Below are positions 1-64,000 of a DNA stretch of 64,000 nt, piece after piece. How positions within the stretch are numbered: position 1 is the stretch's first letter; each line of letters opens with the position of its first letter. The stretch spans positions 1 through 64,000 of the forward strand of contig JABLYA010000006.1 in the NCBI GenBank assembly GCA_013177855.1. The letters run 5' to 3'. The position numbers were made by a program, and so were the translations under genes. This stretch comes from Ignavibacteria bacterium (GTDB lineage: Bacteria > Bacteroidota > Ignavibacteria > Ch128b). The notes beneath the pieces are model-generated. The model ran no database searches, was not told the DNA's origin, and was given only the letters and a program-made list of their open reading frames with translations.

Positions 1-1
1 T

Positions 2-118
2 GAAGCTTTTCGCAATGGTAATCTGGGCATTATGGATTACTATCGAATAAAAAATATACAAGCCGACACCAATATGCGCGATTCTTTATCAAAAGGAAAT
101 AATATTGATTCAAAATAA
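2..118 (+). CDS. floA: C-terminal fragment of a FloA-like (UPF0365) flotillin, host-like
   Basis: An open frame enters from the left edge and stops with TAA at 116-118. The 38 residues include [20 protein letters not shown] and ADTNMRDS, which I recognise as the conserved end of FloA/UPF0365 proteins. These are membrane-raft scaffold proteins of bacteria, including Bacteroidota. Codon use is mixed (GCC, GAC, CTG, CGC) and less A/T-biased than the phage genes to the right. The fragment is followed by a TATATTTG promoter and a tRNA-Ser, an ordinary chromosomal arrangement. I read this as bacterial DNA joined to phage DNA near position 224. The family call is from memory of the motif and rests on the C-terminus only. 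Confidence 0.65.
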
Positions 119-143
119 TTTTTTTTTTAATTTAAAAAATTCC

Positions 144-151
144 TATATTTG
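144..151 (+). promoter_or_regulatory. Bacteroidota-type -7 box (TATATTTG) ahead of tRNA-Ser
   Basis: TATATTTG matches the TAnnTTTG -7 element of the Bacteroidota primary sigma factor. It lies 11 nt before the first base of the tRNA, in an A/T-rich leader. The -33 TTG element is not clear. Confidence 0.6.
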
Positions 152-162
152 TGCCCGCGTTT

Positions 163-224
163 GGAGAGGTGGGTGAGTGGCTGAAACCAACAGTTTGCTA
201 AACTGTCGTACTGGGTAACCGGTA
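163..224 (+). tRNA. 5' part of tRNA-Ser(GCU), truncated in the variable arm
   Basis: Readable parts: 5' acceptor strand GGAGAGG; D arm closed by GGT/ACC; anticodon stem ACAGT/ACTGT enclosing loop TTGCTAA (anticodon GCU, serine); and the start of a long class II variable arm, GTACTGGGTAACCGGTA. From 225 the sequence stops following a tRNA: the rest of the variable arm, the T arm and the 3' acceptor strand are absent, replaced by phage tail-spike coding sequence. It cannot give a functional tRNA as it stands. A phage integrating at a tRNA normally restores the 3' end, so this is not a standard attachment site. Confidence 0.8.
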
Positions 225-2089
225 ATGGTGATGATATAAATGGTGATGGTTCTCTTTCATCACCTTTTGCTACAATTAATAAAGCTGAGGAATCAATTAC
301 TACACATGTTTACTCCAATACTGTTGACTTTGTACAAGGTCAAGATTGGGTAATTGATTCAGTAAATATTAATAATGTCAAAGTAGGTGATTTAGTAGGA
401 AGTCCTTATTTACCTCCTTTTTGCAGAGTAAGAGATATAGATGTTCAAAATAATAAAATTTATTTTACAAAACCTGCCACTGATACTGCTAGTTTTAAAA
501 TAAAATACTGCAGGTATAGTTTAATATATGTATTTCCTGGAAAATATAATGTAAACATACTAACTAAAGAAGGAATAAACTATTATTTTGAAGATGGATG
601 TGAAATCATTTTGAATAGTGATCAATCTGGTATGTTTTATTATTATGAAGATGTTAGTTATGCAGCAGTTTATCCAGCTAATATTTATGGTAAAGGTAAC
701 TTTTTTGTAAATCATTATGCTAGTTTCTATTATATTAATCATCCTAGTGGAGGTGATACACGAATATATAATGAAATGACTATTGAGTTCAATCATATAT
801 ATAGTTATTATCTTGGAATTTTTGTTAATTATGCTGCGTCTTTTTCATTGATAGGGAAAAGTATTTATACCGTACTTAGTTACTCAATTTATGACCAAAG
901 AGGAGTATTCACCTTCATCAATATAAATAAGATTTATAGTAAAACTGCTGCTATAGCTTTTGCTACATATGGTTCAACGAATTGTACTATAATATCTTCA
1001 GAAATCGTTTCAGAAACAGGAATAGCAGTAAATTCATGCTACGACCGTATTACTTTATTATGTCCTAGGGTAGTAGGTTTTACATACGGTTTATCAGTTT
1101 ATCATAGCGAAATTAACTGTAGTGGTTACGTTAATACGCTTTACAGCTATAGTGGTGATGTTAAAATATCTAGATGTGACCAATTTGTTTTAAATCAGGG
1201 TTCTATTTTACATCTTAATGGAGGGGTTGATTATCATTTCCCACCTTCTGAAGTAAATGATTATTCATATTTATTCTTTAAAGGTGTTTATGATAGTGGA
1301 GCATTAGTATTAAAAGGTGTATACTCAAAGTCAAAGATTGATATCATGTATGTACAAGGCAATATAAAAGTATATGACGGTGTACATGATATTAAAACCT
1401 CAATTACTTATGGAAATTCTTTAGATATATATGGTGGTGAAGTTAATTATAATCTTAAAATTAAATGTATAGATAATAATCCGCTTTCTCCTGATATTAT
1501 AGCTGGTAATTGGTATGGATTAATAAATTATTATGGAGGTAAAATAAGATTATCAGCTGATGTTGACACAAATAAATATATATTCATGAGGTTTTTCAAT
1601 TTACCTAGTTCACCGAGTGATGTAATATTTGACAATCTGTTAGTTAGAAATCATGGAAATCCTATTTTTAGTGGTGTTTTTAATGACGTTATTCATGTAA
1701 CTTCTATAGGCAATTGCTTAAGTGACGTTAATACTGGTGAAGCTACAAGTCCTAGATTAGAGAAATTTAAAGTAACTGTAATAAATATCACTGAAACTGC
1801 TGGCATAATAATTCAAAATGGGTCAACAAGTAATCAAATTAACAGTACTGTAACTACGAGCTTAGCAGATAGAGCTCTTGATTTCGTGACTCAAATAAAT
1901 AATTTAAATGAAACTTACTATGCTTATCAAGATAATCCTGGTATAGACGAATATTTTTATGTTGAATCAACTGACATTAATTATAGAGCTGTAGTCACTT
2001 GGATTACTACTTCTCAATTAACATCTCAAATATTAATGTTATACTTCAAAGGCATTAATATTGATGCTACAATTTTTAATCCTATGTAA
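212..2089 (+). CDS. Tail spike/fibre protein, beta-helix type, 5' end missing
   Basis: The frame is open from 185, inside the tRNA, to the stop at 2087-2089. From about 212 it reads WVTGNGDDINGDGS then SPFATINKA. This is the N-terminal entry of pectate-lyase-like right-handed beta-helix domains in phage spikes (pattern GNDDnxGdGS..sPFaTIxkA). The first in-frame ATG is at 611, far inside the domain, so the real start is upstream of the host/phage junction and is lost. The following roughly 500 residues are rich in Tyr, Asn, Ser and Gly with irregular strand repeats, as expected for a beta-helix that binds or cleaves surface polysaccharide. No catalytic residues can be assigned. The gene is followed directly by a small ORF, as often seen for spike chaperones. 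Confidence 0.7.
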   Translation, partial: WVTGNGDDINGDGSLSSPFATINKAEESITTHVYSNTVDFVQGQDWVIDSVNINNVKVGDLVGSPYLPPFCRVRDIDVQNNKIYFTKPATDTASFKIKYCRYSLIYVFPGKYNVNILTKEGINYYFEDGCEIILNSDQSGMFYYYEDVSYAAVYPANIYGKGNFFVNHYASFYYINHPSGGDTRIYNEMTIEFNHIYSYYLGIFVNYAASFSLIGKSIYTVLSYSIYDQRGVFTFININKIYSKTAAIAFATYGSTNCTIISSEIVSETGIAVNSCYDRITLLCPRVVGFTYGLSVYHSEINCSGYVNTLYSYSGDVKISRCDQFVLNQGSILHLNGGVDYHFPPSEVNDYSYLFFKGVYDSGALVLKGVYSKSKIDIMYVQGNIKVYDGVHDIKTSITYGNSLDIYGGEVNYNLKIKCIDNNPLSPDIIAGNWYGLINYYGGKIRLSADVDTNKYIFMRFFNLPSSPSDVIFDNLLVRNHGNPIFSGVFNDVIHVTSIGNCLSDVNTGEATSPRLEKFKVTVINITETAGIIIQNGSTSNQINSTVTTSLADRALDFVTQINNLNETYYAYQDNPGIDEYFYVESTDINYRAVVTWITTSQLTSQILMLYFKGINIDATIFNPM

Positions 2090-2090
2090 T

Positions 2091-2432
2091 ATGATAACAG
2101 TATGTAACGTAAGTATAATAGAAAATAACTTTATTATAGGTTGGAAATCTACAGAAACCTATGAAAAGATAAAACCATATTATGGTGATACTTATAGAAT
2201 AGTTGAAAATTTATCTGATTTTAGTCAAGATGAATTAGACGTAGTTAATAATATTAAATTTTTAGTTTCTGACCAATCATATAAACAAATTACTATAATG
2301 GTTGATGTTAATTTAGTACTTTTTAATTATGACGACATAACAAAAAATACAATGAAACAAAATGTAGATTTAACTAATATAGTTAATTTATGTTTGAATA
2401 AAATAAATGATTATATAATAAAAATGCAATAA
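2091..2432 (+). CDS. Small hypothetical protein downstream of the spike
   Basis: 113 aa starting MITVCNVSIIEN; the ATG lies one base after the spike stop codon. An earlier in-frame ATG at 2061 would overlap the spike by 29 nt, but the 2091 start is more natural. No motif recognised. The N-terminal half is beta-rich (NNFIIGWKSTE, YYGDTYRIVE) and a helical tail ends in NKINDYIIKMQ. Its place right behind a spike gene suggests a tail-fibre assembly or cap protein, but that is context only. Confidence 0.55.
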   Translation: MITVCNVSIIENNFIIGWKSTETYEKIKPYYGDTYRIVENLSDFSQDELDVVNNIKFLVSDQSYKQITIMVDVNLVLFNYDDITKNTMKQNVDLTNIVNLCLNKINDYIIKMQ

Positions 2433-2459
2433 ATTAAATAAAAGAAAAAACTTTATAAT

Positions 2460-2696
2460 ATGAAACACATAAAGACACAACAAGAATTTAACGAATCAAA
2501 TAACTTTGATGTTAAAGATAAAAAAATAAATATATCAGATATTATAAATCGTTTATTATTACTACAAAGAGTTGATATAGATACATTATATAATGGTGAA
2601 TTTATTGAAAAAGATGAGCGTATAGAAGAAGATGGTCAATATGTTAGGAGTGAAGATTTAGATAAACTTATATCTGAATTGAAACAACTTCTCTAA
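2460..2696 (+). CDS. Small protein with capsid-targeting-like N-terminus
   Basis: 78 aa, acidic, mostly helical. It begins MKHIKTQQEFNESNNF. The opening (Met, basic/aliphatic residues, then EFNES) recurs in many small proteins of this window and resembles the capsid-targeting peptide of T4 internal proteins (MKTYQEFIAE type). The remainder (ISDIINRLLLLQRVDIDTL, EDLDKLISELKQLL) is amphipathic helix without a known domain. It may be a prohead core or ejected protein; this is inference. Confidence 0.55.
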   Translation: MKHIKTQQEFNESNNFDVKDKKINISDIINRLLLLQRVDIDTLYNGEFIEKDERIEEDGQYVRSEDLDKLISELKQLL

Positions 2697-2900
2697 ATGA
2701 CTTAATAACAACTTCAAACAATTTCATTGAATGTTAAAGTGTCAACAATTTTAAAAAAAAGTAGGTTATAAACAATTTATTAATGAGTCTAACTTAATGT
2801 ATGTTGTTGCAAAAAGGTAATAATGTTAAAGAAAGTAAAAAAAATTCACGATACAACTGAAGTTATTCCAAAAGTTTCATATCCTATTTCTACATATTAA
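2697..2900 (+). pseudogene. Decayed small gene(s) with a tag remnant
   Basis: No intact gene is visible between 2697 and 2897. A short frame at 2761-2820 reads VGYKQFINESNLMYVVAKR and stops; YKQFINES is the same N-terminal tag found on the neighbouring small proteins, but here without a start codon and cut off after 19 codons. A further frame at 2823-2900 encodes 25 aa (MLKKVKKIHDTTEVI...). Both look like debris of a tagged gene broken by indels. Confidence 0.35.
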
Positions 2901-3609
2901 ATTATAATTTTCAAATCTATTATATTATTTGGTTTTATATTATCATAAGTATAACAACCTTTTGAATGAGGATCTTTATATAATTTTTCTATATCTTTTG
3001 TATTTATTTGAAATATACAATAATCTAATTTTTCTTTATCGTTTAACAGATCATTTTTTCTTAAACTTTTTGCAGTATTAATAGAATTATTTAAGCTAAA
3101 ATCAAAATATATTCTATCAGGGTAATTATTTTCTCTATTGTTTGATTTTGGTGATAATCCATTTTTTAATATTTTTGATTTTTTTCTTAATGGTGTTGTA
3201 TGGTATAAAACTTTTGGTATTTTTAAAACTTTATCATATTTTGCATCAAAGAAAAATTCTACATATGTTTTTTATTTTTTATCAGATTATTTAATTTTGT
3301 TTCAATATCTTCTGTATTAGAATCGCTTGGCATATTAAATATATTCGACATATTTTTTTGATTCCATACTTTAATTATAATTGGATAATATCCCAAATTA
3401 TTTATTATATCGAACCAATAATCTAAAAATTTTATACTAGGTATACTATCAAAAAATATAGAAAATGTATTATTAATATAATCTACATCAATTTTATATG
3501 ATGGTGAATTAACCATCTCATGTTCTATAATTTTAATACTTTTTTTCAAGTCGTGAGTCTTTATTAAACCCTCATCTATTCTTATTAAAAAATTTTTATA
3601 ATTAATCAT
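2897..3609 (-). CDS. ADP-ribosyltransferase-like protein, split by a frameshift
   Basis: Two minus-strand frames join into one 237-residue protein if one A is added to the A6 run at 3268-3273. The first frame (3609 to 3259) begins MINYKNFLIRIDEG. The second continues KTYVEFFFDAKYDKVLKIPK and then VLYHTTP...ILKNGLSPK...PDRIYFDFS, ending CIFQINTKDIEKLY...YTYDNI. The order Tyr-His-Thr-Thr, GL.P, RIYF is what small ADP-ribosyltransferase/RNA 2'-phosphotransferase-fold domains in phages look like (substrate-binding H..T and a following beta strand). T4 uses such enzymes (Alt, ModA, ModB) to modify host proteins. The tag-like N-terminus would fit an ejected protein. Fold assignment is by motif only. 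Confidence 0.45.
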
Positions 3610-3612
3610 ATT

Positions 3613-4143
3613 TTATATATTAAATGTCTTTTTATAAACATTCCTTATTGCGTTTATACCACTTTCGTTTATTTCTCTAGTTCCTATACCTGCAAAATTT
3701 TCTGTCAATTTGGGAGTGACACAAACTTCAAATTTTGTATCATTCCAGAAATACCATTTTTCTTTTTCTTGGTCAAATACATAGACAGGTTTACCACAAT
3801 CTATCGACATTTGTACAGCCCAGCCTGTTCCACCATCCACTTTATTGCCTTTAATAATACCAATAGCATAGACAGCATCTGCATTTTTAACTTGACACCA
3901 GTTTCTTGCCAATAAGTGCATATATTTTTCAATATTATGCCTTTTTAAAGTCTTGTTTGCTAATAATATTTTTTGAACACCTTCATTATAATCTTCTTCA
4001 GATATTTCGTGTTCTGGTAGTGATTTTGGGTTCGGTTTTTTATACCAATAATGAATGTGGTTTAAAACACCAAATTCTCTGCCTATTTCATCCCATTTAG
4101 TATCAGAACCTATTGCACCTCCAGTATGATTTGTATATGTCAT
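3613..4143 (-). CDS. SLOG/Rossmann-fold nucleotide-binding-like protein
   Basis: 176 aa from the ATG at 4143 (MTYTNHTGGAIGSDTKWDEI), which overlaps the upstream stop as ATGA. A 22-residue longer frame exists, but the overlap favours this start. Features: N-terminal GGAIGSD, a central VKNADAVYAIG strand followed by DGGTGWAVQMSIDCGKPVYV, and C-terminal ENFAGIGTREI. This pattern is common in phage and bacterial proteins related to the SLOG/LOG and YpsA superfamily, which bind nucleotides or nucleotide-derived signals. The biochemical role is unknown. Its neighbours (ART-like, Dam, NUDIX) suggest nucleotide or defence-signal metabolism. Confidence 0.6.
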   Translation of the reverse strand: MTYTNHTGGAIGSDTKWDEIGREFGVLNHIHYWYKKPNPKSLPEHEISEEDYNEGVQKILLANKTLKRHNIEKYMHLLARNWCQVKNADAVYAIGIIKGNKVDGGTGWAVQMSIDCGKPVYVFDQEKEKWYFWNDTKFEVCVTPKLTENFAGIGTREINESGINAIRNVYKKTFNI

Positions 4144-4436
4144 TTTAATATTCTTTTTAATTTGTTTTGTCTTATAGTATTTAGATATTCTTTTGTTGTA
4201 ATTTTCCAATAATCATTTTTGGTAATATATTTTTTATTACCATTTGCCCACATAAATTCTGTAATATCATCACTCGGATTCGTCCGAAGTTTATGATATT
4301 TTTCTAATGATTCTAAGTCCCAAACATAATATGGTTTGAATTGTCTTGGTTTTTCTTTATATTCTTCATATGTTTCAGCATAAATCCAGCACCAACCGTG
4401 GTCATAATACTTCATTAACACTAAATCATCTTCCAA
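4140..4436 (-). CDS. Hypothetical protein between dam and the SLOG-like gene
   Basis: 98 aa, aromatic-rich (HGWCWIYAETYEEYKEKPRQ, PYYVWDLESLEKYHKLRTN). It starts 5 nt after the dam stop and ends with TGA overlapping the next ATG (ATGA), so the three genes look like one translationally coupled unit. No family recognised. Confidence 0.6.
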   Translation of the reverse strand: MEDDLVLMKYYDHGWCWIYAETYEEYKEKPRQFKPYYVWDLESLEKYHKLRTNPSDDITEFMWANGNKKYITKNDYWKITTKEYLNTIRQNKLKRILK

Positions 4437-4441
4437 AGTTT

Positions 4442-5263
4442 CTACCTATCATAATTCATTATTATTACTTCTTGTGATTTTTTTATATTCTTCTTTCTTG
4501 CAACAATCTCATAGTTATAATCTAATATCTTATATCTATAACCATCATTAATTAAATCGTCTATTAATTTACTTCTTTTTCCGTTTTTATGTTCACCTAA
4601 CACACCAGATAACATAAATGAAGAACCATTCTTATCCAATTCTTTTATGTAGTTGTAAAGTAAAACATCATCACTTCTTTTCCAATATGAATTATAACCT
4701 GCTTCCGTTTCTGTGTAAGGTGGATCAATGTAAACCATTGAAGGTTTTGTAATTTTTATTTCATTAAAATGTTTTGATACAAATATTATTTTGTCTTTAT
4801 ACGGTCTAACATATTTTGTAAATTCGTCTATTTTTTTCTGTGTACTATCATTAAATGTTCTTTTACCAAATGTTTGATTATATAATAATTTTTGTGAAAA
4901 ACGCATCATATTGTTAGTTGAACTTAACATTAATGCCCATAATTTTTCTGGTGTTTTTTCTTTATTGAAAGATTCACGTAATTCTAAAAATTTTTCTTTG
5001 TCTTCTTTACCAGGACATATTTGTTTTGTCTTTTCTATTATATTATCTGATTCTAACAGAGATTTATGAATTTCTATTAATTCTAATATAATATCATTGG
5101 CTAAAATTTTATCATATTTTTCTAAAACATTTGCGCCAACAACGAAGGAACCAGTGAATAAATCTACGAAATACTTCTTGGTATAATCCATTTCTGGTAA
5201 TATCTGTTCAAGTAATTTGAATTTTGAACCAGTATAATTATAGGGTGTATTGATGTATTTCAT
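4442..5263 (-). CDS. dam: DNA adenine-N6 methyltransferase (Dam/D12 class)
   Basis: 273 aa. The N-terminal motif (YNYTGSKFKLLEQIL) and VDLFTGSFVVGANV form the S-adenosylmethionine pocket, and MVYIDPPYTETEAGY carries the catalytic DPPY of D12-class adenine methylases. Order and length match T4 Dam (about 260 aa). It methylates adenine in phage DNA, probably at a GATC-like site, and so protects it from restriction or marks it. First gene of a minus-strand unit with the two genes downstream; divergent from the gene at 5328 across a 64-nt A/T-rich gap. Confidence 0.9.
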   Translation of the reverse strand: MKYINTPYNYTGSKFKLLEQILPEMDYTKKYFVDLFTGSFVVGANVLEKYDKILANDIILELIEIHKSLLESDNIIEKTKQICPGKEDKEKFLELRESFNKEKTPEKLWALMLSSTNNMMRFSQKLLYNQTFGKRTFNDSTQKKIDEFTKYVRPYKDKIIFVSKHFNEIKITKPSMVYIDPPYTETEAGYNSYWKRSDDVLLYNYIKELDKNGSSFMLSGVLGEHKNGKRSKLIDDLINDGYRYKILDYNYEIVARKKNIKKSQEVIIMNYDR

Positions 5264-5296
5264 ATTTGCTTATAGATTTTATTTTTATTTTTGTTT

Positions 5297-5308
5297 TTTA
5301 ATATATAC
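5297..5308 (+). promoter_or_regulatory. Putative late promoter motif TTTAATATATAC
   Basis: TTTAATATATAC ends 19 nt before the ATG at 5328. The same core (TTTAATATATA) occurs at similar distance in front of several structural genes in this window. The assignment as late promoter is inferred from recurrence and position. Confidence 0.4.
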
Positions 5309-5327
5309 TTAAAAATAAAGTTGTATT

Positions 5328-5843
5328 ATGAAAATTAAAAAATTTGAAGAATTAAATGAAGCAATTGGTACTATATCATTACTTAAATTTAGATTATATG
5401 ATAGAACTTACGGACCTGAAGCAAATAAAGCAACACTATCTGTTTATTTAAGACCTGATAATACATTAGGATATTCATATTATGGTGGTTGGCAAGGTTC
5501 TGGTATTGGTTTCGCAATATCTAATTTACAGTTAAAAAAGTCTTTACCGTCTTCTGCTAAAAAGTTTAAAAATGTGAAAGAATTGCAAAAAGAAATCGAA
5601 AGTATATTAGCAACTGGTGTTGGTTCACATTGGATTAAAGAAGTTGAAGAATTAAATGAATTACCATCTGCACAAAAAGAAAAGACTTATGGTGGTTTAG
5701 AAGGAAGAAACAATATAATAGCTAAAATAAAATATTTATCAAATATAGATCATGTTGGTTCTGCTGATGATATGCAGGATGCCTTAGAAGAGATTTATGA
5801 TTTATTAGATAAACATTTTCCAGATATTGAAGAGGAGGCATAA
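5328..5843 (+). CDS. Tagged hypothetical protein (FEELNE N-terminus)
   Basis: 171 aa, beginning MKIKKFEELNEAIGTISLLK. The first ten residues match the F..(F/L)NE tag shared by small proteins here. The middle contains a Gly/Tyr-rich beta segment (LGYSYYGGWQGSGIGFAISN), followed by helices and a very acidic end (FPDIEEEA). No known domain. First of three closely packed genes: the stop is 2 nt before the next ATG, and a strong GAGGAGG ribosome binding site sits inside its last codons. Confidence 0.6.
   Translation: MKIKKFEELNEAIGTISLLKFRLYDRTYGPEANKATLSVYLRPDNTLGYSYYGGWQGSGIGFAISNLQLKKSLPSSAKKFKNVKELQKEIESILATGVGSHWIKEVEELNELPSAQKEKTYGGLEGRNNIIAKIKYLSNIDHVGSADDMQDALEEIYDLLDKHFPDIEEEA
5832..5838 (+). 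promoter_or_regulatory. Strong Shine-Dalgarno GAGGAGG for the gene at 5846
   Basis: GAGGAGG lies 7 nt before the ATG. It uses GAG codons for Glu where this genome normally uses GAA, so it looks selected. Such strong sites are unusual for Bacteroidota, whose genes mostly lack them. A second copy (GGAGGAGG, 6304-6311) precedes the gene at 6319 with the same spacing. Confidence 0.55.
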
Positions 5844-5845
5844 TT

Positions 5846-6319
5846 ATGAAAAATATTTTAAATTTTCAAAGTTTTAACGAAAAGAAAAAATTTTCAGAAA
5901 AAGAAATAGATAATATTCTTGACAAAATGAATAAGGGTAAATCTTTAACAAGAGAAGAAGAATTTATACTTAGAAATCCTGATGGCAAAAAGGAGGATTT
6001 TAAAAAGACTTTAGATTATAAAGATACATTAATTGAAGATATTATATCTAAAGTAGAAAGATATGGTAGTTACATTACTATAAGAGATATGGAAGCTGAT
6101 TCTTCACCTGTATATAAATATGGAGATCAAGAAATTCATTTGATTGAGAGAATTACATCATCTGATGTTGAGGTTGTTATCTATGGTGGATATAAATATG
6201 AAAGTGAATTAGGATCTTATGATGTTAAATATGATGAATTAACCATTGAAACACTTGAAGAAATAAATGATTTGTTAGATCAAGCAATAGAAAATAATTT
6301 ATTGGAGGAGGATATATAA
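5846..6319 (+). CDS. Tagged hypothetical protein (FQSFNE N-terminus)
   Basis: 157 aa starting MKNILNFQSFNEKKKFSEKE, a clear member of the tag family. After the tag comes a basic helix (IDNILDKMNKGKSLTREEEF) resembling the SMR-like or proteolysis-linked segments of core proteins. It continues with a beta section (SPVYKYGDQEIHLIERIT) and an acidic C-terminus. It ends in TAATG overlap with the next gene, so translation is probably coupled. Function unknown; possible internal head protein. Confidence 0.6.
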   Translation: MKNILNFQSFNEKKKFSEKEIDNILDKMNKGKSLTREEEFILRNPDGKKEDFKKTLDYKDTLIEDIISKVERYGSYITIRDMEADSSPVYKYGDQEIHLIERITSSDVEVVIYGGYKYESELGSYDVKYDELTIETLEEINDLLDQAIENNLLEEDI

Positions 6320-6726
6320 TGAAATATATTAAAAAAATAAACGAATTATTTTTAGGTGGAGATAAAGAGCTAATTTATTATGAAACTAGCAAATATTTTA
6401 ATCCAACTACAATTGAAACATCTGATCCAGATGCCATCAGTATAAAACATCAACCAGATGAAATTGGAAAACCTGATATTTTGAAACAAAAGGAATTAAT
6501 TTTGAAAGCATCAAAAATTATTGGTAAAAAACTTTCAACATACGAAAAAGATAGAAAGATTGTTACAAAAGAAATATCAGATTTTATTGAAGCAAATATC
6601 GATAATAAAGAATTAAGTAAAGAAATAGATAAATTAATTGATATAAATAAAATACTTAAGGAATCTAAAAAATGTAATTTATATATATTCGATGGTCTTG
6701 AAAAAACTAATACATTTACAAAATAA
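6319..6726 (+). CDS. Tagged hypothetical protein
   Basis: 135 aa beginning MKYIKKINELFLGGDKE. The opening MKYIKKINE is a shorter variant of the tag. The rest is charged and helical (KELSKEIDKLIDINKILKE) and ends FDGLEKTNTFTK. The start overlaps the previous stop (TAATG) and has a GGAGGAGG site 7 nt upstream. No known family. Confidence 0.55.
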   Translation: MKYIKKINELFLGGDKELIYYETSKYFNPTTIETSDPDAISIKHQPDEIGKPDILKQKELILKASKIIGKKLSTYEKDRKIVTKEISDFIEANIDNKELSKEIDKLIDINKILKESKKCNLYIFDGLEKTNTFTK

Positions 6727-6769
6727 TTTAATAAAAAGTAAAATTCTTTAAAAAAGAAAATTAAATACA

Positions 6770-7357
6770 ATGGAAAAATTTACAAAAATTAAAAAATTAC
6801 AAGAAATACAATTACAAAAAGAAAAAAATTCCATCATTTATGACGGTTATATAAAAGTCATAAAACAAGATGATTGGGAATTTATTGATGAAAAAGATTG
6901 TGTTGTTTGTCTTGTATATATTCAAGATGAAGGTTATGTTCTAATGCGTAGTGAACCTATACCACCTTGGCAATACAAATATAGAAATAATATTCAAAAA
7001 CTTTCTGGTAAGTTTTTAACTCTTGTTTCTGGTACTATTGAGGAAGGCGAAACACCTCATCAAACATTAAGACGAGAATTATATGAAGAGGCGGGTATTG
7101 TTTTAAATGAATTTTATCAATTTGAAATTGAAGGACCATTTTTTCAAACAAAAAGTAGCTCAGTACAATATTATCTTTGTCTATTAGTTCTTAATTATAA
7201 TGATTATAAAATTGTTACAGCTCCTGGTGATGGTTCAAAAACTGAACAATTATCTAAAACTATAAAAATAAATATTGCTGATTTAGATCATATAAAAATT
7301 AATGATTTAATAAGTAAATACCTTATTAATAAATTAAAAACAGATTTTAACATATAA
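6770..7357 (+). CDS. NUDIX hydrolase
   Basis: 195 aa. A complete NUDIX box spans about residues 88-110: GTIEEGETPHQTLRRELYEE followed by AGI, matching G-x5-E-x7-R-E-U-x-E-E-x-G-U with all metal-binding glutamates. The preceding PPWQYKYRNNIQKLSGKFL and overall size resemble ADP-sugar/NDP-X pyrophosphatases. It would hydrolyse nucleoside diphosphates linked to another moiety (for example ADP-ribose, Ap4A or an RNA cap); the substrate cannot be read from sequence. T4 has a related enzyme, NudE. An ADP-ribose-directed activity would pair naturally with the ART-like gene upstream. The Lys-rich N-terminus is loosely tag-like. Confidence 0.85.
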   Translation: MEKFTKIKKLQEIQLQKEKNSIIYDGYIKVIKQDDWEFIDEKDCVVCLVYIQDEGYVLMRSEPIPPWQYKYRNNIQKLSGKFLTLVSGTIEEGETPHQTLRRELYEEAGIVLNEFYQFEIEGPFFQTKSSSVQYYLCLLVLNYNDYKIVTAPGDGSKTEQLSKTIKINIADLDHIKINDLISKYLINKLKTDFNI

Positions 7358-7373
7358 AAATAATTGTAAAACA

Positions 7374-8129
7374 ATGATTAAAAATTGGGATGAATTCATA
7401 AACAAAAAAGAAATTTGTGGCGAAAATAAAAAACTAAAAGAAAATATATTGAATGAACAACATAAAGAAAAAGAGAAATTAACAAATAATTTTTATTATC
7501 TAACATTTTATATAGTCAATTTGCATACAGATTCATATATTGAAAGAATATACGAAGGTATTAATAAAGAAGATGCATATTATTATGCTAAAAAAGCAAA
7601 ACCATTAACAAAATATTATAATACAATTGTTGAAATATGTAGTTATACAAACAAATATATATATGTTAATAATTATGAAGATGTAGATAATTATCCTATC
7701 AATAATTATTATGACGATCCAAAATATTATAAATTAATTGAAGATAATGAAGATAACAAATCATGTGAATATTATACAATAGATGGTTCTGAAAAATCAG
7801 CCGAAAAATTAATGAATGATGTATTAGAGTGGTTATATAAAGAATATGGAAGAAGAAAATCTAAATATGCAAGTATATATCTAGATGAAGATAAAACAAT
7901 AAAGCTTCAAATAAGGGTTGCTGATCATTCAGAAAATCCATTAAATAAAGGTAGATATACATTATCAGATTATTATCTAAGTATTGTAATTGCTAATAAA
8001 AATGAAACAAAAAATCGTTATCATTCAAAAACTGAGTTATATTATACGGGCGATGATACACTTGATGATATTAAAAACGATGTTATAAATTATATTGAAA
8101 ATTTAAAATATAAAGAAAATTTAATTTAA
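7374..8129 (+). CDS. Tagged hypothetical protein (WDEFINK N-terminus)
   Basis: 251 aa, starting MIKNWDEFINKKEICGEN. A Lys/Glu-rich linker (residues about 20-40) leads to a domain with NFYYLTFYIVNLHTDSYIER and a C-terminal KTELYYTGDDTLDDIKNDVI. No family recognised. The WDEFINK opening again resembles a capsid-targeting peptide; the linker could hold the protease cleavage point, by analogy with T4 internal proteins. Last gene of the plus-strand run, convergent with ppk2. Confidence 0.6.
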   Translation: MIKNWDEFINKKEICGENKKLKENILNEQHKEKEKLTNNFYYLTFYIVNLHTDSYIERIYEGINKEDAYYYAKKAKPLTKYYNTIVEICSYTNKYIYVNNYEDVDNYPINNYYDDPKYYKLIEDNEDNKSCEYYTIDGSEKSAEKLMNDVLEWLYKEYGRRKSKYASIYLDEDKTIKLQIRVADHSENPLNKGRYTLSDYYLSIVIANKNETKNRYHSKTELYYTGDDTLDDIKNDVINYIENLKYKENLI

Positions 8130-8188
8130 ACAAAAGCATATTTTTTATATTTCATAAAATAAAAAATTGCATTTTTAATTGTGTAAAT

Positions 8189-9337
8189 TTATAATATTTC
8201 TACAATTACTTCTGGATAAATATAAAATGTTTTTTCTTTTGGTTCATAAGGGATTTTATTTAAAATATATTTTATTACATTTAATTTAGCAATTCTCTTT
8301 TCATTAGAATCAACTACTACCCAAGGACAATTTTTAGTTGATGTTTTCTGAAACATTTGCTCTTTATATTTTGTGAATAAATCCCATTTAGTCATAGTCT
8401 TTTCATCATTTGGACTAAATTTCCAATATTTCAGAGGATTATTCTGTCTCATTTTGAATCTTAATTTTTGAGTGTCTTGATCAATAGAAAACCAAAATTT
8501 TATAATATAATAACCTTCTTCTAATAAACTATTTTCAAATGGAACTACCTCTTTCATAAAATTTTTATATTCTTCTTCTGAACAATAACCCATGACAGGA
8601 TCATTAACAGCTCTATTATACCAAGAACGGTCATATAATGTCATATGTCCTGGTGCTGGTAATTTTAATTTATATCTTGAAAACCAATCTTTTTTTTCTT
8701 CTTCTGTTGGAATACCAAATGTTGCAATATGACAATATTTAGGATCTAAGAATTCCGTAATAGTTTTAATTACTGAACCTTTACCTGCAGCATCACGTCC
8801 TTCAAAAATAATAACTAATTTATTTTTTGATGTTTTTAACCATTCTTGAAGTCTTAATAATTCAATCTGTAAAGGTCTTAATTCATTAATAAAGTCTTTT
8901 TTACCAACCTTTAATAATCTTTCAGATTTTAATTTTTTCAATTCATCAAACTCTTCATCATTTTCAAATTTATTAGATTTATCTTTAAAATATAATTTTA
9001 TTCTTTTAGGTAATGTTTTAATGTATGAATCAATATATTTCTCTATTCTTGCGTCAGTTATTTTAGGATTTATAGTAAGATTGTGCAAACCTCTGATGAA
9101 TGAGTCTAAGTTTAATTCATATATTGCATCTCTATCAAGAACTTTTTCGAAATTGTCTAATATCCTTTTAATATCATTCTTTTTTAATTTCTTATTAACT
9201 AAAACATCTTCTTTAACATTTAAAATGATTTTTTTTATTTTTTCTTCTAATTTCTTAGGATCTTTAAACATATTTTTAACTAAATCCAAAATAGATTCAT
9301 TAATTGTAAATACTTTGAAGTTCTTCTCTATTGCCAT
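8189..9337 (-). CDS. ppk2: Polyphosphate kinase 2 (PPK2) with N-terminal extension
   Basis: 382 aa. The C-terminal two thirds is PPK2: Walker A EGRDAAGKGS (about 179-188), LPAPGHMTLYDRSWYNRA (Walker B, lid Asp and Arg) and KFWFSIDQDTQKLRF. These enzymes transfer phosphate between polyphosphate and nucleotides, making NDP/NTP from NMP/NDP or storing polyphosphate. About 130 residues precede the kinase domain, more than usual. The extension begins MAIEKNFKVFTINESILDLV, where FKVFTINES looks like the tag of the small proteins, followed by helices. A phage PPK2 could fuel nucleotide synthesis from host polyphosphate, or act in the incoming particle if the tag directs packaging (inference). ATG spacing is normal; the upstream neighbour is convergent. 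Confidence 0.9.
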   Translation of the reverse strand: MAIEKNFKVFTINESILDLVKNMFKDPKKLEEKIKKIILNVKEDVLVNKKLKKNDIKRILDNFEKVLDRDAIYELNLDSFIRGLHNLTINPKITDARIEKYIDSYIKTLPKRIKLYFKDKSNKFENDEEFDELKKLKSERLLKVGKKDFINELRPLQIELLRLQEWLKTSKNKLVIIFEGRDAAGKGSVIKTITEFLDPKYCHIATFGIPTEEEKKDWFSRYKLKLPAPGHMTLYDRSWYNRAVNDPVMGYCSEEEYKNFMKEVVPFENSLLEEGYYIIKFWFSIDQDTQKLRFKMRQNNPLKYWKFSPNDEKTMTKWDLFTKYKEQMFQKTSTKNCPWVVVDSNEKRIAKLNVIKYILNKIPYEPKEKTFYIYPEVIVEIL

Positions 9338-9339
9338 AG

Positions 9340-9768
9340 TTATTCTAATTCATTTTTTCTTATTTTTAGTTTTTTTGTTGTAGTAACTTTCATAACACCT
9401 TCAATAGCAAATCCTTTTCTATAACCTCTGTTTTCTTTATTTTTAACAAAATAAACTTTACCTTGTGAAACAAAAGTTTTTTCTATACCATCAATTGTTT
9501 CATCCTCAGACATATGTAATTCTTTTTCATCTTTTGCAATATAAATAGCGAAATTTGAAAATCCAAATTTATTAAATTTCCACATACAATCCCATTTTTT
9601 TGCTTCACTTCTTTTGTTTGTTATATAGATGTAAGCATCCGCTTGAGATGAATCTTTAACTTCAATTAGAATTAGATTTGCATCTTCTGGAGAAGTCATT
9701 TCAATCATTATTTGAGAAAAACAACAATTAAATAACATTAAAAACAATATAGTTACTAACAATTTCAT
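9340..9768 (-). CDS. Secreted protein, DUF6150-like
   Basis: 142 aa from ATG 9768 (MKLLVTILFLMLFNCCFSQ). The first 19 residues form a signal peptide with a probable cleavage after FS, a typical Bacteroidota pattern. The mature part has KDSSQADAYIYITNKRSEAK, CMWKFNKFGFSNFAIYIAKD and KVYFVKNKENRGYRKGFAI. Short strand repeats of the kind (K..SQAD..IYxT) are found in the DUF6150 family of Bacteroidota secreted proteins. The upstream in-frame extension to 9888 runs through an RNA hairpin and is not coding. Ends 3 nt before ppk2. A phage-borne exported protein may alter the infected cell surface; function unknown. Confidence 0.55.
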   Translation of the reverse strand: MKLLVTILFLMLFNCCFSQIMIEMTSPEDANLILIEVKDSSQADAYIYITNKRSEAKKWDCMWKFNKFGFSNFAIYIAKDEKELHMSEDETIDGIEKTFVSQGKVYFVKNKENRGYRKGFAIEGVMKVTTTKKLKIRKNELE

Positions 9769-9833
9769 ACCATATATATAAAATTGTTTCAATAATTTTT
9801 TAATATTTAAAAAAAAAGTTTTAATAAATAAAA

Positions 9834-9975
9834 AAGTCGTTGCACTTGCACTCAACCTAACGGTATGAGCTAGATGCAACGACTTCACGTTGTTTAACCA
9901 AAAAATTATATTTACATTAACCTATGTCATTTTTCTCTTATACTTTAAGAGTCAAAAAAGTTTGCTTTTGTTTTA
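9834..9975 (-). ncRNA. Candidate small RNA ending in a long hairpin terminator
   Basis: On the minus strand a TATCTTTG box (9976-9983) is followed by no ORF but by two hairpins: CTCTTA-AAGTA-TAAGAG, and a larger one with an 11-bp perfect stem (AAGTCGTTGCA, 9875-9885, with TGCAACGACTT, 9834-9844) around an imperfectly paired 30-nt interior. The stem is followed by TTTATTT on the minus strand, so it also works as an intrinsic terminator. It could be a 130-140 nt phage RNA, or only the 3' end of the RNA ligase transcript. Confidence 0.4.
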
Positions 9976-9983
9976 CAAAGATA
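9976..9983 (-). promoter_or_regulatory. Host-type -7 box TATCTTTG
   Basis: Minus-strand TATCTTTG matches TAnnTTTG. It lies between the RNA ligase stop (10007) and the hairpin at 9834-9885, so it would drive the candidate small RNA. The identical octamer precedes the gene at 13419. Confidence 0.45.
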
Positions 9984-10006
9984 GGATGAATTTAGATGAA
10001 GTATAT

Positions 10007-11010
10007 TTACATGCCATTTTTAAGTAAGAATTTGTTAGAAATTCCTTTGAAGGAAAGTCTACCATTGTATTTTGATACGAAATCAGTAGAAACGAATACA
10101 ATACCTTCTCTTTCAGTCTTTGGGTTAAGAGCAGACTTACCTTCTACGAAAGCAAGTAGACCATCAACTGTATCTGGAAGTTCAACAACTCCAAGAACTG
10201 GAACTGTTAAAAGACCCATTTCTCCAATCATATTAATGAAAACTTCGTAATCAAAGAATTCAAATGCATCAATATTGAAAGCACGGAAGAACCTAACTGT
10301 GTGTCCTTTTAGACCGTATTTATTACCTTGAATACCTTCTCCAATAAGTTCTCCCTGAATGTTGAAGTTGGTAATACCATTCCTTTTAGCGTATTCTCTC
10401 ATTTTTTCTTCAATTTTAAGATCACGAGCAACTTTCCAGAATGTATTGTCTTCTGTTTCAATAAGTTCAAGATTACGAGAACAAACACCAAATACATTAT
10501 CTTTAAGGAAGTAAGTTGTGGAAGAACCATCAAGTTTTTCAGTAGCAAAGTATTTGTGAGTTTTAAGTTCATCGTATTTATCTACGAGATTCTGAATTCT
10601 TTCTTCATCAGTCTTAATAGAGTGAGAAGGAAAGTAACCTTTTGCGGTTCGTATTTAGTCACTCCAAGAATATCAGTAACATCAAGACCTTCTTCGATTG
10701 TGACTCCAGTAGGAAGCACAGAAAGAGGGAATACAATACCCTGCGAGACCTGTCCTCTTAGTCTAAGAGTTTTGATACGGAAATTGACTTTTCTAAGAAA
10801 TTCAAATTCTTCTTTTTCAGGAAGAACAGAGTCAATTTCACAGTAAACGCAAAAATCACCAATTTTGAATTCATTCTTCTTGGTTACAACTTTCCAACCA
10901 CGGATAGTTACAACTTCAATAGCGTCAGCACCTTCAATCGGTGCAACGTTTTCAACCTTAGCAATTGTAGCGAGTTTTCTAAATTCTTTATTTTCCATCA
11001 TTTGTGACAT
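10007..11010 (-). CDS. RNA ligase, DRB0094/Rnl5-like family, frameshifted
   Basis: Start MSQMMENKEFRKLATIAKVE at 11010. The N-terminal domain (IEVVTIRGWKVVTKKNEFKI, CEIDSVLPE, LRLRGQVSQGIVFPL) is that of the DRB0094-type RNA ligases. Near 10644-10650 one base is missing, shifting the frame. In the repaired frame the protein continues AKGYFPSHSIKTDEERIQNL, then TEKLDGSS, the nucleotidyl-transfer motif KxDG with the catalytic lysine, and later QGELIGEGIQ and EGIVFVS (motifs III/IV-like) to the stop at 10007, about 334 aa. It seals RNA ends, for example tRNAs cut by host anticodon nucleases. G+C is visibly higher than in neighbouring genes, suggesting recent acquisition. The frameshift may be a sequencing error or real inactivation. 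Confidence 0.8.
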
Positions 11011-11068
11011 TTTTAAGTTTAACAATAATTTTTTGAATCTTGTCACCACCACTCAGTTTTTTTACTGA

Positions 11069-11299
11069 ACTGAGAAACATATATAAAAGTACTATTTTTA
11101 TTCAAAATAAAAAAATATTCTTTTATCAATATAATAGTCATCAGGTGTTTATCCAATAATAGCAGTTGTCATCATTCTTTTCCAAATAAAAAATCAACAA
11201 TACTTTTATATACATTATCCAAATGTATGTTGGACATAACCGTAAACAAACCTCTTAAAAATAGACCATTGCATCGATTATATTTTACTGGTGGAAAAA
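11069..11299. other. Gene-poor stretch upstream of the RNA ligase
   Basis: Only short frames are present. One minus-strand frame reads MSNIHLDNVYKSIVDFLFGK and may be the end of a lost gene. A small inverted repeat (CTCAGT...ACTGAG, about 11051-11070) lies just upstream of the RNA ligase start. The rest looks like decayed DNA plus the ligase promoter region. Confidence 0.3.
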
Positions 11300-11507
11300 T
11301 CAACCACCAAATGTTTCCATTACGTAATCTTTAGATATTGTGTTATCATTATCATAAGGATTTTGCTTTTTATTATAATTGCTTAATTTGACACCAAACC
11401 AAGTCAATAGCCAAATTATTAAATAATATGATAAAATATAGAATTCTGCTTAGTTTTTCACTTCTTTCCCTTTTCACCCTTTGTTCTGGTGTTTCTGTGG
11501 CAATCAT
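11300..11507 (-). pseudogene. Small single-pass membrane protein, frameshifted
   Basis: Start MIATETPEQRVKRERSEKLS at 11507, then a hydrophobic segment ILYFIILF. A +1 shift within 11411-11431 restores IIWLLTWFGVKLSNYNKKQN and the end ISKDYVMETFGG. Repaired length is about 68 aa with one transmembrane helix and a charged N-terminus. As written the frame stops early. Function unknown. Confidence 0.4.
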
Positions 11508-11553
11508 GTATTCTCTTTTTACTTTTTTGAATTTATTTATATTACTAAACAGT

Positions 11554-11781
11554 TTAAAAGTATTTAATATACATACATATAATTACAAAAAAAGATAGTA
11601 CAAGTATTGATACTGAGTGATCAAATTTTGTACCTTTACCAACAACAAAAATATAATATAGTATTGAAAGTATAATATCAGCAATAATTGAAAACAATAT
11701 ATACTTTTTATTGTTATTAATTGAATTGGACAGATTATCTAAATCATTCTTAATATCATAAACTCTTCTTCTATTTTTCAT
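11554..11781 (-). CDS. Small two-helix membrane protein
   Basis: 75 aa. A polar N-terminus (MKNRRRVYDIKNDLDNLSNS) precedes two hydrophobic helices (YILFSIIADIILSILYYIFV and VSILVLSFFVIICMYIKYF). Starts 2 nt after the stop of the upstream membrane protein, so the two are probably co-expressed. Unknown role; such pairs in phages are often membrane-acting early or lysis-related proteins. Confidence 0.5.
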   Translation of the reverse strand: MKNRRRVYDIKNDLDNLSNSINNNKKYILFSIIADIILSILYYIFVVGKGTKFDHSVSILVLSFFVIICMYIKYF

Positions 11782-11783
11782 AA

Positions 11784-12206
11784 CTATTTTTCCTTAATTG
11801 GTTCAACAAGTTTTCCACATTCAATATTTTTAAATATTTTATTTCTTGAATATATTGTATATGTTTCAAAACCATAATAGTTGTAATAAATAACTTTATA
11901 AAATATAGCATCATTGTCTATTTCATCAAAATCAACTTTTTCTGTAAAATATAATCTTTGACCATCAATTTCAACATATACTGTTGTTCGTGATTTTAAA
12001 ACTGTATCTGGTTTTAATTGTTCCACAACCATAGTATCACAATTAGATGATGCATGATAGCCAAATCCGAATGCACCAACAATAACTAAACCAACAAAAC
12101 CAAGAATTAAAAATAATATTTTCCAACCTTCATCTTTAAAAATGAAACCAAAAATTGTAATTATAATTGCAACAACTGCCAAAATTCCTAATGTAAGTAA
12201 ACTCAT
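11784..12206 (-). CDS. Membrane-anchored protein of unknown function
   Basis: 140 aa. Two N-terminal hydrophobic helices (LLTLGILAVVAIIITIFGFI, ILFLILGFVGLVIVGAFGFG) are followed by a soluble beta-rich domain (TTVYVEIDGQRLYFTEKVDF, NYYGFETYTIYSRN). The topology suggests an inner-membrane anchor with one exposed domain. No family recognised. Confidence 0.55.
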   Translation of the reverse strand: MSLLTLGILAVVAIIITIFGFIFKDEGWKILFLILGFVGLVIVGAFGFGYHASSNCDTMVVEQLKPDTVLKSRTTVYVEIDGQRLYFTEKVDFDEIDNDAIFYKVIYYNYYGFETYTIYSRNKIFKNIECGKLVEPIKEK

Positions 12207-12225
12207 AATTTTCTATTTTTTAATG

Positions 12226-12768
12226 TTAATTATATTCATTACCATACTTATTGATAAGATTCAATATGTATTTAGAATGTTCTATATTCTTTTCATTTGC
12301 ATAACCAATGGACATGTGCAAACCCCAATAAGGTCTACCAAGACCAAGTTCTTGTCTGATAGAATGTAAAAGTTTTCTTTCTTCTTCTGGTACAACCAAC
12401 CACCAGTGTTCTGCATTAGAACGAGCATCAACACTTAATGATATTTCTATTTCTTTACCATCCCACTTGTTCTTTACACTATTCCAAATAACTTCTGCTT
12501 CACTTTCAGAACAATTAAGACCTCTCCTAATATCATTTACACTATCATTAATGAATGACACATGAGCACCACGCAACGGTTTATTGAGTTTAAGATTATA
12601 TCTTTTCTCTATAAACCAAGCATATAACTCACTTATCTCACCATCAATCATAACCAAAGCCATTCTTTTCCAGTCAGCTTGATTAAGATGTTTCTTAGTC
12701 TTATTGTCTGGATCAAAACGAATTATACCTTTATATGTGATGATATTTTTTATAGTGCAAATATACAA
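12226..12768 (-). CDS. 2H phosphoesterase-like protein (possible anti-CBASS/RNA repair)
   Basis: Two H-x-S motifs, RGAHVSFIND (His69) and WGLHMSIGYA (His151, counted from a TTG at 12768), separated by about 80 residues. This is the hallmark of the 2H phosphoesterase fold. Family members open 2',3'-cyclic phosphates or cyclic oligonucleotides; the T4 anti-CBASS protein Acb1 belongs here. Conserved-looking residues (GIIRFDPDNKTKKH) lie before the first ATG (at codon 36), so translation must start upstream at a non-ATG codon. A perfect TATATTTG promoter box overlaps this region, so the message may be almost leaderless. It sits near the RNA ligase, consistent with RNA repair or signal degradation. 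Confidence 0.6.
   Translation of the reverse strand: MYICTIKNIITYKGIIRFDPDNKTKKHLNQADWKRMALVMIDGEISELYAWFIEKRYNLKLNKPLRGAHVSFINDSVNDIRRGLNCSESEAEVIWNSVKNKWDGKEIEISLSVDARSNAEHWWLVVPEEERKLLHSIRQELGLGRPYWGLHMSIGYANEKNIEHSKYILNLINKYGNEYN
12758..12765 (-). promoter_or_regulatory. Host-type -7 box TATATTTG for the 2H gene
   Basis: Minus-strand TATATTTG, same octamer as in front of the tRNA. Transcription would begin around 12750, leaving almost no leader before the conserved protein sequence. Confidence 0.4.
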
Positions 12769-12781
12769 AAATTTTTAAAAT

Positions 12782-12809
12782 AAAAAAAAAAGACCAGAAA
12801 ATCTGGTCT
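12782..12809 (-). terminator. Intrinsic terminator after the primase-like gene
   Basis: Perfect 7-bp stem AGACCAG/CTGGTCT around a short A/T loop, followed on the minus strand by a run of ten T. Placed directly after the stop at 12814, it separates this gene from the 2H gene. Confidence 0.85.
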
Positions 12810-12813
12810 CTCT

Positions 12814-13419
12814 TTAGATTGTGTATAGTAAAGTGGGTGTGTTCTTGTGAACATCTATCTTGATTCCCAGCTTACTAAGTTCGTTGTTAAATTCCTTCAA
12901 ATTGAAAGGATTACTGATAAGATGTAAACCACTCCTAGTTGGAATTTCAGCCAAAATCTTATAATCTTCCTTCTTTATCTTAGAATGAAGTTCATTGATA
13001 ATTCTAATAATTTCATTCTTGTAAGGAAGTTCGTTAGTATCAATATCAACAATCCATCTCTTATTTTCTTCAGAACTATGTTGTCCGCAAACAGTTACAT
13101 AAACATTCTTGACTGCCTTGAATTGCTTCTGAATAATAAGATCAGCAACCTTCTTCATAACAAACATAGCAACACGTTCAACATCAAGCTTATTAACATT
13201 AATATAAGCACGAGCATTGTTCTTTTCACAGATTTCGATAATTCTGTTTTCATACTTTTCAAGATCCTCAATAGAGTAGATGTAAAAATTATCAATAACT
13301 CTAACACCATTTTCCATTTCAGGATTTTCCTTACGCCTCTTCAAAATCTGAATGAAATAGAAAGTATTCTTGTTATCAAAGTCAAGTAATTCCTTAATCT
13401 TATTGAAATTATTAGTCAT
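12814..13419 (-). CDS. Conserved hypothetical protein with primase-like (AEP) motif order
   Basis: 201 aa. The N-terminal half is helical; the C-terminal half has RWIVDIDTNELP, then ILAEIPTRSGLHLISNPFN, then GIKIDVHKNTP. The order hhhDhD, SGxH, hD is that of archaeo-eukaryotic primase/PrimPol domains (metal-binding DxD, sxH, third acidic). Spacing is short, so it may be a minimal or inactive version. G+C is somewhat higher than in neighbours, as in the RNA ligase. Transcribed from its own host-type promoter (13461-13468) to its own terminator, i.e. a single-gene unit, probably early. Function is inferred from motifs only. Confidence 0.5.
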   Translation of the reverse strand: MTNNFNKIKELLDFDNKNTFYFIQILKRRKENPEMENGVRVIDNFYIYSIEDLEKYENRIIEICEKNNARAYINVNKLDVERVAMFVMKKVADLIIQKQFKAVKNVYVTVCGQHSSEENKRWIVDIDTNELPYKNEIIRIINELHSKIKKEDYKILAEIPTRSGLHLISNPFNLKEFNNELSKLGIKIDVHKNTPTLLYTI

Positions 13420-13460
13420 AGTACTGTTTTTAAAAATTAAACCTTCATTTTTAATTTATA

Positions 13461-13468
13461 CAAAGATA
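13461..13468 (-). promoter_or_regulatory. Host-type -7 box TATCTTTG
   Basis: Minus-strand TATCTTTG about 42 nt before the ATG at 13419; identical to the box at 9976-9983. It fits recognition by the host RNA polymerase early in infection. Confidence 0.5.
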
Positions 13469-13531
13469 CAGCAAAATAACGATGTAAAAAAATTTTTATT
13501 AAAAAATTTCTTTCATTTATGAAACTTATAT

Positions 13532-13543
13532 TTTAATATATAA
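13532..13543 (+). promoter_or_regulatory. Putative late promoter TTTAATATATAA
   Basis: TTTAATATATAA ends 24 nt before the ATG of the first baseplate gene at 13568. Best match to the motif that recurs ahead of structural genes. Confidence 0.5.
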
Positions 13544-13567
13544 TGATAAAATATAAATAAATATAAT

Positions 13568-16204
13568 ATGGCAACTCCGTTATACAAGTCTATGAAGTCA
13601 AGGGGAACAAGTTTTTATGCGTTCCCTTCTGCCGCAGAGGATATGAACTTGGCTTTCTCAAATGACAATTATAAATTAAATTTTACAAAATTTGTATTAT
13701 TAAATATACCAACACAAGAAATTGTAATATCTACTGGTGTAGATAGAGATCAAACAAAAGGGGTGATGAATTTCGATAAAGATGAAAATGGTCCAAGATT
13801 TTTTAATTTTCAACCAGGTGCAAATAATGATTTACCAACAACCTTTGCTGATCAACTTATTGAATCATTAAGAAACTATGTTGCCAACTATGATTCAACA
13901 TTAAGAGAAAGTAGAATTAATTCAAATACAGACTTTTATAACATTAATGAAAGAGTGACACCTTCAGAAATGATATTTTGGAAATGGTGTAGAAAATTGA
14001 ATCTTATAGATTTAGAACCAGCATTACATAAAATAGATTGGGATAAGAACTTATCTGATTTTGATAATGAAAATGGTACAAATTATGATTATTTTCAAAA
14101 ATATTTATGGAAAGAAAGAGATGTCAATTATTATGGTTGTACTTTAACACAATATACAGGCAATCATCCAATTCTTACTATAACTGGTAATGCTAAATTT
14201 AAAGAAGGTGATTATGTTTATTTATCAGGAACAACAGGTTCATTAACAGCAGAAACAGTTGCTTATGAAATTACAAATGTTATTTATACAACAGCTGATA
14301 CATCATTAGTATTAAATGTTAATAATTATACAGATAGTTCAACATATAATTGTATTGTTTATTTAAAATATAATAGATTAATAGAATATATCGGTGAAAT
14401 ACAAGCTGTTAGTAAAATACAAACAAGTAAAAGAAATTTTACTGAAGTTACGGCTCAAATACCTCACCATGTCGGTAAAACTCCTACTGTTTTATTTAGT
14501 ATTGAAACAAACACAAATTATTATCCAGGTCTTGAAATGCCTATATTACCTATTGAACAACAAGAAGAAATTGTTGGTGCAGAAAATACTAACTCACCAA
14601 TTCGTTTAAGACCACAAGATTATCCAGGCACTTACTTTGGATATTTTGATACAGAAGATAAAACTTACAAATGTGAATCTGGTGACAAATTAAGATATAA
14701 AGGTGATTATTATGGTATTCTATTATCAAATAACATTGGTACAGACGCTGAAAATTATTTTGAAAAACTTCGTGATTTTAATTCAAATAATATTGATGGT
14801 TTAAAAATTGATTTTAATAGAGAACATTATCTTAAAATGAACCTACCAGACTATCAAATTTCCAATTTTGATGAATTTAATGCTGCAAACTTTGATGGAC
14901 CACCAGAAGATTTTAATTTTAATGCTATTCTTTGGTACTATGAAATTGATGATGGTTCAGGCAACGTAGTAAATAATCTTTACGGTATTGAATTTTTAAA
15001 CAATCCTAATGACGATGAAGATAACTGTGATGTAAATAATAGAAGAATTACACCATATAGAAAACTTGTTAGTAATGGAAATCAAGATGGTGTAAGTTAT
15101 ACATTTTCATTAAATATTAATTTTAATATTGATAATGATGTATTACCTTTAACATACGATCCTACAACAATTTATAATATGTTTGGTTTTGATTTATACC
15201 AAAATATATTAAATACGAATGCCAAACTTCAAGATAACTTTACTTATATGATTTCATCTTTCACATGGATGAATGAAGAATTATTTGAACTTAGAAGTTT
15301 AATTTATTCTCAAACAGATATAGATACAATCAAATCACAAATTGAAAATCTTAACAATTTATTGGAATTATATTCTACTTTCCAATTCCAAGATTCAGAT
15401 ACAACTACAATAGAAACGGACTTCTCTGGTACGTATCCTACGCTTAAAGTTAATGTTACTAACACAAAATATTCTGATATTCAAGATATAAATATTAGTA
15501 ATGTTTTAAATTACAATATTACTAATAGTGGTTTAAGTTATGTTGTACCTGTACCTTTATCAAATCAATTATTATTGAATATTTATAATGATAATAACAT
15601 TGTCGAAGATACAGCAACAATAGTATTAAATAGAGATATGGCTTATAAACAAGCCATGGACATTTATATTATGCCAAATATGTCTGAATTACCAGAACAT
15701 CTGAAAATTAATATAATGTATAATGATGGTTTAGGTTCAACAACAGAACAAACTTTATTAAGTGGCATAACATTACCTATTGATTTATCTGATTATGATT
15801 CATTGAATCCAACCGCATCAACATATATGAATTCATATTACACGAATGAAAATGTTTTTACATACGGCCAATCTATATTAACAGGTTTAACAAATTTAAA
15901 AATATATTTAATGGAAGATTTATTTACAGTTGGTGATTATGTTTACATTAATAATTTTTATCTACAAAGCGGTAATACTATAACAGATTTTAGTGGTATT
16001 TATTTCATCACAGGTCACACATCAGGTGATAATTGGGGTAATGGTGCAGATATAACAATAAATTTACCAAGTACAAACTGGTCTTTAAAATCAAAACCAA
16101 AAATTTCTTATTATAAAGGTTTAAAAATTAATATTTTAAGAGTTTCATCTTCTACAACATCATCTATTGAAGATAGGTATAAAATCACAAAAGAATTATT
16201 ATAA
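13568..16204 (+). CDS. Large structural (baseplate-associated) protein
   Basis: 878 aa, beginning MATPLYKSMKSRGTSFYAFP. Long, mixed beta/loop composition with no signal or membrane segment. An N-terminal region includes FWKWCRKLNLIDLEPALHKI, and the rest is repeats of D/N-rich strands with two OB- or SH3-like stretches (KFKEGDYVYLSGTTGSLTAE; DLFTVGDYVYINNFYLQSGN). It opens a coupled cluster: its stop overlaps the next start (TAATG), which in turn overlaps the baseplate gp6/J gene. I infer a baseplate wedge component (place of T4 gp7/gp8), but no specific family motif is visible. Confidence 0.6.
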   Translation: MATPLYKSMKSRGTSFYAFPSAAEDMNLAFSNDNYKLNFTKFVLLNIPTQEIVISTGVDRDQTKGVMNFDKDENGPRFFNFQPGANNDLPTTFADQLIESLRNYVANYDSTLRESRINSNTDFYNINERVTPSEMIFWKWCRKLNLIDLEPALHKIDWDKNLSDFDNENGTNYDYFQKYLWKERDVNYYGCTLTQYTGNHPILTITGNAKFKEGDYVYLSGTTGSLTAETVAYEITNVIYTTADTSLVLNVNNYTDSSTYNCIVYLKYNRLIEYIGEIQAVSKIQTSKRNFTEVTAQIPHHVGKTPTVLFSIETNTNYYPGLEMPILPIEQQEEIVGAENTNSPIRLRPQDYPGTYFGYFDTEDKTYKCESGDKLRYKGDYYGILLSNNIGTDAENYFEKLRDFNSNNIDGLKIDFNREHYLKMNLPDYQISNFDEFNAANFDGPPEDFNFNAILWYYEIDDGSGNVVNNLYGIEFLNNPNDDEDNCDVNNRRITPYRKLVSNGNQDGVSYTFSLNINFNIDNDVLPLTYDPTTIYNMFGFDLYQNILNTNAKLQDNFTYMISSFTWMNEELFELRSLIYSQTDIDTIKSQIENLNNLLELYSTFQFQDSDTTTIETDFSGTYPTLKVNVTNTKYSDIQDINISNVLNYNITNSGLSYVVPVPLSNQLLLNIYNDNNIVEDTATIVLNRDMAYKQAMDIYIMPNMSELPEHLKINIMYNDGLGSTTEQTLLSGITLPIDLSDYDSLNPTASTYMNSYYTNENVFTYGQSILTGLTNLKIYLMEDLFTVGDYVYINNFYLQSGNTITDFSGIYFITGHTSGDNWGNGADITINLPSTNWSLKSKPKISYYKGLKINILRVSSSTTSSIEDRYKITKELL

Positions 16205-16848
16205 TGGAAATTACAATTAAAAATATTGAAAAATCAATAAAGAAAATATTAGGTGATTCTGATATTTTGAATTCTGATTCAGTATATGAACATATTGATG
16301 GTTCTGATAATTTAAAATTAGTTATTTTTATAAATAAAATGTTTGGCGAAAATACGATTTTATATACAAAACTTATTTTTAAAGTCAATAATGGTAAAAC
16401 AAAACTAATAAATAATTCATTTTTATATCTTTATGATATAAATTGTCAATATGTTAATGTTGATTTTTCAGATATTAATGACTTTGAAAAGAAACTTAAA
16501 AGTATATTTCACAATAATAAATTTGGTCCAGATTTAAAAATACTATCAGATTTTATTGAAAAACCTGCATTTTTAATAAACGATTGGTTTAAAAAAAATC
16601 ATATAAATGAAATAAATGTTTCTAATGTAAAATATGAACCAAAAGCATATATAATACCTTGTAAATCATTATTTTTTCCGTTTATAATAAGTGCTAATAA
16701 TATTGATATACCATTTAGTATAAAAAAAGAACATTCTGAATATATGTTAAGTTTTCAGATAAATAGCGAAACTATAAACGTTGAATTAAATAATTTAAAA
16801 AATTTGATTCAAAACATAGGAATAACAATAAAAAATAAACTTAAATAA
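16204..16848 (+). CDS. Baseplate-cluster protein of unknown function
   Basis: 214 aa, MEITIKNIEKSIKKILGDSD onward. Overlaps the genes before and after by TAATG stop/start junctions, so it is made together with them. Predicted alpha/beta, Lys/Asn-rich, no known motif. The size and place directly before the gp6-like gene recall T4 gp53, but I see no sequence proof. Confidence 0.55.
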   Translation: MEITIKNIEKSIKKILGDSDILNSDSVYEHIDGSDNLKLVIFINKMFGENTILYTKLIFKVNNGKTKLINNSFLYLYDINCQYVNVDFSDINDFEKKLKSIFHNNKFGPDLKILSDFIEKPAFLINDWFKKNHINEINVSNVKYEPKAYIIPCKSLFFPFIISANNIDIPFSIKKEHSEYMLSFQINSETINVELNNLKNLIQNIGITIKNKLK

Positions 16849-18800
16849 TGGCAACAAAAAACAGATTTTTTGAATTTATTGAATTGAAATATGATGATTT
16901 AACTTCACAGATTAATAATTGGTTGAAAAATCTTTATGGACGTTCTGCTATAAATTTAAATTCTGCATCACCATATGGACAAATTATAAATGTTGTTAAA
17001 GAATTGTTTCAACATAATATACTTTATCTTAAAAATTCGGTAAAAATTTTAGATATAGAAACAACTCAAAATAAAAAAATTGCACAACAAACAGCTCGTA
17101 TATCTGGTTATAATATTTGTAGGTCAATATCTGCTTCAGGTACATTGAAATTTAAACTTAAACCAGGTATTGATATTGCAACAAGTATAAAAGATTCTGT
17201 TGTTATTATTCAAAATGGTTTAGTTATAAAAAATAAAACCAATTCGTTAAAATATGTTGTCAATCTTAATGTTGAAAAGAATATATTTCCTATTACAAAT
17301 GCTATGAATTATTTCTTTATTCCAATTATACAAGGTGTTTATGAAACACAAAGATTTACTGGGACTGGAAGGAAAAATCAATCATTTAGTGTAAATGTAC
17401 CTAGCAACAGACAAGTAGAAAATTTTAATTATAAAATAAGCATAAATGGCACTCCATTAAATATTAAAGATAGTATCTGGGACATGTTGCCAAATGAATA
17501 TGCTTGTGTTGTTAAGAGTGGTTTCAATGGCGGTATAGACATATATTTTGGTACAGGTCAATATGGAATAGTTCCAGCCAACGGCGCTTCAATAGAAGTT
17601 AAATACTTATTATCAGATGGTGTTGATGGTGAAATATTGAATCCTATTTCAAATGATTGGAAAATAGAAGGTGATATAACAGATGGTCAAGGTAATATAT
17701 TAAATATAAGTAATTTATTTGATATATTTGTTGAAACAGATATAAATTTTGCATCAAATGGTGAATCATTAGCATTTATAAAAACAGCTATACCTTATGT
17801 TTCAAGAAACTTCGTATTGGCTACTCCTAATCAATTTATTTTTCATTTAAAGAGATTGAATATGTTTTCAAAAGTTAATGCTTTTAATAAATTAGAAGAT
17901 AATAATTTTAGTGTTAATGAAGCTATGATTGAAAGTAGTATAAAAAAAATAAATCAAGACATTAATCAAAATAAGAGTAGATCACAAATATTGGCAGATT
18001 TAGCAAATTTTAATAATTTATATGCACAATACAAGAATAATATGAATGATAATGAAATTTATTTATATTTAATTCCTGATATTAAAAAATATTTTAATAA
18101 TGAAATTAATTATTTCAATATTCCTTTTGATGCATTTTATTTAGATTCTGATGAACAAAACAAAATATTACAATATCTAAGACAACTTGGTACTATGTCT
18201 ATTACAACCGATATTAAAATAATTCAACCAGTTATATCAAGATATGTAATGCACGTTTATATAAGAAGATTTGACTACGCAAATGAAGATAATATAAGAC
18301 AAGAAATTATTGCTAAAACATCTGATTATTTCTTATCAAATGAAAGATTTGATAGGATACCTAAATCTGATTTTATAAAATTGTTTAAAGAAATTGACGG
18401 TGTGGATTCAGTTTCAATTTATTTTGTTTGTAAAAAGAATGAAGATTATCATCGAAAAGCTTCAGATTTAGGTTATGTAAAACCAGCGCCTCAATCAAAA
18501 TATCAAATAGGCCAAATATCACAAACATTTGAAAGAGCAAAAATAAAAGATAAAGTTCAACCTATTTTACAACAGAGTTTTAAAGTTGTTAATGGTATTG
18601 CAAAATCAAATAGTGCTTATAATCAAGATATCTCACTTGGAATTGATAATGTACACGGTGATATTATTTGCGATAAGAATGAATACGCTATTATTAGAGG
18701 CGGTTGGAGAGATAGAAAAGGTATATGGTATAATGAAGGTACAGATAGTGATTCACTAAATAGTATAAACGTAATATTTAATGGTGTTACTCAAAAATAA
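16848..18800 (+). CDS. Baseplate wedge protein, gp6/baseplate J-like
   Basis: 650 aa, close to T4 gp6 (660 aa). The N-terminus ELKYDDLTSQINNWLKNLYG ... ASPYGQIINVVKELFQHN, the segment IAQQTARISGYNICRSISAS, then FGTGQYGIVPANGASIEVKY followed by LLSDGVDGEI form the baseplate-J pattern. In it, a strand-rich domain is inserted after the first helical part, and FGDG.yG..P..G..i.v.Y..g.G..GN is the key signature. The C-terminus (VMHVYIRRF, DVDSVSIYF-like VDSVSIYF) matches the second J domain. It forms the hexameric inner ring of the baseplate around the tail tube. Third gene of a TAATG-coupled trio. Confidence 0.8.
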   Translation: MATKNRFFEFIELKYDDLTSQINNWLKNLYGRSAINLNSASPYGQIINVVKELFQHNILYLKNSVKILDIETTQNKKIAQQTARISGYNICRSISASGTLKFKLKPGIDIATSIKDSVVIIQNGLVIKNKTNSLKYVVNLNVEKNIFPITNAMNYFFIPIIQGVYETQRFTGTGRKNQSFSVNVPSNRQVENFNYKISINGTPLNIKDSIWDMLPNEYACVVKSGFNGGIDIYFGTGQYGIVPANGASIEVKYLLSDGVDGEILNPISNDWKIEGDITDGQGNILNISNLFDIFVETDINFASNGESLAFIKTAIPYVSRNFVLATPNQFIFHLKRLNMFSKVNAFNKLEDNNFSVNEAMIESSIKKINQDINQNKSRSQILADLANFNNLYAQYKNNMNDNEIYLYLIPDIKKYFNNEINYFNIPFDAFYLDSDEQNKILQYLRQLGTMSITTDIKIIQPVISRYVMHVYIRRFDYANEDNIRQEIIAKTSDYFLSNERFDRIPKSDFIKLFKEIDGVDSVSIYFVCKKNEDYHRKASDLGYVKPAPQSKYQIGQISQTFERAKIKDKVQPILQQSFKVVNGIAKSNSAYNQDISLGIDNVHGDIICDKNEYAIIRGGWRDRKGIWYNEGTDSDSLNSINVIFNGVTQK

Positions 18801-18810
18801 TATAATTAAT

Positions 18811-19068
18811 ATGATAGAAAGAAATAAACATATAAACCAACTTTGGTATATAAAACATAGAAATGATCAATTAAAACATACTGGTTTTGATTATGAAAAT
18901 AATTTATTGAAGAAACTTCTTAGTTCTCAAATGTTTGGAAATCCTAATACAGCTCAATTTTTATCATATTTACAAGGTTTATTGGTTTGGCAAATAGAAG
19001 CAACATTAGTCGTTAGAAATTTTTGGAATTATACAGTTGATAAATATTACAATAAACACAATAATTAG
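18811..19068 (+). CDS. Small hypothetical protein behind the gp6-like gene
   Basis: 85 aa from ATG 18811 (MIERNKHINQLWYIKHRNDQ), 10 nt after the previous stop; an in-frame ATG at 18781 would overlap. Aromatic, with LSYLQGLLVWQIEATLVVRN. No family known; probably virion-related by position. Confidence 0.5.
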   Translation: MIERNKHINQLWYIKHRNDQLKHTGFDYENNLLKKLLSSQMFGNPNTAQFLSYLQGLLVWQIEATLVVRNFWNYTVDKYYNKHNN

Positions 19069-19127
19069 AAAAATTACCAACTATTATTTTATATATAATT
19101 ATAAAATGAACAAACTTTTTATTTTAT

Positions 19128-20795
19128 ATGATAATAACCACAGTTGTTCATGTAAAAATTCAAGGACCAAATATAAAACATTATAGACAATTAGGATATG
19201 ATGTGAAAGTTGGTGAAATTTTAACAATTCCTATAGAACATTTAAGTAAAAAATCACATCAGAAAATTAAAATAAAATGTGATGTTTGTGGAATAGAAAA
19301 AGAAACTTTTTATTTCGCATATACCAAATATTTAGAAAAATCACCAGATAATAAATATCGTTGTAATAAATGTAACATAGCATTGAGAGAAAAAACCTGT
19401 TTAGAAAAATATGGTGTTAAAAATTCAATTCAATCAGAAGAAATAAAAGAAAAAAGAACTCGATTGTTTTTAGAAAAATATGGTGTAAAACATTATAATA
19501 AATTAGATATTTTTAAAGAAAAACGAAAAAATACTAATTTAGAAAAATATGGTGTTGAATCACCTATGAAAGACGAAACAATTAAAAGTAAACAATTAAA
19601 AACAACATTTGATAAATTTGGTGTAAAATGTTCATTGCAAAATGAAAATGTTAAAATTAAAACATTAAAAACAATGAATGATAAATATGGTGTTGATTAT
19701 TCGATGCAAAATACTGAAATTAAAAAAAAGATTTTAACAAAAAGATTAGAAACAATAATAAAAAAAATTCAAGAAAAAAATAAACACATACTAAAAATAT
19801 CAAATAATATATATACTATTAAATGTGATTTATGTAATAAAACATACGAAATTAGTTCTCATATGTACTGTCAAAGACGAATACAAAACACAGTACAATG
19901 TACAATATGCAATCCAATAGGTAATAAATTTTCTGGTAAAGAAAATTTATTACTAAATTTTATAAAAGAAAATTATAATGGTGAAATTATATTAAATTGT
20001 AGAAATATTATATCTCCATATGAATTAGATATTTATTTATCTAATTTAAATTTAGCTTTTGAATTTAATGGTTTATATTGGCATAGTGAATTATATAAAG
20101 ATAAAAATTATCATATAAATAAAACAGATTTATGTCAAGAAAAAGGAATTCAATTAATTCACATTTGGGAAGATGATTGGAATTTTAAACAAGATATAGT
20201 TAAATCAATGATTCTAAATAAATTAGGTAAAACACCAAATAAAATTTATGCTAGAAAGTGTAAAATCAAAGAAATAAATGATAATAAATTAGTTAGAAAA
20301 TTTTTGGACGAAAATCATATACAAGGACATATTGGATCTAGTGTAAAAATAGGTTTGTTTTATAATGATGAATTAGTGTCTTTAATGACTTTTGGTAAAA
20401 AACGAGTTTTTATGAATTCAGTTTCAAAAGAAGATGAGTGGGAACTTTTAAGATTTTGTAATAAATTAAATACTAATGTTATAGGTGCTGCAAGTAAATT
20501 ATTTAAATATTTTACTAAAAATTTTACATTTACAGAAATAACTACATATGCAGATAGAAGTCATTCTAATGGTAAATTGTATGAAACAATTGGCTTAAAA
20601 TTTATAAGTAAAACAAATCCAAACTATTATTATGTAATAGACGGTATAAGAAAACATAGATTTGGGTTTAGGAAAAATGTTTTAGTTGATAAAGGTTATG
20701 ATAAAAATAAATCTGAACATGAAATTATGTTAGAAAGAGAAATAAATAGAATTTATGATTCAGGATCACTTAAATATATATTTCAAAAATTTTAG
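19128..20795 (+). CDS. Free-standing homing endonuclease, VSR/EDxHD-like
   Basis: 555 aa in four parts: an N-terminal zinc-ribbon-like segment (CDVCGIEKETFY...CNKCN); five tandem copies of a LEKYGV..(S/P)..(Q/K).EEIK-type DNA-binding repeat (NUMOD-like, residues about 85-205); a second CxxC segment (CDLCNKTYEI...CTICNP); and a VSR-like nuclease core (SPYELDIYLSNLNLAFEFNG, YWHSELY, GIQLIHIWEDDW). A C-terminal GNAT-like domain (DENHIQGHIGSSVKIGLFYN, LLRFCNKLN, TYADRSHSNGKLY) follows. This layout is known from mobile endonucleases of T4-like and SPO1-like phages, which cut related phages that lack the gene. It interrupts the baseplate cluster and has the low G+C of an old resident. Confidence 0.8.
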   Translation: MIITTVVHVKIQGPNIKHYRQLGYDVKVGEILTIPIEHLSKKSHQKIKIKCDVCGIEKETFYFAYTKYLEKSPDNKYRCNKCNIALREKTCLEKYGVKNSIQSEEIKEKRTRLFLEKYGVKHYNKLDIFKEKRKNTNLEKYGVESPMKDETIKSKQLKTTFDKFGVKCSLQNENVKIKTLKTMNDKYGVDYSMQNTEIKKKILTKRLETIIKKIQEKNKHILKISNNIYTIKCDLCNKTYEISSHMYCQRRIQNTVQCTICNPIGNKFSGKENLLLNFIKENYNGEIILNCRNIISPYELDIYLSNLNLAFEFNGLYWHSELYKDKNYHINKTDLCQEKGIQLIHIWEDDWNFKQDIVKSMILNKLGKTPNKIYARKCKIKEINDNKLVRKFLDENHIQGHIGSSVKIGLFYNDELVSLMTFGKKRVFMNSVSKEDEWELLRFCNKLNTNVIGAASKLFKYFTKNFTFTEITTYADRSHSNGKLYETIGLKFISKTNPNYYYVIDGIRKHRFGFRKNVLVDKGYDKNKSEHEIMLEREINRIYDSGSLKYIFQKF

Positions 20796-20836
20796 ACTTT
20801 ATTTCATAAATATATAATAAAAAAATAAAGGTTTTA

Positions 20837-21244
20837 ATGGTAGAAAAAGAAAATAAAGTTGATTTTTACGGCAAGGTTGCGAAATTTCCTAAAAATACAA
20901 AAGCACAAAAAGCATATAACTTCTTAGAAAATATAAGAATACCTAAGAATAAATTGTGGTATTTTATTATAGAAAAAGAAATTGTTGTAAAAGATGAAAA
21001 TGTTTATGAAGAACTTCAAGTTATTAAGTACAACAATAAAGAAGGTGTAAATTGTCAAAAATTTGTCGAAGCATTAAAAGAATATTATTCATATGATGTA
21101 GAAATTTCTAAACATATCCAAGATTTAAAAATCGATGGTAATGATAAATTTTCAATCATTAGAAACATACCAAATATTGAAATTAATGGTAAGAAATTAA
21201 TTTCAATATTAACTGAGGATTTAATAAAATTACTATATAAATAA
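20837..21244 (+). CDS. Hypothetical protein
   Basis: 135 aa, MVEKENKVDFYGKVAKFPKN. Alpha/beta, charged (IPKNKLWYFIIEKEIVVKDE; FVEALKEYYSYDVEISKHIQ). No known family. An A/T-rich motif (CATAAATATATAATA) precedes it, and a strong hairpin terminator follows at 21270. Confidence 0.55.
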   Translation: MVEKENKVDFYGKVAKFPKNTKAQKAYNFLENIRIPKNKLWYFIIEKEIVVKDENVYEELQVIKYNNKEGVNCQKFVEALKEYYSYDVEISKHIQDLKIDGNDKFSIIRNIPNIEINGKKLISILTEDLIKLLYK

Positions 21245-21269
21245 TTGACTCATATTTTGTTACAATTTA

Positions 21270-21299
21270 AAACCCTACTTTAATATATAAGTAGGGTTT
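21270..21299 (+). terminator. Intrinsic terminator whose loop carries the late-promoter core
   Basis: An 11-bp perfect stem AAACCCTACTT/AAGTAGGGTTT encloses the loop TAATATAT and is followed by ATTTTTTT. It ends the gene at 20837-21244. The loop plus stem bases read TTTAATATATAA-like on the plus strand (21279-21290: TTTAATATATAA), placing a copy of the putative late promoter inside the terminator, 16 nt before the next ORF start. Confidence 0.75.
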
Positions 21300-21306
21300 A
21301 TTTTTT

Positions 21307-21531
21307 TGAAAAGAATAAGAATTTACATAATAGCATTAATTATAGGTTTTTTATTTTTCGCATTTATAATAAATAAATATACAAGAATAAAAACAGAATT
21401 AAATGAATTAAAATGGCAACATCACAAAACAGTATTGACTTTAACTAAACAAATTGATTATTACAAAAAATCATTTGGATTCATTACCATTTGGTTCACC
21501 TATTGATACAAAAAAAAAAACATTAATCTAG
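21307..21531 (+). CDS. Small membrane-anchored protein, frameshifted C-terminus
   Basis: Begins with TTG (MKRIRIYIIALIIGFLFFAF): a short basic N-terminus and one transmembrane helix, then a polar coiled region (TELNELKWQHHKTVLTLTKQ). As written it stops at 21506. Removing one A from the A6 run at 21465-21470 gives YYKNHLDSLPFGSPIDTKKK with a stop at 21529-21531. That LPFGSPID segment resembles the linker in front of M23-type endopeptidases, but no peptidase domain follows, so it may be a truncated lysis gene or an i-spanin-like protein. Low certainty. Confidence 0.35.
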
Positions 21532-21591
21532 CAGAATATTTAATATATTATAATTTATATTGATGTAATTTGCAAAAATTACCATCTTTCA

Positions 21592-21915
21592 TTATATTCC
21601 AAGTGTATTGACAATCGGTACATCAGGATACCCACCATTAATTACTAAATCATTTGTAACATTGGTTGAAGGATTTATTGTTATATCTGTACCAACCGCA
21701 GGCTCACTATTGGACCTAACCAAATTTAAAATTTCATCTTCTTTGACTTCTATTGGTTTTTTTGAAAATATTGTATTAGTCATTAAATTAACAATATATG
21801 AATATTTTGAATTAATTTTAACAATTTTAGCAATATTACCATTTTTTAATTTAACAATATCGCCAATTGTATATTTTTGTCTTTTAAATTCTTCGTATGT
21901 TTGTAAATAATTCAT
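21592..21915 (-). CDS. Tagged hypothetical protein (YEEF N-terminus)
   Basis: 107 aa from the second ATG (MNYLQTYEEFKRQKYTIGDI); another ATG lies three codons upstream. The tag-like YLQTYEEF opening is followed by an SH3-like strand set (VKLKNGNIAKIVKINSKYSY) and a flexible Pro/Asn/Thr tail ending VPIVNTLGI. Possibly packaged or virion-associated; function unknown. Confidence 0.5.
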   Translation of the reverse strand: MNYLQTYEEFKRQKYTIGDIVKLKNGNIAKIVKINSKYSYIVNLMTNTIFSKKPIEVKEDEILNLVRSNSEPAVGTDITINPSTNVTNDLVINGGYPDVPIVNTLGI

Positions 21916-22032
21916 ATTAACCATATTTTCTTCATAATAATCATCTATAAATTTTCAATTAATGTCTATGTAATCTATATTTTTATTTGAATTACAAAAA
22001 ATATAATCTTTCATTTATAGATTTTAAATATT

Positions 22033-22428
22033 TCATTTTTGAGTTTGATTTTGAACCATTTCTGATTCTGTTTTTCCACAATCGATTTTAATTTCATATT
22101 GATCAAAAATATCATATAATTTATTAAAAATTGTTTCAGATTCTTCTACATTTGTAGCACTTCTTAATTCATCTGCTACAATAGGTTCTATTTCATTCCA
22201 ACATGAATCACCAATTATTGCTGATATATTTTGTTGTTGTTCCATTAATAATGAAGCATATTGATTATTAAAATCTATTATTGATATTATATTATTCACA
22301 TAATCCTGCCATTGTTTAGAAATATCAATAGTCATTTTCCAATTTTCATCATATTGACCATCATCTATTTCTATAAATAATTTACCTTTTACTGGTTGAC
22401 TATTTACAAATGATTCAAAATTTTTCAT
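22033..22428 (-). CDS. Tagged hypothetical protein (FESFVN N-terminus)
   Basis: 131 aa starting MKNFESFVNSQPVKGKLFIE, a clear tag. A beta segment and an acidic helical section (WNEIEPIVADELRSATNVEE) follow. A TTTAATATATAA copy ends only 5 nt before the ATG, so if used as promoter the leader would be minimal. No known domain. Confidence 0.5.
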   Translation of the reverse strand: MKNFESFVNSQPVKGKLFIEIDDGQYDENWKMTIDISKQWQDYVNNIISIIDFNNQYASLLMEQQQNISAIIGDSCWNEIEPIVADELRSATNVEESETIFNKLYDIFDQYEIKIDCGKTESEMVQNQTQK

Positions 22429-22598
22429 ATAAATTATATATTAAATATTTATAATAAAAATAACATTAATAGTAATTTTTATTAATAATATTTAGCACTT
22501 AACATTATTTCTTACTATTTTTTGAACTATTATTTGAAATAAAGGTCTTGAATATGATGAATTGCTTTGTTTTGAATGAATTATTATTAGTTTTAAAA

Positions 22599-23591
22599 TT
22601 ATGTGCGTTTGGTATGATTTAAATGTTTATTTTCAGGTTTTGTATAATTTAATATTGGTCTTAAATGTTTTATATTAGAATTTGTTGGTTTTGTATAACT
22701 ATTGTTAGGTTTTGTATAATATTTAGAATCATTATATACAGGTTTAGTATGTTCTAAATATTCAATAGGTTTATTTTCTGGTTTAATGTAAGTTGGTCTT
22801 TCATTAATAAGTGGTTTAACTGGTTCAATTGGTTTAACTACTGGTTTAACTGGTTCAATTGGTTTAACTACTGGTTTAACTGGTTCAATTGGTTTAACTA
22901 CTGGTTTAACTGGTTCAATTGGTTTAACCGTTTCAACACTTACAGGTTTATATATATTAATAGTAGGTTTGTTTTCGTTAATAAGTGTACCATTATTTGT
23001 ATTATCTCTTGTACCAGATGTGCTTCCATCATTTCTATGACCATAATAATTATCGTTTGTTCTATAAGTATACCAATCATTATGATAACTCCAATAATTT
23101 TGATAATTCAAATAATAACTATAATACCAATAATTATAACCATAATATTCATACCAATCATAATTCCAATATGGTAAATAATAAGGTATATAATAATGAT
23201 AAGGTATATAATAGTAATAATGATAAGGTATATAATAGTAATAATAAGGCATTGACCAATAAAAATGAACTACACCAATTGAGCCAAGGTATCTATATGT
23301 ATAATATGTTGAATAATAACCACCATAATAATATGGACTATGAAATCTTTTAATTCTTTGTGTATAATAATAATTGTAGTCATCATAATCTATTTCATAA
23401 TCTATTGTGTATATACTTTTTTTAATATAAGTTAAAGAATCTTTTTGAATTGTATCAATTTTAACAGAATCAATTACAGTAATTTCTTTTTTTACATTTT
23501 TTGGGTAATAATAAATATCATCTTCATATATTTGTGAATATGAGAAGATACTTGCTAAAATTAGCATTGATATAAATAATATTGTTTTCAT
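22599..23591 (-). CDS. Tyr-rich secreted protein with KPIEPVKPVV repeats
   Basis: 330 aa with a signal peptide (MKTILFISMLILASIFSYSQ). Three parts follow: a leader with IDSVKIDTIQKDSLTY; a centre (about 75-185) with extreme tyrosine content (YYYYYIPYHYYYYIPYHYY and similar); and a C-terminal half with almost four copies of a ten-residue KPIEPVKPVV repeat, then KP/NYTKP motifs. The Pro/Lys part looks like a periplasm-spanning stalk and the Tyr-rich part like a surface-adhesive or membrane-interacting module. No enzyme motif. Exported phage proteins can block superinfection or act on the envelope; that is speculation. Single gene between small tagged genes and the fibre array. Confidence 0.55.
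   Translation of the reverse strand: MKTILFISMLILASIFSYSQIYEDDIYYYPKNVKKEITVIDSVKIDTIQKDSLTYIKKSIYTIDYEIDYDDYNYYYTQRIKRFHSPYYYGGYYSTYYTYRYLGSIGVVHFYWSMPYYYYYIPYHYYYYIPYHYYIPYYLPYWNYDWYEYYGYNYWYYSYYLNYQNYWSYHNDWYTYRTNDNYYGHRNDGSTSGTRDNTNNGTLINENKPTINIYKPVSVETVKPIEPVKPVVKPIEPVKPVVKPIEPVKPVVKPIEPVKPLINERPTYIKPENKPIEYLEHTKPVYNDSKYYTKPNNSYTKPTNSNIKHLRPILNYTKPENKHLNHTKRT
22813..22928 (-). repeat. 30-bp tandem repeat, about 3.9 copies
   Basis: Near-perfect 30-bp units (plus-strand core GGTTTAACTGGTTCAATT then GGTTTAACTACT) inside the Tyr-rich secreted protein gene; each encodes KPIEPVKPVV. Because the unit is a multiple of three, copy-number changes keep the frame and would change stalk length. Confidence 0.8.
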
Positions 23592-23660
23592 AATTTAAAA
23601 TATTTTTTATTTTAAAAACAATTATAATGCCAAATTCTTTTAAAAAATTAAAATTATTCT

Positions 23661-23737
23661 ATGAATAAAACAAAAAAAAAAACGATATTGAAATCATGTC
23701 GCCGGTTGGCTCTTACGAGACTCTCATGGCAGCGATA
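23661..23737 (+). pseudogene. Host-like fragment: start of a U32 peptidase gene
   Basis: At 23684-23737 the plus strand reads DIEIMSPVGSYETLMAAI, the N-terminal signature of U32-family peptidases. An ATG at 23661 would join in frame after a one-base correction in the A-run (23672-23682). After codon AAI the sequence leaves the family (GFKKTNEKK) and a stop follows. These 54 bases are about half G+C by my count, against roughly a quarter in the surrounding phage DNA, and use codons rare here (TCG, CCG, GGC, GAG, CTC, GCG). It lies antisense to the end of a fibre operon. I read it as a captured scrap of the host chromosome. Confidence 0.55.
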
Positions 23738-23785
23738 GGATTCAAGAAAACCAATGAAAAAAAAAACTTTGAAATACATCTATAA

Positions 23786-25521
23786 TTAGTGGACAACAAC
23801 AACTTTTTTACCATTATTTCGTTGCCATTATTTACAAATGGTATACCACCAATATATGTGTTAGCTGACACCCATAAATTCACCCATTGCTTATCAGAAG
23901 CACCTAAATCCCAAGTATTTGTAATGTTTGGTAAGAAGTCAGCGTAACTTGTTGTTGCTGATGTTGTTGGGTTAAATGATAAGAATGATTTATCTTGATA
24001 GAATATTGTAGATACATAAATTCTTTTCCAAGTATTTGAAGCATTTCCTAAACTATAGTCTGCATCGTTTGGAACAACATTACCATAGATTGTACCACCA
24101 GAAATTGAATAGTATAATCCATCAAAATTAGGTTCATTTTGAATATATGACCAATCTAAATTACCTTCTAATGTAGTTGCTGAAACAGTTGTTGCAGTTA
24201 ATGTTGGAACTGTTAAAGTACCAGTCATTGTGTCACCCGTTTTGAAAACAAATTTTGCATCTGCTGCTGCTTGTGTATAGAATGATGTATTTGCTGACAA
24301 GAAGTTGGCATTTGATTGTCCTGTTGTATAGGCATCATATATACCATAACCAGCCAATGTTGTAGGTTTATTCTGTATGTAAACCCAATCTAAGTTACCA
24401 TGAAATGTGATTGCTGAAACAGTTGTGGCTGTCAATTTTGGAACTGTTAAAGTACCAGTCATTGTGTCACCATTTGTATTAACAAATACATCATCTATTG
24501 TTTGACCATTATAGTTAATAGTTGTTGCACTTAAATTAGTAATTGTACCATTTGTTGAGTTAAATGTAGTTGCTGTGGCATTTGTAATATTAGATGTTGT
24601 TAACCAAGAAGTTGTTGCGGTTAAATTTGATAAGCTAAGATTTGTTGTAGATACTGTACCAACGAATGTACCATAGAATGTGTTACCTGTTACATTACCT
24701 GTAATATTAGCATTATCACTTAACCATAACGTTGAACCACTATATACAAGATTAGTTGTTGTATCAAGTCTATATAGACTTGCATTCCAGAAAGCAATAC
24801 CATAAGAAATAGGAATATCTTCTCTTGTAGCAACGGCTTGTGTACCACCAGTTGGGTTTGCAGATTCTCCTATTCTAAAATTATCTTGCATTTCATCAAA
24901 TACAAAAATGTAATTATCTAATGCGCCTCTATCAACTTCAATACCTGAAAATAACATTGTAACACCAGAACCAGTTTCTCCTGAGTTTATTGTGATCATG
25001 TTATCTTTAACATTCAATTGCTCAGTATTTACATATGTTGTTGTACCTGATACATACAAATTACCTGTCATATTAACATTACCAGAAACTGTTAATGCTT
25101 GTTGACCTGTTTTGTTAATTATTAATTCACCAGTCATCGTATCACCAGTTTTGTAAACAAACTTAGTGTCTGCTTCTGATTGTGTATAGAAAGATGTATT
25201 TGCTGATAAAAAATTATTATTTGATTGTTCTATTGTATAAACATCTGTTATACCATAACCAGATGATGTTGTAGGTGTATTTGTTATGTAACTCCAATCT
25301 AAATCACCATAAAATGTAGTTGCAGTAATATTGCCTACATTGTTAATACCATTTGTATTTATAGTTGTATCAAAGGTATTAGCACTTAAGAAATTATTAT
25401 CAATTTCTGTAGCAGTATATATAGTTGCACCTGTCCATTTACCACTGCTATATACAATGGTTTGACCTGATTGTATTCCATTAAAATTAGGACTTAAACC
25501 AATAAATGTTTTTTGACTCAT
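23786..25521 (-). CDS. Tail fibre protein (602-aa frame, probable frameshift at end)
   Basis: Starts MSQKTFIGLSPNFNGIQSGQ. It contains alternating docking/shaft modules: ATTFYGDLDWSYITNTPTT, SANTSFYTQSEADTKF, TGDTMTGELIINKTG, and the DNMITINSGETGSGV ... IEVDRGALDNYIFVFDE module shared with the 994- and 910-aa fibres. As written it runs to 23713 with an odd tail. Adding one A to the A6 run (plus strand T6 at 23804-23809) gives the clean ending EIMVKKVVVVH with the stop at 23786. No tip domain like those of its neighbours is present, so it may be a proximal fibre part. Preceded by a TTTAATATATAA motif at 25548-25559. Confidence 0.75.
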
Positions 25522-25547
25522 ATTTTCTCACTTTATTTTTTATGTTT

Positions 25548-25559
25548 TTATATATTAAA
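25548..25559 (-). promoter_or_regulatory. Putative late promoter TTTAATATATAA
   Basis: Minus-strand TTTAATATATAA, 26 nt before the ATG at 25521; exact copy of the motif ahead of the baseplate gene at 13568. Confidence 0.5.
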
Positions 25560-25581
25560 TTTAATTTTAATTTTTTATATT

Positions 25582-28566
25582 TTATGGTATTAATTCACTT
25601 GTAAGATCACCATTATCATCAATTTGTACTCTAAATTTAAAACCACTCGGGCTTTCCAAAATAACACCGTTTTTTCCAAGTTTCAAAGTTTCACCAGAAA
25701 AAGTTAGATTAGTTGAACCAGTAATGGTAACACCACTCATAAATAAAATTTGAGTATCTGATGTATCTAGAACAAAAGTTCTATTATCAATATAAGTTTT
25801 TATGGCTTGTGTTGTTGATAATGTATCATTACCTTCCGTTAATCCTGTGTTTGTTGAAATATTTACAATTGTTATACCACTTATTGTAATACTTTGAGTA
25901 TAAATATTATACCATTCTTGTGCAATATGACCAAGCGTTAAAGAACTATTTGATGGTAGAATATTACCATAAATTGTACCACCTGATATTGAATAATAAA
26001 AACCTGTTAATCCTGTTAATAATTGATTAACTTCATTTTTTGAGTAAAAATCAAAAAATGTTATATTACCACTACCAAATGTTGAACCTGTTTGATTTAA
26101 AGTACCATTTAAAATTACTAAATCACCATCTAATTGTAAATCACCTACTACATAATAGTTTCCAAAAATTATATTTTGTGTATTTTCAGCGATTCTGATT
26201 GTGGTTGCAGTAGGTATATAATACCAGTTTTTCCAACTTGAAGTATCAATATAATCTTTGACTGCTTTAGTAGTTGAAATACTTTCATTGCCTTCGGTTA
26301 ATCCAGAATTTGTTGAAATATTATAAATTGTTGATCCACTAAGTAAAGTTAAATAATTAGTATAGAAAGTTTGAGCAGTAATTCCTGAAGGAATATATAA
26401 GTTTGTATATGCTGATTCAGGTATTAATGTGTCACCAGAATCAAACCAGTAATTTTCTGCACCAATTTGAGAATCTATATAAGTCTTAATAGCATGTGTA
26501 GTTGAAAGGGTATCATTACTTTCAGTTAAACCTGTGTTTGTTGAAATATTTGTTATGGTATTATTAATTGTTAAACCACTTGTTACAATATTCGTAACAA
26601 ACATTGTTGATGTTGCTTTATTAAATATAAAGCTTGCAGACATATCAATAAATCCTGTAGCATCATTTGGTGTCCAGAATGTAACAGCACTATCAATTGA
26701 TGTTTCAACCATTGTTACAACATTCTTAAGATTGCCGTCAATACCAATCTTAACTGTACCACCAGATGTTGAAGGATTATCTTGATATATAATATAATAA
26801 TCAGGTCTTATACCTCTATCAATTACAAAACCTGCAATTCCAGTACCACCACTAACTCCAGCACCAGTTTCACCATAATTTAAAGTAATAACATTATCTT
26901 TTATGTATAATTGTTCTGTATTTAATGTAGAAACTGTTCCATTTACTGATAAATTACCTTGAACTGTTAAATTATTGTTTAATACTACATTACCATTTAT
27001 TGTTTGTGGTGTTGATGTAGGATTATATTTGACACAATTTGCTAAACTATCTGTCAAACCACTAACTTTTGACATGTTTAATGTAGCATTAATCCATTGT
27101 GAACCATTATGCCATAAATATTGATATGTGTTTTGTGTTACGTTTGTTATTGTTACATCTTCCAAATCTGGTAAGAATTGAGGTATAGTTCCACTAAAGT
27201 CAGCAGTTGTCCAAGTATTTACATGACCATAAACATCAAAAGTTAAACCAACAACTATATTTGAAAGTGAAGGTGTTGTAGTATTTTGACTTACTGTTTT
27301 TGTAGCATGCGAAATATAAATATCATTATTTAATGTTCCACCACCTGTCAAACCTGAAACACCCATTACAGTTCTTCCAGTCAATACTGCTTCTGGTTTC
27401 CAAGTTAATGCGGTTAAATCTAAGTTGTAATTTGTCCAGCCTGATGTTGTATCATATTTTAAGAAACTATTATTAGTTAATGTTGAAATATTCAATAATA
27501 CATCAGCCAATGATGCCAATGTCAAACCTGAAAGTGCAGCATAAGTTATGTATCTATAATCTAATACTGCTGTTCCAGCAGAAGGTGATAATTGTGTTTG
27601 TGTATAATATAAATCATTATGATTGTGGTCTTTATCAGCATAAAATGATCTGTATAGATTACCACCAAAATATTCATAAGAATAATTTGCATCTATATAT
27701 CTTTGACCTTCATATAAAGTTACTGCTGTTAAACCAGTATTTATAAATGTTCTACCGCTCCAATTTGTTTCACTACTTAATTCACTTATTAATGTAGGAT
27801 CTGTAAAGTATAATGAAACAATTTCTTCACCTTCTTTTATTGTACCACCTGTATCAACAAATAGAATTCTATCAGAAGAACCAACCATAAAGTCAAATGA
27901 TAATTCACCTGACATTACATCACCACTTTTGGCAACAAAATTACCTGTTATACCAGTTGCGGTAATAGGTATCCATTTACCTAAAGCACTATTATACTGT
28001 AAGAATTGTCCATCTGTAGCACCAGTTACAACGTCTGTTAAACTACTTAAAGTATGATTATGACTAATAGGTGAAAATAATGCTGTTGTTTGAGCACTTG
28101 TATAAAATATAGCATTTGTTTGAGCACTTGTATAGTATGGTGATAAATCAATAGTAACTGAACTATTAACCCATAAATTAAGTGAACTATTAAATACCAA
28201 TGCTTGTCCGTGTGTTGCTAATGTAATTCCTGAAGAAACATCTAATAAATTTTTCAAGTATGTAACACCAGTTCCACCAGAAAGATTAAATAATAAATTA
28301 TCAACTTCTACTTTTGAGTATGTTTGTGCAGTTGTATAATAACCACTTAAATCAACATTAGCAGTAACATCAAGCCAAGTGTCTTTTGTATTATTCAATA
28401 TAAAGACTCTACCTTCAAGTTCATTACAAGTAACAACCTGACCAGCATATCTTCTTGCATTAGTCAAATATGCGTTCATGTCTGATTCAGTCGCAAATAC
28501 TGAATCTATGTCTAATGAATTAGCGTATTGTCTTTTGAATTGTAATGGAAATAATAGTTCTGCCAT
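25582..28566 (-). CDS. Tail fibre protein (994 aa)
   Basis: N-terminal domain MAELLFPLQFKRQYANSLDI ... GQVVTCNELEGRVFIL resembles the start of the 469-aa fibre (type B docking domain). The shaft has YYTSAQTNAIFYTSAQTTAL, one SHNHTLSSL, and the module DNVITLNYGETGAGV...VIDRGIRPDYYII. Three to four repeats of the kind GLTEGNDTLSTTQAIKTYID follow. The C-terminus FSGETLKLGKNGVILESPSG and FKFRVQIDDNGDLTSELIP is short, without a large tip. Probably one segment of a multi-part fibre. Ends 61 nt before the next fibre gene. Confidence 0.8.
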   Translation of the reverse strand: MAELLFPLQFKRQYANSLDIDSVFATESDMNAYLTNARRYAGQVVTCNELEGRVFILNNTKDTWLDVTANVDLSGYYTTAQTYSKVEVDNLLFNLSGGTGVTYLKNLLDVSSGITLATHGQALVFNSSLNLWVNSSVTIDLSPYYTSAQTNAIFYTSAQTTALFSPISHNHTLSSLTDVVTGATDGQFLQYNSALGKWIPITATGITGNFVAKSGDVMSGELSFDFMVGSSDRILFVDTGGTIKEGEEIVSLYFTDPTLISELSSETNWSGRTFINTGLTAVTLYEGQRYIDANYSYEYFGGNLYRSFYADKDHNHNDLYYTQTQLSPSAGTAVLDYRYITYAALSGLTLASLADVLLNISTLTNNSFLKYDTTSGWTNYNLDLTALTWKPEAVLTGRTVMGVSGLTGGGTLNNDIYISHATKTVSQNTTTPSLSNIVVGLTFDVYGHVNTWTTADFSGTIPQFLPDLEDVTITNVTQNTYQYLWHNGSQWINATLNMSKVSGLTDSLANCVKYNPTSTPQTINGNVVLNNNLTVQGNLSVNGTVSTLNTEQLYIKDNVITLNYGETGAGVSGGTGIAGFVIDRGIRPDYYIIYQDNPSTSGGTVKIGIDGNLKNVVTMVETSIDSAVTFWTPNDATGFIDMSASFIFNKATSTMFVTNIVTSGLTINNTITNISTNTGLTESNDTLSTTHAIKTYIDSQIGAENYWFDSGDTLIPESAYTNLYIPSGITAQTFYTNYLTLLSGSTIYNISTNSGLTEGNESISTTKAVKDYIDTSSWKNWYYIPTATTIRIAENTQNIIFGNYYVVGDLQLDGDLVILNGTLNQTGSTFGSGNITFFDFYSKNEVNQLLTGLTGFYYSISGGTIYGNILPSNSSLTLGHIAQEWYNIYTQSITISGITIVNISTNTGLTEGNDTLSTTQAIKTYIDNRTFVLDTSDTQILFMSGVTITGSTNLTFSGETLKLGKNGVILESPSGFKFRVQIDDNGDLTSELIP

Positions 28567-28576
28567 ATTCTTTTAT

Positions 28577-29986
28577 TTATATTGTTACATTATATGTTGC
28601 TGTTGTACTAAAAGGTTCAACTGGTGTATAGATATAAACTTTATAGTTTATAGCACTATAACCATTTGCGCCTTGTACTGAGACAGTAGTTTGTGTAAAT
28701 ATATCTTTAATTTCAGCGTTCAAACCTTCAACATACTTAACGGATGTAACATTTTGTAATGTTGATGGATAAGCAAATACAACATTCCAAGCACCTGATG
28801 GAATATTTATTGTAAACGTTGAACCATTCACTGGACCAAGAATCGAACCAGATAAAGCTCTTATTAAAGTGCTTGTTGTACCTGAATTTGAATTACCATA
28901 AAAAGCTTTTCTTTTACCAGTAATTGTTACTGTTCTAACTTCTGTAGCACCAGGATATGGGCTATTATAAGGTTGAGAATTACTATCTATTGGTTGAACA
29001 CCTGTTGAGAAAGTACAACTACCACTATATGTATTTGGACCATCAATAATGGTATATGTTTGTAATGTTGGTGTATTAACAGTAGTAGTGATTCCGTTTA
29101 TTATGCAATTTGTAGCATCACCTATTCTATAATTTTGCCAAGCATTTGGGTCCCATATACCACCAACTAAATTTCCAAGAATACTACCTCTTGAGAAATT
29201 GTATGTAAATGCTATTAATGGTTCTGAACCAGATTCTAAATTTGCAGATTGATTTGTAGTTAATGAGAAAGTAGGTGCGTTTAATGTAGGATAAAATGTT
29301 GTTGTTAATAATTCTTTAACAAAATCTGTGAAAGTTGTTCCACTTGGTAATAATGTTTGTGAAGAAATACCACCAACGGATAACATTGAAGTTACATTTT
29401 CTGTTAACACACTTTCTCCTACAGTTGATGAATTAATCCAATATGAACCATCCCATATTATAGTTTGACCAGAAACCAATGAAATTAGATTTACATCAGA
29501 TAAGCCACTTATAGCGGCACCTTGTATATCACTCAATAAATGTGTATGAGCAGTGTTAGACAAATCATAAAAATTATGAGTATGTGAAGTTAATGAATAC
29601 TGACTATGAGTATGAGCCGTATTTGTAATATCGCTCCAAACATGAGTATGACCTGTGGGTGAATAACTTGTTAAAACTGCAACTGTTTGAGCTGAAGTCC
29701 AATATGCACTCAAATCCGTAACATTTTGTACTAGTTGAACCCAGTTCGCAGGATTTGAATAAGGTAATGCAGCAAGATAATAAACACCATTATTAGATGG
29801 TGTATAATCGTTATAAACTGTAACGACCATACCAGGATATGTATAATTAGTACCATCATTCGCTAACCAAATAGATGCGTTAGTAAGGTCGGCTTTAGTT
29901 CCAACCACAGACCTTGCATCTAACGGAGCCGCTATTTGAGGTTCGAAGTTTGCTGAAAATGATGCTATACCTTTTATTCTTGACAT
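28577..29986 (-). CDS. Tail fibre protein (469 aa) with C-terminal tip domain
   Basis: MSRIKGIASFSANFEPQIAA ... PGMVVTVYNDY (docking domain related to the 994-aa fibre), then a short HxH shaft (SPTGHTHVWSD, NTAHTHSQYSL, TSHTHNFYDL, NTAHTHLLSD). The C-terminal half (LTTTFYPTLNAPTFSLTTNQ onward, with TGVQPIDSNSQPYNSPYPGA) is homologous to the end of the 1153-aa fibre. This repeated C-terminal domain is a candidate receptor-binding tip. Confidence 0.8.
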   Translation of the reverse strand: MSRIKGIASFSANFEPQIAAPLDARSVVGTKADLTNASIWLANDGTNYTYPGMVVTVYNDYTPSNNGVYYLAALPYSNPANWVQLVQNVTDLSAYWTSAQTVAVLTSYSPTGHTHVWSDITNTAHTHSQYSLTSHTHNFYDLSNTAHTHLLSDIQGAAISGLSDVNLISLVSGQTIIWDGSYWINSSTVGESVLTENVTSMLSVGGISSQTLLPSGTTFTDFVKELLTTTFYPTLNAPTFSLTTNQSANLESGSEPLIAFTYNFSRGSILGNLVGGIWDPNAWQNYRIGDATNCIINGITTTVNTPTLQTYTIIDGPNTYSGSCTFSTGVQPIDSNSQPYNSPYPGATEVRTVTITGKRKAFYGNSNSGTTSTLIRALSGSILGPVNGSTFTINIPSGAWNVVFAYPSTLQNVTSVKYVEGLNAEIKDIFTQTTVSVQGANGYSAINYKVYIYTPVEPFSTTATYNVTI

Positions 29987-30003
29987 TACTTACTATATAT
30001 TTT

Positions 30004-33000
30004 TTATGTTGTATAAAATCTTAATTTTCTTGCACCAATTGTTGCAGTATTATTTGTCCATAAAATATAAGGTACTGTAATACCTTGTATTATTTCTGAA
30101 CTAGCAGATGTTGTAAATGTTAATAAACTATTTGTTTTTGTTCCACCTATCCATTCCCAAGTATTACTTACTGTATTAAAGAATTGAATGCCTGTAATTG
30201 TTGACCAAGCAACTGGAAATTTTGCTTTTTGTTTATTTACACCATCTTCACCAACCATATCAATTTCAACATATGCTGAATTCATTAATGTCAATGGTTG
30301 TTTTGTTAATGTTGTTATATTTGATGTTGTTCCAAAATAAGGATAAACACCAATTATCGAAACAGATTGTGTTGATGTTGTCCCTGCAGGAAGTGGAGAA
30401 TTATAATTATTTCCTTTGCTTGATTTAGGTTGAACACCCATAGAGTAAGAAACAGTATTTGTCCAAGTATGTGTTCCTGCTGAAACGTAGAAATTATATG
30501 ATATTTGTGAATCTGATAATGATGTTGAAGGTATAGAATAAGTCATACCGTTAGGACCATTATAGTTATAATTTGTAGGATTACCACTTCTATAAGGACT
30601 TGTTGCAGTATATTGTGGATTTATTGAACCTCTGTTAAATGTTGCAGTAAAATTCAATGTCAAACTTTCACCGATTTCATGAAGTCCTGCTTGTGTTAAG
30701 CTAAATCCGTTACTTGGTGCTGTTAATGTTGGGAATAATTCTGGATATAACATCATATCAAATATTTCATAAATTGATTTATTTTCTAAATTTGTACCAC
30801 TTGCAATACCACCAACAGCAATAGCAGTTGTTCCTGCTTCATTAAATATAACTTGTTGAGCTAAATGAGTATGACCAGTTGTTGAATAACCCTGTAATAA
30901 TGCGTTAGTTTGAGAACTTGTATAATAATCACTTAAATCAACATCAAAATCGGCATTAACCCAAGTACCACCAGAATATATTAAAACATCTCCATCAAAT
31001 GGTAATGTAATATCAACATCAGTTAAATTATTTAAATCATGAGTATGTGAAGTTAAACTATAGTTTGTTAATATATTATCAACTTGTGTTTTGGTATAAT
31101 AAATTGCTGTTGAACCTGAAAATGTTGCAGCACTTATTAACAATTCAATTTCAGCTTTATCATATACTTGTAATTTAGTATAATATCTATCATCTAATGT
31201 ACCAGTACCATAAGGTGTTCCAGGTTGTGGATTTAATTCTGTTTTTGTATAATATAAATTATTATGACTATGACCAGTTGTTTTTAAATCATAGAAACCT
31301 ATTTGATGAGGATTTGTAGCACCAGTCATTAAAATATGTGATGTCAATGCAGTACTTGAAGCAAATCCTGTTAATAATGTGTTTATTTGTGATTGTGTAT
31401 AATATCTTTCATCATGAGTGTGTGAAGTATTACTTAAACTTGCTAAACTATGAGTATGCGCAGTATTTTGTAAATCACTTAAATTATGAGTGTGTGAAGT
31501 TATAGAATAAATAGAAGCTAAATTAGAAAATAAACTATCTATTTGTCCTTGTGTATAGAATGAAGTATTTGCTGATAAGAAATTAGCATCTATTTCATCT
31601 TTAGTATAAAGACTTGTTGAAGCACTAATAAAATTGGCATCTATTTGACTTATTGTATAGGTCTGTAACTTAGTATAATATCTATCATCTAAAGCACCAA
31701 CACCAAGTGGACTGTTTACAGGTAACAATTCTGTTTTTGTGAAATATCTATCATCATGTGAGTGTCCTGTTACTGAATAATTTTTAGCAGTTTCACCACT
31801 AGTTTCAATAACTTCACCACCAACTGTTAATTTACCATCACTTGTAATAGAGATAGGAACACTATCAATATAAATAGTTGAACCAGATACCCATAATTCT
31901 TTCCATTGTCTTGTCGGTGAACCAAGAGAAAATGTTCCGTTTGTAGCAGGTATTAAACTACCAGTAATACCAGTTGTTCCTGCTAAAGGAATATACAAAT
32001 TATCTAATTGACCGTTATCTAATTCTGATTTTGTATAATAATTACTTAAATCAAAAGATACTGCTGAATTAATCCATAAACCATTATAATAAATCAAGAA
32101 ATCATTATTTTGAGGTGATGTTATAGAAATTCCACTTAATCCACCGAAATAATGTGTATGTGAACTTAAACTATAATTATTAAATAAATTAATTGTACTT
32201 GCAGAAAGGAAATTATTTTCAACTTCTGATTTTGTGTAAACTAAAGTACTTGCACTTAGGAAATTATCATCAATTTCTTGTTTAGTATAAGTTTGTAACT
32301 TAGTGTAATACAAATCATCTAATTGTCCACCATCCAATTCTAATTTTGTATAATAAATATCACTATGAGTGTGTGAAGTATTTACTATATCAGACCATAA
32401 GTGTGTATGTGCTGTTACAATATCACCCCAAACATGAGTGTGTGATGTGTTACTCAAACCATAAAAACTATGAGTGTGAGATGTGAGAGAATATTGATTG
32501 TGAGTATGAGAAGTTAAAGAATAATCAGTATGTGTATGTGAACTCAAAGCATAATCGGTGTGAGTGTGTGAACTCAAAGAATAGTCAGGATGTGTATGAC
32601 CTGTTATGCTAAAATTAGCATCAATATATTCTCTTGTATAAAATGATGTATTTGCTGATAGGAAATTTGCATTTGCTTCAGATTGTGAATAAAATGATGT
32701 ATTTGCTGATAGGAAATTATCATCAATTTCATCTTTCGTATAAGTTTGTAGTTTGGTGTAATATCTATCATCTAATTCACCAGTTCCACCAGGTGTTCCA
32801 GGTTGAGGATTTAGTTCTGCTTTTGTATATACATCATCTTTTGAATATACATCAGTAATACCATATCCACTTACACCTGTTGGTGTGTTATAAATATGAA
32901 CCCAATTAATCCAAACATCGTTTGTTGATGAACTTAAATCATAAATAGTATAATAATTGCTTGTGAAAGCACTTGTATCAAAAGTGAATGAACTATTAAC

Positions 33001-33465
33001 CCACAAACCATCTTTGTAAACCAAAACTTCATTATTTGTTATTGCACTTAAAGATACATCTATAAGTTCAACTAAATTATGAGTATGTGAAGTTAATGAA
33101 TAATCTTGTAAAATATTTGTTATTGCGGTTTGAGTGTAGTATCTATTATCTAAAGCACCTAAATTAAGTTCTTCTTTAGTATAATAATCTATTTCTGCAG
33201 CTTGTTGTTGAACAATAGTCTTTTGAACAGAATTTAATTTTTCCAATGCAGATATAGCAACAATATTACTTTCAAAATCTAAAACAATATCATTGGAATT
33301 TTCAACCTTTATATAAACAAAATTTGACTTATAATAAAAATATGCTAATTTTGGATCTACGGTGTATTTTAATGTACCATATTTATCGTATATTTTTATA
33401 TACTTGTCCTCTGCGGTAGGTGTTGATATAAAAGTATTTAAAGTATAGTTATATGTTACCATCAA
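30004..33465 (-). CDS. Long tail fibre with 17 HxH motifs (1153 aa)
   Basis: N-terminus VTYNYTLNTFISTPTAEDKY ... KSNFVYIKVENSNDIVLDFE is shared with the 438-aa fibre (type A docking). The shaft is built of YYTKxELxxxxLDDRYY and YSLTSHTH units: I count fifteen HTH and two HSH tripeptides. In T4 gp37, such HxH residues on three chains hold iron ions along the fibre needle, so a trimeric metal-binding shaft is likely. The C-terminal 280 residues (MLYPELFPTLTAPSNGFSLT ... YSMGVQPKSSKGNNYNSPLP) match the tip of the 469-aa fibre. Transcribed with its neighbours. Confidence 0.85.
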   Translation of the reverse strand: MMVTYNYTLNTFISTPTAEDKYIKIYDKYGTLKYTVDPKLAYFYYKSNFVYIKVENSNDIVLDFESNIVAISALEKLNSVQKTIVQQQAAEIDYYTKEELNLGALDNRYYTQTAITNILQDYSLTSHTHNLVELIDVSLSAITNNEVLVYKDGLWVNSSFTFDTSAFTSNYYTIYDLSSSTNDVWINWVHIYNTPTGVSGYGITDVYSKDDVYTKAELNPQPGTPGGTGELDDRYYTKLQTYTKDEIDDNFLSANTSFYSQSEANANFLSANTSFYTREYIDANFSITGHTHPDYSLSSHTHTDYALSSHTHTDYSLTSHTHNQYSLTSHTHSFYGLSNTSHTHVWGDIVTAHTHLWSDIVNTSHTHSDIYYTKLELDGGQLDDLYYTKLQTYTKQEIDDNFLSASTLVYTKSEVENNFLSASTINLFNNYSLSSHTHYFGGLSGISITSPQNNDFLIYYNGLWINSAVSFDLSNYYTKSELDNGQLDNLYIPLAGTTGITGSLIPATNGTFSLGSPTRQWKELWVSGSTIYIDSVPISITSDGKLTVGGEVIETSGETAKNYSVTGHSHDDRYFTKTELLPVNSPLGVGALDDRYYTKLQTYTISQIDANFISASTSLYTKDEIDANFLSANTSFYTQGQIDSLFSNLASIYSITSHTHNLSDLQNTAHTHSLASLSNTSHTHDERYYTQSQINTLLTGFASSTALTSHILMTGATNPHQIGFYDLKTTGHSHNNLYYTKTELNPQPGTPYGTGTLDDRYYTKLQVYDKAEIELLISAATFSGSTAIYYTKTQVDNILTNYSLTSHTHDLNNLTDVDITLPFDGDVLIYSGGTWVNADFDVDLSDYYTSSQTNALLQGYSTTGHTHLAQQVIFNEAGTTAIAVGGIASGTNLENKSIYEIFDMMLYPELFPTLTAPSNGFSLTQAGLHEIGESLTLNFTATFNRGSINPQYTATSPYRSGNPTNYNYNGPNGMTYSIPSTSLSDSQISYNFYVSAGTHTWTNTVSYSMGVQPKSSKGNNYNSPLPAGTTSTQSVSIIGVYPYFGTTSNITTLTKQPLTLMNSAYVEIDMVGEDGVNKQKAKFPVAWSTITGIQFFNTVSNTWEWIGGTKTNSLLTFTTSASSEIIQGITVPYILWTNNTATIGARKLRFYTT

Positions 33466-33521
33466 AAAGACTATTCTGTTTTTATGTATATATTAATACC
33501 AAAAACTAATTTTTTGGAAAT

Positions 33522-33554
33522 TACATTTTTTCTACATTTTTTCTACATTTTTAA
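33522..33554 (+). promoter_or_regulatory. Three 11-bp direct repeats, candidate operator
   Basis: TACATTTTTTC, TACATTTTTTC, TACATTTTTAA stand in tandem, one helical turn apart, just upstream of a TTTAATATATAA promoter motif and the ribbon-helix-helix gene. Such dimer-recognised direct repeats are typical operators of this protein family, so autoregulation is likely (inference). Confidence 0.5.
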
Positions 33555-33564
33555 TGTAATTAAA

Positions 33565-33576
33565 TTTAATATATAA
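33565..33576 (+). promoter_or_regulatory. Putative late promoter TTTAATATATAA
   Basis: Exact TTTAATATATAA, 17 nt before the ATG at 33594 and 10 nt after the direct repeats. Confidence 0.5.
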
Positions 33577-33593
33577 ATTAAAAAACTTGATGT

Positions 33594-33899
33594 ATGAGTG
33601 GTGTAAAAACGATTATCATTGATGAAGATATTCATAAAAAATTAAAAAAATATTGTAAAGACAATAAATTAAAAATTAATGAACTTGTAAATAATTTAAT
33701 CAAGGATTATCTTAATTTTGAATTAAAAGAAAAATCTTTGTTACCTTTAATTTTGAAAGATAACAAAGGAGACATTTTTGAAACTATAATTTGTTCTGAA
33801 ATTACTTCTGAATATAGAAATTCATTACCTAAAGGAATAACTCTGATAAGAAACAGTAAGGATGGTAGTGGTTATATTGCTAATTATAAGCAAGTTTAA
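33594..33899 (+). CDS. Ribbon-helix-helix DNA-binding protein
   Basis: 101 aa. The N-terminal 45 residues (VKTIIIDEDIHKKLKKYCKD, NKLKINELVNNLIKDYL) have the ribbon-helix-helix layout: a short beta strand, then two helices, like Arc/MetJ/CopG. The C-terminal half is a small beta domain (LPKGITLIRNSKDGSGYIAN). It is the only plus-strand gene in 24 kb of minus-strand fibre genes and overlaps the end of the 368-aa gene by 4 nt. It may regulate fibre expression or itself through the 11-bp repeats upstream. Confidence 0.75.
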   Translation: MSGVKTIIIDEDIHKKLKKYCKDNKLKINELVNNLIKDYLNFELKEKSLLPLILKDNKGDIFETIICSEITSEYRNSLPKGITLIRNSKDGSGYIANYKQV

Positions 33900-35002
33900 T
33901 CTATTAATTTAGAATATATATATTGTCGTATGGTCAAACCACCTGTATTGGGAATTATATTTCGCATCCATGTGTGATCAACACTCATTTTCCATTTAGT
34001 AGAATCCCATTCACCTGTAACACTATCAACATTACATATCCAACATATATCATCTTTCATACATGATTGTCCATAAAAATAAGTGATAGAACTATTATAA
34101 TTACTTTCCATTAAAATAATTTGTTTCAATGGTTCTAAATCACCTCTAATATATTTTGTTATATTATCGGCCAATACAGATAAATATTGAGTTCCCCATC
34201 TATCAGATTGTCTTATCGTTAATCTTACTATATAATAGTGACCTTCTTGTATAATAGCAGATGGTTCTAAAATTAAAGTATTTCCACTTATGTTCTCTAT
34301 GATATATTTATTATTATTTATTTCTATAGTTCTACCTATGTAATCTTCTGTAAATATTTTTGTATTATCTATTAATATATTTTCGGATGAACCTGTTGAT
34401 GTTATACCTGAATCTGCAACATGAGTCATTTGTATTAAACCAACTACATCTATTTGTACATTCTTAACAGCATATTCTCTTCTTTTATTACCAGCTTTTA
34501 TTGATTCATCATTTGTATAGTATAATATTGTTTGCTTTTTCCAAACATTATCAATTTCACCATCTTCAAAATACCAATAAATATCTGTTTTTCTTGAAAA
34601 ATAATAACCATTTACTTTTATATATTCTAAATTTTTTTCAACAACTGGTTCACTAAAAACTTTAGTACCATTTACTAGTGTCATGGTTTTATAATAAACG
34701 ACTTTTTTTAACTCACCATTTTCAACAAATGGTACTCTAAATAAACCCAATATAGAAAAATCTATTTCATGGGGTGGTAAATAAGGATCATAAGATTTAT
34801 CAAAGATTAATTCATATATTTTATATTTTTTGTTAAAAATTGGTTCACCATCATGATTTGCAACAATATTGTTTAATATTACAATATCTTCTTCAATTAA
34901 ATCATTGATGAAAGTAAGAGTACAATTTAAATTATCAGATTGTATATTATCTATGGTATTAGTTATTTCAGAATTTTCTATTTCTTTATTTAATTTTTCC
35001 AA
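33896..35002 (-). CDS. Structural protein in the fibre array (368 aa)
   Basis: MEKLNKEIENSEITNTIDNI at the N-terminus, then beta-rich domains with FDKSYDPYLPPHEIDFSILG, NVQIDVVGLIQMTHVADSGI and SVDHTWMRNIIPNTGGLTIR. It lacks the shaft repeats and HxH motifs of the true fibres. It may be a hinge, connector or baseplate-proximal part of the fibre set. No known family. Confidence 0.6.
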   Translation of the reverse strand: MEKLNKEIENSEITNTIDNIQSDNLNCTLTFINDLIEEDIVILNNIVANHDGEPIFNKKYKIYELIFDKSYDPYLPPHEIDFSILGLFRVPFVENGELKKVVYYKTMTLVNGTKVFSEPVVEKNLEYIKVNGYYFSRKTDIYWYFEDGEIDNVWKKQTILYYTNDESIKAGNKRREYAVKNVQIDVVGLIQMTHVADSGITSTGSSENILIDNTKIFTEDYIGRTIEINNNKYIIENISGNTLILEPSAIIQEGHYYIVRLTIRQSDRWGTQYLSVLADNITKYIRGDLEPLKQIILMESNYNSSITYFYGQSCMKDDICWICNVDSVTGEWDSTKWKMSVDHTWMRNIIPNTGGLTIRQYIYSKLID

Positions 35003-35075
35003 ATTTACTTTATTATTTGGAAAATCACTTAAATAAATATACTTTTATTTTATTTTTCATTTTATTATATTATTT

Positions 35076-38000
35076 TTATGAAATTCTCCAAAATTCCATT
35101 CTAGCATATCGCAATCTACCAGTATTACCATTTACCCTGTAATCCATATCAAATGTATTTACACCAGAAATTGTCACATAAAAGAAACCACTAACAGAAT
35201 GCCAATTAATTGTATCTTTTGGTTCAATTGAAGCTTTATTATATGTAGTTGTATCATTGTGTTGAATTCTAATATATATTGAATTATTTGTATTATTAGT
35301 TGTTACTTCAGCATTCCAACCAACCCTATATTTACCATTTGGTAAATTTGGAGTTGTAATATTTAATCTTTGTAAATATGTTTTATTTGTAAAATTAATT
35401 TGAGTATCGTTTGAAACTTCCTGAAAATATGTTCCCAAAATAGCACTTTGCCATTCAGGTGCAGTTGCACCAGAATTCATCATTAAAGTTTGTCCACTGG
35501 TGCCTTTTGGTAATTTTACTAATGTTGTTGAATTAGAAGCATATAAAATATCTCCCTGTGTATAACCTGTTATATTTGTTCCACCTTTTTCAACCGATAA
35601 AATTCCAGTTGCAATAGATAAATCGATACCACCAGCTTCTCCCTTCAAAGCTAAAACATCCCAATATGTTGAAGCTGTTGTTGGTATTTGTCCTGTATTA
35701 TCTAATATACAAACATATGAAGTACCCTGATAATATACAGCCTGATTTTTTGTATATCCACTTGAAATTGACCAATTTCCTTCCCAAGTTATATCTCCAT
35801 CAGCACCTTTATCACCTTTATCACCTTTAGGTCCAACTGCGCCTTTTAATGCTGACATTTTAACAATATTTAAACCACCATTACCAATAACACCACTAGT
35901 TGAAGTCGAACTTGCACCATACACTGATATTGTTGAACCACTTTCTACATAAGTAACAACTTTTGCAATAAATTCATGTTGTTCATTTTTGTAAACACTA
36001 ATAACACTAGTTCCACCAGATATTAAAACATTATTTTTCCTAATTTGTATACCTAAAGATTGAGATACGGGTGTTATAGCATTGGAATTAAATGAAATCA
36101 TATAAACACCACTTTCATAGATTGTAAAACCAGTTGATGATGTATATTTAATAATTGTAGGTTCATTTTCTAATTGCTTAATAACAAAAGGAATAACGGC
36201 ATAAACACCATTAGTGCTTAACGAATGAGAACCATCTATCAATACACTCAATGATGGTAAATCTTGTTCTTCACCACCCGAAAGAGATTCTATAGCTTGT
36301 TTAACCCTTTCTGGACTCCACAATCTATCTGTTGTTAATGTTCCACCAGTGGCTTCTTCAAAAGTTACAGATATCGGAGTATTAATTAAATAATTCCAAT
36401 CATACATTGAATTTAACCAAGTGTTTCCAGAATATATTAATGTATGACCTGTTTGTGGATTATTTATTGTTGTGTCTGTTAATGCACTTAATGTAGTTGT
36501 TGTTGATATTCCAGTCAAATGTGAACCATCACCATAATAAGTTGTAGCTGTTATATTACCATTGTTATTAATACCATTGGTATTTATAATATTATTAAAA
36601 GTATTAGCACTTAAATAATTAGAATCGCTTTGTGTTTTTGTATAATACTGTGTATTATGATTGTGTAAAGTGCTAGCATCAAAACCTTTTGTTAAAGTAT
36701 TATAATCTGTTTGTGTTAAATGATAATATTGATTTGACATACCTCCCTGCAAACCACTTAAAGTATTATGGGTTGTTGCAACAGAAGAAGTTAAAATAGT
36801 TGTAAATGGAGATTGTATATCAGCAATTGATGTTGGTCCACCACTCTCATTTTTAGTTATCAATTTACCAATAAATCTACCAGTTGAATATAAACCCACC
36901 TCAGGTGATAAATCTGTTGTTAAAACAGGTGCTGATTTTGCACTTTCTAACGAATCATATTCGCCTCTACCATAAACAATTGCATAATTAGTAAAACCTG
37001 TTCTATAATCCAATATAACATATAAGTAATGAACAGTATAATAATTTAATGTTGCAGATGATAATACACCTGAATTATCCCAGTGTGAATAATCTAAAAT
37101 AGTAGAACCAGTAATTTTTGTATATGTTCCACCAGAACCATAAATATATGTAAAAGTGTCTGTATCAGAATCAAAATTATCATGATTTATCTGGTTTGAT
37201 GCAACAAAGAATGTACCATTACTAACATTAAATTTAACTTGACCTTGAACAGTAGTGTTATCAGATATTACAGAACCTCCAGGTTGATGTTCATAACCAT
37301 ATAAAAAGAAGTCTTTTTTAGCATTTTTTGTAATATAATTTCTACCATAAAAACGCATATCAACAATATCTAAATTGTTATCTACTCTATTAATAAAATA
37401 AATTGGTAACTTACTTAAACCTATTTCATCAACTATGTCTGTATCAACAACTAAATGTAATGTTCCACCACTATAAGAAATATAAATATAATTTGTGGTA
37501 TTGTTTGTTAAACTAATATTTGTTTGTCCTGAAAAATATGTTCCAATCAATTCACTTGTTTCTAAGTCTTGCATTCTCATCACAGCCGAACCATATCCTA
37601 TATTTATTGTACCATCACCATTATCAGTCAAATCAAAACCATTAATTGATGTTGATGATAAATAATTACTTAAAATTGTTTGAACATTATTATATTGTGG
37701 ATATAAATCATTTGCATCGTTTTTCCAAGTTATTGATGACAAACTATGTTGATTCCAATCATTTCTACCTATCAATTCATTGTGTGTTATTGATCTTGAT
37801 TTCCATGTTCCACCTGTATAATAAACAAAATAATTGTCTAAAGCACCACCAGTATCAACATCATTTAAATCATTAAAAAGTATTGATTCTTTTGTAAAAT
37901 GTATTGTTGTATCACCTGTATGAGAATTAAAATAAGTTAAATTTGTTTTTAAATTTAATTCTGTTTGTAAATTAGTAATATCTTCTATAATATGAGTATG

Positions 38001-41000
38001 TGCTGTTGATGTTAAATTATTAAAAGTTGTTTCATGTGGATTATTAGTGTTACCTGTATGATTATAAAAATTAGTTATTTCAGTAAAACCTGTTAGTATA
38101 TTATTAATTTGTGTAATAGTGTATGTTTGACCTGTGTTATAAACTTCTTGTTTTGTATAATATAATGAATTGTGATGGTGTAATGAACTAGCATCTGATG
38201 AACCATTTCTTAATGTATTATAATCTGATAATGTTAAATGGTAATAATCATTTACCGCACCACCTTGAATACCTGTTAAAGCATTATGATTTGATACACC
38301 ACCACCAGAACCAAGAGTTTGATCAAAAGCACTATAAACGGCATATGCTGATGTTTCACCCGAACCAATAACAATTTTACCAACCAATATAGTCATCATT
38401 TTTATGAAATTTGGTATTGTTGGTAATGAAGAGTTTATTGCATCACTTAAATTATATTCGTTATTTCCTAAAATATAATGTATTGAATGTTCAATATTAT
38501 GTTCTGTCATATCTCTAAATACCCAGACAACAGTATATTTATCTGGACTCAAAAGTTGTTTATCAATACCATCATCATATTCTGTATTATTATAATATTC
38601 TACGGATTGATGTACCCAATTACCACCAGAGTGAAACCATTCAAAAGTATTTGCACTATTTTGAGTAACTTCTGACAAATTTTTTCTATCTATACCATAG
38701 TAAGCTAAACCAGAACTAATAGATATAACCCTATTATTTTCACTTAATAATAATCCACTCATCCATTTAATATTATCTGTTTCTAAAATTCTTCTAGCTG
38801 TTTTAATAGGAAGACTTAAGCCAATAACACCATAGTCTATTTCATGAGAATGTCCATCAGGGAATAAATAAGCTCTATAAGCTGGAACCATATTACTAGC
38901 ATTAATGGATAAAGGATTTAATGTATTTTTATAAATAGGTGTTCCACCAGAATAATCAATATAAATATAATTTACATAGTTTGGTGTTAAAGTTAAAGTT
39001 TGTCCACTAACATAATATAATTTTAATGATGAGCTAAAATTATCATCGGAGTGTATCATTGTATATGCGCTAGATAATGTAACTGTACCATCTTTATTAT
39101 CAATTATATTTATTTTTGTAATATTACCAGGCGTATACCATTTTCTTAAAGTATCTAATTCAGTTATTGCATTTTGAACATCAATAGCATTTAAAAATGT
39201 ATTATTATTATTATATGAAATTGTGCTAGAGGATAAATTTATTAAAGAATACCAGGTATCATTAACATATGTTCTTATATCTGTGTCACTTAATTCTAAT
39301 CTATCTTTCCAAACATTTGTATACTCTCTAATATTAAATGTATTACCTGTTGTGGTTCCAATATCCCAAAATCTATTTTGGGACATATCTAAACTTGTAC
39401 CATCTACAAAACTTATTTTAGTATCACCAGATAAAGAATAATTCCATAATTTTACACCAGTATATTGAGAATCTATAATTGAAAAACTATTTTTATTATA
39501 TGCTGAAAATGTTTCGTAATTTATAGAGTCACCAATTATTAATTGAACTTCATCTGTGATATTTAATCTAGGATATTGATCTAATGGTGCAGAAAAAATT
39601 TGCAATCTAGATTGTAAAGGAATTGTTGTATTTGCAATAACTTGTCCAACTAAATTTGAAACAGTAATTCTAATATAATAAAGATAAAAACCATCAGAAT
39701 TGATAACTATTTTTTCCCAATCATTAATATTATCTAAATTCCACATTACATAACCATTTTCTGAAAAACCATTAGAATTATCTACTAAACTTAAACCTGT
39801 AGTTATTTCTATCCAAGAATTGCCATTCCAATATTCAAACTTTGGATTTGAACTTGTGCATTTTTCAAACAAATTAAAATATATTGAATTAAATGGTGAA
39901 TAAGATCCACAATATAAAATATCTGATTCACTTGAAAAAATTGTAAATTCGTTTTGTTTACTATATTTAGAATTTTCTGTATATTCTGTAAAATTAATAT
40001 TATCTGTTGTTGAATATATTTTCTTAAATAATAATGGATTTATAGAAAGTGATGTTGTAAATGTTGAACCTGTTTTAATATCAGATATTTTTATAACACC
40101 ATTTTCATCAATATTAAATAAAGATTTATCATAAATATTTCTAAATTCAAATGAATTTATTTTACCTTTTCTTAATCCGAAGTCTATTAATTTTGTACCA
40201 TTATCACTAAAAGAAATTGATTGTTGGAATAAATCACTAGAACCATCAATAACTAATGAATTCAATTCAGGATCTAATGTATTAATATAATAAGATGCAC
40301 CAGTTGAATATTGAACATATTTTGAATTTGTATATGTCTGACCATTATTTATATTAATAACTGACTCATCATTTAATATTATCGAATTTGTACCAGGTAT
40401 TTCTAAAATACAACCAGTCAATTTTATTTCTGATTGATTATTTAATGTAATTTGTGTATCAACGTTCCAAATATTTGTGGCACCAAATAATTCGACATAT
40501 GCAGTATTTTCTAAAATTACAGCATTGTTTGAATTTGAAAATTCACTTGATTCTATATAAGCTGTTGATCCGTCTAATACATGTAAATCTATATTATTAT
40601 ATTGTGTAAATAAGAGATCAACATCTAATTGTGACAAATTATATACTTCTAAACCATTAGTACAATAAGATATATTACAATTAATAAGATAAACTATTGA
40701 ATTGTTTATATCTATACCTGTTTTAAAATTTTTAATATCAATAAATTTAATGTAAACTTCATTTTGTATATCAATTAGTGAAATACTAGTTATATCAGAA
40801 ATATTATTATCATTTTTAATTGTAAAGTTTGATAATGATGTTGTTGAAGCACTTATTTGTATTAATGTATTACCAGATGGAAAATTTTCAGATGGTAATA
40901 AAAATGTTGATTGTGTTTCTCTACCAAAAATAGATAGTATATTTTCATTATTTAATAATATTGAATTATCAATAAAATGCTCACCTTGTTCTAATAATAT

Positions 41001-41720
41001 TGAACATGGTTTATTTAAAATATTTGCAAAATCAATGGCTTGTTTCAATGTTTTATATGAAGAACTATATTGTGAAACTCTTAATAGATAAGGTTCATTA
41101 TTATTACCTAAGACAACACGATATTTTCTTTCTGGATTACCATTTGCACCAAAATTACAAGAAATTAGTTCATATCTATCATCAGATACATATAAAGTAA
41201 AACCACTATTCTGTGCAATATTTTGACCTGAAATTGTGTTTATTGTAATTTTATTAGATGATGAAACCAACCTTGGTTTAGAAATATAAATACTTTTGCC
41301 TTCATTATTTTCATCAGCATCTGGTATTATTACAATCATATCACCACCAGAATCATCTAAATAATAAACAGTGTTAAACTTAGTAATTGTCCAGTTACCA
41401 GGACTATTCAAAGTACAACCCATTGTACCAGAAGTTGTACCAGAAACACCATCATATGTTAAATATATAACATCTTTATATAATTCAGTTGTTTGTACAA
41501 ATTTTGTAATATCGTCTATAGGTTTATAATACTCATCTAATAGATAAATATATTCGTTTGAAATCGCATCTTTTAAATCTTGCGAATTTAAAATTTCATT
41601 TTCTGTAAAAAATTCATTTATAGTTAGACCTGATACAGGGTGAATTAATTCTAATTCACCCATATCATGTATAGTCAAACCTGTTATGTTACCTGTTGTG
41701 TATAATCTTATTACATTCAT
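35076..41720 (-). CDS. Giant tail fibre protein (2214 aa)
   Basis: The longest gene here. Parts: a docking domain (MNVIRLYTTGNITGLTIHDM, GELELIHPVSGLTINEF) related to that of the 910-aa fibre; a beta-helix-like region (about 210-470, LLEQGEHFIDNSILLNN, YINCNISYC-type turns); several repeated shaft units (GIQGGAVNDYYHLTLSDYNT and again SGLQGGMSNQYYHLTQTDYN); a collagen-like GPKGDKGDKGADG near residue 1975; a carbohydrate-binding-like unit (SGYTKNQAVYYQGTSYVCIL); and a C-terminal jelly-roll-like domain ending RYARMEFWRIS. This suits a very long trimeric fibre with a glycan-binding end. Confidence 0.85.
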   Translation of the reverse strand: MNVIRLYTTGNITGLTIHDMGELELIHPVSGLTINEFFTENEILNSQDLKDAISNEYIYLLDEYYKPIDDITKFVQTTELYKDVIYLTYDGVSGTTSGTMGCTLNSPGNWTITKFNTVYYLDDSGGDMIVIIPDADENNEGKSIYISKPRLVSSSNKITINTISGQNIAQNSGFTLYVSDDRYELISCNFGANGNPERKYRVVLGNNNEPYLLRVSQYSSSYKTLKQAIDFANILNKPCSILLEQGEHFIDNSILLNNENILSIFGRETQSTFLLPSENFPSGNTLIQISASTTSLSNFTIKNDNNISDITSISLIDIQNEVYIKFIDIKNFKTGIDINNSIVYLINCNISYCTNGLEVYNLSQLDVDLLFTQYNNIDLHVLDGSTAYIESSEFSNSNNAVILENTAYVELFGATNIWNVDTQITLNNQSEIKLTGCILEIPGTNSIILNDESVININNGQTYTNSKYVQYSTGASYYINTLDPELNSLVIDGSSDLFQQSISFSDNGTKLIDFGLRKGKINSFEFRNIYDKSLFNIDENGVIKISDIKTGSTFTTSLSINPLLFKKIYSTTDNINFTEYTENSKYSKQNEFTIFSSESDILYCGSYSPFNSIYFNLFEKCTSSNPKFEYWNGNSWIEITTGLSLVDNSNGFSENGYVMWNLDNINDWEKIVINSDGFYLYYIRITVSNLVGQVIANTTIPLQSRLQIFSAPLDQYPRLNITDEVQLIIGDSINYETFSAYNKNSFSIIDSQYTGVKLWNYSLSGDTKISFVDGTSLDMSQNRFWDIGTTTGNTFNIREYTNVWKDRLELSDTDIRTYVNDTWYSLINLSSSTISYNNNNTFLNAIDVQNAITELDTLRKWYTPGNITKINIIDNKDGTVTLSSAYTMIHSDDNFSSSLKLYYVSGQTLTLTPNYVNYIYIDYSGGTPIYKNTLNPLSINASNMVPAYRAYLFPDGHSHEIDYGVIGLSLPIKTARRILETDNIKWMSGLLLSENNRVISISSGLAYYGIDRKNLSEVTQNSANTFEWFHSGGNWVHQSVEYYNNTEYDDGIDKQLLSPDKYTVVWVFRDMTEHNIEHSIHYILGNNEYNLSDAINSSLPTIPNFIKMMTILVGKIVIGSGETSAYAVYSAFDQTLGSGGGVSNHNALTGIQGGAVNDYYHLTLSDYNTLRNGSSDASSLHHHNSLYYTKQEVYNTGQTYTITQINNILTGFTEITNFYNHTGNTNNPHETTFNNLTSTAHTHIIEDITNLQTELNLKTNLTYFNSHTGDTTIHFTKESILFNDLNDVDTGGALDNYFVYYTGGTWKSRSITHNELIGRNDWNQHSLSSITWKNDANDLYPQYNNVQTILSNYLSSTSINGFDLTDNGDGTINIGYGSAVMRMQDLETSELIGTYFSGQTNISLTNNTTNYIYISYSGGTLHLVVDTDIVDEIGLSKLPIYFINRVDNNLDIVDMRFYGRNYITKNAKKDFFLYGYEHQPGGSVISDNTTVQGQVKFNVSNGTFFVASNQINHDNFDSDTDTFTYIYGSGGTYTKITGSTILDYSHWDNSGVLSSATLNYYTVHYLYVILDYRTGFTNYAIVYGRGEYDSLESAKSAPVLTTDLSPEVGLYSTGRFIGKLITKNESGGPTSIADIQSPFTTILTSSVATTHNTLSGLQGGMSNQYYHLTQTDYNTLTKGFDASTLHNHNTQYYTKTQSDSNYLSANTFNNIINTNGINNNGNITATTYYGDGSHLTGISTTTTLSALTDTTINNPQTGHTLIYSGNTWLNSMYDWNYLINTPISVTFEEATGGTLTTDRLWSPERVKQAIESLSGGEEQDLPSLSVLIDGSHSLSTNGVYAVIPFVIKQLENEPTIIKYTSSTGFTIYESGVYMISFNSNAITPVSQSLGIQIRKNNVLISGGTSVISVYKNEQHEFIAKVVTYVESGSTISVYGASSTSTSGVIGNGGLNIVKMSALKGAVGPKGDKGDKGADGDITWEGNWSISSGYTKNQAVYYQGTSYVCILDNTGQIPTTASTYWDVLALKGEAGGIDLSIATGILSVEKGGTNITGYTQGDILYASNSTTLVKLPKGTSGQTLMMNSGATAPEWQSAILGTYFQEVSNDTQINFTNKTYLQRLNITTPNLPNGKYRVGWNAEVTTNNTNNSIYIRIQHNDTTTYNKASIEPKDTINWHSVSGFFYVTISGVNTFDMDYRVNGNTGRLRYARMEFWRIS

Positions 41721-41744
41721 GTAATGTTTTATTTTATATATTTA

Positions 41745-44477
41745 TTACCTTTCGGTCATGTAAACTGTAATTGCTGGATTATTTACTTGTCCAGTATTAT
41801 TAATAACTCTTAATCTTATTTCATCACCAGCATTAATATTTATATTAAATAAAGAATATACTTTAGATTGTCCATCAGCAGCAACAGTGGCTACATTAGA
41901 ACCACCTACTAAAGTAGCACCTGTCCAAGTATTTGGTGCGCTTGTTGATATAGACATCGCTAATATTTTCATATTTTTTGGTACTATGAAAGGTGTAGTA
42001 CTTGTAGCAACACCGTGTCTCAATAAATCTACTGGCGCATTAACAATACCTGATCTAGCAGCATCATATGTTATCATAGTTTGACTTGCTATATATGATT
42101 TAATTGCAGCTTGTGTTGCTAAATAATCATTTGAATTTTCTGTCAAACCTGTAGCATTTGAGATACCATAAACAGTAACACCACTCAATAAATCTAATGT
42201 ACCATCAATTGAAACATTACCATAAACAGTACCACCTGATATTGAATAAAATCTTCCATCAGATTCACTTTCTGTATAATACCTATCATCATGTGTATGA
42301 GCAGTAGTTGTTAAATCATTAAAACCTATTTGGTGAGGATTTGAAGCACCAGTTAAACTTGTGTGTGCGGTTAATTCTGTTTCTAAAGCGAAATCAGGTG
42401 TATTTTGTATATAAGTCCAATCTAAATTACCAAATAATGTGCTTGCAGTTATATTGTAACCTGTAGCATTAATACTACCATAAATAGTACCACCTGATAT
42501 TGAGTAAAATCTTCCATCAGATTCGCTTTCTGTGTAATATCTTTCATCATGAGTGTGTGAGGTATTTGTAATATCAGTCCACAAATGTGTATGAGCAGTG
42601 GTTGTTAAATCATTAAAACCTATTTGGTGAGGATTTGATGTTCCTGTTAAACTTGTATGTGCGGTTAATTCTGTTTCTAAAGCGAAATCAGGTGTATTTT
42701 GTATATAAGTCCAATCTAAATTACCATAAAAAGTTGTAGCGGTTATACCACCTGTATTATTTATACCATTTGTATTTATAGTTGAATCGAAAGTATTTGC
42801 TGATAAGAAGTTATTATTGGATTCTGTTTTAGTATAAGTTTGGGCAGTTGTATAAGCATCTACTATACCGTAACCACCTAATGTAGTTGGTGTGTTTGTA
42901 ATATTTGTCCAATCAATATTTCCTACAATATCAGCATATATTGTTGAAGCACTTATTGTACCATTAACAAACAATTCTGAACCGTCCCAAACCAAATCAT
43001 TTGAAGTATCAAATCTATATAGACTTGCATTCCAATAAGCAATACCACTATTTATTGGAATGTCTTCTCTTGTTGCAACAGCTTGTGTGTTACCACTTTC
43101 ACCAACTCTAAAAGTGTCAGTAGGTTCATCAAAGAAGAAGACATAATCTACTAACGCACCTCTATCGACAATTATACCTGCTTCTCCACGAGTAACACCA
43201 GAACCAGTTTCACCACTATTGATTGTTATTAAATTATCTTTAATTGATAAATCTTCTGAATAAACTGTTGTAGCAGTACCAGCAACAAATAAATTACCTG
43301 AAATAATAACACTATTATCAAAAGTTTTATTTCCAGCAATATTTTCATTTCCTGTAGTATGAACATAATCACCTTCTACAAAATCTGTTATTTGTGATTT
43401 TGTATGTGTGTGAGCGGTTGTTGTTAAATCACTCCATAAGTGAGTATGTGATGTTGATGTCAAATCATTAAATGATGTTAAGTGAGGATTAGAAGCACCA
43501 GTTAAACTAGTATGTGCTGTCAAATCAGTATATAATGCAAAATTAGGTTCATTTTGAATATAACTCCAATCTAAATTACCATAGAATGTAGTTGCAGTAA
43601 TACCACCTGTATTATTGATTCCGTTAGTATTTATTGTTAAGTCAAATGTATTTGCTGATAAGAAATTATTATTAACTTCTGTTTTTGTATAATAATTTGA
43701 TAGATCAGTTACAGCAGAGTTGCTAATCCAAGTTCCAGCTGAATACATTAAGAAATAACCATCAATAGTTCCACCAGTATTAATATCAGCTAAATCATCT
43801 AAATAAATAGAATCCTTTGTGAAATGAATTGATGTGTCAGATGTGTGTGAGCCAAAATTAGATTGTAATGCAAAATCAGGCTCGCCTGTTATATAATTCC
43901 AATCTAAATTACCATAAAATGTTGTGGCGGTTATATTTGTGGCTGTTATATTAGGTATAGTAGTGTCAAATGTATTAGCTGATAGGAAATTATTATTTAC
44001 TTCAGTTTTAGTATAGGCATCGGTAATACCATAACCAGAAATAGTAGTAGGTGTATTATTTATTTCTGACCAATTATGTGTATGTGCTGTTGATGTAAGA
44101 TCATTAAACCCTGTACCATGTGGATTAGTTGCACCTGTGTGATTATAAAATTCTGTGTGTGTTGTGTAACCAGTTATTTCATTAACTGATATAAAAGTCA
44201 TATCAGCTTCAAATTTTGAATATGGTTCTATTGTTGATAAATCAGTAATATGATTTCCATTTTCATCTGTTATGATAATATCACCGTCATTTACTAATTG
44301 TTGTAATTCGGCTGACCTCATGACTTCCATTATTGAAAATTGACCATCAACTCCTGTTAATGTTAAACCACTTGATGTACCACCAGTTGCTGGTGCATTT
44401 TCATCAGTCAATAGAAGATAACCTAAATCTTCTATAATAATATTACCACCTACTTGTTTAAATAATTTAATTTCCAT
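41745..44477 (-). CDS. Tail fibre protein (910 aa)
   Basis: N-terminus MEIKLFKQVGGNIIIEDLGY ... MRSAELQQLVNDGDIII shares its plan with the 2214-aa fibre. The shaft repeats TATTFYGNLDWSYIQNEPNF and ASNPHQIGFNDLTTTAHTHL alternate. It carries the DNLITINSGETGSGV ... VDRGALVDYVFFFDEP module, nearly the same as in the 602-aa protein. The C-terminal domain (ARSGIVNAPVDLLRHGVATS, TTPFIVPKN) is homologous to the end of the 438-aa fibre. The combination shows domain shuffling within the locus. Confidence 0.85.
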   Translation of the reverse strand: MEIKLFKQVGGNIIIEDLGYLLLTDENAPATGGTSSGLTLTGVDGQFSIMEVMRSAELQQLVNDGDIIITDENGNHITDLSTIEPYSKFEADMTFISVNEITGYTTHTEFYNHTGATNPHGTGFNDLTSTAHTHNWSEINNTPTTISGYGITDAYTKTEVNNNFLSANTFDTTIPNITATNITATTFYGNLDWNYITGEPDFALQSNFGSHTSDTSIHFTKDSIYLDDLADINTGGTIDGYFLMYSAGTWISNSAVTDLSNYYTKTEVNNNFLSANTFDLTINTNGINNTGGITATTFYGNLDWSYIQNEPNFALYTDLTAHTSLTGASNPHLTSFNDLTSTSHTHLWSDLTTTAHTHTKSQITDFVEGDYVHTTGNENIAGNKTFDNSVIISGNLFVAGTATTVYSEDLSIKDNLITINSGETGSGVTRGEAGIIVDRGALVDYVFFFDEPTDTFRVGESGNTQAVATREDIPINSGIAYWNASLYRFDTSNDLVWDGSELFVNGTISASTIYADIVGNIDWTNITNTPTTLGGYGIVDAYTTAQTYTKTESNNNFLSANTFDSTINTNGINNTGGITATTFYGNLDWTYIQNTPDFALETELTAHTSLTGTSNPHQIGFNDLTTTAHTHLWTDITNTSHTHDERYYTESESDGRFYSISGGTIYGSINATGYNITASTLFGNLDWTYIQNTPDFALETELTAHTSLTGASNPHQIGFNDLTTTAHTHDDRYYTESESDGRFYSISGGTVYGNVSIDGTLDLLSGVTVYGISNATGLTENSNDYLATQAAIKSYIASQTMITYDAARSGIVNAPVDLLRHGVATSTTPFIVPKNMKILAMSISTSAPNTWTGATLVGGSNVATVAADGQSKVYSLFNININAGDEIRLRVINNTGQVNNPAITVYMTER

Positions 44478-44514
44478 AATTTATTATTGTTTTTTTTAAT
44501 ATTATTGTATATAT

Positions 44515-45831
44515 TTATTTTTTTCCAAGGAAAATAGTCATTGTTGGATATTTAATAGAATTGATCAGTTGACCAATTCTCATTCTAATAATATATCCTT
44601 TTTGTATTGTAAATGAATTATCAAATTCTATTGTTTTTGTTATTTCATTATTAACATAAATTGGATAACTCCAAACTGGTGTAACTAAGTTATTAGGATT
44701 AAAAACTTCAGTAAAGCCAGTCCAAGTTGCATAATTTTGAGTTGATATTGAAATCTCAGTAACTCTACATTTATATGGAGCAATAAAAGGAGAATCACTA
44801 GTAGTTACACCACCTCTTAGTAAATCAACAGGTGCATAAATGATTCCATATCTTGTAGCTTCAACCGAAAACCAACCTCTACTATCTACATATTGTTTTA
44901 CAGCGTTTTCTGTTACTAATGATGTAGATGATGAATTAGTTAAACCTGTATCATTACTAATAGTATTGACTGTTATACCACTTTCTAATTCTAAGTTATT
45001 TGTTTTCGTTAAACCTGTAACTGTTAAATTAGCATCAATTACCAATGAACCAGTCATTGTATCACCTGTTTGCTTGACATATCTTGCATCAGCGACTGGA
45101 ATCGTTAGACCACTAGCAGCAACCGTAATATCATTAAATGTTGCAAAAGGGTTTGAAGCAGATGGATTATTTGAATTATCTAAAGCATCTTTTTGAATAA
45201 GTGATAAGTGTAGATTTGTATTACCAGTATGTTGGTAAAATGTTACTAATGGTGTTAAACCTTCTATATTTATTTTTAAAATTTCATTTAATGATGGATT
45301 TAATATTTCAAAATTAACATATGTAGAACCACTTAGTTTTTCAATTAAAAAACCAGCGTGATCATCTACTATAGACACTTTTACTTGTTTGGTATCACCA
45401 CTAGATTCGATAATATCTTCTAATGTAGCAAATGTATTTGCTGATGAAGGATTATTAGCTAAATAGAGTGCATCATGTATATGTTGAACTGTATGTAAAT
45501 TTGTATCTCCAGTATGATTATAAAATTCGCATTTGCTAACTAAATTAACACAACCAGATAAAGTATTATTTGTTCTATCTATAAATATCTTCTTGACATC
45601 ATTTAATCTAGCAACAGCTTGTTCTGCTTCACTTTCTGTTGTAAAATCGAGTACATTATCATAATTCATTTTTCCATCTGTTACAACATAAACATATCTT
45701 GATTTTTGGAAAAATGTAGATGCATAGGGATCAATCGAAACGGTAAGTTTGCCAGAACAATTATAAATAAACATCAATCTATCATTTGGTGATGGATCGT
45801 TTATAAAATTACCTATGCAATATGTAGCCAT
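44515..45831 (-). CDS. Short tail fibre protein (438 aa)
   Basis: MATYCIGNFINDPSPNDRLM ... KSRYVYVVTDGKMNYDNVLD is the docking domain also present in the 1153-aa fibre. A short shaft (TGDTNLHTVQHIHDALYLAN, KQTGDTMTGSLVIDANLTVT) leads to the C-terminal domain ATRYGIIYAPVDLLRGGVTT, which the 910-aa fibre shares. It is thus a hybrid of the two neighbours in domain terms. Starts 12 nt after the 554-aa gene. Confidence 0.8.
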   Translation of the reverse strand: MATYCIGNFINDPSPNDRLMFIYNCSGKLTVSIDPYASTFFQKSRYVYVVTDGKMNYDNVLDFTTESEAEQAVARLNDVKKIFIDRTNNTLSGCVNLVSKCEFYNHTGDTNLHTVQHIHDALYLANNPSSANTFATLEDIIESSGDTKQVKVSIVDDHAGFLIEKLSGSTYVNFEILNPSLNEILKINIEGLTPLVTFYQHTGNTNLHLSLIQKDALDNSNNPSASNPFATFNDITVAASGLTIPVADARYVKQTGDTMTGSLVIDANLTVTGLTKTNNLELESGITVNTISNDTGLTNSSSTSLVTENAVKQYVDSRGWFSVEATRYGIIYAPVDLLRGGVTTSDSPFIAPYKCRVTEISISTQNYATWTGFTEVFNPNNLVTPVWSYPIYVNNEITKTIEFDNSFTIQKGYIIRMRIGQLINSIKYPTMTIFLGKK

Positions 45832-45843
45832 TAATTAAAATTC

Positions 45844-47508
45844 TTAATTTGTGGTTGTTAATTGTTTTGTATCAGTTGTTTCATTGCCTGAAGAATCACT
45901 AACACTAAATGTTATATCATATGAACCTGTCGTGATTATTGGGAATGTTGTACCTGATACAATAACATTACTAACAGCGATTGCACCATCATAGTTGTCA
46001 ATAACAGTATTAATAGCATAATCCCTAACTTCATTAGCCGTCAAACCTGTTACACCAGTTGTCATACTAAATGTATTACCTGTAAATACGTTATTGTAAT
46101 AAATTACTGGTGGAACACTTTCGATAACGTGAAGTAATGTATAAGCACTTGCTTCATTGCCTGCAGTATCAAATACACTAAAATCAACATCATAATAACC
46201 AATTTGTGTTATTCCAGTGTATGTTGTGTTTCCAGAATTTATCATAACTGTTACGGCACTATTAGGAATAATACCATCAACATCATCCCAAACATAATTG
46301 ATATAATATCTACGAATGTCATCTTTTAATATTGTACCAGGTGTTTGTGTATCACCAGTTAAATCCATAGTATTTGTTATGCCTGAATTCCATACAATTG
46401 TAGGTGCAGTTCCATCAACTACAATAGTTTTTGTTGAACTTGTTGAATTACCTGCTAAATCTTTTGCTGTAAATGTTATAGCATAAGTTCCATCTGTTGT
46501 AATCTTTTCAAATTGTTCACCTGTACTTAATTTTACTATAAGAACACCTAAATCTGCATTATTTATTTGTCCATCTCTTAATATACCATCATCATCGTAA
46601 TCTTTAACATTATCAATAAATCTCCATAGAAGGTCTGCTTTTGTTATAACACCACTTATGTAAGACATTGGTTGTGGTATTGAGTGTGCTTTGAAAGTTA
46701 TAACTGGTGGAGTAGTATCTAAACCAGGATATGTTGCACTCAAATATCTATTAATGGAAGATTCCATTACCCAATTCATTCTACTTAATGTTTGAAGTGC
46801 ATTAAAAGCACTTAGGAAGTATAATTGAATATCATCATGAGAATGTGTTTTAACAGTAAGTAATTCATTATTAATTTGAATAATGTCTATTTTATTAAAA
46901 GGAATAACCATTTCAAGATTATTGTTAATATCATATATTTCAAATTGTGTTGAACCTGTGCAACCAGTTGAACAAGATACCATATAAACTTGATCTGTTC
47001 TAATTGAACTGTAAGACAATCCTTTAATCGTTGAATATGTAGGAACTAATGATGTAGAAATTTCATTTTCATCAAGATTAGCCACCATTATATCAAGAGT
47101 TACAGAATATGCTGTTGGATTATAAACAAAAACTTGTGGAATTCTGTGATTTGCATCACCAGATAACACTAAAATATCAGTAAAAGTTCTTCTAACAAGA
47201 GGATTATCTTCAAAATAATATTCTACATAATTGCTTGCACCTGAGCAAGACATTGGATTGTTGCCGCCATAAGTTGGTACTATTGCTAAAAATGTTATAT
47301 TTGTTCCCAAAAATCCATACATTATCGGTGTATCTACACCGCCACTTTTCAAAGTTTGTTTTGATGTAAATACAGAATCATATTTAATATTTAAACCTGC
47401 TAAACTGAACTTAGAAACCATATTGGGACCGTCTTTTGCTATAATACAAGTATTAACTACTTCTATTGATTTTGTTCCTCCGAAGAAATTGTTTGTTTTG
47501 ATTCTCAT
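45844..47508 (-). CDS. Fibre/decoration protein with Ig-like (DUF5011/HYR-type) repeats
   Basis: 554 aa. Residues 1-200 form a conserved-looking head (MRIKTNNFFGGTKSIEVVNT). The remainder carries at least three Ig-like repeats of the pattern DTTPPVITFKA ... YAITFTAKDLAGNSTSSTKT, GTAPTIVWNSG ... YDVDFSVFDTAGNEASAYT, and VPPVIYYNN ... YDITFSVSDSSGNETTD. Such domains occur on phage capsids and tails and bind weakly to glycans or mucin. First gene of the minus-strand fibre run, facing the 801-aa gene across a shared palindromic promoter. Confidence 0.75.
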   Translation of the reverse strand: MRIKTNNFFGGTKSIEVVNTCIIAKDGPNMVSKFSLAGLNIKYDSVFTSKQTLKSGGVDTPIMYGFLGTNITFLAIVPTYGGNNPMSCSGASNYVEYYFEDNPLVRRTFTDILVLSGDANHRIPQVFVYNPTAYSVTLDIMVANLDENEISTSLVPTYSTIKGLSYSSIRTDQVYMVSCSTGCTGSTQFEIYDINNNLEMVIPFNKIDIIQINNELLTVKTHSHDDIQLYFLSAFNALQTLSRMNWVMESSINRYLSATYPGLDTTPPVITFKAHSIPQPMSYISGVITKADLLWRFIDNVKDYDDDGILRDGQINNADLGVLIVKLSTGEQFEKITTDGTYAITFTAKDLAGNSTSSTKTIVVDGTAPTIVWNSGITNTMDLTGDTQTPGTILKDDIRRYYINYVWDDVDGIIPNSAVTVMINSGNTTYTGITQIGYYDVDFSVFDTAGNEASAYTLLHVIESVPPVIYYNNVFTGNTFSMTTGVTGLTANEVRDYAINTVIDNYDGAIAVSNVIVSGTTFPIITTGSYDITFSVSDSSGNETTDTKQLTTTN

Positions 47509-47524
47509 TTAATGAATTACTTTT

Positions 47525-47544
47525 TTTAATATATATATATTAAA
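47525..47544. promoter_or_regulatory. Palindromic divergent late promoter
   Basis: TTTAATATATATATATTAAA is a perfect 20-bp palindrome, so the TTTAATATATA motif is present on both strands. It is almost centred between the minus-strand start (47508, 16 nt away) and the plus-strand start (47563, 18 nt away). One element probably serves both structural transcription units. Confidence 0.5.
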
Positions 47545-47562
47545 ATCTATTTTGAAAAAATA

Positions 47563-49968
47563 ATGCCTCAACTTAATTATTATTTAAGCAAAAAATTCGA
47601 TGAAACATATACAATCAGCTTCACAGGAGGTCCACAAGAAATAACAGGAAACGGATATGTGTTTAAAACAGGAGTTATAAATTACATATCATCTATAAAT
47701 TATTTTAGTGATGAACCAGATGGTGAAACAAATATTGTATATTTTACTAAATATTTCAAGTATAGAAATGGTGAAACTTGGTCTGATTTATTACCAATAA
47801 ATCAACTTAGTGGTTTAACACTAACACCTTGTGAAGAATTTGAATTAGAATTATATTATTATAGAACCATAAATGGTAAAGACACCAATCCACCAACCAA
47901 ATTATATGTGGATAATATTCTCATAATGGGTAACTATAAATTGAGTAAATATGAATCCGAAGCTGTGTTATCAAGTCATGGAGATTCTGTTATTTTAAAA
48001 CCTAATGATATTTATAAAATATTTTCATTAACTGGATTTAATGTATATGCTACAAGTGGAAATTATGATATAAAATATCGTTTCACACAAGACGGTGGTA
48101 AGACATACACACAATGGGAACCTTTAACACAAGAAAATATATCAACCGTAAAATTAAATCCTCTTAGATTTGCACAAGTTGAATATCTTATAACAAATAC
48201 AAGTGACAATGGATTAATGATTTATGATATTATATTAGAAGGTGATTTTCAAAATGTGTCTGCAAATTATTTAAAAACAAATAGATATGGTTTAAAACAA
48301 GATTGTTTAACCGCTATGTTAGGTGGAAGTGTTGCTGGTGGAGCTGGAACGATACCAGGAAGTACAACAGGAATAGGTGGAATACAAAGTATGTACCCTA
48401 TGCCTGGATCAAGTACAATAGATAGAGATTTTTATACATCTTGTATTAGTTCATATCAAACAAATTTAAATATTGCTAATGATATAAATACTGAAAATGA
48501 TAGTTCAACAGCAACTGGTAATTATTGGAATCCTTATCAATATCAGAAAATTACAGATTTTGCAAATATGTTAGGAAATCAAATTTCATCAATTCTTGGA
48601 TGGGCGGTTGATTATCATTTAACAGATCCAGATGGAAGAGGTGTTGATAAATTCATGCATGAATACACATTAAAAAATGTAGTGGATGTAAAGAAAATTA
48701 AAATAGTTGTACCTGAAAATAAATTCCCTGTTGAACATGTTTTAATAAATCAATTCAATCTTAATTTATTTGATACATTTGAAGTTCACATAATGAAAGA
48801 TGAATTCAAAAGAGCATTTGGTATAACCAAAAGACCTAGTGAAGATGATATTATTTACATTTGTGAAGCAAATATGTTATATTATGTAAAACATGCACAG
48901 GCGAAAAGAGATATTATGAACGCTTCAATGTATTACAAACTTATATTAGAAAAATATGAACACAAAACCAATATTCGTAATCTTGTTGAAGTATCACAAA
49001 ATCAAATTGATTCACTTACAAATAATACTACAATAGATGAATTATTTGGTAAAGATATTCAAGAAACAGAAGATCAAATTGCAAATAAAGAACAAACTTA
49101 TCCAACATCGTTTGAAAAAATCAGGCATACAATATCACCTAAAGTTACTATTATAAAAAATAATATTTATATTGATAATTTTATTGTTTCTAAACAATAT
49201 TATGATTTAAGTCATGTTTCAATAAAAAATAAAACAGCCGTTGATTATACAAAAATAGACCAAAAATTATTAAAATCAGATAATAGAAGTTTTATATTCT
49301 GGTTTAATTTCAATAATGGTTATAATTCAGATGCAAGACCAAATAACACAATGTTTCAAAATTATAAAATTAAAACTAATACAGAATTTAACTTTTTAAA
49401 TAATTATACAGAATCAGGTATTGGATATAAAATATATTACAAAGGTGGTTCATTATTCTTCAAGCTAAATAATGATACATATAAATTAACAAAAGATTTA
49501 ATGACCAATATTTGGTATGCAGGTGTAATTAATCTAAACCAAAGATTAAGAACTATTGATTTATATATTTACAGAAGAAATAGTGATATAAGTGTAACAC
49601 TAATTCAAGAAAATTCGTTTGTAAAAACAAGTGCTATTTATAATTCAGAAGAATACAACGATTTAATTAGTCAAGGATATAAACCTATTGATAATATAGA
49701 AAATCAAATTTGTACTGATATGGAACTAGTTGCATCTACAAATTATTCTATAAATCCTACTGAATTTGAAATGGAAGATACACTTAAACTTTTAGGTTCA
49801 AATATTAAATTAACAAATATAAGAGTATTAAATGATGTTATACCTGAAACAAGTATAATTAATATATTAAAACAAGATATATTAAGGGATGAACAGCATT
49901 TGATATTAGCAGACAATGCTACTAAACAGTTGATAACAGTACATTATTTCAATCCTAATTTTAGATAA
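47563..49968 (+). CDS. Large structural protein (801 aa), LamG-like C-terminus
   Basis: MPQLNYYLSKKFDETYTISF starts an N-terminal half with two beta-sandwich-like repeats (IYKIFSLTGFNVYATSGNYD; VEYLITNTSDNGLMIYDIIL), then a Gly-rich linker (GGSVAGGAGTIPGSTTGIGG). The middle (VVPENKFPVEHVLINQFNLN, DTFEVHIMKDEFKRAFGITK, YYVKHAQAKRDIMNASMYYK) looks like a conserved tail component. The last 250 residues (FIFWFNFNNGYNSDARPNNT...GGSLFFKLNNDTYKLTKDL) resemble a LamG/concanavalin-type sandwich. Probably a baseplate protein to which fibres attach. Ends at a bidirectional terminator. Confidence 0.65.
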   Translation: MPQLNYYLSKKFDETYTISFTGGPQEITGNGYVFKTGVINYISSINYFSDEPDGETNIVYFTKYFKYRNGETWSDLLPINQLSGLTLTPCEEFELELYYYRTINGKDTNPPTKLYVDNILIMGNYKLSKYESEAVLSSHGDSVILKPNDIYKIFSLTGFNVYATSGNYDIKYRFTQDGGKTYTQWEPLTQENISTVKLNPLRFAQVEYLITNTSDNGLMIYDIILEGDFQNVSANYLKTNRYGLKQDCLTAMLGGSVAGGAGTIPGSTTGIGGIQSMYPMPGSSTIDRDFYTSCISSYQTNLNIANDINTENDSSTATGNYWNPYQYQKITDFANMLGNQISSILGWAVDYHLTDPDGRGVDKFMHEYTLKNVVDVKKIKIVVPENKFPVEHVLINQFNLNLFDTFEVHIMKDEFKRAFGITKRPSEDDIIYICEANMLYYVKHAQAKRDIMNASMYYKLILEKYEHKTNIRNLVEVSQNQIDSLTNNTTIDELFGKDIQETEDQIANKEQTYPTSFEKIRHTISPKVTIIKNNIYIDNFIVSKQYYDLSHVSIKNKTAVDYTKIDQKLLKSDNRSFIFWFNFNNGYNSDARPNNTMFQNYKIKTNTEFNFLNNYTESGIGYKIYYKGGSLFFKLNNDTYKLTKDLMTNIWYAGVINLNQRLRTIDLYIYRRNSDISVTLIQENSFVKTSAIYNSEEYNDLISQGYKPIDNIENQICTDMELVASTNYSINPTEFEMEDTLKLLGSNIKLTNIRVLNDVIPETSIINILKQDILRDEQHLILADNATKQLITVHYFNPNFR

Positions 49969-49974
49969 AATAAA

Positions 49975-50005
49975 AAGAAACCTCTCAACTTGAGAGGCTT
50001 CTTTT
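49975..50005. terminator. Bidirectional terminator between convergent genes
   Basis: AAGAAACCTCTCAACTTGAG then AGGCTTCTTTTT: a stem CCTCTC/GAGAGG extended by AAGAA/TTCTT, with A-run before and T-run after. It serves the 801-aa gene and the 168-aa gene, which meet here. Confidence 0.8.
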
Positions 50006-50499
50006 TATGGTTTTCTTGTAACTAATTTATTTATTTCTGAAGATAAGACAAATGTGTATGTTTTACCATCCCTCATAGGAATTTGCAATGTTTCTAATTT
50101 TTCAATTTCACTATAAATATTTGATATATAATTTTTCAAATCATCAATGCTCTTTTGAAATGAATCAGAAGGTTTATATGATTCTGGAAACATATCTTTA
50201 AATTCTATGATTTCTTTTAATAAAGAAGACTTATTGATAATAACTTTGTCATTATTGATTGTTGATTTAATTTTTAAAAAATCTTCAATATAAAGATTAA
50301 ATTGATGTATCAAATTATCCGTTTCAACAACTTTTAATAAACCTATAACATAGGCATCATTTTCAGAAATAACTTCTGGTTTGTTTTCTTGAATCCACTT
50401 ATTTATATATTCTTGTGATTTGCCTTTTAAAACAAATCTTTTATATTTGTTGAATAGACACCTTTTAATTATGTCTTCTGGTAAAACAATTATTTGCAT
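50005..50499 (-). CDS. Hypothetical helical protein
   Basis: 164 aa from ATG 50499 (MQIIVLPEDIIKRCLFNKYK); a TTG four codons upstream is less likely. Mostly helical (FQKSIDDLKNYISNIYSEIE) with a conserved-looking ENDAYVIGLLKVVETDNLIH. No family recognised. Confidence 0.55.
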   Translation of the reverse strand: MQIIVLPEDIIKRCLFNKYKRFVLKGKSQEYINKWIQENKPEVISENDAYVIGLLKVVETDNLIHQFNLYIEDFLKIKSTINNDKVIINKSSLLKEIIEFKDMFPESYKPSDSFQKSIDDLKNYISNIYSEIEKLETLQIPMRDGKTYTFVLSSEINKLVTRKP

Positions 50500-50511
50500 A
50501 ATTATTAACAA

Positions 50512-50680
50512 TTTATTTTTTTATAAAAAATTATAATTTCATTTCAATATATATTGGAAAATAATAAAAGTTTAAGCAAATTGATTTTTTAATACACATT
50601 ATATATATAAATTATATTAATTTTATTTCAATATATATATATGGGAAAATAAAAGTTAAAAAAAATAATATAATATAAAT
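50512..50680 (+). promoter_or_regulatory. Intergenic region with a duplicated leader
   Basis: Two direct copies of ATTTCAATATATAT(n)GGAAAATAA(n)AAAGTT at 50541-50573 and 50625-50658, the second with two extra AT steps and GGG. They lie upstream of the repeat fibre gene at 50681. They may be tandem promoters or a duplicated untranslated leader. Confidence 0.4.
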
Positions 50681-51844
50681 ATGCCAAGTACAATACAAAT
50701 GATGAGTCAAAATAAAAATTTATTACCAGATGTTCCATCAGGTAGTAGTCTTTTATTTTTAAATGAAGATGATGGAAGATTTTGGCTAAAAACGCCAGAT
50801 GGTAATTTCATTCCTTCTTCAAATAATTTGCCAGAATTAGAAGAAGGTAAATATCTAAAAGTAGAAGGTGGTGTTCTTGTGTGGGCAGATGGAGGTAGTG
50901 GTATATTAGATATATTATACGATGATTTAATTTCGCTTTCAGAATTGGCAAAAATGGTTAGATTTAGAAAGATTTGTAAATTGGAGTTGGACAAGTGATA
51001 TTTCTCAATTTAATATGGGGAATGCTACTACAACTAATTTAATTATAAATCCTCTCTCATATGAAGATTATTATACTTTTATTAATAATTCTATGGTATC
51101 AAATATAGAAATTGGACATAGATATATATCAAATTCATACATAACAATGTTGAATAATATTGTTTTTAGAGAAGCTTGTATGTCAAGCAAAATAAGAGAA
51201 AAAAGTAATAATTGCACAATCAGTGACGATTTTAATAATAATGAAATTGGCATTTTTTTAGTAAAAATATTTTAGGAAACAGTTTCGTTTCTAACACAAT
51301 CGGAAACTATTATATTTCTAACACAATCGGAAACGATTACATTTCTAACACAATCGGAAACTATTATATTTCTAACACAATCGGAAACTATTATATTTCT
51401 AACACAATCGGAAACGATTACATTTCTAACACAATCGGAAACTATTACCAATATAACACAATCGGTGATTATTTTGAGTATAATTATATAGGTGATAATT
51501 TTATTAATACTGATATTGGAGATTATATGAATAATAATAATAAAATAGGTAATAATAATGGTGCTGATAAAGGAGGTATCTATAGAAATTCTATAGGTAA
51601 TAATTTTAACAGAAATGTTTTTGAAGATTATGTTGGTGATATTCGAGGTCGTATTATAATAGGAAATGATTTTCAGTGTAATTATGTTAGATCAGGTGCT
51701 ATTCCTAGCAATACAGACTTTACATTAGCAACACATGTATATGGAGATTATGATTGTGAATTATATAGACGATCAGATGGAACACCGAGATTGAAATATT
51801 ATGATAATACCGATACGTTAAATGTTGTTAATATAACAGATTAA
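50681..51844 (+). CDS. Repeat-type tail fibre, interrupted by two homopolymer frameshifts
   Basis: Three frames join into one protein of about 388 aa if one A is removed from the A5 run near 50950-50954 and one T is added to the T7 run near 51252-51258. Start MPSTIQMMSQNKNLLPDVPS; the second piece reads WLDLERFVNWSWTSDISQFN and MVSNIEIGHRYISNSYITML. The third piece has six exact YISNTIGN-type nonapeptides, then more diverged NxIGx copies (EYNYIGDNFINTDIGDYMNN) and an end RLKYYDNTDTLNVVNITD. The regular nine-residue N-x-I-G rhythm suggests a narrow beta-helix or trimeric spike. If not sequencing errors, the gene would be inactive. Confidence 0.65.
51288..51449 (+). repeat. 27-bp tandem repeat, six copies
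   Basis: The 20-nt core TTTCTAACACAATCGGAAAC recurs unchanged at 51288, 51315, 51342, 51369, 51396 and 51423, with a 7-nt TATTATA or GATTACA spacer. Period 27 keeps the reading frame and encodes (Y/D)YISNTIGN. The repeats have very little drift, so they expanded recently or are kept alike by recombination. Confidence 0.9.
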
Positions 51845-51982
51845 AAAATAAATAAGTCCTCTAAATTAGTTTGACACAATAATTGTTTATATTTAATTAA
51901 ACAAAAAATCTAAAGTTATGAAAATACTACTATCTACAATTGTATAAAAATGCTTTATGTAAAATAATTCTATTTATTTAAT

Positions 51983-52312
51983 TTATTTATTTAAAATTAT
52001 ATTATATAATTCTAACGCTTTAAAATTATCTTCTATCTTTTGACATGATAATTTGAAATTTACAACATCTTGTAAATCAAGTTCAAACCACTCACCACCC
52101 TTTCTTTTATGTGAATATAAATTATGTAGTGTTGTTTCAACCATTCTACCATATTTAGTTTTAAAAAAATCAATGCAAGTAATTTTGTCTTTATTGCCTG
52201 TTTGAAGTCCTTTTATTCTTTTTTTAAAGTCCTTATTGCGTGTATATCCTATTTTATAAGTTGTTTCATAATCAGAAACACATTTAAACAAATAAATATA
52301 ACCATTAGTCAA
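51983..52312 (-). CDS. GIY-YIG-related T5orf172-like protein
   Basis: 109 aa. NGYIYLFKCVSDYETTYKIG then YTRNKDFKKRIKGLQTGNK, KTKYGRMVETTLHNLYSHKR and KGGEWFELD follow the T5orf172/MUG113 pattern, a branch of the GIY-YIG nuclease superfamily. The Tyr-Lys-Ile-Gly-Tyr strand, the catalytic-type Arg (KKRI) and the Glu (VET) are present. A possible nuclease acting on DNA; it could be mobile or take part in host takeover. Stands alone between two gene-poor gaps. Confidence 0.7.
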   Translation of the reverse strand: MTNGYIYLFKCVSDYETTYKIGYTRNKDFKKRIKGLQTGNKDKITCIDFFKTKYGRMVETTLHNLYSHKRKGGEWFELDLQDVVNFKLSCQKIEDNFKALELYNIILNK

Positions 52313-52443
52313 TTATATAAATTATTTTTTATCATATATATTTATAATTATTTGTCTAAATTTTAACATTCTCATTATTTACAAATATCAAACAATACGA
52401 TTTCTATGTTTGAGAACTTAATTTAAGTTGTTTGAATTAAAAA

Positions 52444-53094
52444 TTATTTTGTACCCTTTAAATGTGGTTGTAGTTTTCCTTTGTGATATACATTACCTTC
52501 AGAATCTACAAACTCTTCATAAAAATGCCAACCTCTTGGTTTTTTAACTTTCTTTGCTTCTTCTTCGAGACGTTTTATTTCATTTTCTGAATAAATAGTT
52601 TTTTGAGGACCAGATTCTAACATGATAGGTTCATCAAAACTTACGATATTTATTTCTTGAATATTTTTTTTCTTATTCTTAATTCTATCTAAAAATCCTC
52701 TTTCTTCTAAGTATTTAATATATTCCTCCAATTTTGAAATTTGAGCTTTATAAATACTTTCCATTTCTTTATATTTTAGAATTATCAATTGTTTTTGATT
52801 TTCAACATTATCTATTTTTCTTGACAATTCATCATATCTTTCTCTTACTCTATAATTCTCTGCTACTAAATCAGTTAATATATTTTTTTCTGTAGTTTTG
52901 TATTCATGAACATCTGGTTTATCTTTATCTTTAATGATAACAAGAATATTTTCACCACTATCTTTTAAGAATGCAATTTCTTGTTTTAGTTTTATTATTT
53001 CTGTTTGATAATTTTGAATTTGCGTTCTTAATTGGTCGATAGTTGTTAAATATTTTTCATATTCATCATATGATATAGTAACCATTTTTTTCAT
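52444..53094 (-). CDS. Coiled-coil protein
   Basis: 216 aa. Residues 5-150 are one long coiled coil (YEKYLTTIDQLRTQIQNYQT; ERYDELSRKIDNVENQKQLI) and the C-terminus reads WHFYEEFVDSEGNVYHKGKL. The start overlaps the upstream stop (ATGA-type, positions 53091-53094). No catalytic motif; probably a scaffold or adaptor. Confidence 0.55.
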   Translation of the reverse strand: MKKMVTISYDEYEKYLTTIDQLRTQIQNYQTEIIKLKQEIAFLKDSGENILVIIKDKDKPDVHEYKTTEKNILTDLVAENYRVRERYDELSRKIDNVENQKQLIILKYKEMESIYKAQISKLEEYIKYLEERGFLDRIKNKKKNIQEINIVSFDEPIMLESGPQKTIYSENEIKRLEEEAKKVKKPRGWHFYEEFVDSEGNVYHKGKLQPHLKGTK

Positions 53095-53582
53095 TTCTTT
53101 ATCTTGTTATCATTTTCTATAAATTTCTTAATATATAAATTAGATTCAATACTAATATCGTTTTTATATAAAAAATAATATTTTTTACCTCTTATTTCTT
53201 TAGTCATATAAATATCATCTTTTCTACAAATATTTTGTAACATTAACATATATAAACTATCTCTTTCATCATCAAAAGATGAATAACCTAAAAAATCAAC
53301 TTCATTTTTATCAATAAATTCTTCTATACTATTTTTAATATTTGATATTACTTTATATCCACGATTGTCTATATTTCTTAATAATTTATATACTTTATTT
53401 TTTTCTAAATCAATATAATAAAAATATATATTATAAGCATTTAAACCAATAGAATCAAAATGTATAAAATATTGATCATCAAGAATGTCAAATTTAGCAA
53501 TCCAACCATATTCTGATTTTTTAATCCATTTATAATTCTTAGTTTCAAACAACTCTTTTATATAAATAATAAATTTTTTCAT
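53091..53582 (-). CDS. Tagged hypothetical protein
   Basis: 163 aa, opening MKKFIIYIKELFETKNYKWI, loosely tag-like. Beta/alpha, aromatic-rich (YGWIAKFDILDDQYFIHFDS; GKKYYFLYKNDISIESNLYI). Coupled to the coiled-coil gene by a 4-nt overlap. Function unknown. Confidence 0.5.
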   Translation of the reverse strand: MKKFIIYIKELFETKNYKWIKKSEYGWIAKFDILDDQYFIHFDSIGLNAYNIYFYYIDLEKNKVYKLLRNIDNRGYKVISNIKNSIEEFIDKNEVDFLGYSSFDDERDSLYMLMLQNICRKDDIYMTKEIRGKKYYFLYKNDISIESNLYIKKFIENDNKIKK

Positions 53583-53648
53583 AAATTTATATATAGTTTA
53601 TATTCAATCCCATTTCAAAATTTTATGGTTTTTATCTTTTCTTTCAAG

Positions 53649-53874
53649 TTATTTATATCTTTCAGGTTCAATTGTATATTCGATAGCTTTATCCAAAATT
53701 TTTGTGTTATGTTCTAACAATAAACCTCTTTTACGATTTTTAGTAACTACAATTATAACAAAATTTTATTAAATTTTCTTTTGAATGATTTGTTGAATCT
53801 TCTAAACTACTTTTACATCATTTTAAATTATCAAATTCTTTATCGCTTAAACTATTTAACCAATCTTCTATCAT
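53649..53874 (-). pseudogene. Broken small gene coupled to uvsW (uvsW.1 position)
   Basis: The ATG (53874) overlaps the uvsW stop as ATGA, so a real gene is expected here. It reads MIEDWLNSLSDKEFDNLK and then meets TGA at 53818-53820. The frames go on with SSLEDSTNHSKENLIKF and TKNRKRGLLLEHNTKILDKA ... YTIEPERYK. About 75 codons in all, length 3n+1, so at least one indel or nonsense change is present. In T4 a small gene, uvsW.1, occupies this place. Confidence 0.4.
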
Positions 53875-55442
53875 ATTACTATTTTTAATTCATCAAATGG
53901 ATATTCTTGTTTCTTATATAATTCATCTCTTCGTGAGATATAGTGTTTATACAATATCGTTTTATAAGAACTGTGAAATTGATCAACAATATCAAAAATA
54001 ATTGCTTTGTCACCTTCTTTGTCTTTGTGTAATCTTAAAGCACGACCAATGGATTGTAATACAATTCTTGCAGATTTAAATGAATCAGCAAATATTATAT
54101 TTTTTAATGCTTTGATACTTACACCAGTTGATAAAGTTCCAAAAGATGCCACTAACACTTTTGGTTTACCATCTGTTATTTCCATCTGTTTCTTAATATA
54201 TTCTCTTTTTTCAGAAGAAGTTTGACCATCGATATAATAAAAGTCTTTATCTAGTACATTTGACCTGAAAAAATTATATAATTCCGTACCATAATCAATA
54301 TTATGAAATAGAACAAGAGAATTGTTTTTGAATTTACCAACTAACTTTGATAAGAAAATCTTTCGTTTATCTGAATTTTGTGCATATTCTTTCTCTAACT
54401 CATATGCTCTTTTTCCATCACCATACTTTTTAATAGTATAAACACTTTCCGCAAATGATTTATCATCATACTGCAATATCAAACATTTAATTTTGACATT
54501 TGAAATCAAACCTTTATTCATTAATTCTTTGGCTTTGACTGTAATCAATTTTGGACCTGTAACAGATTCAATAGCCATCCATTCAGATGTACCATTCATA
54601 GGATATGTACCAGACATACCTAATCTATAATGAGCATGTCCAAATGTTCTTCTTAATATAGTTGTTAATGTTGCTGCTTTCGCAGTGTGACATTCATCAA
54701 CCATAACAACATTAAATTGTTTAAAGAAATTTGGTTCTAACTGTGCTGTTCCCCAGTTAATTAATGATTGATAAGTTCCTATATATACGTTTGGTTCTTT
54801 TCCATCTCTAACTTTTCTTGGTTTATCAGACATGATTTCTTGAATATTCAAATCAACAGGATTTTTATTTTCTTTATTAAATCCTAAATTATAATCTATC
54901 ATATCATCGTAAAATTGTGTTACAAGTGATATAGATGGAACTATTAATAAAATTTTTGCATCAGGTTTCTTTTTAAGTATGTAAAAAACCATTATAGAAA
55001 ATATGAGTGATTTACCACCAGAAGTTGCAACCTCGATTGTACCATATCTGTGTTTCAACATTTTAAATACTGCATCAATTTGATGTTCATAAGGTACAAA
55101 CGGTTTACCTTTTAGTTTGTGATCTTTAAAAAATTCTTTTGTAAAATTTGTTACATCTTCCAAGGTTATATTATTGTCTCTTGGAAAAATTTCTTTATTG
55201 ATAACATTAAAAGGATAGCCATATTCTTTACAGCAATTATAACATTCTTGCCATAAACCAAAATCTATAATACCATTATTAAAATAATCAAACTTACCGT
55301 CCCAATTTGTAAGTTTGAAACGAGGCATGAAACGATATCCTTTTACATAAGGATTAAGCCATTTTTTTAAATTGTTAAATTCTTCTCTAGTAGATTCTTT
55401 AAGAACAATTTTACTGTAATCTTTACTAATCTCAAATTTCAA
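53871..55442 (-). CDS. uvsW: UvsW-type DNA/RNA helicase
   Basis: 523 aa (T4 UvsW 503). Superfamily 2 motifs in order: PYEHQIDAVFKMLKHRYG then TIEVATSGGKSLIFS (motif I, about 139-145), VVMVDECHTAKA (DECH box), RLGMSGTYP (motif III), LVASFGTLSTGVSIKALKNI and QSIGRALRLHKDKEG (motif VI). The N-terminal 110 residues match the small UvsW DNA-binding domain (FKLTNWDGKFDYFNNGIIDF). It unwinds R-loops and moves branched recombination intermediates, ending origin-dependent replication. The start is TTG at 55442 overlapping the upstream stop as TTGA, so it is translated by coupling. Confidence 0.9.
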   Translation of the reverse strand: MKFEISKDYSKIVLKESTREEFNNLKKWLNPYVKGYRFMPRFKLTNWDGKFDYFNNGIIDFGLWQECYNCCKEYGYPFNVINKEIFPRDNNITLEDVTNFTKEFFKDHKLKGKPFVPYEHQIDAVFKMLKHRYGTIEVATSGGKSLIFSIMVFYILKKKPDAKILLIVPSISLVTQFYDDMIDYNLGFNKENKNPVDLNIQEIMSDKPRKVRDGKEPNVYIGTYQSLINWGTAQLEPNFFKQFNVVMVDECHTAKAATLTTILRRTFGHAHYRLGMSGTYPMNGTSEWMAIESVTGPKLITVKAKELMNKGLISNVKIKCLILQYDDKSFAESVYTIKKYGDGKRAYELEKEYAQNSDKRKIFLSKLVGKFKNNSLVLFHNIDYGTELYNFFRSNVLDKDFYYIDGQTSSEKREYIKKQMEITDGKPKVLVASFGTLSTGVSIKALKNIIFADSFKSARIVLQSIGRALRLHKDKEGDKAIIFDIVDQFHSSYKTILYKHYISRRDELYKKQEYPFDELKIVI

Positions 55443-55632
55443 AAGCCTAAAAATAATTTTTGAGTTTCCGTATCTAACTTGTAGCCTAAGAAACTATTTT
55501 CTTTACAATCTTTTAAATTGTAAAATATAATGCCCAACCCAATTCATATTCTTTAGTATTTCTTTTTTCAAAAGAGTTTACATATTTCTTCTGAAATTCA
55601 ATAAAATGTTTAAATTTAACTTCTATTTGCAT
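55439..55632 (-). CDS. Small protein upstream of uvsW, frameshifted
   Basis: Begins MQIEVKFKHFIEFQKKYVNS ... YELGWALYFTI and stops early. Adding one T in the short T-run near 55530-55540 gives YNLKDCKENSFLGYKLDTET then QKLFLGF, with the stop TGA overlapping the uvsW TTG start. Repaired length about 64 aa. The perfect TTGA coupling argues that the longer frame is the real gene. In T4 small genes (uvsY.-1, uvsY.-2) lie between uvsY and uvsW. Confidence 0.5.
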
Positions 55633-55645
55633 ACATTTTTTATTT

Positions 55646-56110
55646 TTAATCTAAACCTGTGGCATTATATAAATCAACCTTTGTTTTAACACTATAAATA
55701 ACATGATCAACTGTTTTAATTGATTCTGTCAAAAAATTTATGTAATTTTGCATACATTCCATTTTTGCTTCTTGGTATGCCAAATCTGCTTCAATTAATT
55801 TTGTTTTTTCAGTACCATTAACTTTGATAGGATATTTAGTCGAATACCACTCAAAATGTTTTTTTCTTAATTGTTTTAATTTTGGTAAATCTCTATACAT
55901 CTTATAATACCAATTTGTTCTTTCATCAAGAATTAATTGTCTTTGTGAAGTTGCTTCAGCAGAAAGTTCTATACTCTTCTTCAATTCACAAGTAATTTTA
56001 TTAGAAAGTTTTTCAACAATATCATTCCATCTTTTTTGCCTTTCGATGAAATCTTTTTCTAACTTTTCTAAGATTTCGTCATAATTGACTTTTTCTTTTT
56101 CATCACTCAT
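55646..56110 (-). CDS. UvsY-like recombination mediator (tentative)
   Basis: 154 aa, entirely helical: FIERQKRWNDIVEKLSNKIT, NWYYKMYRDLPKLKQLRKKH, FEWYSTKYPIKVNG, EKTKLIEADLAYQEAKMECM, NYINFLTESIKTVDHVIYSV. T4 UvsY is a 137-residue helical protein with the same plan: a W/L-rich helix, a KL..R..Y..Y segment with a basic GxxK-like turn, then an acid-anchored D followed by a helix pair. UvsY loads the UvsX recombinase on single strands. The location next to uvsW, as in T4, strengthens the call. Sequence identity is too low to see by eye. Confidence 0.5.
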   Translation of the reverse strand: MSDEKEKVNYDEILEKLEKDFIERQKRWNDIVEKLSNKITCELKKSIELSAEATSQRQLILDERTNWYYKMYRDLPKLKQLRKKHFEWYSTKYPIKVNGTEKTKLIEADLAYQEAKMECMQNYINFLTESIKTVDHVIYSVKTKVDLYNATGLD

Positions 56111-56200
56111 TTTAAATAAAATAGTTTTTTTGTTTATATTCTAAAACATAAAAATTGTTTCATATTTAATATATATTTAAAAATCATAAACAAACTATAT

Positions 56201-56524
56201 ATGAGATTACTTAATTGGCAAAAATTTAATTAAAAATTAGAAAATAAAAATCATGCAATTTTATTAAAAACTGGTGAAAAGTTTTGGATTGGATCAGTAA
56301 ATGTATATGATGGTGATATAGAAGAAGTTCATACTTATGAAAGATCTAAATCTAATGATTTTTATCATAGTTTTTATTTTTCAAAAGGTCAATTAGAAAA
56401 GATAGAAAACGAAGAATGTATGATTTTTTGGGTTGATGAATATGGTATAAATGGTGAATGGACACATGGTTCTATATCAGATAGAATAATCTCAGAAATT
56501 GAGAAACAAATAAAAATCGTTTAA
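56201..56524 (+). pseudogene. Tagged small gene with an in-frame TAA
   Basis: ATG at 56201, 25 nt behind a TTTAATATATAT motif. It reads MRLLNWQKFN, TAA (56231-56233), then KLENKNHAILLKTGEKFWIG ... FWVDEYGINGEWTHGSISDR to a stop at 56522-56524. The TAA stands exactly where the tag family has Glu (FNE, GAA), so a single G-to-T change would explain it. Otherwise a 107-aa intact protein. Convergent with the 253-aa gene, overlapping its stop. Confidence 0.5.
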
Positions 56525-57282
56525 ATTTTCTTGTAATAAATATTAAAGTAATAATCAAACTTATAATCTGTTGAAGGTTTAGTTTGAAAATAATTTATCT
56601 TTAAATTTGCCAAAGGGTCTATAAAGTTTGCAATTTCTACGTTTACACTTTGGTTTTTATATTCATCCAATTCAATATCACTTCTAAATTGTGGGTCAAA
56701 TTGTTTAAAAGTTGTATCTAACCATACTGTATTATTTTTTATATCAACATATCTTATATAAAAATCAATATATTGAAATGAATATCTATCTAACAAATTA
56801 ACATCAATATATTCATATATCGATTTATTTATATCTTTATTCAAAAATCTATCATGAGTAATTGATTTAAAAGTTCTTCTTTCTTTAATTTTCGCAAAAA
56901 GATATTCTCTTAATATATTTTTGATATTAACATCTATAACCCATTTTGTGTTATATTTTTCATCTTTCGATGTTTGTGTTGCTTTATATATTGCATGATT
57001 TTGTAATTTCAAATCAACCATATCTAACAAATAAAATGTTTCAACCAATTTATTTAATTGTGAATACTGATATCCATTATTCTTAGCCAACGTCTGACCT
57101 GTAATGTCACCAGGTAAAGCATTAAAAAAATATTGAAAATATTGAACACTTTTGTCATTAATAATAATTTGATCCTCTAATTCCATTATTTTAGAACCAA
57201 AGAAAGTTTCTTCCTCCAATAAATTGAAAGTTCCATAAACTGGTTCTTTTTTAAACTTTTTAAGTATTAGTGTTTCTTTCAT
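56521..57282 (-). CDS. Structural-cluster protein (253 aa)
   Basis: MKETLILKKFKKEPVYGTFN onward. N-terminal part has FYLLDMVDLKLQNHAIYKAT, a winged-helix-like or docking segment; the centre has IYEYIDVNLLDRYSFQYIDF; the end is YKFDYYFNIYYKKI. Its start overlaps the stop of the 1408-aa gene by one base. Likely a virion or assembly protein by context only. Confidence 0.6.
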   Translation of the reverse strand: MKETLILKKFKKEPVYGTFNLLEEETFFGSKIMELEDQIIINDKSVQYFQYFFNALPGDITGQTLAKNNGYQYSQLNKLVETFYLLDMVDLKLQNHAIYKATQTSKDEKYNTKWVIDVNIKNILREYLFAKIKERRTFKSITHDRFLNKDINKSIYEYIDVNLLDRYSFQYIDFYIRYVDIKNNTVWLDTTFKQFDPQFRSDIELDEYKNQSVNVEIANFIDPLANLKINYFQTKPSTDYKFDYYFNIYYKKI

Positions 57283-60200
57283 TATTCTATTTCATTTTTT
57301 GTTCTTATATAATAATCAGAATCCCAAGAAGATTTGAAAATAAATCTTTTATCGTATGAATAACCAAATTCATCAACCATAGGATAAATGGATCTGTCTT
57401 CTTCTGTATTTTTAATTTTCAATATATTTTGAACTTCATTAACTTTTGAATACATCAATTCACTAACTTCACCAAAATTATATAAACCTGTATCGAAAAT
57501 TGTATTTACTTCTGTACTCGAAACATATGTTAACCCTGTTGGTATACTATTTATCGTGTAATATACTGTAACACATATACAATCTATATATCCTATATTA
57601 ACCATTGTTCCAATGGCTCTCTTGTATGCGTTTATCTCTATTGCAACACCAAAATTTTTATTATTTATTTCTTGTGCTGTCCAATTATTACCCCATAAAT
57701 CTTTAGAACCACCATAAGTTGAAGATGAAGATTGTATATTCCAATAATATGGTATATTAGCAGTATCACTTATATTATCATTTATTGGTATTTTAGCATA
57801 ATTGTCCGATAAATTACCATCCGGTTTTATTAGAGATACCACATTATCAGCAATCGCACTATAAGGAAAACCTAAATTTGCTCTTTTTCTAATAGAAAGT
57901 GATATGCCTTTTATTGTTGAATCAAGAGGAATATTAAAATTAAATGTATTAATCTCTAATCTATTAGAAGTCTTATATGTTTCACCCATATTTAACAACA
58001 TCTCACAACTGGCAAAATTACCATCACACAATCCTAAAGCTTTATCTTTAAAAATCCATGTGCTTCCAGTTTCACTTGAAACAAAAGTACCACCAGTATA
58101 TGATATTAATGTATTATTTAAAATAACTATTTGATTTTCAATATAATTTTTTAATTCATCATAAAATGTTAATTGATTTAAAAGATTTGATGTAACTTCA
58201 GAATCATTAAGAATATATGACTCTGTCAATAATTCTCCTATTTCAATTGCTTTATTATTAATATATTTAAGTGTTTCATTTAATTTATTAATTTCTAATT
58301 CTACATTATATGCAGCTATTTCATATAAACCCATATTATTTACTTCAGATAAATGCCCACCACATCTACTTTGTGAAAAATAACCATCATTTATAATATT
58401 ATATTTTATAGGTGCAAACAATTCTATATTTTTAAATATAGGTTCATAAGGACCACTGTATCTATATATTGTATTTTCATATTCTGGTGTAGATGTAAAT
58501 TCTGGTTTTGGTTTTAACTCTGCTTCATTAATTTCAATAATTCGTGATAATGGCTCTTTTATGAAAGATTTATCATAAACTACTTCTGTATAATCTGTTT
58601 TATATTTATCATAAATATTAAACTTTGGACCTTTAAGAGCAGCAGTTTTATATGATTGTTTCTTAGTATTCATGATATCAGGAGTTTCACACACTATTTG
58701 TATAGGTGGGAAATCATTTTGCCAATTTGAAATATTTCTAATAGGGTATAAATTATCTTGCACTCCTGGATTTATAACACAAGCGCCAAATTCAGCATTA
58801 TCATTGATATAATAGAATGAAATATATCTTTCAAAAGAATTTTTATCATTCAAATTATTCATACTTTCAATAAAATTATATGCCACTAATAAATTATTAT
58901 TATAATTAATAAATGCTGTTGTACCTGATTTTGTTTTATTCAAATATAATCCTTCTCTTTGGTCAAATGCTGTAATGTTATTCAAAGTTAATACTTCATT
59001 ATTTGAAGCTGCAAAATTAACACAAACTATAATTAATATGTTTTTATACTTATCATTAACAAAAATATGAATACCAGTATCGTTACCTAATATATTTGTT
59101 GATGAATAAACTTTTTCTAATGGTAACATATTATAATAATCTGGTAATAACTTATTTGTGAAACCACTATATCTATCATTCAATATGATTGAGAATTTAT
59201 ATCCATTGTAATTTGTTTTTTTACTAGTTATTATTTTAGTTATAAAACCCGTATCATCATCTCTGATTATATTTGATACTTTATAAAAATTATATTTAAT
59301 ACCTTTGAATAGTGTTGATGATTGTATATAGTCATCACCATTATTAATAATAGAATAATGAGCTGTTTGTTCGTAATTTTTATCTGCATCTATATATCTT
59401 ACATTTTTAAAAAAGTAATCAAAATAATCAAAATCACTTGCAATATATTTATCAAGATCGAAATAATTTGTTTCTAATGAAGATGTTTGAATTGAAAGTG
59501 ATTGATTTGTATAATATTCAATATCAAAAGAAACCTGATTATTTATTTCTTTTGATTTATAGAAATCACCAATTCTATAAAAATAATCATGTGTTTTACC
59601 TATTACATTAGGTTGTCTATTAAATACATCAGTTGTACGATTAAATGTTGAACCAACTTTGTTACTATTATTTAATTTATATGGATAATCAGAATGTGAT
59701 ATAGAATTAACATATCCCCATTTACATATACTTTGATTTTTTCTCCATATGTCAGTTAATCCATTTTTATTTATTTCAAATAATTCATCTGTAGATATAT
59801 ATTCAGAAGAAACATTTATAATTTTATCTGAATTTACACTATTTTTATCGTATGTTTTAAAAATTGTCGTTTCAGATGCATCTCTATATTCTACTGCATA
59901 AAGTTTGTGTTCTGTTGTGTCATTATACTCTGTTGGTTTATAACAATCAAAATTTGCAAAATCAGACTCTATCCTATTAAAATCAAAATCTTTTATTTCC
60001 CTGAATTTTGCTCTATAAATAGGAAATGTTATTGGTAGTTCATTATTTATCACATCTTCTACTAAAACTGTTTTTGTATAATCACTATGTTCTTTATGAA
60101 CTAACCAATATGTTAAAGTTTTATAATCACACTCAATACCATAATCTGTTCTGATATAATGTTCTATTAATCCTGTATATTGATTTATTTTTGACTCTAA

Positions 60201-61508
60201 AACATGAAATTTATCATCTATCTTAATTAAATATAAATCAGCATATAAATCCCGAACACCAGTCTCTTCTATTAATCTATCGATATATAAAGATATTGAT
60301 GTTCTTGGTCTTATATAATTATTATATTGTTTATTTCCTAAATCATTAAATATAATATCAACTTCATTATCTCTTGTTATATCATCAATTTTTATTATTT
60401 TATCAGATATAATTTTGTAATACCATTCACCATTTTCATATGTCTTAATAACTTTATATAAATTATCTATTGCATAAATATAATAATTTTTATTATCATC
60501 CCAACTTTCAAATGGCATTGTACTACCACTTATTTGATCAACACTCATAAAAATATTATTTTTAATCTTTAAACCAGATTTTATCGAAGTTGCTCTATAT
60601 GGTGTTATATTTTTAACCAATTGTAAATCAACATAAAAACCATAATATCTGTTTATAGAATATGGTTTTAATTCAAAAGGTGAAGCTGGTGTATCATTAA
60701 ATAAGAATTTAAAATTGGCTATATTTGGAAAAATAAGTTCACTATTTTTAAATCCTTCGGTGATGAATTGTTCTAATCTAAAATGAGGATTTTCATATCT
60801 TAATTTATCTTCAAGATACATACTCTTATTAGTATAAACACCTGTAAAATAATCTATACCGTACCATTTTGTTAGATTATATTTTTTAATATCAAATTCT
60901 AAAGGCGCTTTTGGAAAACGAGGATTAGAAATATAATTTTGGTCTAACCAATAACCAAAATCACTATTTAGTGTCATATCAAAAACACTAATACATTTCC
61001 ATTTATTAACTATTTCATCTCTGAAATTAAATTTTGATGTATTTGAAATAATATAATCATTTTCTGATAAAGCATATACAGCTGGTTCATCAACTCTTAA
61101 TATAACAAAATTGCTTGGTAATTCGTTTTTTGTAATATATAATGGTGCAAAATATTCATATTCTTCTGCATAAAATTCATTTTCTTTTATTTTTGAAGCA
61201 CCAGCCCAATATATAGTATCAAATTGTTGATCATAAGTGTTATAAACTATATCATCATCTGCGTCAAATTTAACACTAAATGCAATATTTATCGGCAACC
61301 CTTTATAAAATTCAGCTAACTTATCTTCAAGAAAAGTATATTTAGTCATATGAAAATGCTTATACTTATCATCGCTTAAAAACTTATGCGAATTAATACT
61401 TTCTAAATATAAATTATATTTTGAATCAACAACTATTTGATAGTTGGATGTTAATAAAGGGTTTGTTCTAATAAGTTGAAAAGTTTTATCTACTATATAT
61501 GTACTCAT
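57282..61508 (-). CDS. Very large structural protein (1408 aa)
   Basis: MSTYIVDKTFQLIRTNPLLT at the start. Rich in Tyr, Asn and Asp with long stretches of beta structure; recognisable segments are YKHFHMTKYTFLEDKLAEFY, FAPLYITKNELPSNFVILRV, LTYWLVHKEHSDYTKTVLVE and GVAIEINAYKRAIGTMVNIG near the C-terminus. No enzyme motif, signal peptide or membrane helix. Position between two other large genes on the same strand suggests a tail-sheath-distal or baseplate-peripheral protein. Stop-to-start distance to the 789+ aa gene is only 5 nt, so they form one operon. Confidence 0.65.
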   Translation of the reverse strand: MSTYIVDKTFQLIRTNPLLTSNYQIVVDSKYNLYLESINSHKFLSDDKYKHFHMTKYTFLEDKLAEFYKGLPINIAFSVKFDADDDIVYNTYDQQFDTIYWAGASKIKENEFYAEEYEYFAPLYITKNELPSNFVILRVDEPAVYALSENDYIISNTSKFNFRDEIVNKWKCISVFDMTLNSDFGYWLDQNYISNPRFPKAPLEFDIKKYNLTKWYGIDYFTGVYTNKSMYLEDKLRYENPHFRLEQFITEGFKNSELIFPNIANFKFLFNDTPASPFELKPYSINRYYGFYVDLQLVKNITPYRATSIKSGLKIKNNIFMSVDQISGSTMPFESWDDNKNYYIYAIDNLYKVIKTYENGEWYYKIISDKIIKIDDITRDNEVDIIFNDLGNKQYNNYIRPRTSISLYIDRLIEETGVRDLYADLYLIKIDDKFHVLESKINQYTGLIEHYIRTDYGIECDYKTLTYWLVHKEHSDYTKTVLVEDVINNELPITFPIYRAKFREIKDFDFNRIESDFANFDCYKPTEYNDTTEHKLYAVEYRDASETTIFKTYDKNSVNSDKIINVSSEYISTDELFEINKNGLTDIWRKNQSICKWGYVNSISHSDYPYKLNNSNKVGSTFNRTTDVFNRQPNVIGKTHDYFYRIGDFYKSKEINNQVSFDIEYYTNQSLSIQTSSLETNYFDLDKYIASDFDYFDYFFKNVRYIDADKNYEQTAHYSIINNGDDYIQSSTLFKGIKYNFYKVSNIIRDDDTGFITKIITSKKTNYNGYKFSIILNDRYSGFTNKLLPDYYNMLPLEKVYSSTNILGNDTGIHIFVNDKYKNILIIVCVNFAASNNEVLTLNNITAFDQREGLYLNKTKSGTTAFINYNNNLLVAYNFIESMNNLNDKNSFERYISFYYINDNAEFGACVINPGVQDNLYPIRNISNWQNDFPPIQIVCETPDIMNTKKQSYKTAALKGPKFNIYDKYKTDYTEVVYDKSFIKEPLSRIIEINEAELKPKPEFTSTPEYENTIYRYSGPYEPIFKNIELFAPIKYNIINDGYFSQSRCGGHLSEVNNMGLYEIAAYNVELEINKLNETLKYINNKAIEIGELLTESYILNDSEVTSNLLNQLTFYDELKNYIENQIVILNNTLISYTGGTFVSSETGSTWIFKDKALGLCDGNFASCEMLLNMGETYKTSNRLEINTFNFNIPLDSTIKGISLSIRKRANLGFPYSAIADNVVSLIKPDGNLSDNYAKIPINDNISDTANIPYYWNIQSSSSTYGGSKDLWGNNWTAQEINNKNFGVAIEINAYKRAIGTMVNIGYIDCICVTVYYTINSIPTGLTYVSSTEVNTIFDTGLYNFGEVSELMYSKVNEVQNILKIKNTEEDRSIYPMVDEFGYSYDKRFIFKSSWDSDYYIRTKNEIE

Positions 61509-61513
61509 TACTT

Positions 61514-64000
61514 TTAATTATTTTGTGTTGTAGATGATATCACCTCACTTGTTGATGGTATAGCAAATTGTCTATGTCTAATTAATTTAAAAATAATTGT
61601 AAATTCAAATGGTCTTGACTTTGACTCTTCTTCAAAATGAAATCTTAATGCTTTTTTCAAAATTAATGGTGTATCAGAAGCATTCGCTGTCCATGTTGCA
61701 CCTGAATCATACATATCAGGTTTAAAATAAATCTGAATAGGTATTTTTTCAGTTTCTTGTGGACTTATTATGTGAATATTTTGAGTATTTTTATCAACAA
61801 TAGTTGAACTCTGTCCAGCATTATTATATTCAATATATGGATGTATTGTAGCACCAAATCTTTTTGTGTTTGTTGTAGTTGACCATATATTTTCTGTTGG
61901 TGCAACACTTAGTAAAGCACTTGATAGTGAGCCACTTACATTTTTATAATCGGTTGCCAATGCATCATTATAACTTGTTAAATCACTTCCACCATATAAT
62001 GTTATTTGCGAACCATCGATGTTTGCAGTATTATAAATATAAATATATTGATTTGCAAGTTGTGGATAAAGAAAACCATCACTACTAATAAACGAAGGTG
62101 CTGTTGGTCCAGTATTGATAATAGGACCTGTTAAAGCATTGGTTATTGTAAATAAACCTAAGTCATTTTCTTTTGAAACATTTTCAAGTTGTAAATAATA
62201 GTCTTGAATCATATAAACATTGTTTTGGAATACTTTTGATGTGTAACCACCAACACCAATTGATGAATTAAGAACCATATAATCTTCACAATTAACAACA
62301 ACATTTATTACGGAACCATTAATTATTTCTGTTTCTTCTGTACCTTTAAATAATGTAACTTTAACTTCACCTTTAGCTCTCTTAATTGTTTCTTCAAGTG
62401 CTGTGATTTTATCACTCATTTGTTTTAAATAATCAAACAATGTCATAGTATTTCCGAAAGCATCTTTGAAAGAAGTTGCCAATGTTTTGTCAGTGTGTGC
62501 AAAATATTGTTCATTTACATAAAAAGAATCTCCTACATGTTTTAATACACCTTTTGAAGACAATTCATTTTCAAAAGAAACTCTCATTTCCTCTCTTGTT
62601 GCATCTTGTAAAATGAAAGCATTTTCACCAAGAACTTCATTCAAATTGTCAGGAAATTCTATTGTTATAATTTCACTCCAATCAGAATAAATAGGTGATT
62701 CTGGGTATCCAACTTCAGAAATACTTCTAATTCTAATATCCACCTTTTCATTTCTTTGAATTGGAATATCTAATTGATTGATATTAGGTGTATCAGCATC
62801 AGAAACATCTTCTATTTCCCAATACCAATTTCCTGTTGTATTATCATATGTTCTCTTTCTAATATCACTTTTTATCGAAACCCATTGAGAAAAATATGCT
62901 GTTTTTACAGTAAACTGTTGATTGTTAGGTAATGATGTAGTACTTACTGTGCTTTTCTTCATTTCAAAACCATCTGTGGTATTATCTGTTCCTAATTTTG
63001 AACCATAACGATATTGTATTTCAAATCCAATAACTTCTTGTGGTCTATATCCTGATTTTAAAATAGGATCTGGAATATCCCAAAAACCTCTTACTCTAAA
63101 TTTTGGATCAGAAGTTTGTTCTGCTCTTGAATTTGTAATTTGTGAAACATATGATGAATATAATTTTGTTTCACTTTCTTGTTGTTGAATTAACTTATTT
63201 AATTCATTCTGAGCTTTTGATTTCTCAGCTGCAGATTTGAATGATTTTGTATTCAATTCTACTTTTTTCTGAATAATAGCTTGGTCTATTTCTGATAGTT
63301 TAGATTTTGTTGAATTCTTTTGTGCATGTAATTTTTTTAAAGTCTTAAAATCTTTTGTATCAGTTAAATGTTTATTAATCTGAACAACTTTAAAATTATC
63401 AGAAATTAATATTGGTTTATTTGGTTTAGATGCATATTGAGTTGGTATTCTTTTAGAAACCATATCTTTTAATATTGCACCATAATCATATACATAATTT
63501 AAATAGAAATCAGTCATACCTAAACTATTATCTGTATCTAGTACTAAATCATTAGTATAAAAAGCCATACCTTTTGACCAACTTGCACAAATAATATTGT
63601 TATCTGTGTTAATAGGTTTTAGGAAAATTACATTATATTCATCAAAACCAATTGTTACTTTTACTTTTGAATTGGATTCTAATGTTGAATAAAATTCTAA
63701 TACACCTGTACCAATAGGAATAGGATCATATCCTTCTATTCTTTCAACTGAAATTCTAAATAAAGATGAAGATGTATTAATTTCCAAAACTCTATATTTT
63801 GTATAAGAATTTGCTACATTTACTGATAATATATCACCAACAGCTAATGTTCTTGTATTTGAATTTCTATCATAGTATGTCAATGTATTTAGATGATACC
63901 ATAATTTATTATTGATACTATCTCTTTCTATTTTTAATACATTAAAATAACCTTTATAATTTATTACTTTGTAATTTAAATCAAAATATTGATCGTCTCT
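61514..64000 (-). CDS. Large structural protein with coiled coil, 5' end beyond the window
   Basis: The frame runs from the stop at 61514 to the window edge (at least 828 codons). A TTG at 63883 is not the start, because sensible sequence (YFDLNYKVINYKGYFNVLKI) continues upstream to base 64000. The protein has OB-like repeats (LAVGDILSVNVANSYTKYRV), a coiled coil (SEIDQAIIQKKVELNTKSFK; AQNELNKLIQQQESETKLYS), a fibronectin-III-like part (RNEKVDIRIRSISEVGYPES) and a C-terminal beta domain (FEFTIIFKLIRHRQFAIPST). A tail or baseplate component; family unknown. Confidence 0.65.
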   Translation of the reverse strand, partial: RDDQYFDLNYKVINYKGYFNVLKIERDSINNKLWYHLNTLTYYDRNSNTRTLAVGDILSVNVANSYTKYRVLEINTSSSLFRISVERIEGYDPIPIGTGVLEFYSTLESNSKVKVTIGFDEYNVIFLKPINTDNNIICASWSKGMAFYTNDLVLDTDNSLGMTDFYLNYVYDYGAILKDMVSKRIPTQYASKPNKPILISDNFKVVQINKHLTDTKDFKTLKKLHAQKNSTKSKLSEIDQAIIQKKVELNTKSFKSAAEKSKAQNELNKLIQQQESETKLYSSYVSQITNSRAEQTSDPKFRVRGFWDIPDPILKSGYRPQEVIGFEIQYRYGSKLGTDNTTDGFEMKKSTVSTTSLPNNQQFTVKTAYFSQWVSIKSDIRKRTYDNTTGNWYWEIEDVSDADTPNINQLDIPIQRNEKVDIRIRSISEVGYPESPIYSDWSEIITIEFPDNLNEVLGENAFILQDATREEMRVSFENELSSKGVLKHVGDSFYVNEQYFAHTDKTLATSFKDAFGNTMTLFDYLKQMSDKITALEETIKRAKGEVKVTLFKGTEETEIINGSVINVVVNCEDYMVLNSSIGVGGYTSKVFQNNVYMIQDYYLQLENVSKENDLGLFTITNALTGPIINTGPTAPSFISSDGFLYPQLANQYIYIYNTANIDGSQITLYGGSDLTSYNDALATDYKNVSGSLSSALLSVAPTENIWSTTTNTKRFGATIHPYIEYNNAGQSSTIVDKNTQNIHIISPQETEKIPIQIYFKPDMYDSGATWTANASDTPLILKKALRFHFEEESKSRPFEFTIIFKLIRHRQFAIPSTSEVISSTTQNN

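Follow-up and report, generated by a model that had tools for sequence, protein, structure and literature searches.

The stretch of DNA analysed here, a window of 64,000 nucleotides (G000:C6:1-64000), forms the left end of C6, a phage contig of 212,658 bp, rather than a host locus containing a spike gene. It opens with a short segment of bacterial chromosome: within the first 224 bases lie the end of a floA gene (window bases 2-115 code for the FloA C-terminus), a promoter element and the 5' part of a tRNA-Ser gene, and from base 225 onwards the sequence belongs to a tail-spike-like phage gene (Table 1). The promoter element, TATATTTG, is presumably the -7 element of the Bacteroidota type. Two Bacteroidales metagenome-assembled genomes carry intact tRNA-Ser-GCU genes whose 5' part is the same, base for base, as the tRNA portion. 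When the segment was compared with 393 genomes of the order, 345 gave some match, mostly to the tRNA, and the best was a Bacteroidales genome, G272 (223 of 224 positions, C3:3015-3237), with G074 the runner-up at 85%. In G272, floA adjoins an intact tRNA-Ser gene. The initial annotation had read these bases as bacterial, placed the switch to phage sequence within the variable arm of the tRNA and proposed a search against bacterial genomes; that search bears out both statements, as identity to G272 stops exactly at base 224. The co-binned bacterium was rejected as the source of this tail, since it has an intact floA on another contig (C1) and a tRNA-Ser that is just 86% alike.

The spike-like frame is open across the junction, from 185 to 2086, as had been pointed out, yet this continuity means little as evidence of a fusion between host and spike, because just 13 host codons are involved and 9,580 of 20,000 stretches of 39 bases drawn at random from G272 likewise lack a stop. 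No ATG, GTG or TTG occurs in frame before base 611, and the spike therefore looks 5'-truncated; an intact 5' end was not found within the bin. The frame matches PHROG 4577 ("tail protein") with an E value of 7e-5, over 44 residues only (6-49). It had also been suggested that the bases at the switch fit both the tRNA arm and the spike codons, with short homology as the likely cause of the junction. Neither idea fared well. The bases in question, ACTGGGTAACCGGTA, are plain tRNA sequence of the host. The entire frame scores 23.2 bits against PHROG 4577; counted from YWVTG on, the score is 21.2 bits, and it drops just to 19.0 bits once YWVTG is removed. The status of these bases as native spike codons is thus unsupported, and the argument from homology carries little weight. 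The proposed search for the spike among related phages returned no relative in phages, IMG/VR, the bin or four related viral records. A single-sequence AlphaFold2 model of the frame consists mostly of strands, but its mean pLDDT of 36.8 is too poor for use.

Table 1. Features of the left end of C6 and stretches of the phage contigs identical to G272 (positions on C6 unless another contig is named)
Feature	Position	Strand	Basis or counterpart
floA 3' end, last 38 codons, stop at 116-118	1-118	+	PF12127, 47 bits; identical to G272:C3
Exact 127-mer common to G272 contig C3; C6 starts at its base 1	1-127	+	exact prefix of 127
Ten consecutive T (nine in G272), the sole difference within 1-224	119-128	+	alignment to G272:C3
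TATATTTG, promoter element of the tRNA gene	144-151	+	read in the sequence
tRNA-Ser (GCU), first 62 nt, cut within the variable arm	163-224	+	62/62 against intact tRNA-Ser genes
Host bases stop-free in the spike frame by chance, 13 codons	185-224	+	comparison with random stretches
Host/phage junction	224/225		G272:C3 identity ends at 224; host continues CCGGGGGTTCG, window ATGGTGATG
Tail-spike-like phage gene, 5'-truncated, stop at 2087-2089	225-2089	+	PHROG 4577; start-codon scan
Host stretch: floA/tRNA-Ser	1-224		G272:C3
Host stretch: universal stress protein (Usp) and C-terminal part of Lon	73,126-74,538 (1,413 bp)		bounded by ends of G272 C38 and C36
Host stretch: end of M28 peptidase gene	up to 125,061		G272:C74
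Host stretch: 115 bp	206,430-206,544		G272:C23
Host stretch: right tail of C6	212,532-212,658		127/127 with first 127 bases of G272:C72
Host stretch: ATPase-like fragment	C7 63,362-63,767 (406 bp)		between ends of G272 C14 and C38
Host stretch: part of enolase, right tail of C9	C9 15,591-15,717		127/127 with first 127 bases of G272:C70

The phage nature of C6 is evident from matches to helicase, tail fibre and baseplate wedge families, and a length above 200 kb together with structural genes places it among the huge phages. The protein encoded at 61,517-64,000 is 39-40% identical, over 96-98%, to proteins of LR745206.1, LR756502.1 and LR756501.1; the phages carrying its relatives (LR745206.1 and LR756501.1-LR756503.1) span 634-735 kb. 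We take LR745206.1 and LR756501.1-LR756504.1 to be records of Mahaphages or other huge Bacteroidetes phages. Relatives of another protein, at 13,568-16,201, occur on 14 contigs of IMG/VR, of which the longest measure 344-348 kb. Between 185 and 13,419, 13 frames were scanned with Pfam and/or PHROGs, and none of these 13 matched an integrase. The window also encodes a polyphosphate kinase 2 (8192-9337, minus strand; PF03976, 277 bits) with IMG/VR relatives at 44-46% identity, here found in a huge phage.

C6 comes from a bin, G000, of ten contigs and 3,655,875 bases in total. Contigs C1 and C2 seem to belong to the co-binned bacterium. We infer that C5, C7, C8 and C9 are additional pieces of the C6 phage, for a set of five contigs and 520,612 bp, since their G+C is comparably low, a repeat is common to the end of C7 and C6, and homologues of a terminase-like frame on C5 sit on the same relatives (L037, L043 and L045) as homologues of C6 genes. 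That terminase-like frame, at the right end of C5, carries a candidate intein insertion. Arrays of short QLTSLEGAPE-type repeats are common to the right end of C7, the left end of C8 and C6 around position 91,000, and are a likely reason for assembly breaks.

Stretches shared with one Bacteroidales genome

Like the left end of C6, its right end enters host-type DNA. All three bacterial tails tested (C6 left, C6 right and C9 right) match a single genome, G272, and the two right tails have no full match in six other bacterial genomes searched, G000 aside. For a wider comparison, 120 pieces of 80 G272 contigs (2,082,890 bases, with 151 contig ends) were searched for exact matches of at least 30 bp against 266,375 of the 520,612 phage bases. 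Reversed G272 sequence, used as a control, gave no match of this length. The matches comprise an insertion sequence (IS), diverged homologues, a single CRISPR spacer of 30 bp and seven host-identical stretches, four of them interior to phage contigs and three at contig ends (Table 1). Across approximately 1.2 kb of comparable sequence these stretches show no substitutions; they differ by three small indels, each within a short repeat (T9/T10, AAA/AA and TCTC/TC), two of which fall exactly at a 127-base boundary.

The same length recurs on the bacterial side. Seven of the 151 contig ends of G272 stop 126-127 bases inside host stretches: C14 left, C36 left, C38 left and right, C70 left, C72 left and C74 right. 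Contig ends of G272 also have exact 127-mers in common with one another, and the ends of C6 and C9 fall on 127-mers of this type too. The two bins probably derive from one assembly graph with a word length of 127. The 115-bp stretch is shorter than this word and therefore could not be produced by a join through a shared word. At the 224/225 junction the bacterial contig does not branch, as G272 C3 runs through the tRNA unbroken.

The 1,413-bp and 406-bp stretches can be delimited on both sides, and the homology at their breakpoints is 0-1 bp, unlike template switching at homology. With them removed, a phage frame free of stops spans each site (84 and 104 codons, respectively). By themselves such restored frames are weak evidence, because 183 of 300 random removals of 1,413 bp also leave a spanning frame of at least 100 amino acids. 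An empty site was sought in related phages: the nearest record, 79-80% identical at C6 60,510-64,996, has no match to C6 69,001-80,000, and no relative was found for the protein at C6 71,502-72,902.

Displaced copies of the phage's own genes occur as well. C6 207,735-207,931 is 98.5% identical to 33,066-33,262, and C6 207,934-208,071 is an inverted copy, 96.4% identical to 26,877-27,016. Because these copies have diverged from their sources by 1.5-3.6%, they suggest that patching of this kind goes on in vivo. Two patchwork zones can be recognised on C6, at 205,980-208,320 and 211,900-212,658, with parts of own genes from 33,066-33,262, 26,877-27,016, 179,375-179,471 and 120,967/143,215; these zones also hold a lipoprotein-like fragment and the host piece of 115 bp. 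Elsewhere, at C6:124,282-124,593, the C-terminal half of a PDDEXK_3 protein is joined to an unrelated N-terminus, possibly a further patched fragment.

The probable host

Two further features connect the phage to G272. An IS with a DDE transposase lies at C6 195,064-196,421 and is present at 16 of the 151 G272 contig ends, where its terminal 125-130 bp are identical or almost so. The phage also carries a CRISPR array (C7:771-1481) with a 36-bp repeat, ATTAGAAAAACATTGCAAAATTAAAGGGGTTACACC, in two blocks of five and three repeats and with six spacers of 29-30 bp. One of the six is identical at 30 of 30 positions to G272:C67:8401-8430, within a gene on a provirus-like contig that also bears integrase-like and packaging-ATPase-like frames (names read off the translations). 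The alternative that this 30-bp match in C7 marks an insertion with target duplication was rejected, as it is a CRISPR spacer. On the strength of this common IS and of the spacer that hits a G272 provirus, we regard G272 as the probable host of the phage. Diverged homologues are also shared, namely a grpE/dnaJ-like region with G272:C5 and a secreted protein with G272:C23, both names being our own reading.

G272 has CRISPR arrays of its own, of one repeat type, at C20:163-2774 and C32:40,011-40,406 (36 and 6 copies found). None of 43 candidate G272 spacers, three of them from a doubtful array on C3, matched the 266,375 phage bases covered (of 520,612) with up to three mismatches.

Origin of the junctions

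How did host sequence come to lie on the phage contigs? We lean, by a little, towards capture, in which a fragment of the G272 chromosome would have been taken into the huge phage by homology-poor joining in infected cells. Infected cells contain plentiful broken host DNA, and the likeliest route is that host pieces were end-joined into breaks in the phage DNA during replication or repair. At the left end of C6, illegitimate, homology-poor recombination would have joined one such piece, out of at least seven in this phage genome, to the tail-spike-like gene, replacing or interrupting its 5' end and leaving a spike without a normal start codon. C6 would end at base 1 because the host genome carries the piece too, which makes the assembly graph branch. 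Observed directly are the identity to G272, the remaining host stretches, the branching at exactly 127 bases, the IS common to phage and G272, and the CRISPR spacer; by inference, the junctions would have been present in living phage DNA and would have arisen by end joining. A broader version, which we put forward tentatively and at somewhat less than an even chance, is that a huge phage lineage is now littered with scraps of approximately 0.1-1.4 kb from its current host, set in and between genes by homology-free end-joining, along with displaced copies of its own genes.

A strong rival, plausible though short of an even chance, is that the phage has no such joints and that chimeric reads, whole-genome amplification, or errors of the assembler or of gap filling created them. 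Three of the seven stretches do lie at contig ends, the contigs meet at exact 127-mers, which are the mark of a de Bruijn word, and differences confined to indels and placed at word boundaries are what assembly seams would give; the indels are also of a type made by gap filling or long-read consensus. The lack of an intact spike 5' end in the bin and the unbroken course of G272 C3 through the tRNA point the same way, the latter leaving this junction with no separate backing from the bacterial contigs. Also on this side are the empty sites, none of which was seen in a related phage, and the CRISPR arrays of G272, whose 43 candidate spacers gave no match to the phage bases covered. Such artefacts fit the interior of the contigs less well. 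Stretches flanked by phage sequence on both sides are hard to obtain by chance joining of molecules, and the 115-bp interior stretch is neither at a contig end nor as long as the shared word. In addition, the contigs of the bacterium break at identical base positions, the breakpoint homology is 0-1 bp where measurable, and all partners are a single genome that is linked to the phage by a common IS and a CRISPR target. The initial annotation had named the right pair of options, chimera or illegitimate recombination, but its picture of a spike placed in a tRNA gene was reversed: a host fragment lies on a phage contig, and the tRNA is intact in G272.

A border that cuts a tRNA gene naturally brings to mind site-specific integration of the phage into the host tRNA-Ser gene, with attL at 224/225. 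This is extremely improbable, and in its simple form it was rejected. The cut falls in the variable arm, and the 3' half of the tRNA is not restored, as had been remarked from the outset: ARAGORN found no tRNA-Ser in the window, in C6 64,001-184,000 or in 190,001-212,658, and the 16-mer of the variable arm has no second copy in the scanned parts of C6 with up to two mismatches allowed. Moreover, the tRNA locus is intact in G272, and C6 ends at two host loci, G272:C3 on the left and G272:C72, itself prophage-like, on the right, with five more stretches at unrelated loci; host stretches at differing loci therefore speak against integration at the tRNA. It is also most unlikely that the capture was useful, with the tRNA promoter (TATATTTG) driving expression of a spike variant. 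The promoter element does lie approximately 75 bases upstream of the spike sequence and in the same direction, but the start-codon scan leaves the first part of the spike frame without a place to begin.

Relation to known systems

Phage mosaicism by illegitimate recombination yields homology-free junctions inside genes or at gene edges, and such junctions are common to both cases. The usual mosaic pieces, however, are older and mostly phage-derived, with genes kept working, whereas here near-identical host chromosome is found and genes are broken. Prophages and integrative and conjugative elements that target tRNA genes likewise have a tRNA gene as one border; in contrast, the present case has a cut in the variable arm, no restored tRNA and no second border at the same locus. 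Chimeric ends of metagenome contigs resemble it in having brief foreign tails that stop where the graph branches at the word length, but in this case some stretches are interior, and contigs of the bacterium break at matching positions.

Huge phages have been described with large contigs, phage-carried CRISPR arrays and predicted Bacteroidetes hosts, and some of these arrays hold spacers against other phages (passages of Al-Shayeb et al. 2020, PMC7162821). In these passages the Mahaphages and other huge Bacteroidetes phages are similar to the present phage in contig size, CRISPR arrays and link to a Bacteroidetes host, whereas host-identical chromosome fragments within the genome go unmentioned (PMC7162821). 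Mahaphage likeness here refers to the protein similarity of one gene (61,517-64,000), and, as opposed to the Mahaphages, the phage is represented by five putatively assigned contigs (520,612 bp) rather than by a complete genome. A literature search at the level of listings, together with the PMC7162821 passages, found no description of a huge phage genome littered with pieces of host chromosome.

Both principal readings have consequences. If the stretches are artefacts, graph-based assemblies can put host sequence into the interior of phage contigs and not just at their ends, and such stretches would mislead host prediction as well as claims of gene transfer. If they are real, huge phages gain random host debris beyond whole useful genes. 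The uptake would be recent enough for near-identity, so that the fragments name the host directly and provide recent insertions to study. Should the littering prove true, phage genomes could be observed directly as they grow by taking up host debris at random.

Follow-up and report, generated by a model that had tools for sequence, protein, structure and literature searches.

Putative T4-type capsid-targeting leaders on many proteins of a megaphage and its relatives

The internal proteins IPI–IPIII and Alt of bacteriophage T4 carry a capsid-targeting sequence (CTS) (Mullaney and Black 1996, as related in the accessible parts of PMC9026906 and PMC5694885). In IPIII, residues 4 and 7 serve targeting and residues 8 and 10 serve processing, according to the accessible text of PMC9026906; the T4 CTS sequence itself was taken from AF158101. 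Among the titles and abstracts of open-access papers, we failed to find any work on capsid targeting in megaphages, and no virion analysis for the phage clade considered here was found in the literature.

The window, the whole stretch of 64,000 nucleotides analyzed, appears to be part of a T4-like megaphage of about 520 kb distributed over five contigs. Its nearest relatives were the huge phages LR756501 (735 kb, GC content of 32%) and LR756502 (642 kb), with capsid protein identities of 63% and 52%, respectively. The nearest capsid relatives and the number of shared genes per contig point tentatively to the Mahaphage clade, for which the accessible text of PMC7162821 gives genomes of >630 kb. 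We consider it probable, at about 0.8, that the short N-terminal tags described below are T4-type capsid-targeting sequences and that the proteins bearing them are trimmed in the prohead and enter the host by ejection along with the DNA. Host proteins and the other-phage contigs C3+C4 served as comparison sets for the phage contigs C5/C7/C8/C9 and C6.

All eight tag peptides quoted in the preliminary description of the window were present in the sequence (Table 1; ↓ marks the cleavage-like site). Six of them began open reading frames (2460, 5328, 5846, and 7374; 21915 and 22428 on the minus strand); the remaining two, YKQFINES and MRLLNWQKFN, were in broken frames. The same description counted at least ten tagged proteins; about nine intact genes were found by a loose standard, so that ten is generous. 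As for the weaker forms it listed, the polyphosphate kinase 2 (PPK2) is likely tagged because its orthologues have tag-like leaders, while the tag of the NUDIX protein is doubtful. Only three window genes (2460, 5328, and 6319) were above the strict profile cut, and the strict T4 heptad was found among window genes in 53091..53582 only: the tags of the window itself are mostly degenerate. The relatives of the 3259..3609 protein were longer (239 and 242 aa) and started, by alignment, with MIYSFPKYLQHIKE↓G and MIYSFGKFINLLNE↓G. The tag of the 5846..6319 protein overlapped a DUF6576-like stretch (residues 9–40, slightly below the Pfam cut-off).

Table 1. Tagged and tag-like features of the window
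Feature	Coordinates	Strand	Basis
Small protein, 78 aa, tag MKHIKTQQEFNE↓S	2460..2696	+	Above the profile cut at 0.5% false positives
Tag remnant YKQFINES in a stop-ridden frame	2767..2790	+	Reading of frame
116-aa protein, MINYKNFLIRIDE↓GLIKT; added here, absent from the earlier list	3259..3609	-	Alignment to relatives; no Pfam match
171-aa protein, tag MKIKKFEELNE↓A	5328..5843	+	Above profile cut; no Pfam match
157-aa protein, tag MKNILNFQSFNE↓K	5846..6319	+	Unsupervised motif match
135-aa protein, tag MKYIKKINE↓L; added here	6319..6726	+	Above profile cut
NUDIX protein, N-terminus MEKFTKIKKLQE, doubtful tag	6770..7357	+	Pfam NUDIX E 6.9e-9; in neither motif list
251-aa protein, tag-like MIKNWDEFINKK without E	7374..8129	+	Unsupervised motif match; no Pfam match
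Polyphosphate kinase 2, leader MAIEKNFKVFTINE↓S	8189..9337	-	Pfam PPK2 E 1.4e-82; tag-like leaders in orthologues
Small protein MNYLQTYEEFKR, start 21915 or 21924, without cleavage site	21592..21924	-	Unsupervised motif match
131-aa protein, MKNFESFVNSQ, without E at the site	22033..22428	-	Unsupervised motif match
163-aa protein MKKFIIYIKELFE, weak tag	53091..53582	-	Unsupervised motif match at 1%
MRLLNWQKFN, stop at codon 11, no intact gene	56201..56230	+	Reading of frame

The loose pattern that had originally defined the tags was too permissive as a counting rule and was dropped; it was replaced by an unsupervised motif, a capsid-derived site, the published T4 pattern, and a leave-genome-out profile. 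The unsupervised motif was trained on C5/C7/C8/C9, with the cut set so that 1% of 2,877 internal windows exceeded it; 19/202 C6 N-termini, 8/351 host N-termini, 1/111 N-termini of C3+C4, and 10/737 windows after an internal Met were above it. The reverse-direction motif was weaker (16/296 N-termini; host, 8/351; C3+C4, 2/111; after internal Met, 16/1,235). Windows after an internal Met exceeded other windows in pass rate (40/1,881 at the 1% cut).

An N-terminal profile with a genome scan, proposed earlier as a check, was run and confirmed the excess. At 0.5% false positives, the leave-genome-out profile matched 65/915 N-termini in LR756501 (4.6 expected), 62/852 in LR756502 (4.3 expected), and 26/519 in the window phage (2.6 expected, with a profile trained on the two other phages only); the controls gave 3/351 for the host and 0/113 for C3+C4. 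The capsid-derived site [LMIVF]NE↓[NSAG] occurred within residues 5–30 in 18/359 proteins of the window phage (4.9 expected; 3–5 in later stretches), 38/604 of LR756501 (7.0 expected; 5–9), 26/606 of LR756502 (3–4 in later stretches), and 2/321 of the host (2.5 expected; 2–6). The T4 IPIII pattern [FYW]xx[FYW][ILVM]xE was found at 61/888 N-termini of LR756501 (5.3 expected), 31/837 of LR756502 (5.2 expected), 16/498 of the window phage (4.9 expected), 0/351 of the host, and 1/111 of C3+C4; judged by these counts, both relatives fit T4 IPIII clearly. The window phage fits it less well, and its strict heptad with NE had no excess (1/498 vs. 0.9 expected). Approximately 60 proteins were tagged in each relative and approximately 25 in the window phage. 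Little excess was found in the Lak phage, of which about half of the genome was read (4/304 vs. 1.5 expected).

With T4 as a control, the profile recovered IPIII alone of the known tagged proteins; IPII was barely below the cut, IPI was far below it, and Alt was missing from the gene calls used. Three further T4 proteins matched, none of them a known CTS protein. The profile lists must also contain false matches, such as the UvsW helicase of LR756501 (MKFKLNE) and a PQ-loop membrane protein of LR756502. The tag state was shared between orthologues of LR756501 and LR756502 (Fisher p 6e-5); between the window phage and the two relatives, it was not significantly shared (p 0.18 and 1.0). Few families were tagged on both sides of orthologue pairs, the best by alignment being PPK2, a HAD-like family (C7:121673), and the 3259 family. 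Absence of the tag from core genes was considered as support and rejected: 0/16, 1/15, and 1/19 tagged vs. 0.8, 1.1, and 1.4 expected give no evidence.

A gp21-type protease, which the preliminary description had called for, was encoded in the genome of the window phage (S77, PF03420, E 9.7e-8, above the Pfam cut-off), adjoining a T4-type portal (E 1.4e-67); in the relatives, the S77 protease was found in 5/5 records, in three of them above the cut-off. The capsid protein carried the site [LMIV]NE↓N, located by alignment and not from mass spectra, in 56/57 sequences recovered from 61 loci, even with two residues inserted ahead of it. The protease likely cleaves at this capsid-protein site of the relatives, which is the same as the tag end. 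In LR756501 and LR756502, the protease was fused to a scaffold and the gene was intact; in the window-phage assembly, an apparent frameshift divided the gene. In the protease-scaffold protein, the heptad YSEYIAE was repeated every 14 residues (the T4 CTS has YQEFIAE), and its heptad count was the highest among all proteins in 3/3 phages. New here is this recurrence of the heptad in the scaffold, which makes the tag look like a single scaffold unit transferred to cargo proteins. The T4 scaffold gp22 had no such heptad. The predicted structure of the protease-scaffold was too poor for use (mean pLDDT of 45.8).

PPK2 of the window had a long extension ahead of its kinase domain (residues 146–369). 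The leaders of its orthologues in the two relatives were tag-like (MISNYDNFMNE↓S and MINNFIKFINE↓E). By score, the leader of LR756502 passed (13.2), that of LR756501 had 7.2 vs. a cut of 8.3, and that of the window had 5.0 vs. a cut of 8.9. The heptad was present in PPK2 of 17/75 viral loci and in 0/27 cellular homologues; a literature search on phage PPK2 found no papers. The C7:121673 family, which we presume to be HAD-like from its motifs, gave a good AlphaFold model (pLDDT 85.8), and a Foldseek search against PDB returned nothing at E <= 0.001. A PADLOC scan of 90 tagged proteins yielded two mad2, one DEDDh, and three weak others; PHROGs was a further database scanned. Ahead of tagged genes in LR756501, TATATA was found in 21/24 cases vs. 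175/344, a form chosen after the k-mers were seen and tested on the very data that had revealed it. It was present in the two relatives; for the window phage, the promoter signal did not reach significance. No enrichment was seen for the T4 late promoter TATAAATA.

An ordinary N-terminal bias (Lys-rich, with A-rich codons) together with chance in an AT-rich genome might imitate such tags. Lys at residues 2–3 was enriched in host genes too and is therefore not phage-specific, and several window tags lacked E or fell under the strict cut. However, the phage-specific part of the tag comprises the aromatic residues and the ...NE ending; the same motifs were near background in the host and the other phage, were 3- to 14-fold above it in the three related phages, and were clearest in the 735-kb phage at 32% GC, which makes this explanation scarcely credible. 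It is also very improbable that the shared N-termini are relics of gene duplication, left by one old family with diverged bodies: a few paralogous groups do exist, but the largest has four members, and the tagged bodies were mostly unrelated (56 clusters from 64, 59 from 61, and 23 from 23 in the three phages), with such unrelated Pfam domains as PPK2, 2H phosphoesterase, RNase T, lysozyme, and methyltransferase. Enrichment at N-termini combined with unrelated bodies gives the tag the character of a short leader, as in the T4-type CTS.

Jumbo phages of other families sort proteins, and a short N-terminal label over many unrelated proteins would appear identical if it directed them not to the prohead but to some other compartment of the phage, e.g., a phage nucleus or replication sites. 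T4 homologues, mostly core genes, were not clearly depleted of tags (2/50 tagged over the three phages vs. 3.2 expected from genome rates), so that the avoidance of replication and tail genes expected of a head tag was not evident. Against such an address stand the tag end, identical to the processing site of the capsid protein, the match to the T4 CTS residues, and the heptad repeats in the prohead protease-scaffold; we regard it as improbable. The tag might instead bring proteins into the prohead mainly as core for assembly, where they would be destroyed or left behind and not delivered. This is unlikely, although T4 gp22, gp67, and gp68 are core proteins cut up by gp21 (accessible part of PMC5694885) and the heptad is common to the scaffold and the tags, since enzymes such as PPK2 and 2H phosphoesterase make poor sense as scaffold.

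The T4-like capsid-targeting reading, already suggested in the preliminary description, is thus supported by the presence of the protease, the capsid-type site at the tag ends, and the matched residues of T4 IPIII. What was read from sequence (the tag with its cleavage-like end, the protease, the capsid-protein site, the array in the scaffold, and bodies that are mostly unrelated) would be consistent with the following course, in which we infer tag–scaffold binding, cleavage, packaging, and delivery. As the prohead assembles, cargo would join the inner scaffold core through its N-terminal heptad, [FYW]xx[FY][ILV]xE; the partner there would be the protease-scaffold, in which this heptad is repeated in tandem every 14 residues. 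Cargo, capsid protein, and scaffold would then be cut after E, at [LIVMF]xE↓[ASGN], by the S77 prohead protease; the tags and scaffold pieces would exit, and DNA would then be packed. At infection, the trimmed cargo would be ejected into the host together with the DNA.

More tentatively, and with somewhat less than an even chance of being right, the largest phages may possess a programmable cargo system: the scaffold would be a heptad polymer, and one N-terminal heptad plus a cleavage site would make any protein head cargo. Clade-specific dialects would match their own scaffold-protease, e.g., LLNEIxRIKxVMGxxxE on PPK2 with an unfused protease, and the injected proteins would number in the tens, with polyphosphate kinase and candidate anti-defence enzymes among them. 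The second dialect was sought by a DNA-pattern search of eight viral records, of which four had the second leader; the eight matches comprised three known PPK2 leaders, one more N-terminal case (L411), and four away from N-termini. Should capsid targeting be the right reading of the tags, the proteins that the largest phages inject would become readable from sequence, providing a list of first-minute effectors, mostly without a known domain, and a cheap route to anti-defence proteins, for which T4 IPI is a precedent found in this way; the T4 targeting rule would gain a concrete partner, the scaffold repeat. It would also suggest that nature offers many interchangeable tags with which enzymes could be loaded into phage heads.

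Among the known systems, the SPN3US ejection proteins resemble those described here in being many head proteins, several of them trimmed by a prohead protease, but their propeptides are in several cases longer than 100 residues (both according to the accessible part of PMC5694885); they are set beside the tag by description, not by sequence. Chryseobacterium phage MA9V-2 (OR513085) carries its S77 protease within a protein of 1,207 aa and has tags such as MKNFFQFINE↓S, MKNFFSFINE↓A, and MKTFTYFINE↓A, but nine of its N-termini were above the profile cut, and it has no heptad array. LR756501 and LR756502 have the same kind of tag and a protease-scaffold fusion, their tags being clearer than those of the window phage. 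T4 IPI–IPIII and Alt share the N-terminal leader on otherwise unrelated proteins and the S77 protease in the genome, and IPII and IPIII share aromatic-x-x-aromatic-aliphatic-x-E; however, T4 has four tagged proteins vs. approximately 25 to 65 tagged N-termini per genome here, P2 is A in T4 (IAE↓A) and mostly N here (INE↓A), and in these phages the heptad doubles as the scaffold repeat.

The N-terminal tags encoded in the window most likely represent a greatly expanded T4-type capsid-targeting system, in which each tag corresponds to one repeat of the phage scaffold; the tagged proteins would be packaged, cleaved and delivered. The preliminary description had listed at least ten unrelated proteins with a capsid-targeting-like N-terminus. 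All eight peptides quoted there were found in the sequence and six of them begin open frames; the other two lie in broken frames. Start codons were picked by a gene caller blind to the tag.

The assembly was 3.66 Mb in length and consisted of ten contigs, with the window at positions 1–64,000 of C6 (212,658 bp). Tags were present on C6 as well as on C5 (97,967 bp), C7 (147,145 bp), C8 (47,125 bp), and C9 (15,717 bp). Genes in common with the huge phage LR756501 (BLASTP, 1e-5) comprised 38/86 on C5, 75/214 on C6, 46/179 on C7, 18/44 on C8, and 3/16 on C9. Because of these tags and common genes, C5–C9, about 520 kb summed, would constitute a single T4-like megaphage genome (the window phage). 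The controls were contigs C3 and C4 together with 22 sampled stretches of C1/C2 (host); of their genes, 1/68 (C3), 0/45 (C4), and 23/351 (host) were in common with LR756501. The short genes of C3 and C4 resemble those of other phages by eye and carry no tags. The genomes of LR756501 and a second relative, LR756502, were 735,411 and 642,428 bp in length; PMC7162821 assigns its genomes of >634 kb to the Mahaphage clade, with Bacteroidetes as predicted hosts.

T4 internal proteins IPII and IPIII share the N-terminus MKTYQEFIAE/A (AF158101; the slash marks the inferred prohead-protease cut). In the IPIII leader, targeting is reported to involve residues 4 and 7, and processing residues 8 and 10 (review PMC9026906). 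N-termini matching [FYW]xx[FYW][ILVM]xE numbered 61/888 in LR756501 (5.3 expected), 31/837 in LR756502 (5.2), and 16/498 in the window phage (4.9); the controls had 0/351 (host) and 1/111 (C3+C4). With NE obligatory, the pattern was found 34 times in LR756501 (0.4 expected), 13 in LR756502 (0.7), and once in the window phage (0.9). The T4-type tag has thus drifted in the window phage.

A strict profile was trained on the other genome(s), the cut being set genome by genome at 0.5% of internal windows. It was exceeded by 65/915 proteins of LR756501 (4.6 expected), 62/852 of LR756502 (4.3), and 26/519 of the window phage (2.6), as well as by 8/352 of LR756500 (1.8; 280 kb), 9/249 of Chryseobacterium phage MA9V-2 (1.2), 4/304 of Lak-B5 (1.5; 280 kb, TAG as Gln), and 4/186 of T4 (0.9; about 120 kb of T4); the values were 3/351 (1.8) for the host and 0/113 for C3+C4. 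Three genes inside the window passed this profile, and one had the strict heptad [FYW]xx[FY][ILV]xE. The profile is neither complete nor clean, since IPIII alone among the known tagged T4 proteins exceeded the cut: IPII scored 6.4 against 6.6, IPI failed, and Alt was missing from the T4 gene calls. An unsupervised search of N-termini recovered the motif K-x-[LIF]-K-[KT]-[FYI]-[EN]-[EQ]-[FN], whose lysines are an ordinary N-terminal feature. Trained on C5/C7/C8/C9, it placed 19/202 C6 N-termini over a 1% cut; trained on C6, it placed 16/296 on the other four contigs over the cut. The host gave 8/351 in either case; this motif is therefore only moderately specific.

The cleavage site was also analyzed independently of the tags. 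Of 57 capsid proteins of relatives recovered from 61 loci, 56 had [LMIV]NE/N where the delta cut of T4 falls, the sole exception having LYE/N, and 10 of 13 recovered N-termini of the S77 (gp21-type) prohead protease contained [LIV]NE/[SA]. Among proteins of at least 120 aa scanned by position, [LMIVF]NE/[NSAG] at residues 5–30 was found in 18/359 of the window phage (4.9 expected; 3–5 in later stretches), 38/604 of LR756501 (7.0; 5–9), and 26/606 of LR756502 (5.9; 3–4), and in 2/321 of the host (2.5) and 2/86 of C3+C4 (1.0).

Protease-scaffold fusions of 807, 699, and 632 aa were encoded in relatives, and one of 1,207 aa in MA9V-2. The gene is intact and fused in relatives; its split in the window phage would be due to misassembly of the repeat array or to a genuine frameshift. 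The LR756501 scaffold contained 14 heptads, 12 at exact 14-residue spacing (runner-up protein: 7, in a tape-measure-like repeat), that of LR756502 contained 11, with 10 in register (runner-up: 2), and that of the window phage 10+3, with 9+2 in register; spacing figures cover these three phages. In IMG/VR relatives, the richest frame had 9–16 heptads in 52/56 loci and 1–4 in the other four, where genes are possibly partial. No heptad array was found in LR756500 (at most 2 matches) or MA9V-2 (at most 1). The array was predicted as a single long helix, a model given no weight because pLDDT was mostly <50.

Features of the window phage and its relatives (window, C6:1–64,000; L-numbers, fetched viral loci)
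Location	Feature	Remarks
C5:57043-58827	Capsid protein	Identity 63% to LR756501, 52% to LR756502
C5:58877-61379	Protease-scaffold gene	Two overlapping frames, 441 + 405 aa; apparent frameshift
window:8189-9337	PPK2	Leader MAIEKNFKVFTINE/S
C7:121673	Second family, presumably HAD-like	Conserved DWDDN...TARGH...SDDD
LR756501:619760-620383 (across L151/L152)	207-aa protein, perhaps an accessory core protein	Scaffold-like heptads YAEYLAE, YQEYIAE, YSEYVAE at 14-residue spacing
window:5846-6319	DUF6576-like short module in a tagged protein	Residues 9–40
L162:6786-7484	DUF6576-like short module in a tagged protein	Residues 195–232
window:12226-12768	Possibly Acb1-like 2H phosphoesterase, suggested by two H-x-S motifs	No Pfam match, no tag seen
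C6:87124-87783 and several C7 genes	Different shared N-terminus	M[KR][IV]RxGFVSNSSSSSF
window:19128-20795	Homing-endonuclease-like frame (by eye)	Amid structural genes
C5:54937-56916	Homing-endonuclease-like frame (by eye)	Amid structural genes
window:51272-51451, - strand	Short tandem repeat	Reads (VIVSDCVRN)n

Orthologues of the window PPK2 had the leaders MISNYDNFMNE/S (LR756501) and MINNFIKFINE/E (LR756502), the latter being the only one of the three over the strict profile cut. The viral PPK2 set (80 loci kept of 289) gave 75 complete N-termini, with many near-duplicates and 53 distinct leaders; 17 of the 75 had the heptad, 26 had LLNEIxRIKxVMGxxxE, and the remainder had neither. The heptad was absent from 27 cellular PPK2 N-termini (29 loci fetched; matches in 40/61 genomes). 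The LLNEIxRIKxVMGxxxE leader was seen on PPK2 of other phages (L269–L312). A protease match was present in 11/19 contigs; the S77 frame was unfused (236–243 aa) in four with this leader and 697–744 aa long in six with the F-x-x-F-I tag type. In the presumed HAD-like family, represented by the top 80 viral stretches out of at least 592, [LIVFM]xE/[GASN] occurred within the 24 residues preceding the core in 37/44 proteins vs. 63/558 body windows, and 13/60 distinct leaders lacked any xxE/[GASN] there.

Past residue 25, the tagged proteins formed 56 clusters for 64 (LR756501), 59 for 61 (LR756502), and 23 for 23 (window phage). MxxxKxFxxFINE was the only majority motif on the alignment of 90 of the 127 tagged proteins of LR756501 and LR756502; since these were picked by tag, the alignment demonstrates unrelated bodies and not enrichment. 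Pfam domains were few: PPK2, RNase T, lysozyme, methyltransferases, DHH, a 2H phosphoesterase also matching Acb1 (anti-CBASS), and a PQ-loop membrane protein. No depletion of tags was evident in T4 homologues (0/16, 1/15, and 1/19 tagged vs. 0.8, 1.1, and 1.4 expected from genome rates). The T4 RnlA homologue (RNA ligase) of LR756502 has an N-terminus, MKKLHRYNSFIKE/S, that looks tagged and is absent from the profile list; those of LR756501 and the window phage are untagged.

Among genes with at least 45 bp of free upstream DNA, TATATA preceded 21/24 tagged vs. 175/344 untagged genes in LR756501 (p = 4.6e-4), and TATATAG 9/19 vs. 32/351 in LR756502 (p = 4.3e-5), p-values that are too favourable because the k-mer was selected from the same data. 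Nothing significant was obtained for this element in the window phage. It also lay upstream of the inspected portal and capsid genes and of half of the untagged genes.

Regarding T4 itself, the heptad is absent from its gp22. The scaffold consensus YSEYIAE is identical to the T4 capsid-targeting sequence YQEFIAE at five of seven residues.

Follow-up and report, generated by a model that had tools for sequence, protein, structure and literature searches.

For PPK2 enzymes, the residue after the Walker B motif marks the class, with Asn denoting class I, and in the class I enzyme PA0141 the phosphorylation of NDPs is favoured 75-fold over synthesis (PMC8776046). In phage T4, the ten N-terminal residues of the internal protein IPIII are enough for packaging; positions 4 and 7 count for targeting, positions 8 and 10 for cleavage, and the T4 protease gp21 cleaves after L/I-X-E (PMC9026906). 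Polyvalent proteins combine several domains in one polypeptide, for which injection and processing have been predicted; the paper describing them does not mention polyphosphate (PMC5512222). Virus-encoded ppk1 and ppk2 have been reported as expressed auxiliary metabolic genes (AMGs) aiding polyphosphate accumulation; the accessible part of that source mentions no tag, helical domain or packaging (PMC13188868). The largest phage genomes are held by the Mahaphage clade, for which replication in Bacteroidetes was predicted (Al-Shayeb et al., PMC7162821). The largest phages known have not been brought into culture, and the majority of their genes lack an explanation; with a recognisable tag, one could predict which of their proteins travel in the head and are the first to reach the cell.

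The gene described here was found in a stretch of 64,000 nucleotides (the window). Its product has the kinase fold, Walker A and B motifs, basic residues and class I Asn of FtPPK2, SMc02148 and PA0141 (36-44% identity in the structural alignment), but adds an N-terminal tag and a helical domain of ~100 residues and belongs to a separate viral clade. As in the T4 proteins IPII and IPIII, the tag is short, N-terminal and of the type M..Y..F[IL]xE↓ (arrows mark the presumed cut), and as in T4, the phage has genes for both an S77 (gp21-type) protease and a capsid protein of the Gp23 type. In contrast to the T4 internal proteins, the cargo is a metabolic enzyme, many tags occur per genome, their consensus ends in NE, and protease and repeat scaffold are apparently fused. 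We consider it fairly probable that this class I PPK2 is packaged via its T4-type tag, trimmed, injected with the DNA and then makes GTP and ATP from host polyphosphate. A literature search of incomplete coverage returned no report of a tagged or packaged PPK2, or of such a tag in Mahaphages. A packaged PPK2, if true, would be a metabolic enzyme delivered by the virion, would tie phage infection to the polyphosphate store of the host, and would make it directly testable whether huge phages come to the attacked cell with an energy supply of their own.

Table 1. Features of the PPK2 locus and its neighbourhood (positions in the window).
Feature	Position	Strand	Evidence
Extended class I PPK2 gene, 382 aa	8189..9337	-	Intact ORF; PF03976 1.4e-82; class I PPK2 fold
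N-terminal tag MAIEKNFKVFTINE, predicted prohead-protease cut after E14 (TINE↓S)	9296..9337	-	Profile score 12.1; disordered; comparison with T4 IPII and IPIII
Conserved all-helical N-terminal domain of the mature protein plus linker, residues 15-140	8918..9295	-	Model
PPK2 kinase domain, residues 146-369	8231..8902	-	Pfam match, structure comparison
Walker A GRDAAGKG, residues 180-187 (motif seen as EGRDAAGKG)	8777..8800	-	D182 and K186 invariant in 30 phage PPK2s
Walker B DRSWYN, residues 236-241, with N241 as class I signature Asn	8615..8632	-	Invariant (30-sequence alignment)
Upstream gene, probably same operon, secreted-looking, weak DUF6150 (E 0.0023, below cut-off)	9340..9768	-	
Neighbouring tagged protein, MKIKKFEELNE↓A	5328..5843	+	Tag score 10.2
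Neighbouring tagged protein, MKNILNFQSFNE↓K	5846..6319	+	Tag score 9.6
Neighbouring tagged protein, MKYIKKINE↓L	6319..6726	+	Tag score 14.7
Nudix hydrolase, possible weak tag KLQE↓I (by eye only)	6770..7357	+	PF00293 6.9e-9; LR745206 ortholog

The extended PPK2 protein

Membership of the PPK2 family was assigned with PF03976, which the protein matched with 277 bits at a cut-off of 22.3. The NCBIfam equivalog cut-off of TIGR03707 was missed (295.0 bits against 301.8); this is a curated naming threshold, and the shortfall touches the equivalog name only, not family membership. In a 30-row alignment of phage homologues, D182, K186, D236, R237, R293, R297 and K306 were invariant, which bears out the earlier note in its claim that all catalytic elements are present. 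Walker B stands in the context YDRSWYN, and N241 was equated with the class I Asn by means of the DRSWYN motif. The nearest solved structures were likewise class I PPK2s, namely Francisella FtPPK2 and Sinorhizobium SMc02148, and the kinase model was superposed on FtPPK2 (5llb) with a TMt of 0.95 and an rmsd of 1.3 Å. By its sequence, the window protein is a class I PPK2 with intact catalytic elements and is predicted to be active. Its ATG lies 2 nt past the stop codon of the upstream gene.

About 145 residues lie ahead of the kinase domain. The AlphaFold model of the whole protein (mean pLDDT 83.8) is divided into a disordered stretch at the start (residues 1-22, pLDDT < 50), a helical domain at about residues 27-122 (pLDDT 85-92 over residues 31-110) and, beyond a loose linker, the kinase. 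A tagged extension of 130 residues had been described before; the tag is upheld for the first ~14 residues, but the remainder is a separate conserved helical domain. Modelled by itself, this domain reached a mean pLDDT of 83, and no solved counterpart was found in the PDB at E ≤ 0.001. A PriX-like hit in the N-terminal domain (E 0.0099, below the cut-off) was regarded as chance.

The protein starts with MAIEKNFKVFTINE followed by S, and the starts of close relatives read MINNYGEFLNE↓D (L136), MVDHYDDFLNE↓S, MISNYDNFMNE↓S and MINNFIKFINE↓E. T4 IPII and IPIII start with MKTYQEFIAE↓A (T4 record). Like the T4 capsid-targeting sequences, the tag has aromatic positions ahead of [LI]xE; the spacing of aromatic, aromatic and [LI]xE is identical in L136 and T4, and the window tag has one additional residue between F10 and I12 relative to T4 and its own nearest relatives. 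In residues 1-22, [LI]xE was found in 40/43 single-domain phage PPK2s (shuffles mean 22.5, max 33) versus 17/79 cellular ones, and [LIFMV]NE in 24/43 (shuffles mean 3.4, max 10) versus 2/79, counts that refer to a short, easily matched motif and to PPK2 relatives which are not independent. Some relatives carry a weaker tag or none (L003, L144, L160). Another branch of the phage PPK2s is marked by a second type of start, M.LLNE..RIK.VMG, and L/I-x-E sites occur there too.

Phage genome and descent of the gene

The window covers the initial 64 kb of C6, a phage contig of 212,658 bp (213 kb) in a 3.66-Mb assembly of 10 contigs. C6 has many genes in common with LR745206, a complete huge phage of 634 kb, on both sides of the PPK2 gene. 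The same applies to C5 and C7, and a few such genes are found on C8 and C9; none were detected in the sampled contigs C3 and C4, and almost none on C1 and C2. Because of these common huge-phage genes, C5, C6 and C7, and probably also C8 and C9, were taken as one genome. Judged from gene content, they are probably fragments of a single Mahaphage-like genome, at most about 520 kb in size, that shares a bin with the presumed host; composition also links C5 to C6. The host was assigned from this binning, the MAG being a mixture of phage and host contigs. C5 to C9 place about 0.46-0.52 Mb of huge-phage DNA within a bacterial assembly for which completeness is rated at 100% and contamination at 3.33%. 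Neither Rfam nor tRNA searches gave a match in the window, and a PHROGs search attempted for structural genes returned little. A ribosomal protein S1-like gene with repeated S1-type segments (by eye) is located at C6:166477-167637(+), followed by a gene for a PhoH-like protein.

PPK2 homologs in extended form are present in complete huge phages of 735, 642 and 634 kb (86-90% coverage, 41-48% identity). An alignment-based scan of IMG/VR yielded 319 stretches encoding a PPK2 relative, and the best 80 loci comprised about 54-55 distinct proteins, every one of them extended at the N-terminus or fused. The rarity in phages that the earlier note ascribed to PPK2 is therefore not sustained for the huge phages of Bacteroidota type. 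A tree was calculated from 38 viral and 50 cellular kinase domains, for which 29 of 58 non-Bacteroidota cellular sequences were taken and which did not include L236 and L237, the PPK2s of relatives of the host, as the motif filter had missed them. A branch supported at 100/100 divides all viral sequences from the cellular ones, and the window PPK2 is situated inside the viral clade, grouped with L136, L137 and LR756501. The kinase-domain phylogeny proposed in the earlier note thus sets the viral PPK2s apart from cellular PPK2, and they are an old viral lineage and not a fresh capture. PPK2 is a recurrent, old and monophyletic gene of huge Bacteroidota-type phages.

That the gene is host DNA, brought in by misassembly or by recent capture from Bacteroidota, is suggested by the position of the contig in a bacterial MAG, but this explanation is extremely improbable. 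Besides the window gene no PPK2 was found in the assembly, the flanking genes have huge-phage orthologs on both sides, and the G+C content is 24-26% for the phage DNA versus ~32% for the host. Together with the viral clade, this confirms that the gene lies in genuine phage DNA, and misassembled host DNA, named in the earlier note as one finding that would overturn it, was rejected as far as sequence allows. PPK1 is present on C1 of the assembly, and two of five related genomes carry a PPK2.

Tag family, prohead protease and proposed packaging

A loose regular expression for the tag was matched 18 times on C6 alone (shuffles mean 8, max 16). Because this enrichment is weak, a profile from a different phage was adopted, built from tags of LR745206 with PPK2 left out and applied with a threshold of 9 bits; the count within the training phage is circular and was left out of the evidence. 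The window PPK2 (NFKVFTINES region) scored 12.1 bits on this profile. At 9 bits or more, 29/460 ORFs of C5-C7 were found (about 3 in one shuffle) versus 0/240 host ORFs, and none of the cellular PPK2s reached 9. The tag is hence common to unrelated proteins of the phage and absent from the host proteins examined, which agrees with the capsid-targeting-like tag proposed previously.

The protease of the S77 (gp21) type is encoded on C5 (PF03420 above cut-off), as is the Gp23-type capsid protein with a site LNE↓N. In all four phages, the capsid proteins carry EYAExHx[LIM]NE↓N at the presumed end of the propeptide, and the S77 proteases run on into a scaffold-like region with 9-12 tandem EY[IL]AE repeats, each of which resembles the T4 site. 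With such sites in capsid proteins and protease-scaffolds, the cut rule predicted from the tag is also found in proteins that need cleavage. The protease-scaffold gene at C5:58877-61379(-) (L030/L031) consists of two overlapping frames within the tandem EYIAE repeats, and its orthologs are one ORF; the split comes either from an error in sequencing or assembling the repeat or from a genuine frame change.

Sites of this kind bear on the possibility that the tag sends proteins to some other phage-built site, e.g. a replication compartment, its likeness to a protease site being coincidental. For many of the tagged proteins no role in the virion is known, and the tag sequences vary, as this explanation would expect; we nevertheless give it a low probability, as the site agrees with the conserved NE↓N of the capsid protein and with the L/I-X-E rule of T4 gp21, and the spacing in close relatives is that of the T4 capsid-targeting sequence.

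Because its start resembles a T4-type head-loading label, the PPK2 is probably carried into the next host cell with the viral DNA. According to this packaging model, the first ~14 residues would act as a T4-type capsid-targeting sequence by which the enzyme binds the scaffold core during head assembly, and the phage's own S77-type prohead protease would cleave after TINE. The mature enzyme, i.e. helical domain and kinase, would remain amid the packaged DNA and be ejected along with it. In the new cell it would transfer phosphate from polyphosphate made by the host PPK1 to GDP and ADP, so that GTP and ATP become available ahead of phage gene expression and a stress polymer is drained. Injection, which the earlier note had raised, can reasonably be inferred.

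As an alternative, which we estimate to be rather unlikely, PPK2 could be a usual auxiliary metabolic enzyme that is synthesised only once infection has taken place and feeds NTP pools from host polyphosphate, its motif having no role in packaging. The intact catalytic domain would suit such an enzyme, and viral ppk2 is described as an AMG with transcription in sediments (PMC13188868). However, a tag and protease-type site common to PPK2 and dozens of unrelated proteins would then be left unexplained, as would the [LI]xE sites around the PPK2 modules of polyproteins.

The direction of the reaction was considered separately. A packaged PPK2 acting mainly in reverse or as a sink would form polyphosphate from GTP and ATP, or would remove polyphosphate and thereby interrupt stress or defence signals. 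PPK2 enzymes can run in both directions, and some of class I are good polyphosphate makers, e.g. with Mn (PMC8776046), but we regard this as improbable: the 75-fold preference of PA0141 supports the NTP-forming direction, and no sequence feature indicates the reverse. For the packaged, NTP-forming PPK2, a wider reading can be formulated, in which huge Bacteroidota phages fill their heads with many T4-type-tagged enzymes including PPK2, some as protease-cut polyproteins, and draw energy from host polyphosphate before phage expression; here our judgement is evenly balanced.

Two further genes of the phage contigs have starts of interest. At C6:171173-172387(+) (L009:7173-8387), a tRNA nucleotidyltransferase-like protein is encoded, in which an internal Met gives the T4-like start MKTYKRFILEK. 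A DeoC/LacD family aldolase at C7:51289-52041(+) (L228) has a tag-like start ending in RLNE↓A and may be a further packaged enzyme.

Fused relatives and gene neighbourhoods

The window protein consists of tag, helical domain and kinase, and thus does not combine several functional domains in one polypeptide as polyvalent proteins do. Larger fusions occur among its relatives instead (L138, L145, L167 and others). Altogether, 14 distinct fused homologs of 521 aa to at least 2,377 aa were collected, the longest being truncated by the end of its contig. At the N junction of the PPK2 module, [LI]xE[GSQ] was found in 13/14 (1.5 expected), a count that is partly post hoc because the search window was widened after a first look: it had ended at -185, missing sites at -186, and had given 8/14 with [GSQAN], and was then extended to -178 with [GSQ]. 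At the C junction, [LIM]xE was present in 9/9 fusions that continue (2.8 expected). This pattern fits what would be expected of a polyprotein cleaved by the prohead protease. In being predicted to be injected and processed, only these fused relatives resemble polyvalent proteins, with the difference that cleavage is predicted to occur at [LI]xE junctions and to be done by the prohead protease, not by built-in zincin peptidases.

The longest fusion, L138:5245-12376(+), is a polyprotein of at least 2,377 aa, in which PPK2, a peptidoglycan-binding domain and unassigned parts are separated by [LI]NE sites; nine such sites were counted versus 1.7 expected, several at apparent domain joins. In L141:5788-7698(+), PPK2 is followed by an LIIE site and a metallopeptidase-like region with HEMEH. 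Around the PPK2 genes of group A, a conserved gene of ~300 aa adjoins PPK2 at 16 loci (e.g. L013); its ortholog in the window phage is located away from PPK2, at C5:4662-5564. At group B loci (e.g. L170:1327-1953), a conserved gene of ~205 aa (IIKEALE..LDKSLILKE..) directly follows PPK2.

Follow-up and report, generated by a model that had tools for sequence, protein, structure and literature searches.

The DNA analysed here, called the window in the following, comprises bases 1-64000 of contig C6, which is 212,658 bp long and sits in the 3.66 Mb bin G000. It carries the start of a bacterial U32 peptidase gene in the gap between two genes of phage type, which raises the question of how this piece of a cellular gene came to be there and whether it serves any function for the phage.

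The U32 segment

An earlier note on this DNA had claimed that positions 23684-23737 encode the N-terminus of U32 peptidases and have about twice the local G+C, and both points are borne out by the translation (DIEIMSPVGSYETLMAAI) and by a G+C content of 48.1% compared to a mean of 26.2% for the whole of C6 (Table 1). Stretches of 54 bases that are equally G+C-rich account for 0.29% in the window and for 0.50% in the whole contig. The nucleotide search that had been proposed likewise returned a bacterial U32 gene, matching at 45 of 51 bases in the Bacteroidales MAG G477; as a blastn search with the whole of C6 against 1.69 Mb of this MAG found the piece with E = 4e-9, the match is not due to chance.

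Translation and alignment with family members place the N-terminal motif of the U32 family in the segment, whereas an intact reading frame and the PF01136 core domain are absent. The U32 sequence ends after ..LMAAI and is left at position 23737, where ..AAI is followed by GFKK in place of QGGA; the PF01136 match in the G477 protein starts at residue 80. The phage piece thus resembles the start of a bacterial U32 peptidase gene (PF01136 family) in its peptide, its DNA, its start codon and probably also in the overlap with a glycosyltransferase-9 (GT9) gene on the 5' side. It differs in that it comprises the first ~26 codons only, has none of the PF01136 core, is frameshifted from its ATG and sits inside a phage.

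Table 1. Features of the window around the U32 piece and elsewhere.
Positions	Strand	Feature	Basis or remark
1..224	+	floA end and tRNA-Ser(GCT), the latter truncated to its 5' part and joined there to a phage ORF	bacterial piece
16848..18800	+	baseplate wedge protein	47% over 99% to LR756501 (735 kb); Lak phages 27%
19128..20795	+	Hef-like homing endonuclease	45% to LR756500; annotated homing endonucleases among matches
22599..23591	-	next same-strand ORF, secreted-type tyrosine-rich protein	captured piece in its upstream gap
23638..23668	+	possible captured 3' end of glycosyltransferase-9 gene (..NSFKKLKLFYE, then stop)	stop overlaps U32 ATG; boundary approximate, inferred
23661..23683	+	probable start and first codons (ATGAATAAAACA, then A-run)	frame shifted by one base relative to U32 peptide
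23684..23737	+	probable captured core: codons for DIEIMSPVGSYETLMAAI, N-terminus of Bacteroidales U32 peptidase	translation, G+C, G477 alignment, family pattern matches
23738..23788	.	spacer, captured piece to fibre 3' end	no significant match to G477 or elsewhere in C6
23713..25521	-	tail-fibre-like ORF, frame runs into captured piece and stops inside	PHROG tail-fibre matches, translation

The host-derived stretch is longer than the 54-base core and includes the ATG at 23661: ATGAANAAA of the phage copy matches ATGAACAAA of G477, the start codon of the G477 U32 gene. Read from this ATG, the sequence leaves the U32 frame by one base at the A-run 23672-23682, and therefore no U32 peptide would be made from it. 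An overlap between the U32 ATG and the 3' end of the preceding gene is present in G477, G479 and G481, and in G480 the two either overlap or abut; the upstream genes of the relatives end in ..FYEQTI, ..FYAS, ..YYEKQS and ..FYNE, each followed by the stop codon. In G477 this gene encodes a glycosyltransferase of family 9 (PF01075). The phage copy, TTCTATGAATAA, encodes ..LFYE and a stop in one frame, and the other frame gives ATGAATAAA, an arrangement as in G477 (TTTTATGAACAAA). Because this overlap is seen in the relatives, the host-derived stretch would extend leftward and span ~23640 to 23737, the left edge being uncertain within flanks that are A/T-rich on both sides. The junctions of the piece carry no clear signature.

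The contig as a probable fragment of a huge Bacteroidetes phage

C6 carries genes for tail-fibre, baseplate wedge, homing endonuclease, DNA helicase and methyltransferase proteins, and the genes beside the baseplate protein are syntenic with LR756501. By this baseplate comparison, rather than by a phylogeny of the clade, C6 shares a structural module with phages of the Mahaphage type. The largest huge-phage genomes and the Lak phages fall within the Mahaphage clade, and Bacteroidetes are their predicted hosts (Al-Shayeb 2020, PMC7162821). Due to the baseplate and synteny match to LR756501 and these predicted hosts, C6 is probably a fragment of a huge, Mahaphage-like Bacteroidetes phage and perhaps misplaced in bin G000. 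In contrast to the 735-kb LR756501, with which it has the syntenic, 47% identical baseplate module in common, C6 is incomplete at its 212,658 bp, and within the compared stretches of Mahaphage-type phages nothing corresponds to its fibre region or to the captured piece. Relatives of the fibre protein and of a neighbouring protein were not found in viral contigs. As a search of bin G000 revealed no U32 gene, the donor of the piece is not the organism binned together with C6.

The donor family

A degenerate DNA pattern for I-M-S-P-V-G-S-[YF]-E-T-L-M-A-A was scanned over 84,980 species genomes and matched in two contigs, L021 of the Bacteroidales MAG G477 and L020 of the Bacteroidetes MAG CG23 (G478), both of which belong to one Bacteroidales family of ten genomes (G477-G486). 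Over positions 23687-23737, the phage piece agrees with G477 at 45/51 bases and with G478 at 40/51, and all six and all 11 differences, respectively, are synonymous; the identities are 41/51 for G481, 40/51 for G479 and 35/51 for G480, while U32 genes from other genomes of the phylum (n=30) reach at most 35/51. An exact 26-mer of the fragment is absent from the genome contigs, so that the exact donor was not found among them, and when 395 genomes of the phylum were searched at the DNA level, practically all matches were due to A-runs. With 45/51 for G477 against ≤35/51 for these 30 genes, the donor is most likely an unsampled member of the G477-G486 family that is closest to G477. The fact that the piece differs from the U32 start of the family by synonymous changes only suggests that its divergence took place while it was part of a functional host gene, with hardly any decay thereafter. 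A Bacteroidales donor also fits the phage's relatives, which are huge Bacteroidetes phages (PMC7162821).

Assembly of the contig

A Bacteroidales organism of the same sample might have contributed DNA that chimeric reads or the assembler joined into C6 in error. An exact match to the first 127 bases of C6 is present in G479:C3, and the last 127 bases of the contig, C6:212532-212658 (L027 8532-8658), are the first 127 bases of G479:C72. Since exactly 127 bp are common at both ends, we infer that C6 and G479 very likely stem from one k=127 assembly graph, in which the ends of C6 would be two branch points, and for this reason the ends are unreliable as biology. The fusion of floA/tRNA-Ser to a phage ORF inside the tRNA at the left end may itself be a product of assembly, and the U32 piece has A-rich sequence at its junctions, as a false join might have it. 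However, the U32 piece is internal and shorter than 127 bp, so that some k=127 k-mers should hold the whole piece together with both flanks; such spanning k-mers could in principle be supplied by contigs carried over from smaller k. Moreover, two independent false joins would be needed, G479 with its 40/51 is not the donor, and diverged self-derived pieces (96-98% identity, see below) suggest that fragments were really captured in this phage. A check of run lengths gave no sign of truncated homopolymer runs in C6. An artefact of assembly is, on balance, rather unlikely. As a separate observation, G479:C72 reads on into a tail tape-measure-like ORF.

Other short scraps on the contig

The U32 piece is accompanied by similar scraps elsewhere on C6, which supports its interpretation as captured DNA. 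The gene in window 1-224, which we take to be floA (flotillin-like, UPF0365), lies in a stretch that is identical to G479 except for one T in a T-run (T10 vs T9) and 85% identical to G477. C6:206430-206544 (115 bp) is identical to G479:C23:4285-4399 of the same Bacteroidales bin. Two further pieces, C6:207735-207935 and 207934-208071, come from fibre genes of the phage itself, with 98% and 96% identity to their sources, and are joined in opposite orientation without homology; their divergence of 2-4% favours real capture events. The scraps thus derive from the host lineage and from the phage itself, with a divergence of 0 to 4% where the source was identified. In a comparison with 1.98 Mb of G477 (~4/5 of 2.5 Mb), the U32 and the floA/tRNA pieces are the only clear short bacterial scraps; apart from them, the comparison gave a tRNA gene and homologues of whole genes carried by the phage. 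A short match of high identity at C6:123124-123196 was rejected as a captured scrap, as it is a phage tRNA-Arg. Nor are the captured pieces gene starts throughout, as those derived from the phage itself comprise a gene end and fragments from the interior of fibre genes.

That phages take up foreign scraps is known as such, and less ordinary is their number on one contig. C6:205940-208330 (L027 1940-4330) and C6:211900-212658 (L027 7900-8658) form a patchwork of fibre-gene fragments and host-like sequence between small ORFs, and contain repeated blocks (TAACG.TTGCAAATATAAAACGTTG) that give them a cassette-like look.

Tests for a function of the piece

The earlier note had also considered that the piece might act as a regulatory RNA decoy. 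A read-through RNA of the fibre operon would in this case silence the U32 start or titrate a host factor. The piece does cover the translation start, at which antisense RNAs usually act, and it lies antisense in a same-strand gene cluster, around it no terminator-like site being found; in addition, CRISPR spacers of huge phages may be directed at host genes (PMC7162821). However, its fold is not unusual compared to shuffled sequences (z -0.58 to +1.10), and promoter-like sites occur at the shuffled expectation in a scan that used a sigma-70 model only and not Bacteroidota promoters, so that neither a dedicated promoter nor a terminator nor a stable fold was detected. Searches of phages and viral contigs by DNA and by the degenerate pattern, a comparison with other phages that the earlier note had proposed, revealed no segment like the U32 piece. 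If the co-assembled Bacteroidales bin G479 is the present host, an antisense RNA would mismatch its U32 start at 11/51 positions. Furthermore, the remaining captured pieces, half a tRNA and fragments from within fibre genes, form no set of gene starts. Positive evidence for a decoy is thus lacking in all these searches, and we regard this role as very improbable. The piece recalls phage CRISPR mini-arrays with host-targeting spacers in that a huge phage carries a short piece of a host gene, but it has no flanking CRISPR-like repeats, the only repeat around it being a 28-base direct repeat of 75% identity that is driven by A-runs and was set aside.

Site-specific phages can carry a stretch of a host gene as attachment core, and the piece might accordingly be a core of attP type by which integration would be directed to the start of the U32 gene. 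This second option of the earlier note, a site for integration or recombination, finds no support: there is no second copy of the piece in C6 or in bin G000, which has no U32 gene, the best host match available for a core is the 45/51 of G477 (≤88% identity to known U32 starts), the piece lies between genes of the fibre operon, and the U32 genes are intact in G477, G479, G480 and G481. Such a role is extremely improbable.

A probable neutral capture of host-lineage DNA

We therefore consider it probable that the U32 piece has no function and is DNA of the host lineage, captured recently into an intergenic gap by a neutral, non-homologous event. Of the capture proposed in the earlier note, the transfer of a U32 start from a bacterium into an intergenic region of a phage is upheld, the donor family can now be named, and among the explanations offered random capture fits best. 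An ancestor of the huge phage would have infected a member of the G477-G486 family, and a fragment of ~80-100 bp spanning the GT9/U32 overlap might have been taken up during infection. Non-homologous end joining or template switching could then have joined it into the gap between the tail-fibre gene and the next gene; that the Hef-like homing endonuclease provided the double-strand break is speculative. The fragment would have survived as it disrupted nothing essential, giving the fibre ORF only its last codons and the stop, and was presumably neutral.

The capture is judged to be recent because no amelioration of the G+C content took place (48% vs 26%). It is supported by the GT9/U32 overlap that is common to the family and the phage copy, and the broken U32 frame relative to the ATG argues for a non-functional piece. 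The piece is foreign in sequence and has non-homologous borders, and its intergenic position suggests that the gap is non-essential. Capture mediated by a reverse transcriptase, as in diversity-generating retroelements, was rejected, as bin G000 contains no reverse transcriptase, which is also in line with the capture outlined above. Short non-homologous joins, a location between genes, loss of frame and mixed sources from host and self are all features of remnants of illegitimate recombination, as known from phage mosaicism and from filler DNA at break repair. The present case differs from these in that the donor is traceable to one bacterial family and that several pieces lie on one contig.

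If the capture was neutral, the piece is a small and clean example of how a past host leaves its record in a huge phage, and it indicates the Bacteroidales family to which the hosts of the phage belong, despite binning with a genome that has no U32 gene. The patchwork of fragments is a better lead than the U32 piece itself: if it is general, such scraps could mark the hosts of uncultivated huge phages and would show how these phages join broken DNA. It is conceivable, yet quite improbable, that the lineage actively collects fragments of ~50-230 bp of host, prophage and own DNA in intergenic gaps, the genome being a partial record of past hosts, and that some of them maybe act as antisense RNAs against host gene starts.

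Further observations on the contig

The protein encoded at 22599-23591 consists of a tyrosine-rich part followed by tandem KPIEPVKPVV repeats. At window positions 8189-9337 the phage contig encodes a protein with a Polyphosphate kinase 2 domain, and at C6:145488-149750 (L024 1488-5750) a protein of 1420 aa with SprB repeats, PKD domains and a CHU_C type IX secretion signal. Two related small proteins of secreted type are encoded at window 9340-9768 and C6:190323-190757 (..SPEDANLILIEV.., ..HPADADLVLLQV..) and have a homologue in G477. A DDE transposase lies in the phage contig at C6:195164-196225, its DNA being ~70% identical to G477 sequence. Finally, short repeats are common to C6 and the G000 contigs C5, C7 and C8, which may belong to the same phage.
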